DNA of 64,000 nucleotides from Asterochloris sp. CNOR1 (Eukaryota; Chlorophyta; Trebouxiophyceae; Trebouxiales; Trebouxiaceae). The stretch spans positions 2,046,001 to 2,110,000 of the forward strand of contig OZ017756.1 in assembly GCA_963969365.1 (NCBI GenBank), written 5' to 3'. Shown piece after piece: positions 1-64,000 of the stretch. The notes under the pieces were generated by a model. It saw nothing but the letters and a program-made list of their open reading frames with translations. It did no database searches and had not been told where the DNA came from. Position 1 is the first letter of the stretch, and every line of letters begins with the position of its first letter. A program made the translations under genes and the position numbers.

Positions 1-3000
1 CTTCCTCTGGGAAGGTATTCACACTTGAGACGGCACCAGACACACTCTGGACCCGGGCTGTGCATTGAGGTTTGCCTCACTTGGCATCCAGACCAGAAGA
101 CGCGCCAACAACCTTCTGCAGGATCTGGCCAGGACAATGTTGACGATAGATGGCCCTGCCACATCAGCACCATCTTGATCCCGCATGCAGTCTGCACCAC
201 TGTGCCCAGCCTGGGCCCCCTTCCCCCTCACACATGCCTTGCTTGGCGTGCCGCCCTCAGCCATCACAGCACAGGCAACACTCCCCCCCCCCAGGCATGC
301 CTCTCACTTGGCGTGCAGCGCCCCCAGCCGCGCCAGCACCCCCGGGTCCTGGGGGAGGTGGGAGTGCAGGCGTTCAAACCACTCTGTGGCTGCCTTGGGC
401 TCCCCCAAGAGATCCAGCACAGCGCCGATCTGCAGGCAGGCAGCTACCCATGATTTGGATCTGAGCAGAGGCAATGGCTCTGCATACTGATGCCAGAGGC
501 TGCAGCAGTGGTGCACTGCAGCGCAGCGCTGTGCTGGACAGGGGAGCAGGCACATGACCACCTATTCATTTCAGGCTGAGCTTCAGGAACTCATGCCCTG
601 CAGGCAGCCCCTGCTCAGATATCTCCCCAGCACACTCCTTAGAGCTCCCTGCAACACAGCAGGGCTTGCCCCGCAGTGCGCCGTCCCCTTCTGCTGAGCA
701 GGAGCTCCCAGACTTTTCTTTCCAGGATCGGCATGGTCCCCAGGAGCCAGCATTGAACAGCGCGTCCTGCCAGCTCTGGGCCGCCAGCTTCTGACAGAGC
801 TGCCAGCTTCTAAACCCTAAACCCTAACCCACCTGCCACATGACTTCCGTGTTCTCAGGCGCCAGGGCCGCCAGCTTCTGGAAGTCGGCCAGGGCGCTGC
901 CCAGGTCGCCCGTCTGCCTGTAGACCAGGCCCAGATTGTACAGAGCCTCCACACAGTCAGCTTCGTTCTGGAGGGCCTCGCTGAACAGGGCACGGGCGCC
1001 CTCCCAGTCCTGGGCAGCTGCGGCCACGCTGCCCTGCATGTGTGCTGTAGGTGTCTGTTGATGTGTAGTCTGTGGGGTCAGGAGTGGCAAACAGCAAGTG
1101 CACAGGCCAGTGCTGGGTAGACCACGGACGGGCCTGCAGGTGTATTTTCAGCTCAACAGTCAGCCACATTCTGGAGGGGCATGGCTGAAGAGTGTGACCT
1201 GTAACTCCTGAGCAGCTGCGGCCACGCTCTCACAAGCCAGACATACAGCCAGTGACATGCCAGTCCTGGGCGGTCACGGCGTGTTATTGCGTGCGCGAAC
1301 AATGTTTTGCCACCTGCACGAACACTGTGAAGGTAGTCCTGGGCGGGCATGGCATTACTATAACAGAGCCAACCCATTGTGTTGCTCCTGAGGAGGTACA
1401 TTCCGTCAACCAGTTGGGATTTCGTGGAGGCCTGACTGTCCATGGCTGCACAACCATGGCCTTGAGGGCTGCGGCTCCTTCAAGAGTGCAGGGGCAACCT
1501 TGCAGTCCTGGGCAGCTGTGGCCGCGCTGTCCTGCGGGGCAGCACAGCTGGATGGCAGACCCCGCCCTGTGGGTGTGTTAATGCGACCCCCACCTTGTTG
1601 ACAAGGGCCTGTGCGCTGTAGCGGTCTGTGGCCACCGCCAGCTGGGCATAGCGATCTGCAGCAGCCTGCTCCCCCTCTAGGTGGTGCAAGAAGGACAGGT
1701 TGGTGGCTGCGCGGGCCTTCAGGTGGTGCTCCTTGCGCTCAAACTCCTGCATTGTGCAGGGACAAGGTCAGGCTGGTGCCACAATTGGGATGCAACTGAG
1801 GGCAGCTGTGCAGGTCTGTGGGCAGTTCTCTTTGTGCTCAGAGGCCTGCAGCAGGCACAGGAAGTGAGTGCGCGACATCTCCTCAGAGTCCAGTGCAGCA
1901 GGCGCTCTTCCCAGAGGCAGGCATTGCACAGGTTCTCCTTCACGCAAAGTGAATGTAGAAGCACACTGTGCTGGCAGCGGGCATGGTGCAGAGGGAGCTG
2001 GCATGCCTGGTGCTCCAGCACCCGCACAAGGGCTGTAGGAGCTCCAAATGCTGTTGAATGGCACTGCAGCCACAGATCGCTGCATCTTGAAGTGCTGTTC
2101 CCTGTGCCGACGTCATCACAATGTGTATGGGGTGTTATGAGGTTTCTGCCTGCAATGACATTGCTGATTATTTGGCCAGCTCAGGGCACAGCATTGTGCA
2201 GGAGACTGCTTGGCAGATTTGCCAGAGTTGTGAGCAGCAAAGTCCTCTGGGCAGAGGGGCAAGCATGCGTGACAGCATCGTTAGCCGCAGCCACCTGGTT
2301 GCTGCATGGGAGGCACAGCAGGCAGCCTCCTTGATGCCAGATGCAGCCAACAGCCCTCCAGTGCACTGTGCTGGCAGGCCCTGCCATGCTGCGGTTCTGT
2401 TCCTGCTCACCATGTCTGCCGCCAGTCATATGGCCCCATCTGAGGTGCTTGGTGCACTCATCACAACTCACCTTGAGCACCTCTATGGCCTCAGGCACCT
2501 CCTGCTGCTCCAAGAACATGGTGGCCTTGGCCAGCACTGCCTCGTTTGCTAAAGCTGAATGCCCAGCTGCGGTCAGCACCTCTGCGCACCAGTTAAAGCC
2601 GGCCACAAAGCCACCGCGGTCAATCACAGGGGCGATCAGGCGCGCTGCGGTCAAAATGCTCCTGCAGGGTTCAAAAGGCAGGTGGGATGAGCTCCATGCA
2701 GACACTGTGGTAGCCTCAGCAGTATGCCTCTGCTGGCTTGTTGCCCGAAACAATGAGAAGCATTTGCCCTCAACACAGTGGTGTCTGGGAGGCATACAGT
2801 GCCTGATAGAGGCGCCGCTTCAGAGTGCTGCAGACACAGAATAGGTATGCGCTGCCCTGCCCTGGGAAGCGAAGGGCGGCACCTGCCACCATCACCCTTG
2901 TGCAGGATGCATGTGCAGACGCAGGCCTCTGCTCTGCCACCAGAAACACTGATGCGCTGCTGGGCACAGGTGCAGCTGTGCAGGTGGACCTGCTGGCGTT

Positions 3001-6000
3001 ACCAAGACTGTCCATGGGGTCCCTGCAAGCGTGACACTGCAGCACCTAGCGCACCTATGCAGTCAAGCCTGCCCAGGCAGTGTTCAAAGCAACCACCATT
3101 TCAGTAATGATTCCCTGCAGCCAGATTTCTGCCACGTCTGGCGTACCTGTGCAGGTGGGCCTGCTGGCGGCGCAGGTGCTGCTTCAGCTCGTCGTTCATC
3201 AGGTGAACATCCTCCAGCTCTGCTCCAGTGCTATCGTCCTCCTCACTCACAAAGGGTGCCATCTGCAGGCGTTACTGATCACTTCACAGCAAAAGAGGTT
3301 ATCCTGCCTGCAAACTAGGCAGAGCCTCACATAAGCCTCCCTCAGGTGCTCTACTGTTTCTGTTGCCGATGGCACAGCGATAGCAATGCAGCTCATCCAG
3401 CAACTTACAGCAGCCAGGCCTCACATGGGCAAGGCGCACAAAGGCCTGCTTCATGCGCTCCTTGTCGCCGATGGCAAAGCAGCAGACAACCAGGTTGAGC
3501 CCAGCGCGGTAGTCTGCATCTGTCTCCATGATCTGCTCAAATGCCTGCATGGCGTCCTGCAGGCCAAACGCAGCTCCTGTCAGCGCACCCTCTGCTTGTT
3601 CGTGATGTCACATTCTGAGGGGCATGCGACGAACACAGCCCTCACCACTCAACAGTCACAGTGCCATCTGCCAGAAGCTCAGGCACGGTCAGGCCTTGGC
3701 TGAACGGCGAGTTTGCTGTTGCCGCTGGCAGTCCAATGAAAGCAGGAGCAAGCCAGCCAGGCCCCTGTAGCCCTTCCCTGCTAACCAATGCAGTGTTGAA
3801 AGAGCTTACAATGCAAGGCACACGCTATCTGGCGGCAGGCAGATGGCTTGCCCATCTTCTGGTGCTTGCGACCAGTAAGATGCCATGCTGCAGGGCACGC
3901 ATCACATGAGATGCCGCACAGGAGGCTGCGCCTGCCATGCACCTGCGACTGCAGGCACACCTGGTACTGCCCCAGCTTGATGAAGGCGATTGCGATGTTG
4001 CGCAGCATGCGCATGCGCGCGCTGCGATCTGCCGGGGGCACCTGGTCCAGCGCCATGCGGTACATCTTGATGGCTGCGGGGAACTTGCGCTGCTCAAAGT
4101 AGATGTTGCCCATGTTGACGCGCAGGCGCCCTGCCTGCAGGCACCGTGAGAAGGTGGGGGGCCACAAGCTGGGCAAGTATGTTGACAACTACCCCGTGAG
4201 CTGCTCCAGGCAGTTCCCGCCCCTGCTGCACCCCCTAGGAGTGAGCACTGCCCCAAAACACTGAGAAACCAGTTCAGCCCACCCGCACATGCGCCGTGCG
4301 CTGGACTGGAGCACATGGGCACTCGCTCCAGTCAAACTCGATGAGAGCAGCGCTGCAGGCTGCCCCCTTGTGCAAGCATGTGCCTTCAGCAATCGGAGTC
4401 TTTTCAACGTACCACCTGCAGAAGACATGTATGCAAACTTCCAGGGTCTGCCCACCTGGGCATGCGTCTTGCCCTTGATGATCTGCGTGTAAGCGTTAAG
4501 CGCTTCACGATACAGCTGGTTGGCCGCGTACATGTGAGCCAGATTGACTGCCACGCCAAACTGCAAGTCCAGGTTCAGCTGGTCCAGCAAATTGAGCTGC
4601 TCCCGCAGGCGCACCACACCACGTTCTCGTTTGACCGCATCTTTGGCGCGCTCTAGGGCTGCAGCACAGTGGTATGCTATGCCGCCATTGCAAGCTTGCG
4701 TGGCAGGCTTGGTCCAGCAAACCAAGTTGCGCTTGACTGCATGACTGGCCCACATCAGGGCAGCTACGCAGGAGCTCCTGTGCCCTAAACAGGTGAGTGC
4801 AGATGATCATGCCCTTCAGCAACCCCATCTGGTGACATGCTTGGCCCGCCCCAGAGCTGCAGCACAGCTTGAAGCTCAAGAGAAGCAGAAAGGGCGGAGG
4901 CACAACGTGGAACCAGAGCGGCTACCGCCCTAGCACGACTCAGGGCTGCAGAGCGCATCTGGCAATATGCTACGCTAAGACGGATATGCATGCCTGCTTG
5001 GCATGCATTGTCTGCAGGGCACATTGCACACTGGCGCTTCACTGCACCTTTGGTGCGCCCCAGGGCAGCAGGACGGCAGGTGTGGACATTGAGCACATAG
5101 AATTCTGTGGCAGCAATCCATCCAGACGAAAGTTAATGCATTTGTGCCTCTGAAGGCGTCCGGCGCCTGCACAGCTTGAGCTGCCTCGTGTTTCGCTGCC
5201 AGGTTTGGCCCGGACCCAACCTTGGGAGTTGCCTGCCAGCGCCTTTTTCGCGCATGCAATCCTGCACACCCCAGACCTGTAAGCACGTCTTGCGCCCGAA
5301 GAGCCTGGTCGCTCTTGCTCAGCACCACATGCGCGATGGCCTGACCAGCGTCCTAAGGGTGTGTACGCCAGCATGTTGACGGCACACGATACCCTGCACA
5401 TGTCACCTGTTGAGGCATCCTGCGCACGCAGAGCCTGAGCACTCTCGTCCAGCGCCACGTGCACCTTGGCCTCAGCCTCCCGGCACTGCTCATCTGGGCT
5501 GGCTTCCTCCACTTTGGCCAAGGGAGTGGCAGCCCGCCCTGTGGCTGCCTGGTTCAAAGGGTCAAAGCGCCCCCGGGGGCCTGAGCTGTACCCCGCGCCC
5601 TGCAGAAGCAGTGCTGATGGGCTTGATGGCCCACCCAGTGGCTGCCTGCTTCAAAGGGCAAAGGGCGTGAACTGGACCCTGAGCCCTGCAAAGTAGGCAG
5701 CATTGGTGGTAGCTGCTGGCTGCTGTTGGCTATCTCAGAGTTTTCGACACATTGAGTGTGATCTCGCGGCAACGTTCCTGTGTCGCGCTTCAGCGTGAGC
5801 AGGGTGGCGGTGCAGTCGCCGCTGGGATCCAGAGCCAGGCTGGCGCCCATGAGCCGGCGCGTTGTCCATGATTACATTGCCACCAGGTGCTACTCATCAG
5901 ATGACTGCCCGCTGCCTTCCCGGCTGGGTTTGCGCTTGAGAACGGCCCCAGTAGCTGTCTTACCGACTGCCAATTGCAGCCGCAATACAACAGTGCCTGA

Positions 6001-6679
6001 AGACAGCAAGGCCAGACTCCCTTTGGCAATGGCCCATGCACAGCAGGTGCTGCTCCTCCACGACTGTATCACACAGGAGGCCCGCAGCGATGAGATCTGC
6101 TCCCACCTTATTGGACGTCATGGGGCGTTCCCCAAGTTCAGCACCACCCGCAGTGCCCATGCGCATGGCTGTCCCAGGGGTGAGTGCAGTCCCCAAGCGG
6201 ATGGCAGCTGACGCCCTCATGCCGCTGGCCGAGCCCGGGGTCACGAGGGGGGTGCTGCGCCTGCTGGTCGTGGAGGGGCGCTCCATGCCTGCACACCCGG
6301 TCCAGAGTGGTGGTAGGCGGTGCAGATCACACAACAAGAAAGCGGAGAGGGGCTTCCCCCAGAGCCTGTGCACCTGCTGCACTGCTGAACCCTGCTGTTA
6401 GTCCACCTGCTGTTTGGTGTTGACTGGGCAGGAATGACAAAGGCCAATGCCGGCATTACACAGAGAGCCGGCAGCACCTGTGGCGAACTCGCCCCCAAAG
6501 TCTCCAGTGCTTGGACGAGCCTACAGGGAGGCAACGGGACCTCTGCAGCAACCTCTGCCAACACTGCAGAGGGTGTTTGCATGTCAAGGGCCTGTCAATG
6601 CGATTACCATGGCATCTGCTCCGCCCCCATACCCAGAGTAAAGGTCGCCCTGCAGATGCAAATCAAGCTTGTCCGACAT
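1..6679 (-). CDS. IFT88: Intraflagellar transport protein 88 (IFT88), 3' end outside window
   Basis: TPR subunit of IFT complex B, which carries cargo in growing cilia and flagella. Exons read on the minus strand in family order. The start exon 6608-6679 begins MSDKLDLHLQ and holds DLYSGYGG. Then come about 6478-6560; an exon with RLGTALTP and ERPMTSNK (about 6105-6290); 5410-5596 with FDPLNQAA and EEASPDEQ; 4458-4658 with LERAKDAVKRERG and NLDLQFGVAVNLAHMY; 3951-4138 with VNMGNIYFEQRKF and YRMALDQVP; 3420-3549 with CCFAIGDKERMKQAF; about 3147-3263; 2472-2661 with FNWCAEVL; 1594-1746 with RAATNLSFLHHLEGEQ; 832-1039 with EALYNLGLVYRQTGDL; and 310-429 with KAATEWFERL. The last TPRs and the stop lie beyond the left edge. 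Some exon borders between 2700 and 3300 are uncertain. The gene is head-to-head with the secreted-protein gene. The match to IFT88 is strong across the whole order. Confidence 0.93.
811..830. repeat. Interstitial telomere-type motif (CCCTAAA)n
   Basis: About three tandem CCCTAAA units, the last imperfect (CCCTAACCC), lie inside an IFT88 intron. They stop within 2 bases of the donor of the exon that ends near 832. TTTAGGG is the usual telomere unit of plants and of Chlorella-type algae. The array is too short to be a chromosome end, and genes continue on both sides. Confidence 0.85.
4658..5075 (-). repeat. Acceptor-side exon-edge array in IFT88
   Basis: The real exon starts at 4658 (CTGCAG then CCCTAGAGCGCGCCAAAG on the minus strand). 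Upstream in the intron, similar segments start at about 4856 (CTCTGGGGCGGGCCAAGC), 4945 (CCCTGAGTCGTGCTAGGG) and 5064 (CCCTGGGGCGCACCAAAGG). Each follows a CTGCAG or GCTGC-type acceptor. The 5064 copy still reads ALGRTKGAVKRQ against ALERAKDAVKRE in the exon. Confidence 0.75.
5280..5692 (-). repeat. Duplicated edges on both sides of an IFT88 exon
   Basis: The exon at about 5410-5596 ends in ALRAQDAST before its donor. A degraded second copy of that end, reading QALRAQDVLTG and followed by GGTCTGG, lies downstream at about 5283-5330. On the other side, plus-strand 5541-5605 (GTGGCTGCCTGGTTCAAAGG) reappears at 5636-5692 (GTGGCTGCCTGCTTCAAAGG), an offset of about 97 bp. Both borders of one exon have therefore been copied into the flanking introns. 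Confidence 0.7.
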
Positions 6680-6870
6680 AACAGGCACTCCATCAGACTC
6701 TGTGGCATGAGAGGTCCCACCATCATGGTCAAAGCTTGAGTGGTGCCGTGATTGTGAGATCTGGACAGGGGCACATCAGAGGAGAGCCCAGTATCTGGGC
6801 CAAGATGGCACCCCCACGGCCGCGGCAATCTCCCTCTTTCTTTCAAACTCTGCCAGGTCGGCAGAGCACG
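6680..6870. promoter_or_regulatory. Shared divergent promoter region, IFT88 / secreted protein
   Basis: This 191-bp spacer separates the two divergent start codons. It holds no exon that I can support, and I see no clear TATA box. A shared promoter is inferred from geometry only. Confidence 0.45.
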
Positions 6871-9800
6871 ATGGCAAGAAGAGGCCTGCCCGCCGTGGTG
6901 CTCTTGCTTTGCCTGGTCAGCTGTGTTTCGGCCGCAAGCTTCAGGGTAAGATGCAAAAAGTTCTCTCTCGCCTTCAGTTAGTCTTGCCTTGCCCCTCTGT
7001 GGCCGTCACCACCACTGCCTTTTGCAGGCATCACGCTGGAAGAAAGCTTCTGACATTGTGCACCCAATACTTGGCAACCACTTTGGCCACCACAAGGAGA
7101 AAGCTGCCCCAGCTGAGAAGGCCAAGGTCAAGACCAGAGGCGATGTGGCTTCAGAGATTATTGATGCCAAGCACCACGAGCTGACCCAACCTCAGGTGGA
7201 ACACCCTGACAACCAGCTTGTCTTGTTAGGAGGCTCTGTCTCTGCATGTCCATCTGTGTCTCTGCACAGCAACCAGCGGCTCTGAGTGGTCAAGATCCTT
7301 TCACGGAACTGCCTACGCTTGACTCACCACACTCAACAAATGCTTTGCAGAACACAACAGTGGCTGCTGGAGAGCTCGGGCAGGCCAAGCACAAGGTTAC
7401 CGCCGCTGTACCACCTGCTGGCAGCAACAGTACCAGGCTGCACGGGCCTCAGATCTCCAACATCACTTCTGCCAAGCCCCAGGCAGATGCTGCAGGGCCT
7501 GCTGCTGCTGGAAAGGACAGTCTCCCTGACATGCAGGGCAAGCCCCTGTCAGATGCTGCTGCTACAGGCAAGAACGCCACACTTGCCAAGCTGGGCAAGC
7601 CCCTGATAGACACTGCAGTGGCAGCTGCTGCTGGCAAGAACAGCAGCAGCTCCTCCAAGGCGTCTCCAGGGGCAGCTGCTGCTGGCAAGAACAGCAGCAG
7701 CTCCTCCAGGGCGCCCCCAGCAGCCAACTCAAAGCCCACAAAGCAGCAGGACACTCCCCAAACTGTGGAGGCAGTGTCTGTCGAGCGGCCTGCCAAGGCT
7801 GATCTGATCCAGCGCCTGCGAGACAAGGTGCTGGCCAAGCAGGCGAAGCAGGCAGAGTCAAAGCCCAGCAGCCCAACAGGTGGCCCAGGCCGGTCCGGTA
7901 GCGCACGGGAGATGGCTGCAGCCTGGACCATACCCCTTTCCAGCAGGCACAGCAGCAAGCACCGTGCTGTGCACGACAGCGCTGTGGAGGCTGCTGCTGG
8001 GCCTGACCTCGCAGCAGACAGCCACCCTGGCCACGCGGCCACCAGCAGCAATGCGACTGCTCCCGCCAGCAGCACAAACGCCACTGCTGCTGCTGGCAGC
8101 GCCAATGCGGCCACACGTGCTGGCAGGGTCAGGGGTGAGGGCCCTGTCAGCAGGTATGTGAGTGCAAGTGTGCTCAGCATGGTCACCGGCTCTGCTGATG
8201 GCAGGCAAAGCAGTTCATCTGCCTTGGGGGAGCACGGCAGTGTGCATGGGGTCTCAGGCAGCCAGAATGCCACTCTTCTGACGGGGAGGCATCATGGTGT
8301 GCCAACAGGCGGCAGGCACAACATGACCTCAACCACAGGCGCACACCTCCACCCAGCGAACAGCATCAGCACCAAACTCAGCCCTCCCAGCAACGTGACT
8401 GCCTTGAGCAGCAGCGCGGCTGCTGGTCCCCACAGCAGCACCACTGTTGCAAATGAGACTGCTGCTGCTGCACGCCACAGCAACCTGACTGCTGCCAGCA
8501 GCAGCGCCACTGCTGGCCACCACAGCAGCACCACTGCTGGCAGACACAACAGCACCCTGAGTGAAGCCAGGGTGGGAGGCCACCAAACAGTCAGCTATGC
8601 CAGTGACAAGCCTGCCGGCAGGCACAACGGCACCCTGCCAACTGCCGGCGTGGGCGGCCGTCACACAAGCGGTCAGGCTGCACATGGCATGCCAGGCCTG
8701 CACGCCCCAGCAGAAGAGGCTGCTGGCGTGGGCCACCTCAGCCATGAGCACACCGTCCCCAACACCACTGCTGCTGTGATAGGCGTGCCAAGTGCTGAGG
8801 CTGCTGAGTACAGGGACGCAGTGCAGCATCACAACACCACAACCACCCAGCACGGTGAGTACTGCTGAATTTCACCAGGTGTGCACTCTGTCCGTCACAT
8901 ATTCTGGTTGGCATGGTGAGACCTGCTGTTCCTCTCAGACTTTGTGCTTCACCTCTTGCATACCTTGACTGGCAGAGGGGCTGCCAGCACCAGTGCTCAG
9001 CATGGTAAGAGCTGCTCTGCCTCTCCCATGTCGTGCACCGCAGAGTTCACAGACCTCTGCGTACACAGCCCCTCAAGCTGCCTGCACTTACGTGTTCCAG
9101 CCCATGTCCAAGCCTCCACAGAGGCATACCCTGTCTTGATGTACAATACAGCACACCTGATGATTTGCCTCTCCTGGCCTGCAGACAATGCAGCGACCAC
9201 CCGCCACACCCACCGCTCTGCTGAGCAACAGGAATCGCGCACCACCCTCGATGAGGCTGGCATCCTGCAGCTGCCTCGAATTGACCATGTTGGGGCTGCT
9301 GAACCAGACAGCCTGGCTGAGAATGCAACCTTTGCCAACCAGCCCGGGACCGCACTGGCTTTGGAGACTGCAGAGGTCTCTGAGCTCACGGAGGACAGTG
9401 CTTTGGAGACAGGTATTACAGACAGAGATTGGCCTGTGCCTTGAGCACATTTTGTTGTCAGCAGCACCATATGTCAGGGAGGCATTGCTGTGTAGCAAGA
9501 GCAAACTTTGGCAACACATGCTACTCGTAAGTGCAGGGCCCAAACAAGTCATGGCTGTCTTCTCCTGCCACCGTATGGGCCAGAGACGCTGCTGAAATGC
9601 TGCTGTCGACTAGCTGAGCTTCTGCCATCTATGTTGCGCCTAGGTTGACAAGAGATACCCTCAAGGCCTTCACTGTCCGGCTGCTGGGCTTGAGTTCTGA
9701 GATCGACAGCAGCTTTGTCCTGCAGCCATGAAAACCTGACAGCTATGCAGGTCCAAATCATCATTGCCAGTCAAGCATATCCCACCCAGACTGGCAGCAG

Positions 9801-12306
9801 CTCTGTCATGCTGCCATAACAGGTCTGGACGACCTGTCAGCCTGGGTCCGAATCATCATTGCCAATCAAGCACGTCCCACCAAGACTGGCAGCAGCTCTG
9901 TCATGCTGCCATACAGGTCTGCACAACCTGTCAGCCCGGCATGTGCCACGGGTGAGCACCCGGCCCCACCACGGCGCCCATCCAGTCCAGGAGCGCGCTG
10001 CAGAGGCAGACCCACATCCAGCCGCTCACCACCCTCTGCGCTTGGAGCAAGACATTGCTGAGCAGCTGCAGGGGCCTGTCCAGGTGACTGCACACTGCAA
10101 CTTTGTTGAGGTGGTGGCAGTGAGGCAGGCCAAGTGCACAATCTTTTGCGCGCCTACACTAGCTGGGCAGACCTGTCTTGCCTTGGTCACACTATACCTT
10201 TGGGAGCATGCTGCGTTGCAAGTCTCCTTCAGTAGTATTGAGCATGCCTGCTGCAGGTGACCAGGCATTCTGTGCCATTGGAGCAGCCTGATCTAGCATT
10301 GCACCCACGAATGGGGCCAGACCAGTGTGATGACACTGGCCTGGAGGCTGAGAGGAGGGCTGAGGCAGCTGCAGCAGCAATGACTGAGGCCAAGACAGCA
10401 GATACACAGGCAGACTTGGCTGCTGAGACCAAAGTCGAGGGCAGCAGGGGTGAACTAGGGACTGCTACGTCTGTTCGAGAGGCCGCACTCAGGGCTGAGC
10501 AGGCTGCCGCTGCGGTAGGCAGGGAGGAAGCGCTGCTGGCTGAGCAGGCTGCCGCTGAGGCCAGCAGGGAGGAAGAGCTGCTGACTGAACAGGCAGCAGC
10601 TGATGCTGCTGCTGCCGTAGAGACAGATCTGGCTGCTGCCCAGGAAGCACAGAGCGCTGCTGAGGCCGATGCCGTTGAAGCTACGCGGGCCTCTGATGCA
10701 GGAGAGCTGCAGGCGACAGCAGGGGAGGATGCTGCAAAGGCCCTGGCTGCCAGCGAGGATGCTGCCAAGGCAGCAGCTGGCGCTGCCCATCAGGCTGCTG
10801 CTGCAGCAGCTGATGGCGATGCAGTTGCCATGGAGGCTCAGACGGCAGCTGGGCAGCCAGATGGGCCTGGCAGGGAGGTAGAGATGCTGCAAGCCGAGGC
10901 CAGCACAGAGGCTATAGCTGCAGCCACAGCTGCAGCAGCTGCCCAGGCTGCTGCTGAGGAGACTCTCAAGGCTACAGACACTGCAGATGAGGGGGCCGCT
11001 GAGGATGCAGCTGCGAGGGCCAGAGAAGACGCTGATGCTGCTGCCCAAGCTGCCTCGGACGCTGCCTTCTTGGCAGGGCAAGCGGTGGAGGCTGCTGGCG
11101 GCTTCAAGGAGGCGTCAGCCACCGCTGTAAGCGCCAATGCTGCAGCAGCTGATGCTGCAGCGGCTGACGCAGAGGCTGCAGCGGCCGCTGCTGCTGCGGC
11201 GGAGGCTGCCGGTGCGGCAGCAGTTGCCACTGAGGCTGCTGACGAGCAAGGCGGGGAGGTGAGCTCATGAGGAGAACCATGGGGCTTGCGCTGATAAGGT
11301 TTGATGATTTGACAGAGCTGTGATGCTGGCGGCTTTGCTGCTTGCCCCAAACCGGACCTCGTGTGCTGTATGAAGACGCGCTACAAGTGGCCGCATTCTC
11401 GTACATGATAACATCGCCAGACAATCACCTTTGTCGCTGCTGCAGGGCACTAGCTTGGACTCAGTGCAGCACCCTGGGACAGAAGCAGGTGCTGAGCACC
11501 TTGAGGGTGCAGCAGTTGAGCGGACTGGAGCTGAGGCAGAGCAGGAGGCCAAGTCCCAGGATGAGCCAGCCAGTAAGGCTGCCGAGACCACACCCATCAC
11601 CTTGTCCCTCACTGACTCTCAAGAGGTGTGACAGTCCGCCATTCTCCAGCCATCCTGCTGGTTCAAGTGTCCCAGGGCGCACAGCAGTTCTGCTCTCAAA
11701 ATCTCCTGCATTTCGGCACACAGCAGCCCAGCTACCGATGAGTTCCTCGCAGGCAGGCACACAGCAGCCAGCATGCCAAGAGATACCGTTCAGGGGCATA
11801 CACAGCAGCCCTGCTGCCAACACATGCCCGTCACGAGCATGGACACTCAGCAATGGGACACAACATTCAGATGTGACAAGCCTGGCTTGCAGGCCGCTCA
11901 AGGGCAGGTTCAGGAGCACCACAGGGAGGTTGCCTCAGCGCATGGAGCCAACACGACCAATGCGCGGCAGTGCCCCGGAAACCTGGGCCATGACTACGTC
12001 AATCAGATGCCTGAGCACTGCTCAGATGTGACCCCTGACCCAGCCTACACCTGCGATCAGCAGTGCACTTTTGAGGGCACCTGCGGCACCAGTTACTATA
12101 CCACAAATGGGTTCTGCGAGTATAGCTGTGGGGTCTGCGACTCTCTGCGCAGTCCAGCCTGCACTAATGTACCGCCCCCAGCCAGTAAGCAGGGCGTACA
12201 GTACACGTGCTACCAGCAGGTGGTTGTGTTTGGCCACAGCTGTGAAAACAATGAAATGCTGCAGGCGCCCTTCTGCAACAGCCAGTGCGGTCGCTGCGCC
12301 TTGTAG
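6871..12306 (+). CDS. Large secreted modular protein: N-glycan-rich region, Ala-rich region, two ShK-like Cys domains
   Basis: I do not recognise this protein as a whole. Nine exons close in phase: 6871-6945, 7028-7195, 7270-8854, 8939-9004, 9185-9412, 9917-10083, 10257-11258, 11446-11625 and 11893-12306, giving 1294 aa. Residues 1-21 form a signal peptide (PAVVLLLCLVSCVSA). Residues about 82-610 are Ser/Thr/Ala/His-rich with many N-x-S/T sites (NATAA, HNSTL, HNGTL), like a mucin or wall glycoprotein. Residues 764-1097 are extremely Ala-rich with regular Glu/Asp/Lys, probably helical or coiled coil. The last exon carries two tandem Cys modules (CSDVTPDPAYTCDQQ..CGVC and CTNVPPP..YTCYQQ..CGRC), the ShK-like form common in algal extracellular proteins. 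A cell-wall or matrix role is inferred. The acceptor of the last exon is the least certain point, because 11851 would also be in frame. Confidence 0.8.
9751..9940 (+). repeat. 95-bp tandem duplication spanning a 3' splice site
   Basis: Bases 9751-9845 and 9846-9940 are two close copies beginning GTCCRAATCATCATTGCC. Each contains CTGGCAGCAGCTCTGTCATG and then a CATA(A)CAG acceptor. Splice phase requires the second acceptor (exon at 9917), so the first (about 9822) is a duplicate upstream. A weaker trace precedes it near 9700-9750. Confidence 0.9.
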
Positions 12307-12684
12307 GGTGCAAATTGGAACGGCCACGTATGATTGCCACCGCATGTATGTTCTGAAGGGCCCCTGTCTGCATGATCACCGCGACATGTTGCGTTTGGCA
12401 GGCTCTTACTTGCATGTACCCATGCTGCTCAGTGAGTGTCAGCACCTTTCTTCTATGTGCTCGAGCCAGTGTCTAGTATCTCAAGGCCCCTCTGTCCACC
12501 ACCAGTTGAAGCACAATGCCCATGAGGACGAAGTGTTCATTTCTATATTCATTGTCAGTGCACCATCTGGAGCACACATCATAATCTCAACTCGTGAGCC
12601 TATCAGTCAGCAGCTTCATGCACACCTGATATCGAAATGCTGTGCGAGCCATGACTGAAGCCTGGGCAGCCTTCACATGCCAGT
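12307..12684. other. Intergenic spacer between two same-strand genes
   Basis: This 378-bp spacer runs from the stop of the secreted-protein gene to the start of the FG-GAP gene. It must hold the 3' end of one and the promoter of the other. It is more AT-rich than its surroundings after 12530. I see no coding exon or clear element in it. Confidence 0.4.
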
Positions 12685-15600
12685 ATGTACAAGAGGGATG
12701 TGGGTATTCTCATGCTGGCCATGGCCGGCATCTACCTCAGCATCCAGCATGAAGGAGCATTCAATTTCAGGAAGGCCTGGTGCGCAATGCTTGGAGATCT
12801 GCCAGTGACACGGCCCTTGGCAGCACTTTCCTGTGTAGCGACCAAGCAAGATCAGATGAGTGCTTCCTCTGTGCCTGTTGCAGGTATGTCCACCTGGATG
12901 AGGATGCCTCCATACTCCAACCACATGATGTGCTGCCATACCCCGTTGTGGTGAGGATGCAGGCAACCATCTTGCTCAAGAATTGTCTGGCGGCAGGATC
13001 AGAGAACATCTTGTGCCCTGCACACTGCTATGAGAATCATGCAAGGCCTCAAACTTGCCACAAACGGTGATGCTGCCTCTGCAGGCCGATCTCAATGGGG
13101 ATGGACGTTCTGAAGTCATTGTTGCCAGCCACACAGGCAAAGTGCAGGTAGCTGAATATTGCCGGGACTGCATGCAACAATTGAGGCTATCCTGCAAGCA
13201 TCCGACCCAGCCTACCCCCCTGCAGCAGCGCATCAGATGGAGAGTTTTGGTGCATTTGCCCCTGAACAGCATGCAGCTGAATGGAAGAGCCAGCCACTGC
13301 CTGCTTTTGACAACCTGTCTGAGCGGCATGTTGGCCCCACAGCGCGCACTGGGTGCAGGTAATTGCTCCGCGACAGGCGGGGCATGCTGGCCATGCCTTT
13401 GCACAGGCGCCAGTGCTCAAGGAGGTGTCGCTGCCTCCAGTGCAGAGGCAGGGCCATGAGCAACTCCAAGGTGAGCCAGACGCATCCAGTGGCCCGGGAC
13501 AGTGGTGCTGACGGGGCTCCCTGCATCCTCTGTGTGTACTTTGGCGGCTCCCCGCCTGCCTTGTTTGTGTCCACATGAGCAGGCTGTTGCACAGCTGCGT
13601 TCCTCAAAGCTGTCTCTGAGGCAGATTCAGGGCCATGAGGGTGAACCACTGGTGTAATCTGGGGCCCAGCGGTGGAGAAGTGTTTCATGCTTGCTGTTAT
13701 ATATGCAGCAGGCCTGTCAATGGTAGCCCAGAAACACTCGCCAGGTGCCTTGCGCGCTGCGATGAGCAAAATGCTCAGACCACTGCTGTGAGCACAGCAA
13801 GGTGCAGCTGCACATCAGCGCAGGATGCTGGGAGGCTGGCAGCAGGTGAGAGGCCCCTGCACAACAAGCCCAGCAAAGACCCCGTGCTCTGCGGCGTGCA
13901 GGACAGCACGCGTGAGGACCCTTTTAGCTCCTGTCTGGCAGACACCAGTGCATCGCTGCCTGCAGGCCTGCAAGAGATGGGTCTCACAGCGGGTTAGAGA
14001 CCCCTGCACAACAGGGCCAGCAAACGCTCAGTGCTTGCTGGCCGCACGCCCAGTTGCATACCTGCAGTGGGGCCGGTCGCAGGGTGGAGAGCCCTCGGCA
14101 TGTCAGGCCCTGCAGACACCGTGTGCTCTGCTGTGTGCAGGGCAGCATGCTGTGGCACTAGCAGCTGGGTACCTGGACCCTGCCCCTGCCGAGCTGGTGC
14201 GAGCCCTTCGGAAGCAGGTGGTCGTGGTGGTGACAGCTGGCTGGGATGTTCTCTGCTACGACCACAACCTGAGGCTCAAGTGGCAGGCCTCTGTCAAGGT
14301 GACCTGGGGAAGGCAGCGCAATGCCATGGGCGGCTGCATGCTGGGCAACGCAGCACCTTGAGCGGGGACCAGGCTGCCCCCTGCACGTGGACAGGCCTGT
14401 CTGCAATACGACTTTGCGTGTGCAGGTTGAATCCCCTCCAGGTGCCTCAGATGAGCTCATGGAGCTGCAGTCTTCAGGAACAGGAGCTTCAAGGATGGCC
14501 AATGCGGAAGCAGCATGGCGCAAGCCAGCTAGCCATGTATACCCCTTGTTACCTGCAGAGTAGCCGTGCTGAGGGACATGGGGCCATGCAAAGCAGCCAT
14601 TGACATTGCCACCCAAGCCAGCAGCAGAAGAGGAAAATCCCCTGTTTCCTGCACGACAGCAGCGCCAGCGAATTGTGGTGCTGATGTAAAGCAGCCTTCC
14701 ATTGAGCCATCAGCAGAAATGATGGCTTCCGGGTCTCCAGCAGGCAGCACTGCAAAAAGGCATGTGTGCATGTGCAAAGCAGCCGTTCATGACACCAACA
14801 CTGAGCCGTTAGGAATGAGAAATACTGGGACGTTCCCCGCCATGCTGCAGAGCGGCAGTGCGGAGAGGCATGTGCGGGTGCGCGAGGTAGCCATCCACAT
14901 CACTAACCACACGGTGCGTGCTGGGGACCATGGCCTGGTGGTGGTGGGAGCCAGCGCAGAGCAGGGCGACTTGTCTGGTGAGGACCAGGCTGCTCAAGCA
15001 AAGCTGTCTAGGCTGCTTGTGTTGGACTCATTTCTTGACTGTAGCAGCTTCAAATGTGGTGATGGAGCCAGCAAAGTCGGCAAACAGGTGCTCCTGATTC
15101 AGCAGAACAACATCGCGAGCTCTGAACCGGTGGCTTGCCAATGTGCCCCTGTTGCTACATTCCAGCATGCCAGCGTCACATCAGGCAGGGGTGGTGGACT
15201 CGGTAGCTTCTCTGATGCAGCAGGCTTTGAAGTCTTATGCCAGATCACTTCTTTGTTGCAGCTGAGGAGGATGCGCTGGCTGTGAAGCTGCTGTAGGGTC
15301 GGGAGGCCAACATAACCCTGCCAAGCCATGTCAGATCGCATGTGATGCAACCATGCCAATGCCTCAACATCAAGTGCCTACCTGTTGCAGCTGCCAAGGA
15401 TGTGCTGGCCATTCAGCTGCTCTACAAGGCTGACCCTTACATAGTGCCAGTGTCAGATTGTGCTTGATGCAGTCGTGACATCGTTGCAGACTTGAGTGCT
15501 CACCTGCTGCAGCTGGCAAGTTGCGTCTGTAGGAGGGTGCTCAGATATTCTGCTGGGTCCCTCTGTCGTCAAGCAATTGCATGATGCAGCCACACACAGC

Positions 15601-18600
15601 GCGACTGACATTACTGCCTTTGCAGCTGACGAGGATGCCCTTGCTTTGGAGCTGCTGGTCAGGATGCCAAAGGACAGTGCCAAGGCATCTGCATGAGTGA
15701 TACGTGCAGCCATGCCATGGCCTCACGTGCCGGTGCCACCCATTGCAGCTGACGAGGATACGCTGGCCATGGAGCTGCTGTATGAGGGCGATGAGGTGTC
15801 CCACGCCCACTCAGCCAAGCAGGGGGCCAAGCTGGAGGACTTGGACAAGTGAGAGCTTGCCGTCAAGCCATGTTGAAGGCCGTTGCGAGTCCTGTTATTT
15901 GACCCAGCCACACTGGTCCTGCTGTAGCTCGCCCCTTCTGAGGCTTCAGATGCTGCTGCCAGCTATGTTGAGTGCTGAGGCGACCAGTGCTCAGTGCAAA
16001 CCTAGCTCTCTGAGGGGTCCAAGCCACTCACTTGCAGGTGATGCAGATGGTCCACCTTTGCCTCAGCACTGTCCTCCAGAGCCTGGCTGCAGGGACTCTG
16101 TGAGGTGCTCTGGCGCCAGCTGCTGGCAAACATGCCGCACACACAGCACTCATGCAGCAACTGGTCGCTGCAGGGACTCAGACACTGAGGGCCTGGATGC
16201 CACACGCCACTTCTCCTACTATGCCTTTGCTGGGGACACCGGGCGCCTGCGGTGGCAGCACCAGGTAAGCTGCAGCCAATCACGCGCCACTTCTGTGGCA
16301 TGTGTATTTCGAAACAGCATAGCAGGTCATTCTGGCCCGCCCTGCAGTAGCAGCTCTAGATGGGCTGCTGGGTGGCACATCACTATGTGGTATCCTGCAG
16401 AGACTGTCTTTGTTGAGGATGCAGGGCAGCTGCAGTGGCAGCACTAGGTGGGCTGCAGGCAGCCTGTTGCTCTCTCCGTGGCTGGCCTTGCCGGGATGCA
16501 GGCCCTTTTGAGGTGGCAGCACCAGCTGGACAGGCTGCTGCCAGCACGTCAGATCACCAGCAACAGCTCTGATGCTGTGGCTGACATGTTTGTCGCCGCC
16601 GTCAGCTAGCTGCCAGCACACCAGGCGACCAGCCCCAGCTCTGATGCTGTGACTGGCTAGCTCGTGGCACTGAACTGTGGCCAGTGTCTATGCACATGAG
16701 CAGTGTGTCTTCAGCTGCTGGACTTCAATGTCACAGCAGGTGCTGCCCAGGAGCTGAGAGCACACCAGTGAGCAACTGCTCTGATGTGATGGCTGATTTG
16801 GCCGTGACTTGAGCCATCCCTTGCTGTGGACCGATCCAGAGTGCACCTGCCTGTTGCGACGGCGTTGGCCGCCCCTGCTGAGTGCACCGCGGCAGCTGGC
16901 AGCTGTTGTGCTGCTTCAGGTGCTCAACCTGGACCTTGCGCCTCAGGCTGCTGTCTGTTATACTGTCACAACAGGCGCTGCCAATCAGGCGCTCCTTGCT
17001 GAGGCTGGTCTGCAGGGTGACCACTGCTGGTCATTTCCGGAAGCGCACTGGCTTTCTATCAAGGCATGGTACAGCCAGGCTGGGCTGCAGGGCGGCACCT
17101 TCCCAGAAGCTGTCCAGCAATGAAACCTGCATCAGCCCTTTATTTGGAAGCCTTGATCCTGCGCTCCGTAGCCTGCAGGGCGGCACCTTGAGTCCAGCAC
17201 CCAACATCCCTCTCATTGTGCCAGCCCTGTTTCTTGTAGCCTCAGCCCTGCCCATAAGTGGCCTGCAGGGCGGCACCTTTCATAGAGATGCACTCTCGCT
17301 GCGGGAGCAGGTGGTCCCCCAGCACAACTACCGCTTGAATGCAGCGGCGCTGGAGGGGCGCCACTATGGAGAGGAGTCCTGCCGAGACCACCGCCAAGCT
17401 GTGCTGGCAGCCATGCCCCATAGGTGTGCCACACCAGCTGCTGAGTCTGTGTCATTGTCGTTGCCTGACAAGAGCTGCTTGGTAGGACTGGGTCTGCCTG
17501 TAGGATTGTCTTAATGGGGCGGCCTCCCGTCAGACACGATGTGAGGCTGTGCTGTCTGTGTTGATGTTTGCGCAAGCTGCAATCGCCGTCTCTGCGGGGT
17601 ATGCTTCTTTGTGACAGGCAGTGGCCTTGCACAGTGTGCTTTACCACACATGCGTGAAGCTGACGCCGCATGGTCTTCAGCCCCACATCATGGTGCTCTA
17701 GTCTGAGGGCTGATAGCAAAGCTGTTTCTCTGGGTGTACCTGCCTTCTGTTGTTGGCTCTCTGGGTGAGGGGGCCATCAGCGTGTAGGGCCACGCCTTTG
17801 CCTGTAGCAACACATCTCTGCCCTGTCTGGCAGTTGGAGTCGGCTCCAGGACACCAGCCTGCAGCTGGCGCACTTTGAGAGGCAGAAGGCCGGCACTGGA
17901 CCGCGGAGGCAGGGCCTGGCCACTGCCCGAGACCCCCTGCCAGGTGAGCTGCGTCACCAGGCGCTCCCCGCCTGCAACTGTCCGTGCTTGGCACACTGGC
18001 CCTGTTTCTGCAGCATGCTGACAGGTCGGTGAACCGCCAGCAAAGCCACCTCAGTGGCACCAATGCCGCCCTATGGCTGTCTCCCTGAGCATGCTGCAGC
18101 CACAGACCAGAGCTCAGCTACAAACCAGAGCACAGCCAGCGTCAAGCGCTCCTGTCACGCACCATGAATAGATGCACCCAGAGTGCCATTGCAGGTGTTG
18201 CCGTGGAGGGTCCCACAGCCCAGCAGGCAGCCAGGGCCCGCGGGATGGACCACACCAACCCTGTCTCTGCTGCTCTCCACAGCGTGAGTTCTGTGCCTGG
18301 CGTGCTTGCTGGCCACCCCAGGAGTAGCTGCTGTCTACCTGATCGTTGGAGACCTGCAGACCGTTCCAACGCTGTGTGCGCTTGACCATGAAACAAGAGG
18401 TGCTTGTCAGCGGTGATTGTCCACTGCTCGGTGAGAGCATTGGCCACTACATATGATCCTGCCTCGCAGGTGGTTCAAGCTTTTGCAGACTGACAGATGG
18501 CCTCCCTCTGTAGTATGTGATGATCATTGCAATCAGTGCTGCTGCTTTTGCCCCCTGCAGGTGCTGCACATTGCAACCAGTGGCTCTACGCCTCGCAGCC

Positions 18601-20926
18601 CAGCTGTCAGCGCTGCGCGTAAGCCAGCAGGACCGGGCAATGTGCTGGTGGCCCACCTGCAGGAGGGAATGGAGGCCATTCACCTTTACTCTGGCCGGAC
18701 CATCTGCAGGTGCGCCAATGCATGACGTGAGCGTCTCAGCGGCTGCTGTAGCAGTGGGCCTTGCTGCCTCAGACATCTGCAGGTGAGCACGATGTGCTCA
18801 GGGGCTCCAAGTGCTCTGCTGACATCATCTGAACCTGCGCCGCAACGACCTGCATCATGAAGTCTTATCCTGAACAGGACGTCGGCAATGTACAGGCTCA
18901 CAGGCATGTACCTGCAACCCATTGCATTTTGCTGGCACAGATAATGCTGTCAGCGCTTCCCCACGAAGCACCTAGTGTGCACCTGCCACAGTGTGTCTCT
19001 GTACGACGTGCTGCTGCACCTGCCCAGGGGATCAACATCACATTGACAGAGGCTCTGGTGCTTGCTTGTGCAGGCTGCACCTTCAGTCAGGTGGCCTTCA
19101 CGTGGATCTGAACGGCGACGGCGTCCCAGATCACATCCATGCAATAGGCAAGCCAAGCATGCCACGTCCTCCTGAGGGCTCCGTCATTGGCTCAGCAGCC
19201 ATCTGCACTCATCACTGCCAGCTCCATCAGCTCCAGACCTGCTCTATCGCACAGCAAGGCGGGAGCTTGTGGTGCCAGGCGCCAGTGTGTTGGCGCCTCT
19301 GATACATGGATGGAGTGCATCAAGGGAGACGGCAGGTCCTGTTGCATGTCCTCAGCGCTGCCAACCCTGCTGCATCGCTTGTATGAGACCGTTACCCCTG
19401 CAGCAATGCCTGGGCGGCTGGGAGACAACCGTTGTTGATCCCTCAGGGGTGGCAGCGGCATCAGCCTGAGTCTTGCTGCCCTTCATTCTGGCTTGAGCAA
19501 TGCCCCCTACCTGCGCCCGTCAACCTCAGCAACGCCTTTGCTGAGTAAGCAGTGTTGCCCCTGCCTGCAGCCGGACAAGTCAGCGACTCCCATCACAGCG
19601 ACACAGGGCACAAGCACCGGCGCCACTGCTGGGCAGTGGCACGATCCGGTATCCCGCCCACCTCCCCCCTGTTCAATGGGTCCATCTGCCGCTACAGCGG
19701 CCCCTTTGGGGGCATCACCTTTGGCCTGGGGGCTGCTGATGTCACCAATCACCTTGAGGTGAGCAGTGGAGCTTGTTCCTGTTCAGGAAGGGCACCACCT
19801 TTTGGCCTAGGGGCTGCTGATGTCAACCATCACGTCACGCAGCAATGAGCTCAACATGGGCTGTGGTTGACGTTGAGGTGCACCTGACTTGCCGACGCCG
19901 TGTGATGTGAACCAAAGGCCTGATCGTGTCTCATGCACAAAGGGTGGGAGCAGTGAGGTTGGAAGGGGCCACTCTACCAGATGGAGCAGTACCAGGCAGA
20001 TCAACTGAGGCCTGTTGCTAACTGGCTGCAGGTAGCTGCTCCCATGATGTTGCCAGTGGCAGGGCCCGATGGCCATGTACGGGGCAACAGAGGTCATGCA
20101 GTGTTCCTCAACAGCAGGGGAGATGTCACAGCATACACCTTTCAGGGCAGGCAGGCCTGGCAGGTGGGGCGCCCTGGGTGCCTGCACAACACATGCTGTC
20201 TCCTCTGAGCTGCCCTGAGTTGCATGCCTGCCAGACCCCGGACAGGTGCATTCTTCCCAGCCTTCTCCTGATGCAGCTGTGCTGCATGAGGTGTGTTGGT
20301 GTCACCCAGTGCTGGCACTGACAGACATGCTCAGCCTGCCTGCAGTCCTCCCACGGCCTCAGCTGGAGCAATGAGCTGGGTCAAGCGGCCGGCCTGCAGG
20401 TTGCGCCCACCCTGAGGCCCATGGCACTGCACTCCAGAGGCATACCGTCTGCTGTACTGGCAGCTGGTGCCCACCTGGCAGTCGTGCTTTCAGAGCATGG
20501 GAAGGAGCTGGACCGTCTAGAGTTACCTGTGAGTGAACAGCACCTAGCAATCCAGACGCAAGCGTGGCAGGCTGCTGATGCATTGCATGCTCCCTGCACT
20601 CCACCTGTGTAGAATGCTTCAGTTGCTGCTTTTGAAGTCTCTGCGTTGGCATGGTTCAGGCTGACATACACACTCTGTTGCAGGCACCTCCTGTGCTGCC
20701 CATTCAGATGGCAGACTTCAATGGAGACGGCAATAATGATCTGATACTGACCAGCAGAGACGGAATTTATGCCTGGGCACAGATAAGGCACCCTGGTGGG
20801 CTGCCATTTGCAGCTCTCGTGGGGTGCCTAATCGTGGTGATGGCTGCCATCTACCTGGCACAGCTCTCATCAAAGGCTGAGCAGTCAGGGCCCAAGGGCA
20901 GCCGCAGCACTGATCGTATAGATTGA
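12685..20926 (+). CDS. NERD1-type FG-GAP repeat membrane protein
   Basis: This is the algal counterpart of the Arabidopsis FG-GAP protein NERD1 (At3g51050), a secretory-pathway membrane protein linked to the exocyst and cell expansion. Exon 1 (12685-12779) encodes a short cytoplasmic tail and signal anchor (MYKRDVGILMLAMAGIYLS, then QHEGAFNFRKAW). Exons 12884-12950 and 13085-13147 follow (ADLNGDGRSEVIVAS). Later exons match the plant protein in order: KQVVVVVTAGWDVLCYDHNL (near 14210-14300), HGLVVVGASAE (14930), RHFSYYAFAGDTGRLRWQHQ (16200-16263), VVPQHNYRLNA (17311), NVLVAHLQEGMEAIHL (18640), VDLNGDGVPDHIHAIGKP (19100), GGITFGLGAADV (19710), NRGHAVFLNSRGDVTAYTF (20085), MADFNGDGNNDLILTSRDG (20708). 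It ends with a membrane helix near GCLIVVMAAIYL. At least three NGDG calcium-loop motifs are visible. Several inner exon borders are unresolved because the introns are full of exon-edge copies. Confidence 0.9.
13840..14160 (+). repeat. Three degraded repeat units in a NERD1-type gene intron
   Basis: Related segments begin near 13843 (GCAGGTGAGAGGCCCCTGCA), 13989 (AGCGGGTTAGAGACCCCTGC) and 14079 (GCAGGGTGGAGAGCCCTCGG). They are spaced 90 to 146 bp apart. The first two both continue with CCCCTGCACAACA followed by an AGC-rich stretch, and the third is more diverged. The array ends just before the exon that encodes KQVVVVVTAGW. Confidence 0.65.
15250..15845 (+). repeat. Five-unit acceptor-plus-exon-start array
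   Basis: The real exon starts at 15749 after CATTGCAG and reads ADEDTLAMELLYEGDE. Copies of the acceptor and the first 30 to 45 exon bases start at 15262, 15391, 15513 and 15626, with spacing 129, 122, 113 and 123. The 15262, 15391 and 15626 copies still translate in the exon's frame as AEEDALAVKLL, AAKDVLAIQLL and ADEDALALELL. The 15513 copy is the most decayed. This is the clearest example of the intron pattern in the window. Confidence 0.9.
16215..16830 (+). repeat. Donor-side exon-edge array and a second local repeat
   Basis: The exon end GGTGGCAGCACCAGGTAAG (to about 16263) recurs as CAGTGGCAGCACTAGGTGGG near 16433 and AGGTGGCAGCACCAGCTGG near 16513, with related sequence on each side. 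Farther on, a different unit (ACCAG..CAGCTCTGATGCTGTGRCTG) occurs near 16555, 16625 and, more diverged, 16765. Confidence 0.75.
17019..17300 (+). repeat. Acceptor-side array with period about 89 bp
   Basis: CTGCAGGGCGGCACCTT occurs with exon-like starts at 17091, 17179 and 17269. Only the last continues into the conserved exon (GGTFHRDALSLREQVVPQHN). A weaker relative begins at about 17019. The tract is an intron filled with copies of its own 3' splice site. Confidence 0.9.
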
Positions 20927-21035
20927 AGTCCTGACTCTGCCCACCAGTTGGCCCATTCATGAAGTGTTCAGCATTGAGTTGACTTGAAATTAGAGTGTCA
21001 GCAAAGCACATGCTCGACCTGAAATACAGGGTAGT

Positions 21036-24000
21036 TCACTTCTTGGGGGCCAGAAGTGTCTCCAGTTGCTGCTTGAGTTGTTTGGCTGCACAGCAGAGGA
21101 GCACAACGTCAGGGGCAGGTATAGAGCCAGCACAGGCATCTGAGGCTGGTGCCACCCTGTCTGGCGAAGCAGCTACCAGCATTCAAGCTACCTGACGAGA
21201 GCAATGCTGCACGCCTCATGCTGGCAGCGGGCAGGCACTCACCATGATTCTCCAAGAATGTGACCTCCTCCCTGTGCTTTTTAGCGTCCACTTCCCTCCT
21301 TTCTGACTCCCTCTTCTCAATTGCTTCGCATTTCAGGCGCCACTCTGTCACCTGCAAAAGGGGTTTGTACACACAGTCCCTGACGGCTCATTAGTGCCAG
21401 CAGCCATCAGGCACATGAGTGCTTGTCATAGCCTGAAGAGTGCAGGCCATGCATAAGCTGCAGCAGCACTGCCAGCATGCTCTGACCTTCCCAGACATAC
21501 AGGTTGCTGTTGCCTGCGCAGTTCAGCACAGCTGTTGTGGGTGGATGCACATGGAGCTGAGGTGCTTATCCTCTGTGTGTGGTGGTGACTGTCGTGTTGG
21601 CTGCATATGCTCAGTGGCTGCAGCCTGCTGTCCACACTGCCACTGCAGTCAGTTGTTGGCACCTATGCACTGATGCTGCAGGCTGATGAGGGCAACACTT
21701 TACTGAACGGTCTGCTGCTATGGGCTGCAAGAGCCTGCTGGTCAGCTCTTCAAGCTCCAGGGGTTGTTGTTGCCTGTGCTCTGCGCTGTGTCCTAACAGA
21801 AATGAACATGGACACTGCTGCTGTTGCAGAAGCGGTACTGCTGCTGTTGCGTGGTTCAAGCTGATGCTCCTGGCTGCCTGCAACTGCACTCACCTGTCCA
21901 CAAACACAATATGCTGCCTTCACCATGACTTTTGCTGCAACCCACCTGTCTCTCCAGGTCCTTGGCCTCGGCCTCCAGCGTGTTGATGCGTTGCTCCATG
22001 TCGCTCTTGCCCGCCTCTGTCTGAAGGGCCTTGCGCATGCCAAAGGCAATGCTGCTCTCGTACAGCGTCTGCAGGGTACACACAGCACCAGCTTTGGTGC
22101 TCTTGGAAACCAGAGGCCCTTGACCCAGCATGGCACATGTTACAGCACAGCCGCAGCAGCCTCACCCACAGCAGGGCTATGTGGCAGTCAGAGCCTGCCA
22201 ACAACAGGGTCCTTACACAGCCAGCATCAGCGGGCACCATTTTGATTGAGCCCAGACCTGGGGCAACAACCTGACAGAGTGGTGCATCACATCACGCTTG
22301 GAGCACCCCGCAGCAGTGCCCACCTGGTAAGCTGCGATTGTCATCCGCATCTCATCCCGCACCCGCAACAGCAGCAGCCCCCGCTCTGCGCAGTTGATGG
22401 TGACCTCACGAATCAGCTCGTCAAAGGTCTGTGCATACAGCTCCTCGCGCACGGGGCACAGCCCCGTCTCACGTGCCTGCAGGTGCCAGACAAGCGTCTG
22501 GCCGGGATTGGCAGTTAAGGCTGGCTGCCAGCCAGGATAACGGGCGCTGACATTTTGCAGTGGCAGACAGCAGGGAGCCAGCGTTGGCGGTCTTTATGGC
22601 TAAGACTGGCGGCAGAGTCTGTAGCAGAAAGCACATGGGGAGTTTTGTCAGCGTAGCCGGTGGTGACAGAGTGACAAGCGCAGGACATGGCTGGCTGCCC
22701 AGTCCAGCAGCAGCATGGTTCACTAGAAGGCTCGTGCTGATCCTGGCTGCCCGTATGGGCAGCCCCATGCGCCACTTCAGCTCAGCCTGGTGTGAGACTG
22801 CATGCCAGCCTGCTGCTGCAGCTTCACAGCAGCTTATGGCCGCCAGCCATCCTTGCAGCTCTTGTGCTGCACAAGTTGTGGCTGTGGCAGGAGCTGACAT
22901 GGTTGCAACATGGCCCCATTTCAAATGATCCTGCTGCAGCAGCAGCCGCTCTATGGGCAGCACACAGCAACCTGCCTTGCTGCAATTCTGACTTCAAGAC
23001 AAACATGAGACGCAAATGCCATTCGGAAGCACACGTAAGCTTGCAAGAGTTTGGCAAGATTGACACAACTCTTTGACCGTGCATGCCATGCAAGCGTCAC
23101 AATGCACTGCTGTAGAGTTCAACGCCCTGACATGCTGCAGCTGCAGCTGCAGCTGCACTGTACAGCAGGCAGCGCCCCGCACAGCAACAGTCCCGAGTCC
23201 AGAGACAAGGTTGCCGCCAACCTGGGCCTCAAGTGCTTTCGCCACAGTATGGTGCACTACTATAAGGAGCTACCATTCTCACCTGGCGCTGTTGCAGCTG
23301 CTGGTCCAGCTTCTCCTGCAGCGTGATGACGTCCAAGCGGGTAGCTGGGGTGCTGGACACATACTGCACCCACAGCTGCCCATCCTCAGTCCACTCCCTG
23401 CAGCAGGGCAGGGGAACAGTAATCATGGGCCACAGCCCTTCACATGGGGCAGCAGCACAGTGCGTCTGCAGCAGGCTGTCGAGCACGTGCGTGGAGTGCT
23501 CAAATGGGTGCAAAGGGGCCAGCGCTGCATCGTGGTGGAACCTGGCTGCAGGCTTTGACGTGTGCCCTGGTTGACAGCAGTGTGGCAGGTGGAGGCCAGG
23601 CTGATGCAGCATGAAGGGGTGGCGCATGGGGGGCCCGCCAGAAACCCAGGTCGCAGCTTGCACCTGGCGATGCTGCCCTGGCAGCTGGCAGCTGACCAGA
23701 GGTTGCTGAGAGCCTGTCGCTGGAGCAAGGCACCTGAGCAGGGGTGCACCCTCTGCCGCTCACCGGGGGGGGAGTATCGAGTTGAGAATGTCATCTGCCT
23801 GCGTCAAGCCAGTCTTCTGCTCCACTGGGGGCAGCGCTCCGCCCTTCTGCAAGATGAGGAAGGCAGTTCACGGTCAGACACGGGGACGGACCTGCTGGCA
23901 GGGACAGGTAAGCCGTCAAGGTTGCAGGACCCCTGCCGGCAGCGCTGTGCAAGCAGGACTTGTGCACAGTGCGAGACCAGTCAGCAGCATCCCAGTCCGC

Positions 24001-24393
24001 AAACATGTCTGCACTTGCCGCCTGTCTGACCAAGAGCTGGCAGCAACACCAGGAACAGGACTGAAGATCGCTGCAGCTGACAAGACGAGACCTGTTGCTG
24101 AGCAGGTCTCGCCAGCACCTCAACATTGTGAGCGCATATGAGACTGCTGCTTGTCTGAGGCAAGACCTGCCACCTCAAAGCCTGTGACAGTACAGTCAGA
24201 ACATTACCTGCCAGCATCGCCTCACTGCACAAGGGCAGACACTGCCTCCAAAGCTATGCTTGCTGCCTGTGAAAGCCACAACTCCCACCTTGGCAGGGCT
24301 CTTGGACAGCTTGCTGGCTCCAAGTTTGTCCTTGATGGTGCTGACCAGCGTGGCATTGTCATACTTCACCAGGGATTGCAGCGGCGGTATCAT
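21036..24393 (-). CDS. DNALI1: Axonemal inner-arm dynein light chain p28 (DNALI1 / IDA4 type)
   Basis: This light chain binds several single-headed inner-arm dyneins with actin and is needed to assemble them in motile cilia. Seven exons close in phase on the minus strand: 24289-24393, 23764-23846, 23283-23397, 22324-22476, 21946-22068, 21243-21351 and 21036-21085, giving 245 aa, close to the family length. It starts MIPPLQSLVKYDNATLVS. Then come QADDILNSILPPREW, VSSTPATRLDVITLQEKLD, the hallmark FDELIREVTINCAERGLLLL, RVRDEMRMTIAAYQTLYES, FGMRKALQTEAGKSDMEQ and a coiled-coil tail ending KQLKQQLETLLAPKK. It is tail-to-tail with the NERD1-type gene (109 bp) and head-to-head with PDH E1 alpha. 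Together with IFT88 it implies a motile flagellum at some life stage. Confidence 0.97.
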
Positions 24394-24784
24394 GCCGCCA
24401 ACCCCGACGCTGGCCCTCCTCAGGTGAGAATGAGCTGCGAAGGCTGCCTCAGGCCAGTGCTGTCAGCGTGCACCTAGTTCCTTCTGCAGTGGCAGTCTTC
24501 ATGTGTTTGGCATGTGCCAATGTCTAGCATAGCACTGAATCTATAGAATGGCGCCTAGGAACATGCAGGTGAGCTCATGGCATGCCTGCAGTGCTTGCTG
24601 TTGCCTGGCACCATTTCGAACTATGTCAATCGTATAAACCTCACCGATGGATGTGATTGCCACCGCACGGCGGTCCTGTGTGGCAGCAGCACCTCTGGGC
24701 TGGGCAGTCAGCAATGAAGCCCTCCCAGGTTCCAAAGGGATTCTGAATCTACAGTGCAGAGGCACTTGAGAGAGTCTGTACAGG
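24394..24784. promoter_or_regulatory. Divergent promoter region, p28 / PDH E1 alpha
   Basis: This 391-bp spacer lies between two divergent start codons. A minus-strand open frame covers part of it, but it shows no family I know and would overlap the PDH first exon, so I treat it as non-coding. No core promoter element is obvious. Confidence 0.45.
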
Positions 24785-27700
24785 ATGCAGACGTCACGCT
24801 TGGTGACGTTGTGGCGGCAGGCTGGGTCTGCAGGCAGGCTAGGGCAGGCTTGCAGGCAGTTTGCTGCTGCATCAGGCGATGGGGACATCACACTGCAGGC
24901 AAGCAGACCATCCAAATGTACCACTAGGAGGAGAGGTGGAGCAGAGAGACCTGGCCTGAATCATGCAAAGCATTGCCCTTGCAGAAGCCAAATCGATGCA
25001 GCATCAGTCTACAGGCTGCTGCCAAGGTCACAGTGCTCAATGGTACATTGCTCATGTATTGAATGGACTTTGCAGGTTCGGGAGTTCAAGGCTCACAAGA
25101 TTGACGCACCCAGCAACACTGTGACCACCAGCAAGGAGGAGTTGCTCAAATTCTTTGAGAATATGACGCGTTACCGCCGCATGGAGATTGCAGCGGACAT
25201 GCTGTACAAGGCCAAGATGATCAGGGGATTCTGCCATCTGTGAGTTGTGCTCTGCATGCCGGCTGCCGCCTTGCTCTGCCAGCAACTCAAGCCACTGTAG
25301 AGCATCTGTGATCTACAGCACCTGGAGTTGTGTGGTGCCTGCCAGCCAGATTCGCTTCAATAAGCAGTCAGCCCTCGAGGTCGATTGCCAGAGAACAGAG
25401 TCGCCAACAGTACTGTGGAGCAGCACACGCGCTGTCTCCTTCCGCACCAGGCCCTGCCGAATGCCCTACGCTGCACCTGCCAAGCCGCCGTGGCTGCTTT
25501 AAGCCCTTCAAGCAGGCTGTCAACACATGCACCCTGCATCTCTTGCCAGAGCTGTGGGAGTGCTGCCGCCTTGACATTGAAGACAACAGCAGCTGTGCTC
25601 TGCTCTGCGTCCTGCACAGTTCAGCCTGAGCTGCCTGAAGTGCTGCTGGCCGATGCCACCAAACCTGTTTGCTGCAGATATGATGGACAGGAAGCTGTGG
25701 GCCAGGGCATGGAGGCTGCCCTGGACTTCAAGGACTCCATCATCACCTCATACAGAGACCACTGCACCCACCTTGGCAGGTGACAGTAACTCTGCTTTCA
25801 GATTTGCGTCCTGCAGCAGAGTCTAAGTATGGCAACCGATGATTGTGTGCCAACATGGCGCAATGCGACACTGCCTGACTGCTCTTCAGGCCTTTGGAGG
25901 GTGCCTGCATGTTCACTCAAGAGTCAGGCCTGGAGCCATACATGTGGCTGTGCAGGGGCGGCACTGTGCTAGAGGTCATGGCGGAGCTGATGGGTAGGAC
26001 CTCGGGAGCCTCGAAGGTGAGTAGGTGCTTGCTTCCAGCGTACAAGCTCTCGCTGTTTACACATATGTGCCTGCCTGTGCAAAGCAACCATAGTCACGAA
26101 CAGGCCTCCCAAGTGCAGTCCCACCTGGGCATGTTGCTACATTCGCAGTCCCCCTGCTTGAAGTATGCCAGCTTGGCCCCTGCATGGCCTAGATGGCTGC
26201 ATGCACAAGCACCCCTTGAAGGTGTGCCTGCTGCCTATTGCAGGGCCTGGGCGGCTCCATGCACATGTACAAAAAGGAGCACAACTTCTATGGTGGGCAG
26301 GGCATTGTCGGGGCCCAGACTCCTGTGGGTGCCGGCCTAGGCTTTGCCCACAAGTACAAGAAGGACGGCGGCGTGGCACTGACACTGTGAGCACGGCACT
26401 GGCCCTGGTCGGCGCTTGCCTGCACCGGGGTTTGAGGGATGCCCTGCGCTTGAGGCACCCACTGTCGAGAAGATTGCTGCAGCCACAACAAAATTACCCA
26501 CCCATGGGATGATGCAGCTGGGAAGCAGCGGCTGTAGCAACACCACCATGGGACCGGCTTGCAGGCGCCTGGCTTGCCTGACGGCGAGTCTGAAAGGCTT
26601 TGCCTGGCCTGCACATGCTTGCTGCGGACCCGCTGGGTGCTGCCAGCATCTACAGTAACAGTCATGCACTCTGCTGCAGGTATGGTGACGGTGCAGCCAA
26701 CCAGGGGCAGCTGTATGAGGCGCTGAACATGGCCGCCCTGTGGGACCTGCCTGTCATCTTCATCTGTGAAAACAACCACTACGGCATGGGTACAGCAGAG
26801 TGGCGGTCGGCCAAGTCGCCAGCTTACTACACCCGTGGCGACTACACTCCTGGCCTCAAGGTGGATGGCATGGACGTGTTGGCTGTCAAGCAGGTGGGGG
26901 GCCCAAGCGGTGGCTTGTTTTGGCATGCAGCTTTGCAGCCAGTGTAAAGGCAGTCAAGCAGGGGTGTCCACACAAGCACTGCTGACCAGCAGGTTGCCAA
27001 GCAGATGCCTGTCGCATTGCTGCTGGACTGGGGCCCCTCTTGGCACCCATGGCCAGGGCACAGACGTGTGCCCTCAGTCAGCTCGTCAGCTCATGGCCGC
27101 TGGCCCAAGCTGCTGCGGCTCTCAGACGTGCACTGCCTGCAGGCTGTCGCCTTTGCAAAAAGCTTTGTCCTGGCAAAGGGGCCCATCATCTTGGAGATGG
27201 ACACCTACCGGTGAGGAGCCATCTGTTGAAGCTGCCAGTCTTTCCTTGAGCTTGGCTAGCACTGTTCTGCCTGCCAGGGCGCCCACTGACCTGCATGCTG
27301 CCACTCTGCAGGTATCATGGGCACTCCATGAGTGGTGAGTGCCTGCCTGGTTCTCACTTCTGCCTTGTCGCACTCTGACTGCCTGCACATGGCGATGTGC
27401 ATGATGATGTGTGGATTCACCCTTTCCTGGCATGTCTAGCGCCGTGCAGCACGTTTTGACCCTGCCTGGCGTGTGCAGACCCTGGGTCTACTTACAGAAC
27501 AAGGGATGAAGTGTCCAGCGCTCGGTCGCAGAGGGACCCCATTGAGCATGTGAGGAAGCTGCTCATAGACGAGGCAGGAGTGGAGAAGGAGGAGCTCAAA
27601 AAGATCGAGAAGGTGAGATTTGCAGATGCTGGGCTTCTGCTTGCTTGCAGCTGACTCCTCGGGTGCAGATGCTTGTGCGCTGTGTGCTCTTGAGCCGGCC

Positions 27701-27974
27701 CGGCATGAGCGCCCCAGGCATGACGCCGGCTGCTGCCAGTCTGGGGAATGTGCGGCCCACTCGCGACTTGTCCTGTAGTTCAGCCATGCTCAGCCAGCAG
27801 CCGCCATGTTCCTGGCATGTGCTGCAGGCTGTTAAAAAGGAGGTTGACGATGCAGTGAACACTGCAAAGCAGGATGCCATCCCACCCGCAGACGCTCTTT
27901 GGCAGAACATCTGGAAGGATCCTGTGGGCTGCTCTGTCAAGGGGCTGGACTCCCGTACACACATCAAGCTCTAA
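24785..27974 (+). CDS. PDHA1: Pyruvate dehydrogenase E1 component subunit alpha, mitochondrial
   Basis: This thiamine-diphosphate subunit decarboxylates pyruvate in the mitochondrial PDH complex. Ten exons close in phase: 24785-24898, 25076-25239, 25678-25779, 25956-26016, 26244-26386, 26680-26893, 27143-27210, 27312-27334, 27479-27612 and 27828-27974, giving 389 aa. Residues 1 to about 30 ([20 protein letters not shown]) are Arg-rich and lack acidic residues, a typical presequence. Then come [68 protein letters not shown] and the TPP motif GDGAANQGQ...ENN at residues 197-227. The YHGHSMSDPGSTYR loop carries the serines phosphorylated by PDH kinase in relatives. Exon 8 is only 23 nt. Intron 1 appears to use a GC donor (CAG|GCAAGC). 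The plastid paralogue is unlikely because the sequence follows the mitochondrial type. Confidence 0.97.
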
Positions 27975-28114
27975 ATGCACATCTGACCTTTTTGCATTTG
28001 CTCTTTCTGCTTGATGCTGTGCAAGCACCCACAGTCCTTACAGCACTGCTGCCTCAAACTATTTCAAGCCAGCGAGAGAGCCAGGCTCATGAGAATGCCA
28101 ACAGGAGAGGTGTT

Positions 28115-29363
28115 TTATTGTGAAACAGCCGCCTGATTCTGCTTGCTGGGCTGCTTGCCAAGATAGAGCGAGTTGAACTTGGGAAGGCTGTCGAAAGGAA
28201 CATGCAGCATGTTCATCTCCTTGACCTGCCTCTGCCTGCACGAAGTAACCAGCAAAGTGGTGTGACACCCACTATGCAACTATGCAAGCTTACAGAGCTG
28301 CAGGACCAGCTGTCTGGCTTGAAGGATTTGCAGGAGCTGTGGGGGCATCGGGTTGCCATTCCTCACAGGGTCACACAATGCAGCCGTTGTGACAGCAGCT
28401 CCACGGCCACGCAGAGGCGCCTGTTGGGAGGCTTGGAGCTCGGCTGTTCAGGTGGCAGGGTAAGTGCAGCGAGGCCGCTGTATTGTTGGTGATCATGAGA
28501 AGGTGTCCGGGTGTGCAGACCATGCATCGAGAATCAAGCTGCGCAAGGGATCTGGTGGGCCTGCCCCTCACCTCTCCTGTCGGCGTGCCTCACGCTTGGT
28601 GACACCCGACTTGACACCCTGATCCCTCAGGACTGTCAGCAGCTGGGCCACCTTCACCTCATGATAGTGCTTGTCGCTGGGTTTGAAGCTCTGCAGTTGA
28701 GGAGGTGACATGTGAGACCGCAGGCAGGCACGTCACTGCAGCCAACCGCTGGCAGTACGCTGCCCATCTCAGTGGTCCTGCTGGACCACTGCAAAGCAAG
28801 ATGTGCTCTAGACGGCAGAGCAGTCTTAGCTGTGAGCATGCTTTGTTCTCTGGCTGGGCGCCATCTGCGAAGGCTGACCAGGCAAGGCCCTGGCCTGCCT
28901 GAGATGTGGCGTGACCAGGGCGCTCAATGAGCAACGGCTGTGTGGCCATGAGGAAATGGCAGTGTCAAAGCTGCCTGCTGCATACAGGCAGACAGCACAG
29001 AAGACAACTGTGCTTGCTGCCTCACCTGCCTTGTTGCCTTGGCAACACGCCAGTCATACAGCGCCCGCTTGCTCTTGGCAATTTCCTCCTGTATCTGCTC
29101 TGGCGACAGGCTGCGCCAGTCTGAAGCCTTGGGCCTGGCCATTGCCACAATGTGGGTCCCTGAGCTCTGCGCTAGGCGCTGGGGCCTGCGTGAAGAATTC
29201 AGTTCCTGAGATTGCAAACTCTTGTCATGGACCAGAACCAAACAAGAGCAGCCTACAGATCTCCCCCTGATAGGACTGGGGTGGGCTTGGAGCCTCACCT
29301 GGCTGCCTGGCAGACACTGGTCTTACAGAAGCTGCTGCATCTGCTGCCTCGAAGCGTCTGCAT
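28115..29363 (-). CDS. RPL29: Plastid 50S ribosomal protein L29 (nuclear-encoded)
   Basis: This large-subunit protein sits near the ribosome exit tunnel. Four exons close in phase: 29299-29363, 29026-29185, 28572-28690 and 28115-28235, giving 154 aa. The N-terminus MQTLRGSRCSSFCKTSVCQA is Ser/Cys/basic-rich and, with the IVAMA motif just before the mature part, fits a plastid transit peptide. The mature core has DWRSLSPEQIQEEIAKSKRA, LYDWRVAKATRQ and VAQLLTVLRDQGVKSGVTKR, matching the L29 two-helix fold and the plant-type extension. The last about 40 residues (MLHVPFDSLPKFNSLYLGK onward) extend beyond bacterial L29. The start was chosen because it alone gives a transit peptide in phase with exon 2. 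The gene is tail-to-tail with PDH E1 alpha, with 140 bp between stops. Confidence 0.88.
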
Positions 29364-30971
29364 GACGGACGTCTTTTTTGGGGCAGAGCAGCCTCCTCGC
29401 AGCACAAGCAGCACTCCGACTGAATTAGGGTACGGGCTGACCTATCTGACAGCCAATGATAAAGGCATGTCGCGACGGGCTGCCGAGGCGACCGGAAATT
29501 GTGACCAGCGTCAAGACCTGAGTGGTGCCGTGCACCGGACAGTGATTTGATGGGCCATCTTCATCCCCCTCAGCACATCGGTTCAGCATATCGAATGCCC
29601 GCTTTACAACTTTCAGACTGAGAACAATCTGCCCCGTGGCTGCGAGGCGTGGTCAGACCGTCCTGCAGCTCCTCCCGACATCCTGCAATCCTGTTCTGAC
29701 TGGACAATCTTCCAGAGTTGAGCATGCACCGGAAGGGGGACACCTGTCAGGACAGACAGCTGGCAGCAACAGCATGGCGCACAAGTGCATTGCATCCAGG
29801 CAAACAAGCAAATTTCACTCAAGCATATGATGACGCCTCCAATATGCTGTGGCATGACCATGGCTCCTTTGCAACAGCCCCCAGCAACACTGCCATAGGT
29901 GTCAGAGTCGACCTCTGAGGGACAGCTGCCGATCTAACAATGGACAGGCATGCACACGGGCCCCTTGGCCTGCAGCTACAGCCTGTGCAGGCCATTAGGC
30001 TCTGCCCAACCCTGCTGGCACCTGCACTGATCCAATCTCATGATGGTCTCCATGGCTGGCCTGCAGAACTGTGCGCCGCCTCTGCAACTGTGGCCGGGTG
30101 TGGCAGCAGCTCTCTGCATCGGTGGCAGCCATTTGTAGCACGGCCCACTGCTTTCAGCAGCCGCGCACGTGGGTATAATCTCAATCTTGCGGCAGTCTCG
30201 GTGAATGTTACCTGCCTGCAGATGTGTCGTTGTTGGTGATTAGTTGGTGGTGCACTGCAACAGCAGATATCTCCCCGGGCACGCGCATGCAGGCAGCATT
30301 CACTGGCCGTCAGCCACACCTGCGGCAGCACACCTGTGGAGCATATGAGCTGTCTGGTCAAGGCAGCCGCCTGCAAGCAGCATGAATTGACCACCAACCG
30401 GAGTGTGTACCAAAGGGATGCTGTGGCCAGGCGGCTCAGCACAGGTTGAGAGATGCAACAGGCATCTCAGAAGCCGCAGAAGGATGCAGTGGCTGGCAAT
30501 GTCAGGTCGTCACAGCGCTGCAGCAGACCTGTTGCCTGCTGGCAAAGACTTTCAACTCAATACTGTACGTCAAATGTCTTTACGTTTTGCCTGGGTCTTT
30601 ATTGCCAACGAATATCAAGACTGGATCACCATGTTCTGCCGCAACACACATTCACTCTTGCATGGGCTGTGGCTCTGCTTTGACACAGCTGCCATTGATC
30701 CAGGCGTCAGAAAGTGTATGACTCTTCAGGGTTCACTCGATTGTCTGACTAGGCCTGCCATGGATAATCTTACGAAACTGAATGGCAGGGTCTGATCTTT
30801 CTCTGCAATCAATCGACGCCAGGCACCCTGAACGCTTTCCACTACGAAGCTATTGTAAGGCAGGTGGGCAATGGCTTGCATCATTCTGTGGTGATTCAGG
30901 TCCCCGCATTTTGGTGATTCAGGTCCCCGCGTGAGCATAATCACCCCCAACCTAGACGCTGCAGGGTGCCG
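29364..30971. other. 1.6-kb divergent intergenic region, L29 / bZIP
   Basis: No exon of a recognisable protein lies in this stretch on either strand. The open frames present lack family motifs and good splice-linked partners. The right end is AT-richer (30540-30700), followed by a direct repeat. It could hold a long 5' leader or an upstream exon of the bZIP gene, since CTGCAG precedes the chosen ATG, or a non-coding RNA that I cannot detect. Confidence 0.4.
30890..30930 (+). promoter_or_regulatory. 18-bp direct repeat upstream of the bZIP start
   Basis: GGTGATTCAGGTCCCCGC occurs exactly twice, at 30890-30907 and 30913-30930, with a 23-bp period. The second copy ends about 41 bases before the bZIP ATG. 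The spacing of roughly two helical turns would suit a paired protein-binding site in a promoter or leader. Function is inferred. Confidence 0.55.
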
Positions 30972-33701
30972 ATGGATGAGGACTATGCCCGAGAAATGGA
31001 GGTCGAGTTTGAGGAAGGGGCCAAAGATTTTAAGAGGCCCAGCCAGTCCCTGAGACCAGCCCGCCTGGTGTTGTCTGAGAGCGAGCGTGTGCAGCGCAGG
31101 TGGTGGAACCCTGATCAGCTGCTCTGGCTCTACAGCATGCCAGCTGACTCGTGCATGGCACCAAGAGGAGCCCAGTGTGCAGGCAGCCTGACGGACTTGC
31201 ACAGGAGGTGGCAGCTGTCCTCCTCATTGAGTCTGCCCTGCCCTGCAGGAGGGCAGGGAACAGGGCAGCAGCTTCCAGGCTGAGGGTGAGGCGCCAACAG
31301 ACCGTAGAAGATCTCACAGTGAGTAGGTTCCCAGTTGCTGCATCATCAGCAGCCTCACTTTGTGATTGTGCAGCGTCATCACTGCCCAATCCTCCATGTG
31401 AGAGGGAGTGTGACCCAGGCTGAGCACTGTGGCCCACCAATTTAAGCGCAGCACATGAACTTGCCATATGGCGTCCCTGGGGTCTCAGCACTTGTGTACT
31501 CCTGACCTGGGCAGTGCCTGGCTCTGTCGACAAGCCAGCATGGGCACTGGTGGCACCTCCTGTCTAAGGAGCGCCGTTACTGCACCTGCTATCAACCAGC
31601 CTTTCTCTGTTGCTGACACTGACTGGCCCTGGGCCTGCAGAGCCGTTGCGAATCTCTGGAAAGCCAGAAGCGTGAGTACCTGGGCCAGGTGGGTGCCAGA
31701 GGAATGATGCTTGTGCCAGAGTTACAAGCATCTGCACACTGCTTGATGCTGTGCATTTCCTCCCAGCACTGCGGAGCTCCTGCACTGCATAAGCTGGGGG
31801 TAACATGTGATTATCAAGCCCGCTAAGACCCCCAGCCCACCAAATGGGAGGTTGCGCATGCCAGCACACCGCATCGTACCCCTGAGCAATTGGATCATGT
31901 CATGTGATCCCTGTGGCAGCAATCTCTAAACAGCACCAGCTATGACTCCACGGTGAACCATCCTGTCCCCAGGCCAACACCTGCCCTCCCCTGCAGATGG
32001 TGCAGCTGCTGTCATACTGCAAGGCGGTGCTGACAGAAAACCAGCGCATCAACATGCACCTGCACAGCCTGGGGGTAGCTGCGCCGACATTGGAGACCCT
32101 GAACAACCCTCTCCCCGCAGCCCTGACGGCCTCCCTGGGCAGCTTCTGCGAGGGGCAGGGGAACAGCACCTTTCCCATAGGCAGCACCGGCATGGCCACA
32201 GGGGCCGCCATGCCCAACGGTGTGGATGCAGGCACCCTGGGACCTCATGTGGGGGTGAGGGCCATTGAGGCCAGCTGGTGCTCCAGCCATCTGAGGGGTT
32301 GCTGCAGGGGTGCCTGCTCACACACTGCTGCTTGGAGACCCTGTCGTGTGCTGCATTCAAGCAACATGGCTGCTGCAGACGTGCATCCTCACAGGTGCTG
32401 CTTTGCGTGGGGCCCTGTCTTGTGCCTGCAACACTGCGTGCTGGATGAAGCCCCTATCTCCCTCAGCATGTCGGCCAGACGCTGCAGGTTGCGCAGGCAC
32501 TTAGTTCAGCTTGGCAGTCAGCACCTCCCCTTGGCGCCCGCTTATGCTGTGCAGTCCATCCATGCTGAGCCTGTCTGCTGTGTGCCAAACAGACCGTCCA
32601 CCTGAGACTTGTGCCCTCAACTGCACAAGGCACTTCGAGTGGCAGCTGCTGCGGGAGGCAAGGCACGCACATGCAGCCGCTTGTACACAGACACAGGCAG
32701 ACAGGGACTTCATCCCCATGCTCTGCAGGCTGCCATGCCTGAGGTGCTGCCCTCCGGCAACCTGAGCCCCATGGTGCCACCCCTTAGCAATGCCGGCAGC
32801 CCCTCAGGCCCTGTGTGGGACATGCTGCTGGCCGGCCTGCTGGCCGCCAACAAGCCCCCGTGCGCGGGCGTGGCCCCTGCCATGGAAGGCCTGCCAGGCT
32901 TGCCCATGCCCGGAGCTGCTGCGGAAGCAGATGCCCTGCTACCGCCTCTGCCGCCCCTGTCCGCTCCTGCTGCCGAGGTGGGCTGATGTGCTGGGTGCCC
33001 TGCGCTCTGGAGCAGGCTGGGCATGTGCGCTGGCGGACTGAGCCAGAAACCCCTGCGAGGGATGCACAGCTGTCGTCCTGGGTCTCCTGCATGCAACCAT
33101 CAGCGTGCAGCCATGCAGCAAGGACCACACCGGCGGATGCTTGTGATGGCATCAGCCTGGTGCAAGCCACACCAGCCGGCCCCTGCTGCTCAGAGCAGCC
33201 TTTGCTGTGGTTGTGAGCCGATTCTCCAACCCCCTGTCACGGGCTGCATGTGACTCTACTGGCCTCAATTGCAGCAGCCTGTGGCTATTTGCGGCGGCGG
33301 AGGCCTCTGCATGCATGAGTCTGCAGTTTGCTGCAGCTCTGGGCAGTCGTTGCTGCACGTCTTAAGCATGAGCTGCAGATGACGTCTGAGATCAGGCTGG
33401 CCTTGGAAGCTGCCAGACATGAGTTGAATGCAAGGCCAGGCCTCACGCCAGAAATCAGACACCCGCGACCTCCTGTTGCCTGCTGCAGATGTCGTCCACA
33501 CCTTTAGAGCTGCCAGAATCGAATCACTGTCATGCAGCTTCAATCTCCTGTCACCTGCTGCAGATGATGTCTGAGGCCATGCTGGCCTCAGACGCTGCCA
33601 GGAACGACCACCACCGTGAGGTGCTGCACAGCCTACCTCGCTCTGCTGCCAAAGGTCTGAGTGCCACGCACACGGCCCCCGCAGGGCACCCTCTGTTCTG
33701 A
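30972..33701 (+). CDS. bZIP transcription factor
   Basis: Six exons close in phase: 30972-31099, 31249-31318, 31641-31688, 31997-32254, 32729-32977 and 33564-33701, giving 296 aa. The basic region RRRAGNRAAASRLRVRRQQ spans the first splice junction. It shows the exact N47-x7-R55-x9-L65 spacing of bZIP proteins. Zipper positions are L65, L72, Y79, L86 and V93, ending near AVLTENQRIN. The N-terminus is acidic (MDEDYAREMEVEFEEG). The C-terminal half is Pro/Ala/Gly/Leu-rich without a known domain and may be an activation region. A GTG six bases upstream is in frame, but the ATG at 30972 is preferred. Because each conserved half lies in a different frame of the genomic DNA, the domain is visible only after splicing. 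The bZIP subgroup cannot be assigned. Confidence 0.88.
33370..33620 (+). repeat. Acceptor-side array before the last bZIP exon
   Basis: CTGCAGATGAYGTCTGAG-like units begin at 33379, 33489 and 33564. The real exon (33564) reads MMSEAMLASDAARND. The first copy reads MTSEIRLALEAARHE in the same frame, while the middle copy is shortened and diverged. The pyrimidine tracts before the last two (CTCCTGTYRCCTGCTGCAG) are also duplicated. Confidence 0.88.
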
Positions 33702-34459
33702 CACAGCCAAGCCTACTTCCAGTCTTGCCACCTGCGCTCAGCAGTAGCACGCCGTGAGACACGTTGGATCACACAGACAGCCCATACATGGATGGGACCC
33801 GGCATGCCCGCCATCAGAGATTGCAGGTTGCAAGGTTCCAAATTGGTGGGATGTCTGCTCCCCTGAGCATGTCATACTATCTGTCAGCACTGCTATATTG
33901 ACGACTGGCCAGTAAAGTGCCTGCAAGGGCAGTGCGGCTGGCAGGGCTGTACAATCCCCAGATTGCACCCGTATTTATCGCTAACCTTTTCAGACATGCT
34001 GGTCTGCTCACTGTGCAAACGACAAACTAAACCCCACAATTCTATCTGAAGACGCTGTGCCTGTCAGCACTGTGGACAGGCTCTGTGCGCATCAACCTTG
34101 CTTAGTCTGGTCTCCGCTTGCTGCCTGAGAGTTATGCAGCTCTTGCCTTACGAAGCACCACATGGTTGCTTGCTGTATAGGCTGGGATTACGCCTTCCTC
34201 ACAAAGGAGGGTGAAAGCAGACGCGATCAACAACTTTTATTTTTGCCTTTTTGCAAGGCTTTTTGAAGCAACTTGTAATCACTGTCTAGCCCAGCTCCAA
34301 CTGTCCAGCTCCATATCTGTCGCTAAAATGAAGTTGCCAAAGTGTCTGTGAGGCTGGTTTTGAAGGTAGATTGGGGGTGGGCGGCAGCAGCAAAAAATGT
34401 TTGGCAAGCAATGAGAGGCATGATGAAATGGTCAGAGTACCAGAGGTGTGCAGAGATTG
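33702..34459. other. Convergent intergenic region, bZIP / deubiquitinase
   Basis: This 758-bp stretch lies between two gene ends. It is markedly AT-richer than the genes, for example 34220-34420. It presumably holds both 3' untranslated regions. I see no exon, RNA gene or mobile element. Confidence 0.45.
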
Positions 34460-37400
34460 TCAGTGCTCGAGCAAGCTCTGCCCTTGCATTGGATTGGTAG
34501 GCTTCTGGCGATAAAAGAGCATGTAAGCTTCAGAGTTCCTCACTGAGCGCTCATCTGCCAGGGCTATGCGAGCATCATTGCACTGAAACCAATGGTGGCC
34601 GCATCTGCAAGTGGGGAGCAGTACTCAGGAGTGCCTCAGCACAGCTGGCCTCCTTACCTCCCATTTAGCAGCATCTGATCAAGAGCCTGATAGCCAGCAG
34701 CAGGCATAACGCACCTGATGAAGTTAACGTAGTGGCCACTCTCGAGCGTCTTCCCATTGGAAGCGCAGTGCACAACCACGCCATACAACTCATACACAGG
34801 AGAGAGGCCCCTACAGCAGATGTCGGCACAGTCTGTCACTGGGATGGTCTGCAGTACACAGCTGCACGGTGACAAGCTCAGCGCCTGAGGCAAGCATGCC
34901 GCCCTCGATATGGGCAAAATGCTGCCCAGACAGCATCAAGCAGCTTCCGACAACCAATCAGCACAGTTGTGCACACGCCAAAACAACAAGCTTGCAGACC
35001 TGCTTTCTGGCGTGCTGCCTGCACTCCCAGGCATGCCCCTGGACTCCCCACCTGGGTGCCTTTGCACCCGGCAGCGCTGCCTGACGGCTGTGTGCGTCAG
35101 GAAGGGAGTCATGTCCAGGTGGGACACAGGGAAGGCCACATGGGTGCTCAGCTTGCGGGCTGTGACCTGCAGTCAGGGTGCAGGCTTGATGGGCGGCAGG
35201 TGCTGCAGAAAGAGAGGACGTGTTGGCCTCCATTTTGTGCCTGTGACCTGCAGCCAGAAACAGGTCGATGAAGCCGCCATGCTGTCACACCTGCAGAGCG
35301 CCTGCATGCTGGCACCTGCAGGTGGGCACATGAGCTGTAGTGTGAGGCTGACCAATTGGCTGCTGTGCAGGAGTGGGGGCTACTATGAACATCAAGGTCC
35401 TTTTAGTGTGGGCTTCAAGGTCCTGCAGGCACATGGGCCTCCAAATTGCGGCACTTCAGTGGGCAAAGACATGCCCCAGCTTGCGCGTTGCCACCTGCAG
35501 CCAGACATGCACTCCGCCAAAGCTGCAAGCTGAGAGACTAGCAAAGCGCCTGCGCTCAGAGTGAACGCATTCACGCAGCAGATGGGTGCAACCAGGGAGT
35601 GCGGAGCCTGGGCTGCATGCCAGGCAGCAGCAAGGAGGTCCTGCAAGTCGCTGTCCACCTGTGCTGGCGGTGACAGCTGGCACACCATGCAGAGGAGCAC
35701 AAGGCCCTCACATTGTTTGAGGTGACCGCGAGGGCTTGACAATGCAAATCCGTGTTTGCAGATGGCCGGTTCATGCATTTGACAGATGGCAGGTTTCCTG
35801 CAGATTGTGAGCCTCCCATACTAATACAACTTGCAGGCGGCGCATGTTGTGATGCATTAAGCAAGGGCAGATTGCCTGCAGATTGCCTTGAAATGATCTT
35901 TGCCAGATGATGCGATGATCGCTCGTCCTATGCAGTACTGTCTGTACAAGGTCTGCCATCAGCCATTCACATGCTTGACACTTGTCTGGTGCATTCTTGA
36001 GAACCTTGTTGGTGCCGTGAGGGAAGTCCAGGCGGGCCTCAAGCTGTGCAGACTTCAAGGTGCCGCGATGATGACTCCCTCACCTCTTACCAAACCTCAC
36101 CTCCCTTCTTTCAGCCACTTTTGGTGATGCTGAACTGCCCTCAAGTCCCAAAAACAGAAGTGCTCAGTCGTGGCAGTGCCTGTGATTGACCACCATCCCC
36201 TGCAAATTGCTCTGCTGCAATGGATGCTATAGAATTGTCGCTGCTCACCAGTGCCTTGCTGCTCACATCAAGCCATGCCTGCCCAAATGCATCTGGTGTA
36301 AGACCAGCTGTTGCCATTTGCCCCATAGCCACTGCTCACCTGCGCCTTGCTGCCTGCTTGAGCCACGACCTCGAAGCGCTTCAGGTGCAGGCACAGCACG
36401 GGGGGGAGCTGGCGCACTGTCAGCTGCTTCTGGGTCATGCCCACGGCCTTGCAGCTGCAGTGCAGTGCAAGGCAGGGGGTCAGACAGGCTGCACAAGGGG
36501 GATGACATCTCTCACTTTCAAAACCTGGACTTCACACATGTAGATATGTTAGGACTGGGCAGCAGGTGACACTCATCACCTGGGCAGCCAGACGACCCAG
36601 GGTCAGGGTCAGGCGCGCTGCCTGGGAGTGGTTCCACATGTGGGTGGCAGAGGCACCCTCAGACGGCTGATTCCTTCTGGCAAGTCTCATACAAGTTAGC
36701 TAGGGTGGCTCCAGCAAGCTGTGAGCAGCGGCCCCAAGCCTGAGCAGGTCACTGCACCAAGGCTGGGCATGTACCCAGGGCATGCAGGCAGGCCCTGAAG
36801 CTTGTGCAGCAAGTGGCGCCTGAGCTGCACTGACCCCTGATGGGTGGGACGATCTTGCCACACAGCAAAACACACATCGGCACGGCAAAGACCTCTGGCG
36901 CCACCTGCGGGCGAATGCATACTAGAGATGCTGCTGCCCAGCTTTTGGGATGGCCAGTGGCCCTAACGCTTCACCTTGGGCAGGAGCGATCCCCCAGTGT
37001 CTCCCGCCGCGTGAACCTGTGCAGGCAACCGACCAGGGGCACGCTGCCCGGCGAGGGAGGGGGCCGCACCAGGCAGGCGCCCTGCACGGCCGCCTCAAAC
37101 CTGGCTGCCGCCTGCGATGCCTGCCTGGACAGGCGGGGTGTGGTGCGTCCCGAGCCCAGGCTGGTGTGGGAGGGCAGGGCTGGCGTGCCTGCCCCCGCGC
37201 TGGCACCCGTTGAGGGAGCTGGGAGTGGGCAGGCTGTGCCAGGCCCGCTGCCAGGCCCACCTCCAGCTCCCAAAGCAGGCATGACGCCCGCAGCAGGGGC
37301 TGCAGCACCAGCTGACTGTGCAAATTGGGCAGGCAGGGCGGCAGGCAGGGCGGTGGGCTGCTGGGGGAGGATCGCATTGGCAGATTGCGTGGGCAGCAGC

Positions 37401-40400
37401 GGTGCAAAACTGCTGCTTGAAGGGGCCGAGTTCAATGCGGCTGGTGCCAAGGCAGCCAGGGGGGACTTCTGCTGAGGGTGTGTGCGGGTTGTTGGGGTGG
37501 CTTCCCCTGCAAGGCTGGGGCTGGGGCGAGGTGGGGGTTTCTGTGCTGGGTGAGGGGCTGCGCTGCAGGCTGGAGGCGTCTCGCCTGCAGCAGGCGGAGC
37601 CGTGGAAACACTCGGCAACGAGGCGCACAGCTGGGCACCCAAGGAGACATGTCATGCTGTATTCCCTGCACCAACTCGCCCTCCATGCTGAAATGTACCA
37701 GGGTACCATCCACAAAGCTGCTGATTGGCTTCCAACAGCATGTAGCTGCTGGTCTGTGCATCCCTTGCAACATTGCTCATCTCAGGAGCCAGCAGAAGCC
37801 AGCATGCTTGCAGCTGCCTCTGGATGAGGCTGCTGCACGTGAGCATGTCCTCAGCATTGCTTGACCTGAGATGCCAGCTCTGAGATGCCTCTGGTGCACA
37901 AGCTGTTGCTGCCTACCTCGATGTACAAGCTGTTGTGGCCTCAACTGTTGCAAAAGCTCTTGCTGCCTGTTTCCATTTGGGGAGCCAGCTGGGCTGTCAC
38001 CACTGGTGTCCAGGATCGAGGGTTGCTCAGTGTCAAGCCACCACCCTGGTTGCAGGGGCGAACATACATCCTCCAATCCAGCCTGAGCCTCTGTGAGGGA
38101 GCTGTCCGCACAGGTAGAGCCCTCCCCTGCTGCAGGCAGACAGCAGGCAGCTGTGGCAAAGCTTGCATGGATGCAAAGGCATTGACACATGGTCTAAGTC
38201 TGGCTGAGTCGCAATGGGAAAGCGACCAGCACAGGTGGAGCCCGATCAATTGCAGGCAGGCAGGAGTTGTGGTGCCAACTTAGTTCATGTGTGAGAGGTG
38301 TAGAGGTCAAGTGCTATCCCATGTGCATATGGGGTGGCAGCATTTGAGCGCTGAGATGCCTATCTAGCAGACATATGCGTTGCAGGCGCACGACAGAAGC
38401 TTTGCAAAGACGCCGCACAGCATTGTGCCTACCACTGGGTGGCATTTCAGCCTCGGCTTTTGCCTCCCGTCCAGACCCGCCAGAGATGCCTGCACCAAAT
38501 GGGCAAGTTTCAGGGTGGTGCAAAGCATTTGTCACCACGCCTGAGGAGGTAAAGGCCTCAACAGACTATTGTGCCTGGGACTGTATCTGAGGCAGACAGG
38601 CTCTGGCATAGATTATATGCTGCCATGTTCAATGCCACAGAGGCGCAGCCTTTTAGGAGACAGCCTGATAGACATGGCAGTCTGTGTGCCACCAAACTCA
38701 GCCAAACACATGCAGGCTCCATAGGATGTATATCCTTTCATTGACAACTCTCAGCAAACAGATAGGAGCCTGACTCATCAAGTGACAAGTCACATCTGCG
38801 TCCGAAACCGGGAACCTAATTCAGCAGCAGGCAGGTCACCTCAACATACTACAGCATGAGCCTGTTCCAGCAGCAAGCAGGTCACCTTGGCGTACACAAT
38901 CAGGAGCCCATTGCAGCCGCCGGCAGCTCACCCTGACTCAGCTGATCCTCCACGGCCAATAAATTTGGCGCTTTTGGCAGGTTACATGCCTCAGACAGGC
39001 GGCTGCCAGTGCTGTCCAGGGATTCTGGCGGGACGCTGCTCGGCACGGGAGAGGGTTCCAGCTCAGCCACCGGCACATGCACAGGGTGGGAGTGTGCGTG
39101 CACCTGCAGGGCAGATGCAGCACCTCAGGATGCTCTTTGCCGCAGGGGAAGGCTCCTTCTCGACCAGAGGCACATGCACAAGATTGGCATGTGCTTGACC
39201 TGCACGGCAAGCACACCAGGTATTCCGCAGCAACAACAACACAAGGGACACATATCATATATGGTGGACAAAGGTGCTCTGTGGAGAAGTGCCTGGGTTG
39301 GATTACAGTATCTTGCTGCTCAGTGTCTCTGCATCTGACTTGCGGCAGTGGCAGCTTCTGTCCTTACCAATCACAGATGCAGCCACAGCGGTCACTGGCT
39401 TGTATGACAGTACAGCTCATGCCATCAGAACAGGGTCAGGACATACAGGCCTGCTGTGCAGCTTTCGACCATTGACAGAGGAGCCATGACCCTAGATAGG
39501 ACTGCTATGCAGCATCAAACGGCACTGATCGGTGAGCTCTCAGCTGCCCAGGCCCTGGCTGAAACTGCTGTGCAGCACTAGAAACACTGGCTACAGGGGA
39601 GCTCGGCAGCCCAGGCCTTTAGCCAGCACGAGCAGGAGCATCAGACTGCTAAAGGCCGCAAGCTGGCCATCGCTGCCTGACCATGGACCCTGCCACCATT
39701 CATCCTCGGCACAGATGGGAGCATGGGACCTGACAGGCCCACACAAGGCTGGCTCCCACCTTCAGTAATTTGACAGCAGGCTTGCTGCCCTGTGCAGCCT
39801 TACGCTTGCCCCCTCCACCCCTTCCTCCAGCGCCCTTGCTGCCCCCCTTCTGCCCCTTAGCCTTGGGGGGGCCCCTACCCCGCTTTGCTGGCGCCCACTG
39901 GCTGCGTCTGTTGCGAGCCAGCACTGCATCCAAGGCGCCGTCCTGCACGGTAAGCAGGTCTTCATCAGCTGTAATAGGGTGGTGCCCCACTGGCTACGCC
40001 TGTCACCTGCAGCCAAGGCACTGTCCACGGCACCATCCTGCACAACAGACGGGTATTCAGCTGCTGCAGGCCCTTGGTGGCTGCGCCTGTTGAATCACCA
40101 TGAAACGACCAAGGTGCCGTCCTGGACACAAAAGGCAGATTGTGAGTCTTAGGAGGCTGCTCATTGCTGGAAATGGGCTTGGGCCTGCAGCTTGTATATA
40201 GTGGGTGTAACTGTGCTGAAAGACTGTAAGAACTGCTTGTGTTCACCACGACATGCAGCTCTGCCTCCGCAAGTGGATCTCTGACCTTGACACAAAGCCC
40301 ATGCTTGCCGTCACAAAATGCATCTCTGGCCATGCATGGTTTTGTTGAGCTTCATGATGACCAAGTTCCAACCAGTTAACTAGTTTCAATGACTTCTAAA

Positions 40401-43400
40401 TGAGTCTTGCCTGCAACTCGAGTGAAAGATCGAAGAAGGGTTCGTGGCTGGGCTTGCAGCAGTGGCCGCAGGCAGAGCAGATGATGTCAGAGCGCAGCGT
40501 GCCGCCAAAGACACGCTCTGCGAGGCCCGCAGTCTGCCGCCCAGGGGACGTACTAGCGTCTGGACCACCTGCACAGATAGCAGCTCTCAGGACAGGCAAG
40601 GCCACAGGCTTCAGATGTTGGGCTGTGTGTGGAATGCAGCACCTGTGTTTTGCCAGGGCAGTAGGCTTCAAAGCTGACAACCCCAGAAGTGCTGGTCATC
40701 TGTGCAGAAGCCTACAGGTGTCAGCCTGTGGAACTCCCAGCGCTTGTGCTGGCTAGGGGGTGTGCGGCCCCTGGTATGTAAGCGGCCTGAGGAAGAGCAT
40801 AATCAGCATGAGTGAAGGGTACGGGCTTCATATCTCAGGCTGCGTGACACCCAGCATCTGTGCCGGCCTAGGGATACGCTGCCTCTGGACGGCCCGCACG
40901 ACACATGATAGACCAAGGAGCAGCCTCTGCCGCTTTAGTGAGCAGGCAGGCCTGTACCCTGGCCAAGTCACATTTCATGTGTTAACAACTTGAGCAGATG
41001 AGGCACCATCTGGCAAATCCCAGGTCCACAGGAGGGCTGCACGATCCATCAAGCCGCAGATGCCACAGAAGAGAAAAAAGAGGCGCAGAGGCAAAGAGCC
41101 GCAAGTTAACCCCTGCTCATCCCAAGTCAGCTGTGACAGCGACTTGCCTGCACTGGCCTCACTGGCCTCGTTTCCACAATCTGTTGTGCTGACAGGGCTG
41201 CTATCCCCCTGACCAGCGTCCTGCAGGACCCTCAGCTGTGCAGGCGCTGCTGGCTGCCCTGCAGGTGTCACACAGGCTCATGGAGCTTGCTGTGCCTCTG
41301 TGTTGGCTGCTGTGCTAGCGGGCAGCAGCACAAAGCAGAGCCTGCTGTCAGAGCACAAGTGGTTATGGTATGAGCAAGAGACACGCTGCATACAACTTTG
41401 CGCTATGTGCACATCAGGGCATGGGGATGTGCAGGTTGGGCATGCTGAAGCCGCCCAATTCAGGTTGCTATGCCTCAGTGTTGGCTGCTGTCTCAAGGGA
41501 CAACAGCTTGAAGCACAGCCTGCTGACGGGGCATGCAAGTATCAGTAGATGATGCGCAGCACATAGATCTGCGCTGTGTACGCCTCTGGCGCCTGTGCAC
41601 GGGCAGCTGCAGCAGCATGTCAGCAGACCGCACTGGCACAGAGCTCATGAAGTGCAATCAGCAGGCGCCCACAGACAATGACGGCAAGGGCACATGGTGC
41701 ACCTGGTGCTTGCTGCATGAATGGTCCCAGGCTCCTGAGCTCCATGTCGCTGGGCATGGCAATGTGCCAGTCCCGCAGCGATGCCTCTGCTGCCATATCT
41801 TGAGGCGGTGCTACAGCAACAAAGCTGCCTGCATTGGGTGCCATTGAGGTCTTCAGGCTCCAAGCAAGAGGGAGGTGGCCACAAAAACTTTGGGGGTGTT
41901 GCAGTCTCTGAGGACTGTACCAGCCAGATGGGCTGTCCTGCAGCTGAGTGCTGGGGCGGCTGCAGCCCCATCAAGCAGGGATTGACTTCATCAAAGTGCA
42001 CCCTGCAATCAGGGAGGGGCTGCCCTACAGCAGGAGCCGAAAATGCTGTTAAGCACTGCACGCACATCTGGGCAGCGCCAGACCCACCTGCTGGCGGGTG
42101 CTCTCCCCTTGAGATGGCCCAGGGAAGGGCTACATGCTGAGTTCACAGCCAAAAGCAGAGCATTGTGCGAGGCAGAGCAACCCTCATGCCAGGGGAGTCC
42201 CCAAATCAGAGCCCTTCTTGAAACAGTGCCCTCTCCCAGCCCCCCCCTCAACCCATCAGGGCAGTGCCCACCTGTTGGCAGCCAGTGCCGCCCTTAAAGT
42301 TTGCCTAGGCGGGGGTTAGCACACTATGTCTGCAGCCAGCATCAAGCAGACAACCCATTGCTGCCAAGCAGGCAACCACTTGCCCCCCAGGTTGGCTCAG
42401 GGGAGGGTGATGCTCTGGGCTTGCAGCCGTTTCTGGAAAGCAGAGTCTGTCCACAGCTATATCTCCAAAGCAAAGCACCCTACTAACCAAGGGGCATGCC
42501 CACAGCAGGGCACACCTGCTGGCGCCCGCTGCTCCCCCGAAGTCGGCCCGGGGGAGGGTGATACACTGCGCCCGCAGCGAGACGCACTTGGACTCAGGTC
42601 CAGGGTCCCACTAATCTGAGCCAGGAGGAACAGGAAGAAGTCATGGGCATCCTGCTGAGCCTGTTCCCTGACATCGGGGCTGGGGGAGAGAGCCCAATAG
42701 TCGGCCAGCAAGCGGGCGGGTGCCAGAGGCTGGCGACTGCCACCATAAACTTCCTCAAACAGCTCCGCCTGAAGGGTAGAGCTGTAGTCAGCGAATCTCT
42801 CGTCAAGAGTGGGATGGTGAAGGGAGCCAGAGGAGGGTTTTAGCATGGACTCAAGGTAAAATTTGTAGTCACAGTGTGAGCAGGGTACGCCTAAAAGAGG
42901 TCCACCATGTTGTTTGCCAAAGCTCATGAGCTGTTCATCGCCAGCCAATGTGAAGCTAAGCTGAAGCACCTTTTACACACATGAGCGGCTCTGCAGCAGG
43001 TCTCATTCCCTCACACATGAACAGCCATCCTCCGCATCTATGCCTCATGCAAACTTGTGATTGAAACAGCTTAACAGGTTGCAGCTGGGGCAGCAGCCGC
43101 TGGCGCACAGCTCTATGGCATGGCAGCCAGCGTTACACATTGTCCAAGACTGGCTTCCACTTGGGGTGCGGGCACAGCATGAGGTAAAGCAGCTCACCAG
43201 GCTGCAGCTGAGACAAGAGCCCGGAGCCGCTGGCCTGTGGGTGGGGCACAGCGCGGGGACATGCCCGCCACTGAGGAAGAATGTCCTGAGCAGTGGGGCA
43301 TGGATGAGCACCTGGGGAGCAGGGAGGGCATCAGGCTGAGTCTGGCAGGCTGCACAACACACCAGTGCAGCTGAGGGCATGGGCGCACGTGCCGGAGGTG

Positions 43401-44881
43401 GGCTGCAGAAGGTTTCCCATGTGTCTGTGCAATGTGGGCTGGGCTGGCTGCCAGAAGCAGGATGCTGCTGCACAGCATGGGTGAGCAGTCTGTGCAGATG
43501 GGAATCATGTGGCATTGGACTGACAGCATGCTCTGCTCACCTGCAGGATGCAGCTCACGAAGCAGGTGTTGCCCATGTTGTGGAGACCGCGCAAGCCCTG
43601 AGGGAAAGTGTCTGCTGGCGTGACTGGCAGGGGCAGGGGTGGCCAGTTCTGGGCTGGCTGCTCCTGGGCTGGTCCGTTGGCGTCTCCTGTGGGCGTCAGG
43701 AGATGCTGTCGATGGCCAGGGCCCAGATTGGTCACAGCTGGGTACTGTATGCTGGATACGGGAAGGACGGCCATGTGTGAAAGCAGGGCAGCAGGTGCCA
43801 CGACAGCACAAGCAAGTGCCTCATCGAGGTCTCCAGCATGCGTGACATGTAGCCCACTTAGCGAAAGCTGGTGCACAGGCTGTTGAGCTGCCTCACCAAG
43901 ATCTCCCAACCGCAGCAATACAATTTGACCACAAAGTAAACAGGGGGAGGTGCAGGTGGTCAGCAGGCATGATAAGGTAGACCGAACAAACAAAGCAGGT
44001 GCACAGGCTGCCAGGCGAGCACAGCAGCTGCTCACCAAGATCTCCCAGCAGGAGTGACAAGGCAGACCGCAAACAACAAGCAGGGGCACAGGCTGCCATG
44101 GGAGTCAAGCAGCTCACGCAGAGCTTCTGCTCCCAGGCTCATCTGACACTTGCAAGGCCCGTCCAACATGTCTCGTGACTCGCCTGGGGAGGGCTGTCGA
44201 GCTGCTGCAGCATCTGGGCACTGGCAATCGTCACCCCCCTCTCGTCTGCTGCAGGCAGCCTGCATGGCAGGGTGGCCTTGTGAACATTGAGCTCTCCTCG
44301 ACCCTGATTCAGAGTCACCTCCTATGCAGACAGTCTCAGTGAGCATTGGGAGCCTTGCCAGGTCGCCCCTACCAGAGGCGATTCGGCCCAGCCCATCCAA
44401 CATAATTCTCTGAGTGTGCTCACCAGCAGGTGGCAGTCAAATACTGCATCGACCTTGTGCTCACGGCAGGTGGCACAGTAGAGCTCTCTCCTAGCCACAT
44501 CCAGCACGACATGGTGACCTGCAGGCCAGGTCTGGATGATCCACATGACCTCTGGGAAAGCAGATCTGGAGAGGAGGTCTTCAGCTCTGGACCTGACGCA
44601 GCAGCATGCTGTGTAGTGTGTGTGAGGCCTGGCAGCGCCTCCAGGCATGTCAGGCACCAGCAGGGAGTCAGCGGCTGATTGGAAGGCTTGCTGTGTTTGA
44701 CCTGCAGATGACATGTAAGGGCAATGTTGCGCTAGACATGCCAGGTGCACTTGCAGCTGCCAGATCAGGTGGCTGCTTTGCCAAGACGTACCACAGCATT
44801 CAAGCAGGCACACAGCTTCGGCCACTGGCTCTTGAGCAGCTCCTTCACATGGACACAGGTGGCCCCGCCAGGTGTTGTCAT
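34460..44881 (-). CDS. USP22/Ubp8-type ubiquitin hydrolase (SAGA-like deubiquitinase)
   Basis: This Cys protease is the likely counterpart of the SAGA H2B deubiquitinase. Exon 1 (44792-44881, 30 codons) starts MTTPGGATCVHVKELLKSQW. With the next exon (CWCLTCLEALPGLTH) and REL..YCATCREHKVDAVFD (44424-44510) it makes an N-terminal ZnF-UBP. The catalytic Cys box GLRGLHNMGNTCFVSC lies near 43560-43600. Then come IHAPLLRTFFLSGGHVP (43205-43315), LFEEVYGGS and QQDAHDFFLFLLAQ (to 42768), GGTLRSDIICSACGHC (40400-40560), LVGCLHRFTRRETLGD (near 37000), QLTVRQLPPVLCLHLKRFE (36345-36470), AFPVSHLDMTPFLTHT (35055-35166), the His box ELYGVVVHC..TLESGHYVNF (34730-34800), and a last exon with QCNDARIALAD and AYMLFYRQK ending at 34460. 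Long Pro/Ser/Ala- and Gly/Lys-rich inserts (37000-37600, 39760-39940) enlarge the catalytic domain. Confidence 0.88.
35055..35510 (-). repeat. Acceptor-side array in the deubiquitinase gene
   Basis: On the minus strand the true exon starts at 35166 (CTGCAG then GTCACAGCCCGCAAGCTGAG). Copies of the acceptor and exon start lie upstream at 35246 (GTCACAGGCACAAAATGGAG) and 35494 (GTGGCAACGCGCAAGCTGGG). The 35494 copy keeps the ARKLSTHV-like reading as ATRKLGHVF. Confidence 0.82.
37885..37975 (+). repeat. Three-copy 28-bp minisatellite in a deubiquitinase intron
   Basis: ACAAGCTGTTGCTGCCTACC, ACAAGCTGTTGTGGCCTCAA and AAAAGCTCTTGCTGCCTGTT follow one another at a period of about 28 bp. The 2.1-kb intron around them (about 37600-39757) also has looser duplications at 38820-38935, 39020-39215 and 39530-39640, and no supported exon. 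Confidence 0.7.
39885..40130 (-). repeat. Acceptor-side array before a Lys/Gly-rich exon
   Basis: The exon at 39942 begins GACGGCGCC after GTGCAG and reads DGALDAVLARNRRSQWAP. Copies start at 40037 (DGAVDSALAAGDRRSQWG) and about 40121 (DGTLVVSWRLNRRSH). Spacing is 95 and 84 bp. All three keep the acceptor and a similar peptide. Confidence 0.9.
42060..42620 (-). repeat. Donor-side array after the QQDAHDFF exon
   Basis: Plus-strand 42505-42590 (CACACCTGCTGGCGCCCGCT, GGGGGAGGGTGATACACTGC, CCGCAGC) recurs at about 42365-42430 (CAACCACTTGCCCCCCAGGT, GGGGAGGGTGATGCTCTGGG) and, weaker, near 42085-42160 (CCACCTGCTGGCGGGTGCTC, GGGAAGGGCTACATGCTGAG). These are degraded copies in one intron. Confidence 0.65.
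43060..43245 (-). repeat. Donor-side duplicate of the deubiquitinase PLLRTFFLSGG exon end
   Basis: The exon end on the minus strand, CAGCTGCAGCCTGGTGAGCT (near 43195-43215), recurs about 120 bp downstream as CAGCTGCAACCTGTTAAGCT (near 43068-43088). The flanking GCGGCT context is similar. The second copy has lost the GTGAG donor consensus. Confidence 0.75.
43805..44120 (-). repeat. Three-unit donor-side array in the deubiquitinase gene
   Basis: Units with CTCAYCRAGRTCTCC ... GCACAGGCTG ... GAGCTG recur near 43811-43890, 43891-44028 and 44030-44115. The last contains the real exon end (GAAGCTCTGC|GTGAGC on the minus strand). Spacing varies because the middle unit carries extra sequence. Confidence 0.75.
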
Positions 44882-45018
44882 GAGCTGTACAGTGTCATGA
44901 GAAGAGCGGTCTACTTAGTAACTACCCATTCGAGACCTAACCTGTCTGACATGGGTTCAGATCATTGTTGTTGTTGGCAGCCAAGCTATGGCTTGTTCAA
45001 CCACGATGATTTGATGAC
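44882..45018. promoter_or_regulatory. Very short divergent promoter, deubiquitinase / basic protein
   Basis: Only 137 bp separate the two opposite start codons. The stretch includes a tandem TTGTTGTTGG. A shared bidirectional promoter is the simple reading, but leaders may extend into introns or overlap. Confidence 0.5.
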
Positions 45019-46034
45019 ATGTCCACGAGCTCATCAAGCAAGGAGATTGACGAGAGACTTGCCTCAGTGGCAGTTACAGCAGACTCTATAGGCGTGAGGT
45101 CGAAACAGCCTCCTCCTGGACAGCAGAATGGTGCAGATGAAAGCATGCCTGCAGCCTTCCAGGATAAGGTGCAGGCTTTTGTCTGCAAGTTAAGGCAACA
45201 GCAGATGCAACGATGCACCTTGGGCCTGCTGCAGATCTGGGAGGCTCTACAACAAAAGCTGGACAGGGAGCTGCATGCTGACAAGGCAGCCAGGCGCTCG
45301 CCTACACAGGCAGAGGCACCTGCTGCTGGAGTGGTTTCCGTCCAGATGTTCAGCAGCAACACTCAGCAGAGGCGCCGCAAGGCTGCTGAGACCACTGCTG
45401 CACTCAGCCAGCAGCAGCAGGGGCAACGTGCCCCTTCAAAACTCAAGCGCCGACAGCTCACATTTGGCAAGCATGCTAAGGTGCGACCTGCAACGCCAGT
45501 GTTGCAGCATGCTGCGGCTCTGCTCAGCATCTCTTCCACTGACAGGTGTATGAGGTGTAGGCTGGTCCCAGACCTGTCTGGTGTCTGCAGGTGCTGCAGC
45601 AGGCAGCGGCTGCGGCTGTCACGTCCGAGGCCGTGTGCGCTGCTGCAGCACATGCGTGCCAGTCTGCTCTAGGCTGCATGGCAGAGCCGGAAGAGCTGAA
45701 TGAGCAGGAGGAGAGTGAGGTTGTCAGGATCGGGGGCAAGCAAGCCATCTACGAGGCCCTCAGTGACCCGAGCGCCATCCATAGCAAGCGCATCGGCGAC
45801 GGCAGAGCGGCCAAGAAACGCCGCAAGCAGCTGGCTGAGCAGGCTCAGGCTGCTCCCACAAAGCCTCCTGCCAGAGGCACTGCCACTGTGGCACTGCAGA
45901 GCAGCGCGGCCAGTGGCAGCAACACGGTGCCAGCTGCTGGCAAGAAAAAACGCAAGGGCAAGGCGGAGCGGCGAAAAGACAGGCAGCGGGCTGAGGCCCA
46001 AGCTGCTCTGCTAGGATCAGAGGATGGTGCCTGA
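45019..46034 (+). CDS. Unrecognised basic, Gln/Ala-rich protein, probably nuclear
   Basis: Two exons, 45019-45480 and 45591-46034, each an exact number of codons, give 301 aa. I do not recognise a family. The N-terminal half has a Gln-rich helix (FVCKLRQQQMQRCTLGLLQ, IWEALQQKLDRELHADK) and a basic stretch near KLKRRQLTFGKHAK. The second exon has an acidic patch (EELNEQEESEVVRIGG), a conserved-looking segment KQAIYEALSDPSAI, and clustered basic residues AAKKRRKQL and GKKKRKGKAERRKDRQR that look like nuclear or nucleolar targeting signals. The donor at 45480 (AAG|GTGCGA) was chosen because the alternative at 45545 breaks the frame of exon 2. The intron carries a copy of exon 2's start near 45501. 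Confidence 0.72.
45496..45620 (+). repeat. Acceptor-side duplicate in the basic-protein gene
   Basis: GTGTTGCAGCATGCTGCGGCTCTG at 45501 resembles GTGCTGCAGCAGGCAGCGGC at the start of exon 2 (45591), a 90-bp offset. Only the downstream copy is in phase with exon 1. Confidence 0.7.
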
Positions 46035-46463
46035 CTCCTGCCTCTGCAGCCCTACCATGGAAAGTGAACATTGCAGCACATGTGAAGCAGATGCAAGGAA
46101 TATGGTGTGATGTTTGCGAGGTTGCAATGTGGAGAAAGGACGATTGCGTCCCAGATGACCGCCTGAGCATGCTTGCAAGCAAGGCAAATGGTGAACAGGC
46201 AGACAAAGCTGCCCTGAGAGATTGATACCAATATGTTAGTAAGCAATCAGCTCAGCAATTATTTCAACGTCAATGTCTGATGACCTGCCCTTTTGAACGA
46301 GGAGAATGTAAGCGGTTGTCCTTACAGATTAGAGACACGAAAGCGCGTCTGATCAGCAGCCAACACTCCCAGATCCTCGAGCTGGAACCTGTCTTGGCGC
46401 TGAGGTCTGACCTCTGCAAGGGTCTGTGATGGATGTAAGATTGGCCTATTGCCCTCACCAGTG
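46035..46463. other. Intergenic spacer before the TMEM222 gene
   Basis: This 429-bp spacer separates two plus-strand genes and is AT-richer around 46230-46330. It must hold one gene end and the next promoter. A short upstream exon of the TMEM222 gene is possible, but none is supported. Confidence 0.4.
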
Positions 46464-47520
46464 ATGTCCCAATGTGTGCCTGGCTGTGGCTGGGCACTTG
46501 CGATCTCTGATGCTAAAGAGTTGCGTGTGCATGCTGACTCTGCCGTGCAGGCTCCACACCGCTCAGCTCCTCCCCTGTTTGCTAGGGCTTACAGCCCTGA
46601 CGCCCACCTGGCTGACATCAGGCCTCCTAACCGCTACCCATTCTGCATCGTGTGGTCGCCCATCCCCATTCTCACATGGGTGTGGCCATTCATTGGCCAC
46701 ATGGGCATCGCTCTCAGCTCTGGCGTCATCCTGGACTTTGCTGGTAAGGCCTGCAGTCTGCTTGCAGACCTGTGGGCTTGCTCTGAACATGCCTGCCTGC
46801 CTTCCTAAGCCAAGAGGGCCAGGTTCCTTCCTGTGACATAGTAATGCATTAAGTCCATGCAGAGCAGCTCTTTGCATGAAACATCCTGGTCCTGATTCAA
46901 AAGGGAGCACAGGTGCCTGCACTGCTGTCAATCAGGCACCTCACCCCTGACTGTCACACACATGCCAGGAGACACAGCTTGCCCCACTGTTCTGCCTGGC
47001 TGTAGGGGCATACTTTGTCAGCGTGGATGCCATGAGCTTCGGGTGGCCCACTCGCTACCTTCTGCTGGAGCCCAGCCATGCTGAAGCGTTGGGGTTGGGG
47101 CCAGCAGAAGTGGAGGGAATCTCGGGACCTCCAAGGACGCCGGCAGCAGGCTGGGACAGGCACCTCCAGGGCACCCTCTCAGCCTTCCAGCTGCAGCGCT
47201 ACTCAATGCTGGGAAATAATTGCCACACTTTCGTGGGCCACGCTCTGCAGAACATGCAGTACGACGGCACAGCACCATGGAACACTGTTCGCGTGGTCAG
47301 GGCCATTTGGGCAAGAGGCCAGTTTGTCAGCTGCATCGCTGCAGCCAAAACTCTTGCCCCCTTCTGCGTGATTGCTGGCGCTGGTTGCTGGATGTTTGGG
47401 ATTCTGTTTCCTGTCTGTTGGCTTGCCAGCACAGCCTGCATTGCCCTTTGGTTCCTGTGGCAAGCAAGACCGCTGCAGCATAGCATAAGAACAAGCAGCT
47501 CCCATTCAGCCCTTGTTTAG
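46464..47520 (+). CDS. TMEM222 / RTE1-family membrane protein
   Basis: The family includes human TMEM222 and plant RTE1, a Golgi/ER protein that promotes function of the ethylene receptor ETR1. Two exons, 46464-46743 and 47006-47520, close in phase at 264 aa. The family core is clear: [57 protein letters not shown], then [20 protein letters not shown] with the conserved NxCH at about residues 164-167, and [17 protein letters not shown]. Two hydrophobic helices near the C-terminus ([19 protein letters not shown] and [12 protein letters not shown]) fit membrane anchoring. The N-terminal about 50 residues are not conserved and the ATG at 46464 is tentative. A Pro/Gly-containing stretch ([15 protein letters not shown]) precedes the NNCH motif. 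The gene is tail-to-tail with La, with 111 bp between stops. Confidence 0.9.
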
Positions 47521-47631
47521 CTGCTTTACAGGCCTTTGTGTGAGAACATCTGTTGACGTCTGCATATCCACTTGTCACATATTAACTTGAACAAGCTGAC
47601 TCTCACGGAATGAAGCCGGTGTTTGGTGCAT

Positions 47632-50600
47632 TTAATCAATTTTGGCCAGCTTGTAGCCACCACCATCTTTGTCACCCTCCCTCTGACGCTTCTGGCCGCG
47701 CCCGCGACCGCGAGGCTGACCCCTGCGCAGCAGCAGGGGCACTTTGAAGTCAAGGACACAACTGATATGCAGACAGCCAACAGCTGATATGGTAGACCTC
47801 CATCTGTGCCAGGCAGGGGAGTCACCTGCCACGCCCCCGGCCGCCGTCATAGCTGCGCCCACGACCACGTCCGCCGCTGCGCCCCCTGCCATGACCCCTG
47901 CAGCACAAGTTTTGAAGAGTGGACTCATCCTCCTGTGTTAGCAAGAGCTATACATACACAGATGCAGATCGCCACTGTTCCTGCAGGCCTCCAATGGGAA
48001 GTAAACAATGGCTACAAGCTGCCAGCAGCAGGCTTCCGCTGCAGCAGGAGCCAGGCCAGGCAGGCTCTACTGAAGCCGCTGCAACAGTACATATCAGAGG
48101 CGGCTGTCCTGGGGCGACTTGCTAGCAGCAGCCTCCAACTCTGACACAGCAAAGCACAGGCAGCTTTCTGACGTCCTTACGGCTGTGGTGGTTGTGCTAC
48201 ATCAATGGTGTCAAGCACAGGCAGGCTGCCAACATCCTCCCAAACAGTTGTAAAGTGCTTTAAACTGACCTGCCTCTGCCGCGGCCGCCATCATCTCCGC
48301 GGGCCTGGGCTGCTGCCCTCTGCTCTGCAGCCTGCAGACACAGGCTAGATGCTTGAATGACATTATGTGTGTTGGTAAGCGGTTGCTGGTGGAACCTCCT
48401 CAGGACGGCATCACCTGGCCCAGAAATCTGTGTCTGGGCAGTGTAAAGCAGGAGTGACACTCCAGGTAAGGTAAGGAGCACATGCTGTCAAAATTACTGA
48501 TATGACTTCCATTCAGCACAAGGGGCCCCAGATTGCAATGGAGCCGAAGGTCAATAGGCCTGGCAGCATTTGACATCTGGATTCATGAAATGATCAGGGG
48601 CCATCTGTTTGCTGCTGCTGCTGCAGCAAGCACAGCAGCAGCGGCGAAGCATCCCAGCCAAGACAGCAGACTACCTGGCCTGGAAGGTTGATGCTACTTT
48701 AGTGACCAAAACAGACCTTTTTCAAGAACTCCTGCTCTTCCTCGCCCTCCAGCAGGCGTAGGGTGGCATGCAGCTTGCCAATGGCCTTTCTGCCCTCCTC
48801 ATCAGTGTTGTTGAGGGCCTGTTCAGCTGCCTCAGGCTCCCCAAACCGCACAAAGCCGTGCTTATCCCCCTGCAGGCGCAGAAGCAGCTGCCTGGACACA
48901 AAGGGCATGCAGAAGTGGGCGTGTTCAGCTATTCTCAAATGCTTGCAGGCAGACAAGCAGCAGGTGTTTGTGGGCATGCAGTGTTGGATGCGATGCTCAC
49001 CCACTTCCCCTGCAAGCTGACAAGCACCAGGTTCATGATGCGGGGCCTGCAGTGGAAGGTCTCAGCCAACTTTCTTCCCGCTGACATCACCTGCGCAGCA
49101 GCTCCTGGTGACAGCGTGACATGGCGGCCACCTGCCATGCTGCAGGGCATGCCTCAGAGGGTGTCATGAGCCACCCAGGCCCAGCTGCAAGAGCTTCCCT
49201 TGACCCCCACAGAGTGACATCGAGCCTATATGTGTCGGAGGTTGTCCAGCATGCGTCAGAGCCAGGACTGAACAGGCACCAATAAAGCTGTTCCTGATGT
49301 GAAGTCCAGGCACTGCCAGCTAGAGCTCACCCTGGAGTACTGGGTGAACCTGCAGCCAGCCTCCTGCCTGGCAGAGATCTTCCCGCCTGTCACGCAAAGC
49401 TCACATGTGTAAGCAGGCTTGCACACCTTGACCCTGGCCACCTGGCAATGCATGGCTCACCGTGAAATACTGTGTGAATCTACATCCAGCATTCTTCCCG
49501 CCAAAGGCGTCCCGGACTGTACCAAACTTGAGGGCACCTAGGTCCTCACTCTCTGCATCTTCTGAGAAGTCGAAGCGGACAATCGTGCCTGTCTGGATGT
49601 CTGCATCCTCTGGCGCTGCAGCAGCTTCTGCTGCGCCAGCCCCTGCAGGGAACCCATCCTTTTTGAGAGTCGGAGCAGACGATTGTCCCTGTCTGGATGT
49701 TTGCATTCTCTGAAGGTGCAGCTGCCAGCCTGTGCAGGACACAGGGCACCCAGGTCAGCCTGGTGCCATGACAGAGAGTCAGCAGCGGTGAAGGGGACTT
49801 ACATCAGCACGTGGAGTGACAGCTTGTAGGCGCACACAGGGCAGCTAGTCCAAGCATTCCCAGAAGACCAGCCTCGGTGGCAGCAGCTTGGGCAGCTCCC
49901 TCATGTAACTGCCAAGAGCTAAAATGTCAGCAACAGGATGCGACATGGGCCGCAACCTTGTCCTGTCAGGGCCATTAACAGCAGCTCTGCTCCTGGAGCC
50001 AGGTCCAGCGGCTCCAAACACACCCAAAGGTGGTGTTGTCACCCAGCCCCCCAGCCAGGCAGCCGCTGAACGTACCTGCTCCCTCCTGTGCCTGTGCCCC
50101 GTCAGCGGCGTCTTCAGTTGCGGCGCCCTCCTGCCTGCCCACCTCAGGCGTGGGCACTGCCTGCTCAGCCTGCTCTATCTTGTCAATCTCCACCTCCATC
50201 TGCAGCAGCAGCAATCAAGTACTGGACTGTGCATCTATAAAAACATTTGTGCATGGGTTCACAGACAACCTAGACACTTGAAATGTCACCTGCAACGGGT
50301 AGGCCTATGTGTCCCAGTCCAAAGAAGTGACTGACATGCCAACAATGCCTTCCTGTGACACACAGGGCCGCGCACAGCAGAGAGGTCGACCCAAAAGATC
50401 AGACACCACTCTACAGATGGTTAGGCCACCGACAAGCTGGGCAGCCAGGGACCTGCACCGCCTTTCGTGGTGGTGTGCTTCACCCACAGGCCCCTTGGCT
50501 GATGTTGGCACAAGTCTGCCACACTGGGACTGCATGCAGCTTATGAAGGAGCGGCCTACTGGCTGCCCTATAGCTGCAACAGGCTAGTGGTCAGGCCAGC

Positions 50601-53127
50601 AAGAGTGCTCTGGCACTCACTGTCTTGCCCAACGACATTAGAAAGGATGGTGCAGAATCGAGAGTTGAGCTTGTTGTCCAAACTGCTGCCGCAGGGCCCC
50701 TGCTGTCACAATAGAGCATTCCAGCAGCTTGCCTGCTCAGTGCCCTCTGCCTGGAAAGGAGAGTTGGGCTTGTCATGGCGCTGAGCCACCTTGTCTTGCA
50801 TGTAGGCGATCTTGGGCTTCAGTGTGAGGGTTGCACCGTCATATATGAGCTCCTTCTTGACCACCTGCGTGGCAGAGATGGACACAGCTTGGCAATGAGA
50901 AGCTGAAAGCAGTCTGCAGGGAGGTTGTAGTTGAACAAGGCAGCAGATTTCCTGCAAAGATACAGTACAGCAGCCGTGCAGCTGCCAGAGGGTGGCCACT
51001 TGGTGTTCAGCAGCTGCAAATGCAAGATAGTATACCCTGCAACCCGCTGGGAGAGGTACGATGTGGCAGGTTTTGATGCATAGGCGGGGGCCCTCAGGGA
51101 GGTCTGCAACCTCAGAAAGCTCTGGCATGGCAACTTCACAAGAAAAGTAGCCACAGACCAGTAACAGCAGGCATTGCAGCTCAGTATTGGCGCCCAGAGG
51201 TGGGCATCATGACCAAGGCAGCACTCACCTCTCCAGCCAGCACTGGATGGGCCCACCCCACAATAAGGGACCTCCACTCACTGGGATATAAGGTGCCACT
51301 CATCGTCAAATGCATGGAGATTGACAGTCCAGCATCCTTGCCTCCTCAGCAAGCTCCCACAATACAAATTTCCAAGGATGGCAAACTCCACAAAGACAGA
51401 ACCTCGAAGTCCTCAGACGTCAGGGGACAGCGCAGGCCACAAAGGCACGCCGCCAGAGAGAGGCTAATATCCTCTGCAGACACTGGCAAAGCGGCATCCC
51501 CAGAGAAGGGCCCTTGCACTCCTTGCTTGTCAGGTTGGCCGCACAACCCATACAGAAAGCTTGCCTCCTCAGCAAGCTCTGCCAAGACAAGCTCCACAGG
51601 GAGGAGCCCTTGTTGAAGCCCTGGTCTGTCAGGTGGCGCCGCACCAGACATGCAATCAGCTCACCTCCTCGGCGAGTTCCGGCGAGGCAAACTCCACAAA
51701 GATGGAGCCCTTGAAGTCTTTACTGGTCAAGTGGCGACGTAGGCGCACAGAGTACACGTCACCCTGGTCACTGAAAAACTTGGTGAGTGCCTCCAGGGTA
51801 GCATCAAAAGGAAACGGGCTGGCATAGATGCTGCGCTCGTTCAGGGCCTTAGCTGCCTCCTCAGGACTGGGCATAGGCTGCAGGCGGCATACAGTGGGTT
51901 CAGCTCTCCAGGGCATGGACAACAGGTGAATGCCTCAACGGGACCTGGCATGGGCTGCAGACAGCAAAGGGACGGGGCTCAGCAAGGCCAGGGAACAAGC
52001 ACCGGCAGCTTACCCTCCACGCATTGAGGCCCAGGGAGCCTGCCAATGGGCTGTAGGCAGCAGACGCAGGTGGCAGCAGTGGGTACAAGGACATGCACCG
52101 ACCAGAGGTGAGGCTCTTTTGGAGCCTCAGCACTCTCCTTGGGGCTGACGGTCACACGCCGGAAGGGCCCTCACTGTCAGACAACTGCTAGACCATGTGT
52201 AGGGGAGCTCACAGCAGAGCGCCTGACTCGAAGGGCCTCCTGGTCCACCACCAGGCTGGGGCACTCCTCCAGGGCCTGGGCCACCTCCTTGAGCAGGCCC
52301 TCACGAATCTGCTCAGCCTTCATCCCCTTTCTAAGCCCTAAAGCATCGGTCATGCGCGAGAAGGAGCACACCGTCCTAAGGGGGACGTAGCCCTGCACAG
52401 CAGCATGGGGGACTGTCATGCTGGCTGCACAACGAGTTGAGGCCAGGATGTGGGCGGCTGGGACAGACAGTGCTGAGGAGTGGCACAGTCTGCCTGTGCC
52501 ACATCGAGCAGCAATGATGTGCTGCTCTGAGGTCTGCTAGACTGCATTCTGGCAACCTTCCAGTTGGAAGGATGGCTGAGCCAGTTCACATAAGTGTGAC
52601 GCAGCTTTGGAACAGTAGGCAGCAGCACCATATAAGCGAGGACCTGGTGGGGTAGCTCCTCTACATCATGGCAAGAGTGATGCACTCTCGTCCATGATGT
52701 TGTGAGTGATGACCGCCCTGCCTGGGTTCTGCCAGTGCAGTGCACAGACAGCAGAGGCAGTCTAGCAATGGCAGCAGCCATGCAGCGGCAGCAGGATGCT
52801 CCAGCAGGCCAATCTCAGGTGCTTGCCTCCGGCTCTGCTGCCACCTGCTCCTTCAAAAATTTGTCCCTGGGTAGGTTGCTGTCACTAAAATAGAACTCCA
52901 CCTGCATGGCAGCATGGCATCCAACTCAGGCAGTCATGAGTCTGAATTATGGCTGCCGGCCATGGCATCAGCTGACAAGCAGGGGATGGGGCTGCACAGC
53001 AATGGCATGGATGCAGAACAGCTAAAATACACTTCAGCGTGATGTCTCAGCAGAAACCCACCCTGCCGTCTTGTAGAGACCTTACCTGCTTCTTTATTTT
53101 TGACCTGAGCAGATCCTGCAGCACCAT
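47632..53127 (-). CDS. La RNA-binding protein (LARP3 type)
   Basis: La binds the 3' oligo-U of new RNA polymerase III transcripts. Exons 53086-53127 (MVLQDLLRSKIKKQ), 52845-52901 (VEFYFSDSNLPRDKFLKEQ) and 52213-52392 (GYVPLRTVCSFSRMTDAL ... LVVDQEALRVRR) build the La motif. Exon 51665-51877 is RRM1 (RSIYASPFPFDATLEALTKF, DFKGSIFVEFASPELAEE). An exon near 50775-50865 carries VKKELIYDGATLTLKPKIA. Later exons give the C-terminal RRM (IQTGTIVRFDFSED near 49600; HGFVRFGEPEAAEQALNN and LRLLEGEEEQEFLKKV near 48720-48890). Gly/Arg-rich exons (48265-48335, 47828-47915, 47632-47727) end GGGYKLAKID. The linker between the two La-motif halves is shorter than in human La. The middle exons (49700-50700) are not fully resolved. 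Head-to-head with the CruP-like gene. Confidence 0.9.
49310..49740 (-). repeat. Two exon-edge duplications around a La C-terminal exon
   Basis: On the plus strand, GTGAAATACTGTGTGAATCT (49461) resembles GAGTACTGGGTGAACCTGCA (49334), a donor-side copy. Separately, GACAATCGTGCCTGTCTGGA (near 49577) resembles GACGATTGTCCCTGTCTGGA (near 49678), an acceptor-side copy. Offsets are about 127 and 101 bp. Confidence 0.75.
51335..51745 (-). repeat. Donor-side array after the La RRM1 exon
   Basis: The exon end at 51662-51740 (plus strand: CTCCACAAAGATGGAGCCCT, TTACTGGTCAAGTGGCGACG) has copies at 51567-51640 (CTCCACAGGGAGGAGCCCTT, GGTCTGTCAGGTGGCGCCGC), a partial one near 51500-51550, and one at 51340-51440 (CTCCACAAAGACAGAACCTC). 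Part of RRM1 is thus repeated about three times within the intron. Confidence 0.9.
51870..52080 (-). repeat. Acceptor-side array before the La RRM1 exon
   Basis: The true exon starts at 51877 (CTGCAG then CCTATGCCCAGTCCTGAGG). Copies begin near 51959 (CCCATGCCAGGTCCCGTTGA) and near 52053 (CCCATTGGCAGGCTCCCTGG), each after a CTGCAG or CTACAG acceptor. The RRM1 exon is therefore flanked by edge copies on both sides. Confidence 0.8.
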
Positions 53128-53324
53128 TGTGCTTTAATCTTTATGAGTCACTCAGACCTCCACGACAGCGCGCTCTTGTCTGATGGCAGCTTGGCCGGCG
53201 GGGTCAATGATCTTGAAGCAAGAAGGAGAAGGATTCAGCCGGTCAAACGGGAATAAAAGCAGTGGAACCAGAAGAGTGTGAGCAGGCGTCCCTGTTCTGT
53301 GTTGTTATTACTGCGATTTACAGA
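53128..53324. promoter_or_regulatory. Divergent promoter region, La / CruP-like
   Basis: A 197-bp spacer separates the two opposite start codons. Its sequence is less GC-rich than the exons. I see no exon in it. A shared promoter is inferred from position. Confidence 0.45.
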
Positions 53325-56300
53325 ATGCAGCACCCATCGCTGCTGCCTGGCAAGCATGCACATAACATATGGCCTCTCTCGAAGCCTGCTGCATGTCACG
53401 TGCATCTAGTGCCCCAGCTTTCCCAACAGCACCGCTTGTACGCCACCTTGCAAAGCTCTTCAGCTGAGCAGCAGCCGCTGCAGCAGTCACAAAGAGCCTT
53501 CAGGGAGTCAATCTCAGAGCCAGGCAGCGTGGTACATCAGATATTGTCAGATCCCGGCATTGAAGGGGATGCCCTGAAATTCTTGAAAGTCACTGATGCC
53601 TACTGGTCGGTGAGTGCCAGAGCTGCCGTGCAGAGCTTATCAGCTTTGCGCTCAGCTGCACGCAGCTGCTGTCTGCAGGCCCTGAGGAAAGGGCAGACCA
53701 AGCGGGCCCCCACAGTGGTCAGGACACACACGCGAAGGCTGAGAAAGGAGCCCAAGTTTGATGTCTGCATGTGTGGTGGGACTCTGGGCCTCCTACTGGC
53801 CCTGGCCCTGCAGGCAAGCCAAGACAGCAGTGCATGTGCAATGTGTCTGTGTGGTTTTTGAAGCATGCTAAACACGTCCCGAGTCATGCGGCAGGAGGCG
53901 TTCGTGCGCGGCCCTCAATGACTAAACATGTGCTGTGTCTGTCCCGAGCTTAGTTTGTGGTCTGCTATCCATGCTGCACACCTCCAATACGGACGCCAGG
54001 CACATGCACCAGCTGGCACATGCACAGCCACTGCTGAGCTGATGTCTGCCACCTGGGAGCGTCCAGGGTTAGGGCACAGCCTGGCTGGCGGCATACCCAT
54101 CTGCCTGCACTCATAGAGCGCTGCACACATGCACAGCCTCAGTGCTGCTGAGCTGATGTCCGCCGCCTGCCTGCCTGCAGGTTCGGGGCCACAACGTGTG
54201 CATCATTGAGAAGCGAGTGGCAGAGGGGAGGTCGCAGGTGTGTACCGCGCCCTGACACCCACAGCCATCAGCATGCAGCACCGAAACCCAGCAATGTACC
54301 AGTCCCAGGCTGTTGCGCTTGGCAGCAGTGCTTGCTGGCTGTCAGAGAGGTCTGCACGCCGCAGTGTGACGACAAGTAAATACCATCTGAAGCTGCAGTC
54401 CTATTTGGCAGCCAGAAGAGATGCACTGCAGTACCATGCTTTGGCGCTTGGCCGTCACCAGCGTATGGCACCAAGCTGATGCCTGCCCTGTGCTGCAGGA
54501 GTGGAACATCAGCAGGAAGGAGCTGCAGGTAGGGCTGTGCACTGGGACAGTATGCTGCTGGTTTCCCTGTGACTTGCATCCCACACAAATATATAGCAAT
54601 ATGATGTGCATTCAGAAGACTGCCACCAGGCACCAGGAGCCAGCCATACTGCTTGGAAAGGTGCCTTCAGACCTGCACTGGGTCACCTTGTGCCCAGAAT
54701 GTCAGGTGGCGTATGCTGCCAGAGGCTGGGGCTGCCGCTCAGCAACCATCGCCAGCTGTTGCCTCAACCCAGAAGCTCTGGCTGCCCTGTGCAGGTGCTT
54801 GTCAGCTGTCAGCTGCTGACAGAGGCTGAGATGGAGGAGTGCATTGACACCGAGTTCAACCCCACAAACGTTGCTTTCAGAGGGGGCCACACCATTGAGG
54901 TCGAGGACTGCCTCAATCTTGGTGTCAGCCCCAGGTGAGCAGCAATAGCATGCTGGCTGCATTGACGCTGCTGCAGGGCTGTGCTGTCATAAAGAGGCCC
55001 AGTCCTGTCTTCACCTCAATGCTGTGCACACTCGTGTTGACAAACCTGTAGCCAGCAGGCTGCTACAGGTGAGCAGCAATGACCTCCGTGCATGAGGGCA
55101 GGCTTGTGCCATGCAAGCCTGACGCCATGCAGCATTTCACAGCCTGCTCTGCCAAGTGGTAGCATGGGTCTGCTGCAGCCAGGCCAGTCAGTCAACCGGA
55201 CTCCAAGCCTTGTTGTTCATGATGCAAGGATGACTGGGTTGTCTTGCTGGGAGACATGCAAGAGCTGCTGCCTTCCATCTCTTGGCTTGGATGGGTCCCA
55301 TGGAGCTTCACAAGTGCCGCTCTGCTGAAGGTCAATTCGGCTGAAGCTTGAAAATGAGAACCGAGCAGGTGCCAAGATGCGTCTGAATTTGACTGGCTGC
55401 AGGCGCCTGCTGGCCACATTGCGTGCCAAATTCGAGGCTGCGGGCGGTGCCATCCGGGAGCACACTGCTTTCAGGACTGCCGACATCTACCCAGATGCTG
55501 TCAGCATCAGGTGGGGCTTGTTGACGTCGCAAAGTGCAGCTGAGCCTGCATTGCTGCCAAGACCACTCTGCTATGGCTACTCAAGCCAACTTCCCTCAGC
55601 TGCTCATGCGCTTACTGCCCTGACTCTCGTGCTCTGGGGCAACCTATGTCCAACCATGCTCCTGAGCAACCTCTTTACTGCGGGATGCAGCACTGCTGGC
55701 GATCGCAGCAGTCTAGGCATCTCTCCAGCAGACGCCAATCGGCCCACGGCTGTCCCCTCAGACGCCCATGACGGCGAGGAGGCAACTGTTACAAACGGAG
55801 CCTCAGCTGCCAGAGACAGCAGTAATGGGGCCTCCCACCTGAATGGCAGTGGAGCTGCTGTGGGTGGGCGTGGGAAACGAGCTGACGGCAGGCATCAGTC
55901 GCGACTCCAGCAGGGACAGCAAGGGGATGGAAGCTCGTCACATGGCGCTGCAGCAGGCGTATCAGTAGGCTCAGATCGACCTGGTGGGCGGGGTCCTGGC
56001 AGCGCTGGGGACATGGAGCGGAGCGCGGTGTCGTGCAGGCTCCTCATAGACTGCATGGGGCATTACAGTCCCATTGTCCAACAGGTGGGCTTGACGGACA
56101 CAGGTCTGGCCATCTGCAGTCTGCACAGCTGTTTCTGGTGTGATGTCCTGCCCTGCAGCTGACCACCCTGCGCTGCTTGACACCAAAGCTGAACTTAGCC
56201 ACTGCCTGCCGGTGCCAGGCCATGACTCTTGGACCTGACCAGACAGTCATGACCCAGGCTAGACCTGAAGCCCGGTGTTGATCTGCAGATACGTGGGTCC

Positions 56301-59185
56301 CACAAGCCGCCAGGCATGTGCCTGGTGGTGGGCGGCTGTGCAGAAGGGTTTCCGGCAGAAAAGAACAGGTGTGTATCTGGATTTACGTCGCCCGGTCGGC
56401 AAATGGCTGCTGTGTTCTGCCATGTCAAGCTGCTGCGTTTGATTGCAAGCCAGACTTGTCAGAGGTTGCCATAGCTGCAAGCTTGCATCTGCATGAGGCT
56501 GCAGCTTCCCTGCTTGGCCAGAGGTATGTCACAAAGTGGTGACGTAAACATGAAGCGGTCTGTAGGTTCGTCCTGCTCTGCATGCAGGAGTGGTGATCTT
56601 CTTCGCACTTTCACAGATGCTGAAGATGACATGCAGCTGTACTGGGAGGCCTTCCCTGCAGCAGGAGGATCCATGCGAACAACATGTAAATGGCTGCAGC
56701 ATTTGACGCACATCAATGCTGGTTCAGGTTCCAGTCTTGCCCTGGCAGGCGTGAACATCTGGCTGCATCTTATGCTCTTTGAGCACACAGGCTGCAGGGC
56801 TCTGGAAAGCTGCAGTGCTGGTTGGTTTGCTGGCGCATCTGTGCGCCACTGACATGCTGGCCTGCTGCGTGCAGACATGTTCACTTATGCAGACGCTGAC
56901 AGGCATCGTCCTTCTTTTGAGGTGAGCAAGGCTGGGCTGGGCTCAGCCGCATTTGAGCTCACTTTGTGCGCAGCGTCGTGTCAGCACTGATTTGGCCATC
57001 GCTGCTCTGCACCTGCTCCCCAGGCATGACGGCTGCGCAGTTTCTGGAAACCTGCCATATCAGTATGACCGGGCATGTTACACGCCTTGCTTGTAACAAC
57101 ATGCACTGAGCACTTGGTGATGCTGCCCCAGTACTAGAGGAAGGCCCATGTCTGTTCACTGCAGCAACCCTTTTGTGCCTGCAGCAACTTTTAGAGAAGT
57201 ACTTCCAGCTGCTGCCTCAGTATCAGGGCGTCCCTCTAGAGCAGCTCAAATTCCACAGAGTGCTGTTTGGCGGGTTTCCCTCCTACGAAGAGGCTCCCCT
57301 GAAGCCGCATTTTGACAGAGTGCTGCAGGTGAGCTGTTGAGCTGGCGTGCACCTTTGCGCTCATTCTGCAGTGCTGCTGTTTGCTGCATGCACCAATTTT
57401 TAGCAGTAGCACATCATCTCAGAGTCTTGCTGGGTTTGACTACATGCTTGCACTTCCACTGTGCTGATGGCGGTGGTCCCATTGCTGTGCAGCTGTCCTG
57501 CCTTCAGCAACGGAGGCTGAGGCAGATCCTGAGCAACTAGCTGCGATGCAGATAGGAGATGCCAGCGCATCGCAGAGCCCTCTATCCTTTGGAGGGTTTG
57601 GCAACATGCTGCGCCATCTGCCTCGCCTCATCGAGGGCACAGACCAGGCACTCAGGTGAGGCCCCAACGTGGCATGGCCCTGTCGGCATGTGGCATCTCC
57701 CTGTGCAACTATTCATTGCCTACCATGCCCTTCATGCTCGGCTGCTGGCACTCCAACAATCTAGATGAAGCTACCACAGGTCCCAGTGCTGCGCATTGCT
57801 GCACCAAATCATTGATGGCTGCATACATCCTGCCCAGCTGCCATGCAGAGATGGGCCCCCCGACTGTACCAGCCTTCGTTGGTGTAAGTGACTTTTGGAA
57901 TACTGCAATGCAGTGTGGGTCATGCAGCCAGCAATCTCTGGCCCCTCATGCAGCCCGTACAACCCATTCTGTGTACCTGCTGCATCCAGCCAGATTGGTT
58001 GTTGCTGACTGCCCTGCGCAGAGAGGCACCTCGGCCACAGCACTCTTTCCCCCCTCTTGCGACCCTGCCTATGCAGCCGACTGCCCCTGCCTGACTGCGT
58101 GGACTGCACTGCAGGGGGAGACATCAGTGTGAGCGATCTGTTCCTCCTGCAGGCAGGCCACCCCTACTTGTTGGTGTAGGCCAAGATCCTTCTTGCTGCC
58201 ATACAGAGAGGGGCACCTCAGCCGGAGCGCTCTGTCCCTCCTGCAGCCCTACCAGCCCTCGCTGTCAGCTGCCTGGATGTTCCAGCGCTCCATGGCCCTC
58301 AAGCGGGGACAGCTCAGGCAGGCGCACCACACCCCTGGAGGCCACCCCTCGCGGCGGGAGGGGTGGGTGCCCCCCAACCAAATCAACCGGCTCCTTTCCT
58401 GCAACTTTGCAGTGATGCAGGTGGGCTCTGGTGGCGGCCCTATCTGCCTGCTGATCCTGCCAGCATACGATGAAGCATCCACCCCTCCCAATACCCCACT
58501 AACTGGGGCACAGCTGCCTGCTCTCGTGCAATTGGCAACGTAGCATGTGACAAGCCATGGCTGCACTGATTGGCCGGTGTGCCATGCTCTCCTGCAGTAC
58601 AGGAGCCGAGCAGCCCTGTAATGCAAAATTTGCATTAAAGTTGCCATGTACAGGGCCCTGACATTCCTCTGCAGCCCCGTATTGCTAAAATGGTGGCCTC
58701 GCTATGCACCTATCTGCTGTTATTTGCAGAACCCCAGCGAGCCCTGACCCCTTGTATCCCCCTGTGCAGTATTTTGGAGATGCGGTGATGCGCCCCTTTC
58801 TGCAAGACACCATCCAGTGGCTACCCCTGACAGTCTCTATGGTGGGCATGCTCGTCAAGGACCCTGTCCCCGTTGTGCGGTCAGTGTTCCAGGTGAGCTG
58901 CAAGCAATGGCAGCTGTGACTTGTTGGCAAATCGCCATGTCTCTGAGCTCTTTTCTTGCCCAGCTGCCTGCTTGTGCAGTATGCTGCAAAACAGCCACAG
59001 AACACCTGGGAGCTGCTGTGCAGGTTGGGCCAATGCACCTGTTGAGGTGGGTGCGCCACTATGTTTGCCTGGGGCTGTTCACCATCCTGCATCTCGCGTT
59101 CAAGCCTCTGCGGCGCTTCGTGAAAGCCTTCTGGCTTCTCAGACTGGCGGACTCCTGGGAATATGGCTCAGGGCAGGATCACTAG
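53325..59185 (+). CDS. CruP-type FAD-dependent lycopene-cyclase-like protein, plastid
   Basis: CruP is a plastid paralogue of the CruA lycopene cyclases, tied to carotenoid and oxidative-stress balance in plants and cyanobacteria. Exon 1 (53325-53609) begins with a Ser/His/Gln-rich likely transit peptide. Exon 2 (53679-53813) has the FAD-binding start FDVCMCGGTLGLLLALALQ. Then come RGHNVCIIEKR (54181-54237), the 30-nt exon EWNISRKELQ (54499-54528), FNPTNVAFRGG..VEDCLNLGVSP (54795-54934), 55403-55510, LLIDCMGHYSPIVQQ (to 56083), GMCLVVGGCAEGFP (56289), DMQLYWEAFPA (56625), MFTYADADRHR (56877), QLLPQYQGVPLEQLKFHRV (57184-57327), IGDASASQSPLSFGGFG (57552-57654), QPSLSAAWMFQRSM (58203-58420), FGDAVMRPFLQDTIQWLPL (near 58770) and a hydrophobic C-terminus (59021-59185). 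A Gly/Ser/Ala-rich insert of about 110 residues precedes LLIDCMG. The intron after exon 2 uses a GC donor. Confidence 0.85.
57836..58250 (+). repeat. Acceptor-side array in the CruP-like gene
   Basis: The true exon segment CTGCCATACAGAGAGGGGCACC (about 58196) reads GHLSRSALSLLQPY. Related units begin near 57839 (CTGCCATGCAGAGATGGGCC), 58008 (CTGCCCTGCGCAGAGAGGCA) and 58101 (ACTGCACTGCAGGGGGAGAC). The 58101 copy reads GDISVSDLFLLQ in frame. The last three are spaced about 93 to 95 bp. Confidence 0.85.
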
Positions 59186-59354
59186 AAGGATCAATCTGCA
59201 GCAGCTGCCTCATGTCTGATGATATTTCGTTTGCTCCCTGCCTTAAATAGTGACATTTCTTTTCATGACTGACTTCAACTCAATGAATTTTGAACTTATC
59301 GTTCATCAGACCCACATTGAATTCTGGACATGAAATGATGTGTTATGCTGCTTC

Positions 59355-62300
59355 TTACTGCCTATTGCCATTTCCAGAAGCAGGAGCATTTGTTGAGCTG
59401 CGCAGGCCCTTGAAGCTTGACAGAAACCCAGATGCTCCGCTTGTGAAGCCTGACAGGCTGCTGCTGCTGAGGCCACCAGGAAATGCAGAGGGAAGCACAT
59501 CTCCAAAGGACTGCTGTGCCATCGCCGTGACTTCGGCAGCCTTGCCGCCGAGCAGAGAGCTGAATGCCCCCAAACGCTCGCTCGTGCCAGTTGTCAACCT
59601 ATTCTGCAGGCCCTGCAAAGTAAGCAAAGCATCTGTCTCAGGTGGCTTGGTTCATAATCAAAAGATGGCAGTGCTGCAGGAATGGTGGCAGAGAATGAGC
59701 AGGAGGAAACAGGCACCAAGCCAGGCCATGGCATTGCTTTGAAGTAGCACACCTCAAAGGTGGATGCTCCGCTGCCGTCAGCTGCCTGCTGCTTGTCAAC
59801 AGCTGTCCCAGCAGAAGTTCTGCTGACAGTCAGGTTGGCAAAGGAATAGTCCTCAGAGTCATCCAGTTCCAGCCCAGCTGTTGGGCTGGGCACTGCCATG
59901 GCTCCATACTTTGTGATGACCCCAGAGGCTGCCCGCCCTGCTTGCAATCAATCACGGGGCTGGCTTGTGACCAACATGGTAGTGGAAACATTGGTTGTCG
60001 TAAGTGCCGTGAACATCAACATATGTGAATTATGCTGGTTTCATCTAGAATACAATGGCTCAGCAGCTGTCAGCGGCTGAATTTGACATGAGGACACCAA
60101 CCCTTGAGTAAGAGGCTTTGAACAGTCTTTTGGCTGGCCGCATCTGGGCACTCAGACAGGTTGAGGGGTTGAGGGGCAGACACAAGTTGTGGAGTCTGCC
60201 AGCAGTCAGCAACAGCTGCACAGAGGTGCTTGAGCCACAGCAGCTGACACTGCTCTGGACCTGCACTGCTACGAGGAGGCAGGCAGAGATCACAATCTTG
60301 TGCTCACCTGAGGTTGCCAGTGAAGGCATTGAGATTGGCAGATATGAGAAGCGGGCAGTGGAGGGTGCCACACTCATGATGTTAGCATCTGTAGAGGTGG
60401 CAGGCTTTGCAGCAGCCTGCAGCGCAGTCAGCATCTAACTGCAGCAGATGTAGCCTGGGTGAGGATGGGTGCAGCTTGGCTTGTTTCAGGGTCAAGTCAG
60501 TCCTAGTGTTGGTTACTGCAGGCTTACCATCTGTCTCGCAGGACAGTCAGCCTGTGCAGGTATGCATTTGGCATCTGTCTGCAGTGTGGTGTGTAGGCGA
60601 GGCGCTATACACGCAGGCAGCAGCTTTTGGTACGAGGGCACGGTGCATTGCAACAGCAGCTTGCTTGTCACAATGGCAGGCATGGACGGCCAGCCCCAGC
60701 AGCAGTCGCTTCTGGGTCAAAACCCTGCTGTGGCCCAGCAAGCAAGCTGCAGATCCACATGCTCATCACAGACAACATCAATCAGGTGTCTTGATCAGCA
60801 GCTGTGGTCCAGCAGGCAGGCTGGTGGCTGGTCACCTCAGGCAATGTGCAGCAGAGTGAGGCTGTCAAACAGCTGCCTCCTGGGCCAGAGCCCTGCTGAG
60901 GCAAAGAAAGCACAATGACCCACAGGCCCCTGGACTCACCCCTGGGGGCCGTTTGTTCAGCAAAGTGAGGCTGCCAAACAGGGTGGCCGTGCGGTGGCAG
61001 AAGGTGGCCACATTCTGCCACAGGTAGGGCTCATAGGTTGCCCAGTCAATGGGATCCAGCCTGCCTGGGCTGTGCAGCAGCTCCTCTACTTCAGTCATGT
61101 CCCGCCTCTGCTGCGCAACTGCTGCTGAAGGGGCAACAGCGGCCGGACCTGGCCTGCATGACCAGCGACTCAGGTGAGAATATCAATTCAGATCGGCTCC
61201 CACGCAAGGCCCTCTGCAGAGGGAACAGTCCATGCTCAGCTTGTTTTCAGCAGCACTGCAGACAGTCTGGATCTGAGACGTGGCTATGACCTTTACAAGG
61301 CAGAGGCTTCTGCACAGCACAGCCTGTTGGCACAGCGTCGCATGGTGCTGCAGGACGTGCCATGCAGCCAGTGCATTCTTCCAACACTCCTACTGCCACA
61401 CAGGAAGCTTCAAGCACTTGTATTTTACACGTAAAGCAGCAGGGCAGCAGGTCAGTCAGGGCCCAGCTGACCGTTCCTACTGTGAGATAAGGGGAATTCT
61501 GGAGCACAGACAGATCAGGGGCCCACCTGGCTGTAGGGGCTGCGCGCATCTCCTGAGCAGGCTTTCCGCTGGCCAGAACAGTCTGCGCAAAGCGGACATC
61601 AAACAGCAGCTGCAGGACGCCCTTCTCTGACAGGCAGTTGGCCAGGAGGCCGCCAGGCTGCAGGCCCATCCTGCAGAGTCCAGACAACCAGGCTGCCCTG
61701 TTGTGTGGGGGTGGCACGGTGCTGCAGTTGACCCCAGTGCCCATGCTGCCTGCGCTTCTGACTGGAGTCCAAACGGCCCAAAGCAGCATTGTCAGTCTTA
61801 TGGAAGTAAAACGCGGAGGGGATCTGATGTCACAGTCAATGCGACCCACGAGAACACAGCAGGGAAATCCCTCTTGGCATAAGGTGAGGCACAATTTTAG
61901 AGGTTGTTGTTGGCAAGCACTCCGCATGCAGTCCTGCAGGGAAGAACAACGATGCACAGGACGGCCTGTGCTGCAACACCTCAGAGGTGCCATGACTGCA
62001 CGTTTCAGCTCTCCGTAAAGCACGCGCACAGCGTGTGGGCAGCAGGCAAGCAAGACTGCACGCAGATTATGAGACACTACAGAGTAATAGAGCATAGTGT
62101 CCAGACATGAGCTGCGTGTGCCCCCACCTGAGGACAGCCACAATGGCACGACCCAGCTCCCAGGACATCAGGTGCACCGCCGTGGAGCTGCAGGCAAAGC
62201 TGCCTGCGCGCTGCAGCTCACGGCAGGCGGCCAGCAGCAGCATGAGCATGGCTGGCGAAGCTGCCGCTGGCAGGCTAAAGCGCATCTCCACTGCGCCACT

Positions 62301-64000
62301 ACCCATGTCTGCTTCCTGCAGCAGAGGCAGCATGTGGGCGGTCAAGGGCTGCTGTGTATGACAGGTGAACTGTGAAGGGTGCATGGAAACGCAGCTGAGG
62401 CCAGACGTGTCCCTCCTGCAGTTGCAGCCGCATGTGTGCAGTCAGAGCTGATGCACTGACAGATCTCTGGCAGGGTCTGGGGAAGCCACAGAGCAGCAGT
62501 GTGCCGAAGGCTGTGGGTTGGGTGTTGACGATATAGGTGCTCCTGCAGCTGTGCGTTGGCCAACACAGGGGGTGGGAGCAGCTATTGTAAGTGTGGCTGG
62601 GGTGTTGATGCAGCTGACACCAAAAAGCCAACAACCCATCATCTGTGGCTGAGATCTGGCGTGGCTCCACAAATGAAGCACTACAGGTGCGTAAAGCTGC
62701 CATTCCTGCCTCACCTGCTGGACAACTGTCTCTGCCCATGTCTTGAGCACAGCAGTGGCTGAGAAGACAGGGTCCTTCCCCAGAGCAGCTGCCAGCTCCA
62801 GCGACAGCCCTGCAGCGGCCCAGGTAGCCCACGTCTCGTAGCTGGCTGTGCTGACCTGCCTGCAAAGCAGCTGGGGCATGGCTGCAATGAGCATGAGCCT
62901 GCTGCTTCTTCTGGAGAGCCGTGCACATGGCCATGCTTCACAGAAGTGGAAGTTGAGGTGCCCCATGCCTGGGAAGCCAGATACTATCAGTGCTGAAAGC
63001 ATGCAGATCCCAGTCTTCAGAGATGCAATGCTGCTCCTGGCAGACTGCACAGGCCGCTCCAGCACTCGCATGACAGCTTGGGCAGCATTGACTGACTGCC
63101 AGCACTGTGTGAAGTTTGCATACATCATCCTTGAACAAGCTGGTGCAAAACAAAGTGACGGGACACCTCTCCATGATCACCTGCACTTTGCCCGGAGTGC
63201 TGTGAGCTCCTTACTGTCGTGCTTTGCCCGGCGGCTGGATGGCCGGCCCAGCTGGGCCCCTGCAGCGCTGAAAATCTGCACAGCTGTGCTCTGCTGCGAC
63301 TGCCAAGCGTCCGGCGACGATAGCACCAGCTGTAGCGCGGGGCTGCTGCCCAGTATCTGGGCTACACTGCCTGCAGGCATGGTAAGGCTTGCTGAGCATA
63401 AGCACTGCAACAGCACCATGAGGCTAGATGTGTTGCCTGTTGACCCCAGACTGCATGGCAAACCCAGGCAACCAGCAGTGTTGTTTGCATTTCAACCTCA
63501 TGCACAGACTTGTGTTACCTGCAAATTACTTCAGGTGCACATGATGTTGGCTGCTTGTCAACCACAGCGCAGAGCAGTGCAATGCAGGCAGACTGAGCCC
63601 GTCTGCAGGTCCAGCAGCTCCCCTGATCCCAGCCTTGCACAGAAGCACATCTGGCTCAGCGCTCTGCACTGAGCCCTGCAAACACGACCAGCTGCCAAGC
63701 ATGTCAGATTCTGCAGCTGGAGCTGTAAGAACCCACTCAACAGCAGGGCCTGTTCAACAGCTGGGAGCCTCTCAGTCAGCAGGGCCTGCTAAACAGCTGA
63801 GGCACCACTAAACAGCAGGGCCTGCTCAGCAGCTGGGCAACTCACCAATCAGCAGAGCCTGCTCCACAGTGCCCGCCCCAGCCACATCGATGCCGGCCTC
63901 AGGCAGGCTCTCCAGCTGCTGCTGGAGGTGGGTCAGCACGGCATGAGCCATGGCTGAGGCATGCTCCAGAATGGAAGGCTCCAGAGCTGCTGCACGTTTG
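59355..64000 (-). CDS. COG1: Conserved oligomeric Golgi complex subunit 1 (COG1), 5' end outside window
   Basis: COG1 belongs to lobe A of the COG vesicle tether for retrograde Golgi traffic. Minus-strand exons match plant COG1 in order. At the right edge is KRAAALEPSILEHASAM and VEQALLI (63850-64000). Then AQILGSSPALQLVL (63185-63379), ASYETWATWAAAGLSLEL and SATAVLKTWAETVVQQ (62715-62855), VEMRFSLPAAASPAMLML (62128-62322), KGVLQLLFDVRFAQTVLAS (61530-61628), LDPIDWATYEPYLWQNV and RTATLFGSLTLLNK (60945-61130), NIMSVAPSTARFSYLPIS (60305-60430), LDDSEDYSFANLTV (59755-59945), and the last exon with RLGAFSSLLGGKAAEV, ending SGNGNRQ at 59355. The N-terminal part lies beyond the window. Tail-to-tail with the CruP-like gene (169 bp). 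Some exons between 62900 and 63170 are unresolved. Confidence 0.92.
63735..63875 (-). repeat. Donor-side array with period about 37 bp in COG1
   Basis: The motif CAGCAGRGCCTGCTCMACAG occurs four times, near 63740, 63777, 63812 and 63851. The last is the real exon end (GAGCAGGCTCTGCTGATTG|GTGAG on the minus strand). This is the shortest-period example of exon-edge copying here. Confidence 0.88.

Follow-up and report, generated by a model that had tools for sequence, protein, structure and literature searches.

Introns in the sequence analysed here seem to carry faded duplicates of the edges of their neighbouring exons, which appear to have been swallowed by the intron and to be decaying there. 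We consider it quite probable that these copies result from tandem duplication in all classes of sequence, filtered by the gene's own needs. A preliminary description had reported such copies from the window (the whole 64-kb stretch of DNA); the observation proves to be real and to extend beyond the window, although it is weaker than was claimed.

The window was sampled together with four 50-kb stretches, one from each of four further contigs (C1-C4), giving 391 modelled introns from 0.5% of the 56.4-Mb genome. All exon edges derive from our own ab initio, two-strand gene finder. In a check against protein homologues of three genes (IFT88, pyruvate dehydrogenase E1-alpha and p28), most modelled junctions agreed and three stretches were wrong, with model errors in two of the three genes; the structures that the IFT88 and p28 models match closely are presumably those of Chlamydomonas, which suggests that the genome is a green-algal one. 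The main edge test compared 40-nt exon edges with their own intron (score >=14, 292 introns), and a broader listing of matches was made at score >=15 with at least 8 exon bases, for the 335 of the 391 introns that are at least 120 bp long. Intron coverage by copies was calculated from matches of score >=17 with the last 40 intron bases omitted, and the identities of 152 copies come from this same measurement, whereas nearest-copy periods and junction starts were measured over the full intron, those 40 bases included. The sampled sequence holds about 340 bp per intron, a length that resembles the figures for Asterochloris glomerata (9 introns per gene, gene 4240, mRNA 1400; PMC6652019).

Local direct repeats in the window greatly exceed chance: at distances of 20-200 bp between 12 and 37.5 hits occurred per 100 offsets, whereas three dinucleotide shuffles gave 0, as did offsets of 2, 5 and 10 kb. 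On each side, the exon edge resembled its own intron in 10.6% of the 292 introns, compared with 0.3-2.4% in shuffled, swapped, reverse-complement and mid-exon controls. With the window left out, 43 of 446 edges in C1-C4 match, against 2 of 446 swapped ones, and C4 by itself is the weakest contig, at 11 of 122 against 3 (p=0.05). Depending on the threshold, an edge match was found in 60 of the 292 introns or, in the broader listing, in 114 of 335. In the window the affected introns number 35 of 81 and are spread over 14 gene models, some of them probably fragments of one gene. The 335 introns gave 197 matches in total, 189 of them with at least 8 exon bases; since swapping the introns left 22 on the same count and reverse-complementing them 31, about 11-16% of the 189 are expected by chance. 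CTGCAG-rich sequence gives some background of this kind, and it and the weak result for C4 are what could be cited for an explanation of the matches by chance or composition bias, which we nevertheless regard as next to impossible, since all controls lie far below the observed rate and the direct orientation and own-side placement of the copies speak against it.

The copies are tandem in geometry: they repeat the exon edge together with adjoining intron, in direct orientation and on the intron side of the border, and at least 2 intron bases are included in 156 of the 189 matches. Their direction is as first described, with acceptor matches upstream of the acceptor and donor matches downstream of the donor; among 205 exons, own-side matches occur at 13.7%, compared with near-background rates for crossed sides, of 2.4% with acceptor edges and 1.0% with donor edges. 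About 14% of pieces match at the exon edge, and matching declines to background for pieces starting at least 60 nt inside the exon, which is what units of about 100 bp should give. Of 127 exon-only alignments, 81 start within 10 nt of the junction; five rounds of swapping gave 28 of 110.

The copies located in the window are given in Table 1. The best example is the array at 15236-15810, which combines four copies, spaced 113-129 bp apart as read from the sequence, with the real exon edge, and in whose alignment TGCAGCTG is invariant in all five units. It is missing from the match listing because its first copy (15262-15296) was modelled as an exon; the source exon was modelled as 15712-15848, with the gene start. 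This exon may belong to an FG-GAP-like gene, the FG-GAP hits of the neighbouring model lying below the Pfam cut-off. The highest-scoring copy of the window is carried by a tandem duplication at 9750-9936 (TRF, 95 bp x 2.0, 91%). The junctions of IFT88 exon 4439-4658 and of exon 26244-26386 fall within protein alignments, in the latter case to 3exf.

Table 1 Copies of exon edges in introns of the window (positions in the window)
Copy or copies	Strand	Side	Source exon	Score	Remarks
1178-1228	-	exon start	833-1033	21.5	IFT88; alignment
1499-1531	-	exon start	833-1033		IFT88; second copy, modelled as 33-nt exon
1805-1859	-	acceptor	1594-1746	19.5	IFT88
2969-2998	-	donor	3147-3262	22	IFT88
3306-3378	-	donor	3425-3556	21.5	IFT88
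4715-4784, 4836-4867, 5014-5084	-	acceptor	4439-4658	19, 20, 24.5	IFT88
5250-5332, 5137-5189	-	donor	5407-5599	28.5, 20.5	IFT88
5638-5696	-	acceptor	5407-5599	28.5	IFT88
9792-9845	+	border	9917-10083	44.5	duplication reaches into exon; window maximum
14727-14799	+	acceptor	14851-14977	22	offset 106
14553-14615	+	acceptor	14851-14977	20	second copy, offset 292
15236-15300, 15365-15432, 15486-15550, 15600-15668	+	acceptor	15749-15848		degraded acceptor plus exon start; acceptor 15748/15749 and frame of source exon read by eye
16405-16461, 16509-16548	+	donor	16174-16264	31, 18	
19790-19851	+	donor	19571-19758	33	
26157-26212	+	acceptor	26244-26386	24	pyruvate dehydrogenase E1-alpha
33372-33416, 33470-33530	+	acceptor	33564-33701	31, 19.5	
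36234-36308	-	donor	36340-36454	23.5	ubiquitin hydrolase-like (Pfam UCH)
39145-39217	-	acceptor	38932-39103	31	
39980-40066, 40078-40127	-	acceptor	39760-39942	32.5, 20.5	
42368-42420, 42261-42325, 42085-42129	-	donor	42516-42846	22.5, 20, 22.5	
49325-49390	-	donor	49461-49642	28	RRM_3 gene (Pfam RRM_3)
49685-49752	-	acceptor	49461-49642	29	RRM_3 gene
51538-51612, 51463-51527, 51370-51411	-	donor	51665-51877	34.5, 16.5, 22	
51204-51270, 51110-51152	-	donor	51665-51877	15.5, 15	further matches, near threshold
51931-51983	-	acceptor	51665-51877	21.5	
54037-54083	+	acceptor	54181-54237	20.5	
54675-54728	+	acceptor	54795-54934	18	similar to preceding
57812-57859, 58009-58051	+	acceptor	58180-58420	18.5, 23	exon as modelled
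61956-62038	-	donor	62128-62315	19.5	
62407-62444	-	acceptor	62128-62315	18	

Some copies are in frame locally, and two of them, 1499-1531 and 15262-15296, were called exons by the gene finder, as might be the case if they were functional tandem or mutually exclusive exons. This we consider very improbable, since the copies comprise the exon edge only and not whole exons, 86 of 98 indels in them are not multiples of 3, and the 11 residues of 1499-1531 have no counterpart in IFT88 of 8bd7. With mismatch rates by codon position of 0.216, 0.191 and 0.285, the intronic copies are not coding and have lost their reading frame. Descent from a dispersed introner or transposon family, for which no supporting evidence was found, is more improbable still: all four unit queries against the 56.4 Mb (among them 5230-5332, 51540-51720 and the 9792-9845 border duplication) recovered only themselves in a search that also misses faded local copies, and only two similar pairs across introns occurred among the 391, a small sample from 0.5% of the genome in which faded copies are likewise missed. 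The units are local and, as had been described, appear to be gene-specific.

The preliminary description also linked the copies to intron gain by tandem duplication, and exon-derived tandem copies do occur in introns. Gain of the Rogers type predicts that the 5' end of an intron resembles the start of the downstream exon and its 3' end the end of the upstream exon; at score >=14 these signatures were present in 0.3% and 0.0% of 349 introns, although old gains would have faded, and most copies carry the intron flanks mentioned above. We give this explanation hardly any weight, and the link is not supported. At score >=12 the signatures rise to 0.9% and 0.9%, with 0.0% and 0.3% for swapped introns, so a few cases of intron gain are possible.

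Local tandem pairs number 247, compared with 5 in an equally wide offset band (3000-3688), and occur in all classes of sequence: 90 at borders, 87 within introns, 28 within exons, 20 other, 19 intergenic (a small class that may contain missed genes) and 3 ambiguous. Border duplication is local, present in all five contigs and adds intron length, as proposed, but it is not a matter of borders only, since introns, intergenic sequence and, in frame, exons are duplicated too. Within single exons the period is divisible by 3 in 26 of 28 pairs, a result with some circularity in it, open frames being a requirement of the gene finder. Some of these in-frame pairs come from a few repetitive proteins. 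The nearest-copy period lies at 70-120 bp in 33 of 82 cases, within a broad distribution; its peak is at 80-110 bp, for which nucleosome spacing is a conceivable origin. The earlier range was about 35 to 180 bp. Periods below 60 bp were found in 6 of 90 border pairs compared with 28 of the 87 pairs within introns (p=1.6e-5), a deficit to which the classification of pairs may add. Such scarcity would follow from mis-splicing where duplicate splice sites lie close together; the short periods, of 25 and 31 bp, of two of the six TRF arrays at borders weigh against this argument.

Tandem duplication filtered by the gene would operate as follows. Short tandem duplications, often of about 50-120 bp, would arise in every sequence class of the genome, possibly by breakage and fill-in. 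Any duplication would be tolerated inside an intron, and inside exons nearly only in-frame ones would persist. A duplication spanning a junction would be tolerated if splicing picked the copy adjoining the intact exon, that is, the last acceptor or the first donor; the surplus exon edge would then turn intronic, add one unit of intron length and decay, free of coding constraint. We infer both this choice of the exon-proximal site among copies and the rate of the duplication process.

The ratio of edge to interior matches is 2.5 (bootstrap 1.9-3.35; 228 introns), and 2.8 (2.07-3.99) or 2.4 (1.73-3.67) where both exons measure at least 80 or 120 nt, whereas a neutral simulation of uniform duplication (14 runs), which is simplified and uses a subtracted background of 0.011 taken from the swap controls, gave 0.84-1.36. 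By our reasoning a conserved exon partner adds at most about 1.7-2 to this ratio, so uniform duplication with neutral decay is insufficient to account for everything. It is conceivable, if doubtful, that exon-intron borders are duplicated more than the remaining intron, or that copies derived from exons persist for longer; conceivable causes include the chromatin found where exons end, breaks that accompany transcription, and a slight advantage of additional splice-like sequence. Besides the ratios, which stay high with longer exons, this would fit the splice dinucleotide, AG or GT, which is retained in 41 of 62 junction-spanning alignments (score >=18, at least 8 nt on both sides), near or slightly above the 0.57 expected from 75.5% identity, and is invariant in the array at 15236-15810. 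On the other hand, the lower bounds of the ratio reach the values attributable to exon constraint, the simulation is subject to the simplification and borrowed background just stated, and a border-centred bias should raise matches in the intron next to the border, where the 40 adjoining bases match at 6.1% compared with 5.7-7.7% deeper and show no rise. We are more sceptical again of the stronger proposition that borders are preferred duplication sites, or copies actively retained, so that this would be a main route of intron growth genome-wide, with fossils still readable in a large share of introns.

Several properties first ascribed to the copies do not hold at the strength claimed. Two to five copies had been described, and 93 of 132 affected edges have a single one (25 have two and 14 three to five); the splice site, said always to be present, falls short of this in the spanning alignments above, and of the 189 matches overall 105 preserve it, 42 have it altered and 42 stop short of it. 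That introns are built from such copies was not confirmed either: recognisable ones (score >=17) cover at least 10,886 of 132,214 intron bases, or 8.2%, a lower bound because the last 40 intron bases were omitted. Nor do the data establish that the process is ongoing: 134 of 152 copies show 65-85% identity and 5 reach 90%, although 9 of the 28 TRF arrays (period >=20, 264 kb; 6 at borders) have an identity of at least 90%, 3 of the 9 lying at borders. A minisatellite reading was rejected on the prevalence of single copies and their identities, and also on the number of TRF arrays and their share at borders. Nor is there a clear build-up of decoy splice sites, which the copies were thought to seed: for acceptors one comparison of sense with antisense introns gave a weak excess (60 vs 38, p=0.033, uncorrected), for donors such tests in introns gave none, and TGCAGG is depleted in introns (189 sense vs 279 antisense).

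Since neutral copies fade, the source of intron length seldom leaves a record. It is still visible, together with its direction, in about a fifth to a third of the sampled introns, and the absorption of an extra exon edge by splicing thereby becomes directly testable. Gene finders may mistake faded copies for exons, as happened at 1499-1531 and 15262-15296.

Internal gene duplications, some with whole introns, are reportedly common in eukaryotes according to Gao and Lynch in 2009, a study that is said to concern these and not degraded intronic exon edges. In the open-licence PMC literature we found no genome described as having border duplications throughout, and nothing on intron duplications in the accessible parts of two algal genome papers (PMC12712428, PMC11126685). 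Introners, intron-making elements reported in green algae among others, form dispersed families, whereas the units here are local (PMC9860276). Fill-in by CST and polymerase alpha-primase at DNA breaks produces small tandem duplications independently of homology (PMC8355091); that system concerns induced breaks in mammalian cells, and a link to this organism would be by analogy. Gain of the Rogers type has in common with our case a short tandem duplication at exons and the reuse of splice sites, but it requires an exonic proto-splice site and a copy without intron flank, and its signature is near background here. In the potato RdRp gene, a tandem duplication across an intron-exon boundary has been described (PMC4974935). 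That is a single, recent event, and it gave rise to an additional intron that has a cryptic donor; in our sample, by contrast, existing introns seem to have been lengthened, on both the donor and the acceptor side, in a fifth to a third of those sampled, depending on the threshold.

The degraded duplicates of exon edges found within the introns of this alga are real: they form a dense and still readable record of tandem duplications that are ordinary in kind and seem to have been filtered by splicing; one part of the excess at exon edges stands beyond this general account of duplication and splicing. Our sample comprised the full window and 50 kb from each of four other contigs of the same genome (C1-C4), together 264 kb or 0.5% of the 56.4-Mb, 21-contig genome. 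To place exon/intron borders we trained a two-strand hidden Markov gene finder on the same 264 kb; it gave 74 genes (with at least 300 coding bases) and 391 introns, median lengths of 295 bp for introns and 134 bp for exons, and the splice consensus CAG/GTGAGC ... CTGCAG/G. Three gene models have homology support: IFT88 (8bd7, E 3e-144), pyruvate dehydrogenase E1-alpha (3exf, 3.4e-108) and p28 (7ju4, 9.3e-119). With IFT88 and p28 the organism keeps flagellar genes. The comparisons also revealed model errors: in IFT88 an 11-residue insertion and a further exon that lacks a counterpart, in p28 a run of 21 residues. The gene finder modelled one faded duplicate of the start of an IFT88 exon as a 33-nt in-frame exon, whose 11 residues are absent from the IFT88 of 8bd7; other gene sets may hold false exons of this kind.

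Table. Features of the window and their coordinates
Feature	Position	Strand	Remarks
IFT88, intraflagellar transport protein	304-6286	-	homology to 8bd7
Faded IFT88 exon-start copy, modelled as exon	1499-1531	-	
Further IFT88 exon	4283-4352		
Repetitive protein	7246-12306	+	predicted, 1199 residues, Ala/Ser/Gly-rich, Cys-rich C-terminus; in-frame tandem repeats of 51 and 45 bp
p28, inner-arm dynein light chain	21036-24393	-	homology to 7ju4
36-bp array	63733-63869		3.8 units, 75% match; stretch ambiguous in gene models

By ungapped self-comparison of the window, local direct repeats at 20-200 bp reached 12 to 37.5 matches per 100 offsets, whereas three shuffles and offsets of 2, 5 and 10 kb gave no matches. 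We then compared the 40 exon bases adjoining each junction, splice site excluded, with their own intron (292 introns of at least 120 bp, both exons at least 40 nt; score at least 14). A match was found in 10.6%, acceptor and donor side alike, compared with 1.3 and 1.1% for dinucleotide shuffles, 0.5 and 0.3% for introns not their own (swapped), 0.7 and 2.4% for reverse complements and 1.1% for mid-exon pieces (n = 190), so that the copies noticed in the preliminary description do exceed shuffled controls. As it had supposed, they extend beyond the genes of the window (19/138 edges vs 1 swapped): C1-C4 pooled gave 43/446 vs 2, and the single contigs 9/104 vs 0 (C1, p = 0.0033), 12/102 vs 1 (C2, p = 0.0026), 11/118 vs 0 (C3, p = 0.00077) and 11/122 vs 3 (C4, p = 0.05). 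A search with longer units, in which 30 intron bases were joined to as many as 60 exon bases (score at least 15), found at least one match in 114 of 335 introns; matches totalled 197, while swapped introns yielded 22 and reverse complements 31.

The described direction, acceptor copies upstream and donor copies downstream, holds: 13.7% of 205 exons match on their own side, vs 2.4 and 1.0% when crossed with the intron of the opposite side (C1-C4 alone: 20 and 19 vs 3 and 2, of 154). That the splice site is always included proved too strong. Among 189 matches with at least 8 exon bases, at least 2 intron bases are included in 156 but not in the other 33, and the AG or GT is retained in 105, altered in 42 and outside the alignment in 42; stricter junction-spanning alignments retain it in 41 of 62, about 0.57 being predicted from 75.5% identity. 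The clearest array, upstream of exon 15749, has four copies spaced 113-129 bp apart (judged by eye); TGCAGCTG is invariant in all five of its sequences, one copy has a long gap and two an early TAG (frame judged by eye). Within the protein alignment of IFT88, six of eight introns hold a match at a score of at least 18 and seven at 15 or more, the seventh being weak and exon-only. Of 98 indels in copies, 86 have lengths that three does not divide; mismatches fall at all codon positions with a slight third-position excess, as expected if the true exon alone is constrained. Copy-bearing introns exceed the others in length (medians of 502 bp, n = 100, and 236 bp, n = 291), partly because long introns give more room. 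Two neighbouring introns of C3, starting at offsets 37539 and 38104 (+), have 60 bp in common at 85% identity, which may reflect tandem duplication of an exon along with its intron.

The 264 kb hold 247 local tandem pairs, compared with 5 at offsets of 3000-3688: 90 at borders, 87 intron-internal, 28 in exons, 19 intergenic, 20 other and 3 ambiguous. The period is divisible by three in 26 of the 28 within-exon pairs, including those of the repetitive protein, a result that is partly circular because the gene finder requires open frames. Since the same type of pair occurs in all classes and nearly all exon pairs are in frame, duplication seems general, each class retaining what it can bear. A duplication spanning a junction would leave the spliced product unaltered when the exon-proximal site (the last acceptor or first donor, beside the intact exon) is used, and the intronic copies would then drift. 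Break fill-in and joining, a described source of small tandem duplications (PMC8355091), is a plausible origin here. Periods below 60 bp occur in 6/90 border pairs vs 28/87 intron-internal pairs (p = 1.6e-5), which we read as removal of duplications with two splice sites too close, although detection and classification may contribute and periods of 25 and 31 bp, in two of the six arrays that TRF placed at borders, run counter to it.

Uniform neutral simulation gave near-equal matching of edge and interior (ratio 0.84-1.36, 14 runs), and eight further runs at other rates ended similarly, whereas the observed ratio is 2.5 (bootstrap range 1.9-3.35; 228 introns of at least 250 bp). By reasoning, a conserved exon partner could account for a ratio up to about 1.7-2 (a simple calculation gave 1.5), and a remainder at exon edges is left beyond this. 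It does not look like extra border duplication, because intron bases adjoining the border match no oftener (6.1%) than those deeper in the intron (5.7-7.7%).

The copies are mostly old (5 of 152 have at least 90% identity), and no outward age ladder emerges, the nearest copies being no closer to the exon in sequence than the next ones (16 vs 14). The suggestion that they seed decoy splice sites found no clear support: sense and antisense counts in the introns of the 264 kb reveal no clear build-up, with donor-like sites at 178 vs 175 and 72 vs 77, and acceptor-like sites at 60 vs 38 (p = 0.033, a weak excess) and 238 vs 201 (p = 0.086), with p uncorrected. TGCAGG is rarer on the sense strand (189 vs 279, p = 3.7e-5, uncorrected), perhaps through removal of full acceptor decoys.

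The link to intron gain finds no support. The corresponding signature, an intron 5' end like the downstream exon start and a 3' end like the upstream exon end, appears in 0.3% and 0.0% of 349 introns at a score of at least 14, and in 0.9% and 0.9% at 12 or more (swapped, 0.0% and 0.3%); as this is near background, the copying looks like intron lengthening instead of gain, within the limit that old gains fade. A dispersed introner family, already discounted in the preliminary description, would have placed related units in many introns. None was seen at the sensitivity used, in the intron sample of the 264 kb and with unit queries, and within the limits of these tests such a family is very improbable. 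Our search of open-licence papers found no genome described as having pervasive border duplications. Tandem duplication as such is well described as a source of introns (PMC3443670, PMC2891723), and one duplication across an intron-exon boundary is described in a potato gene (PMC4974935).
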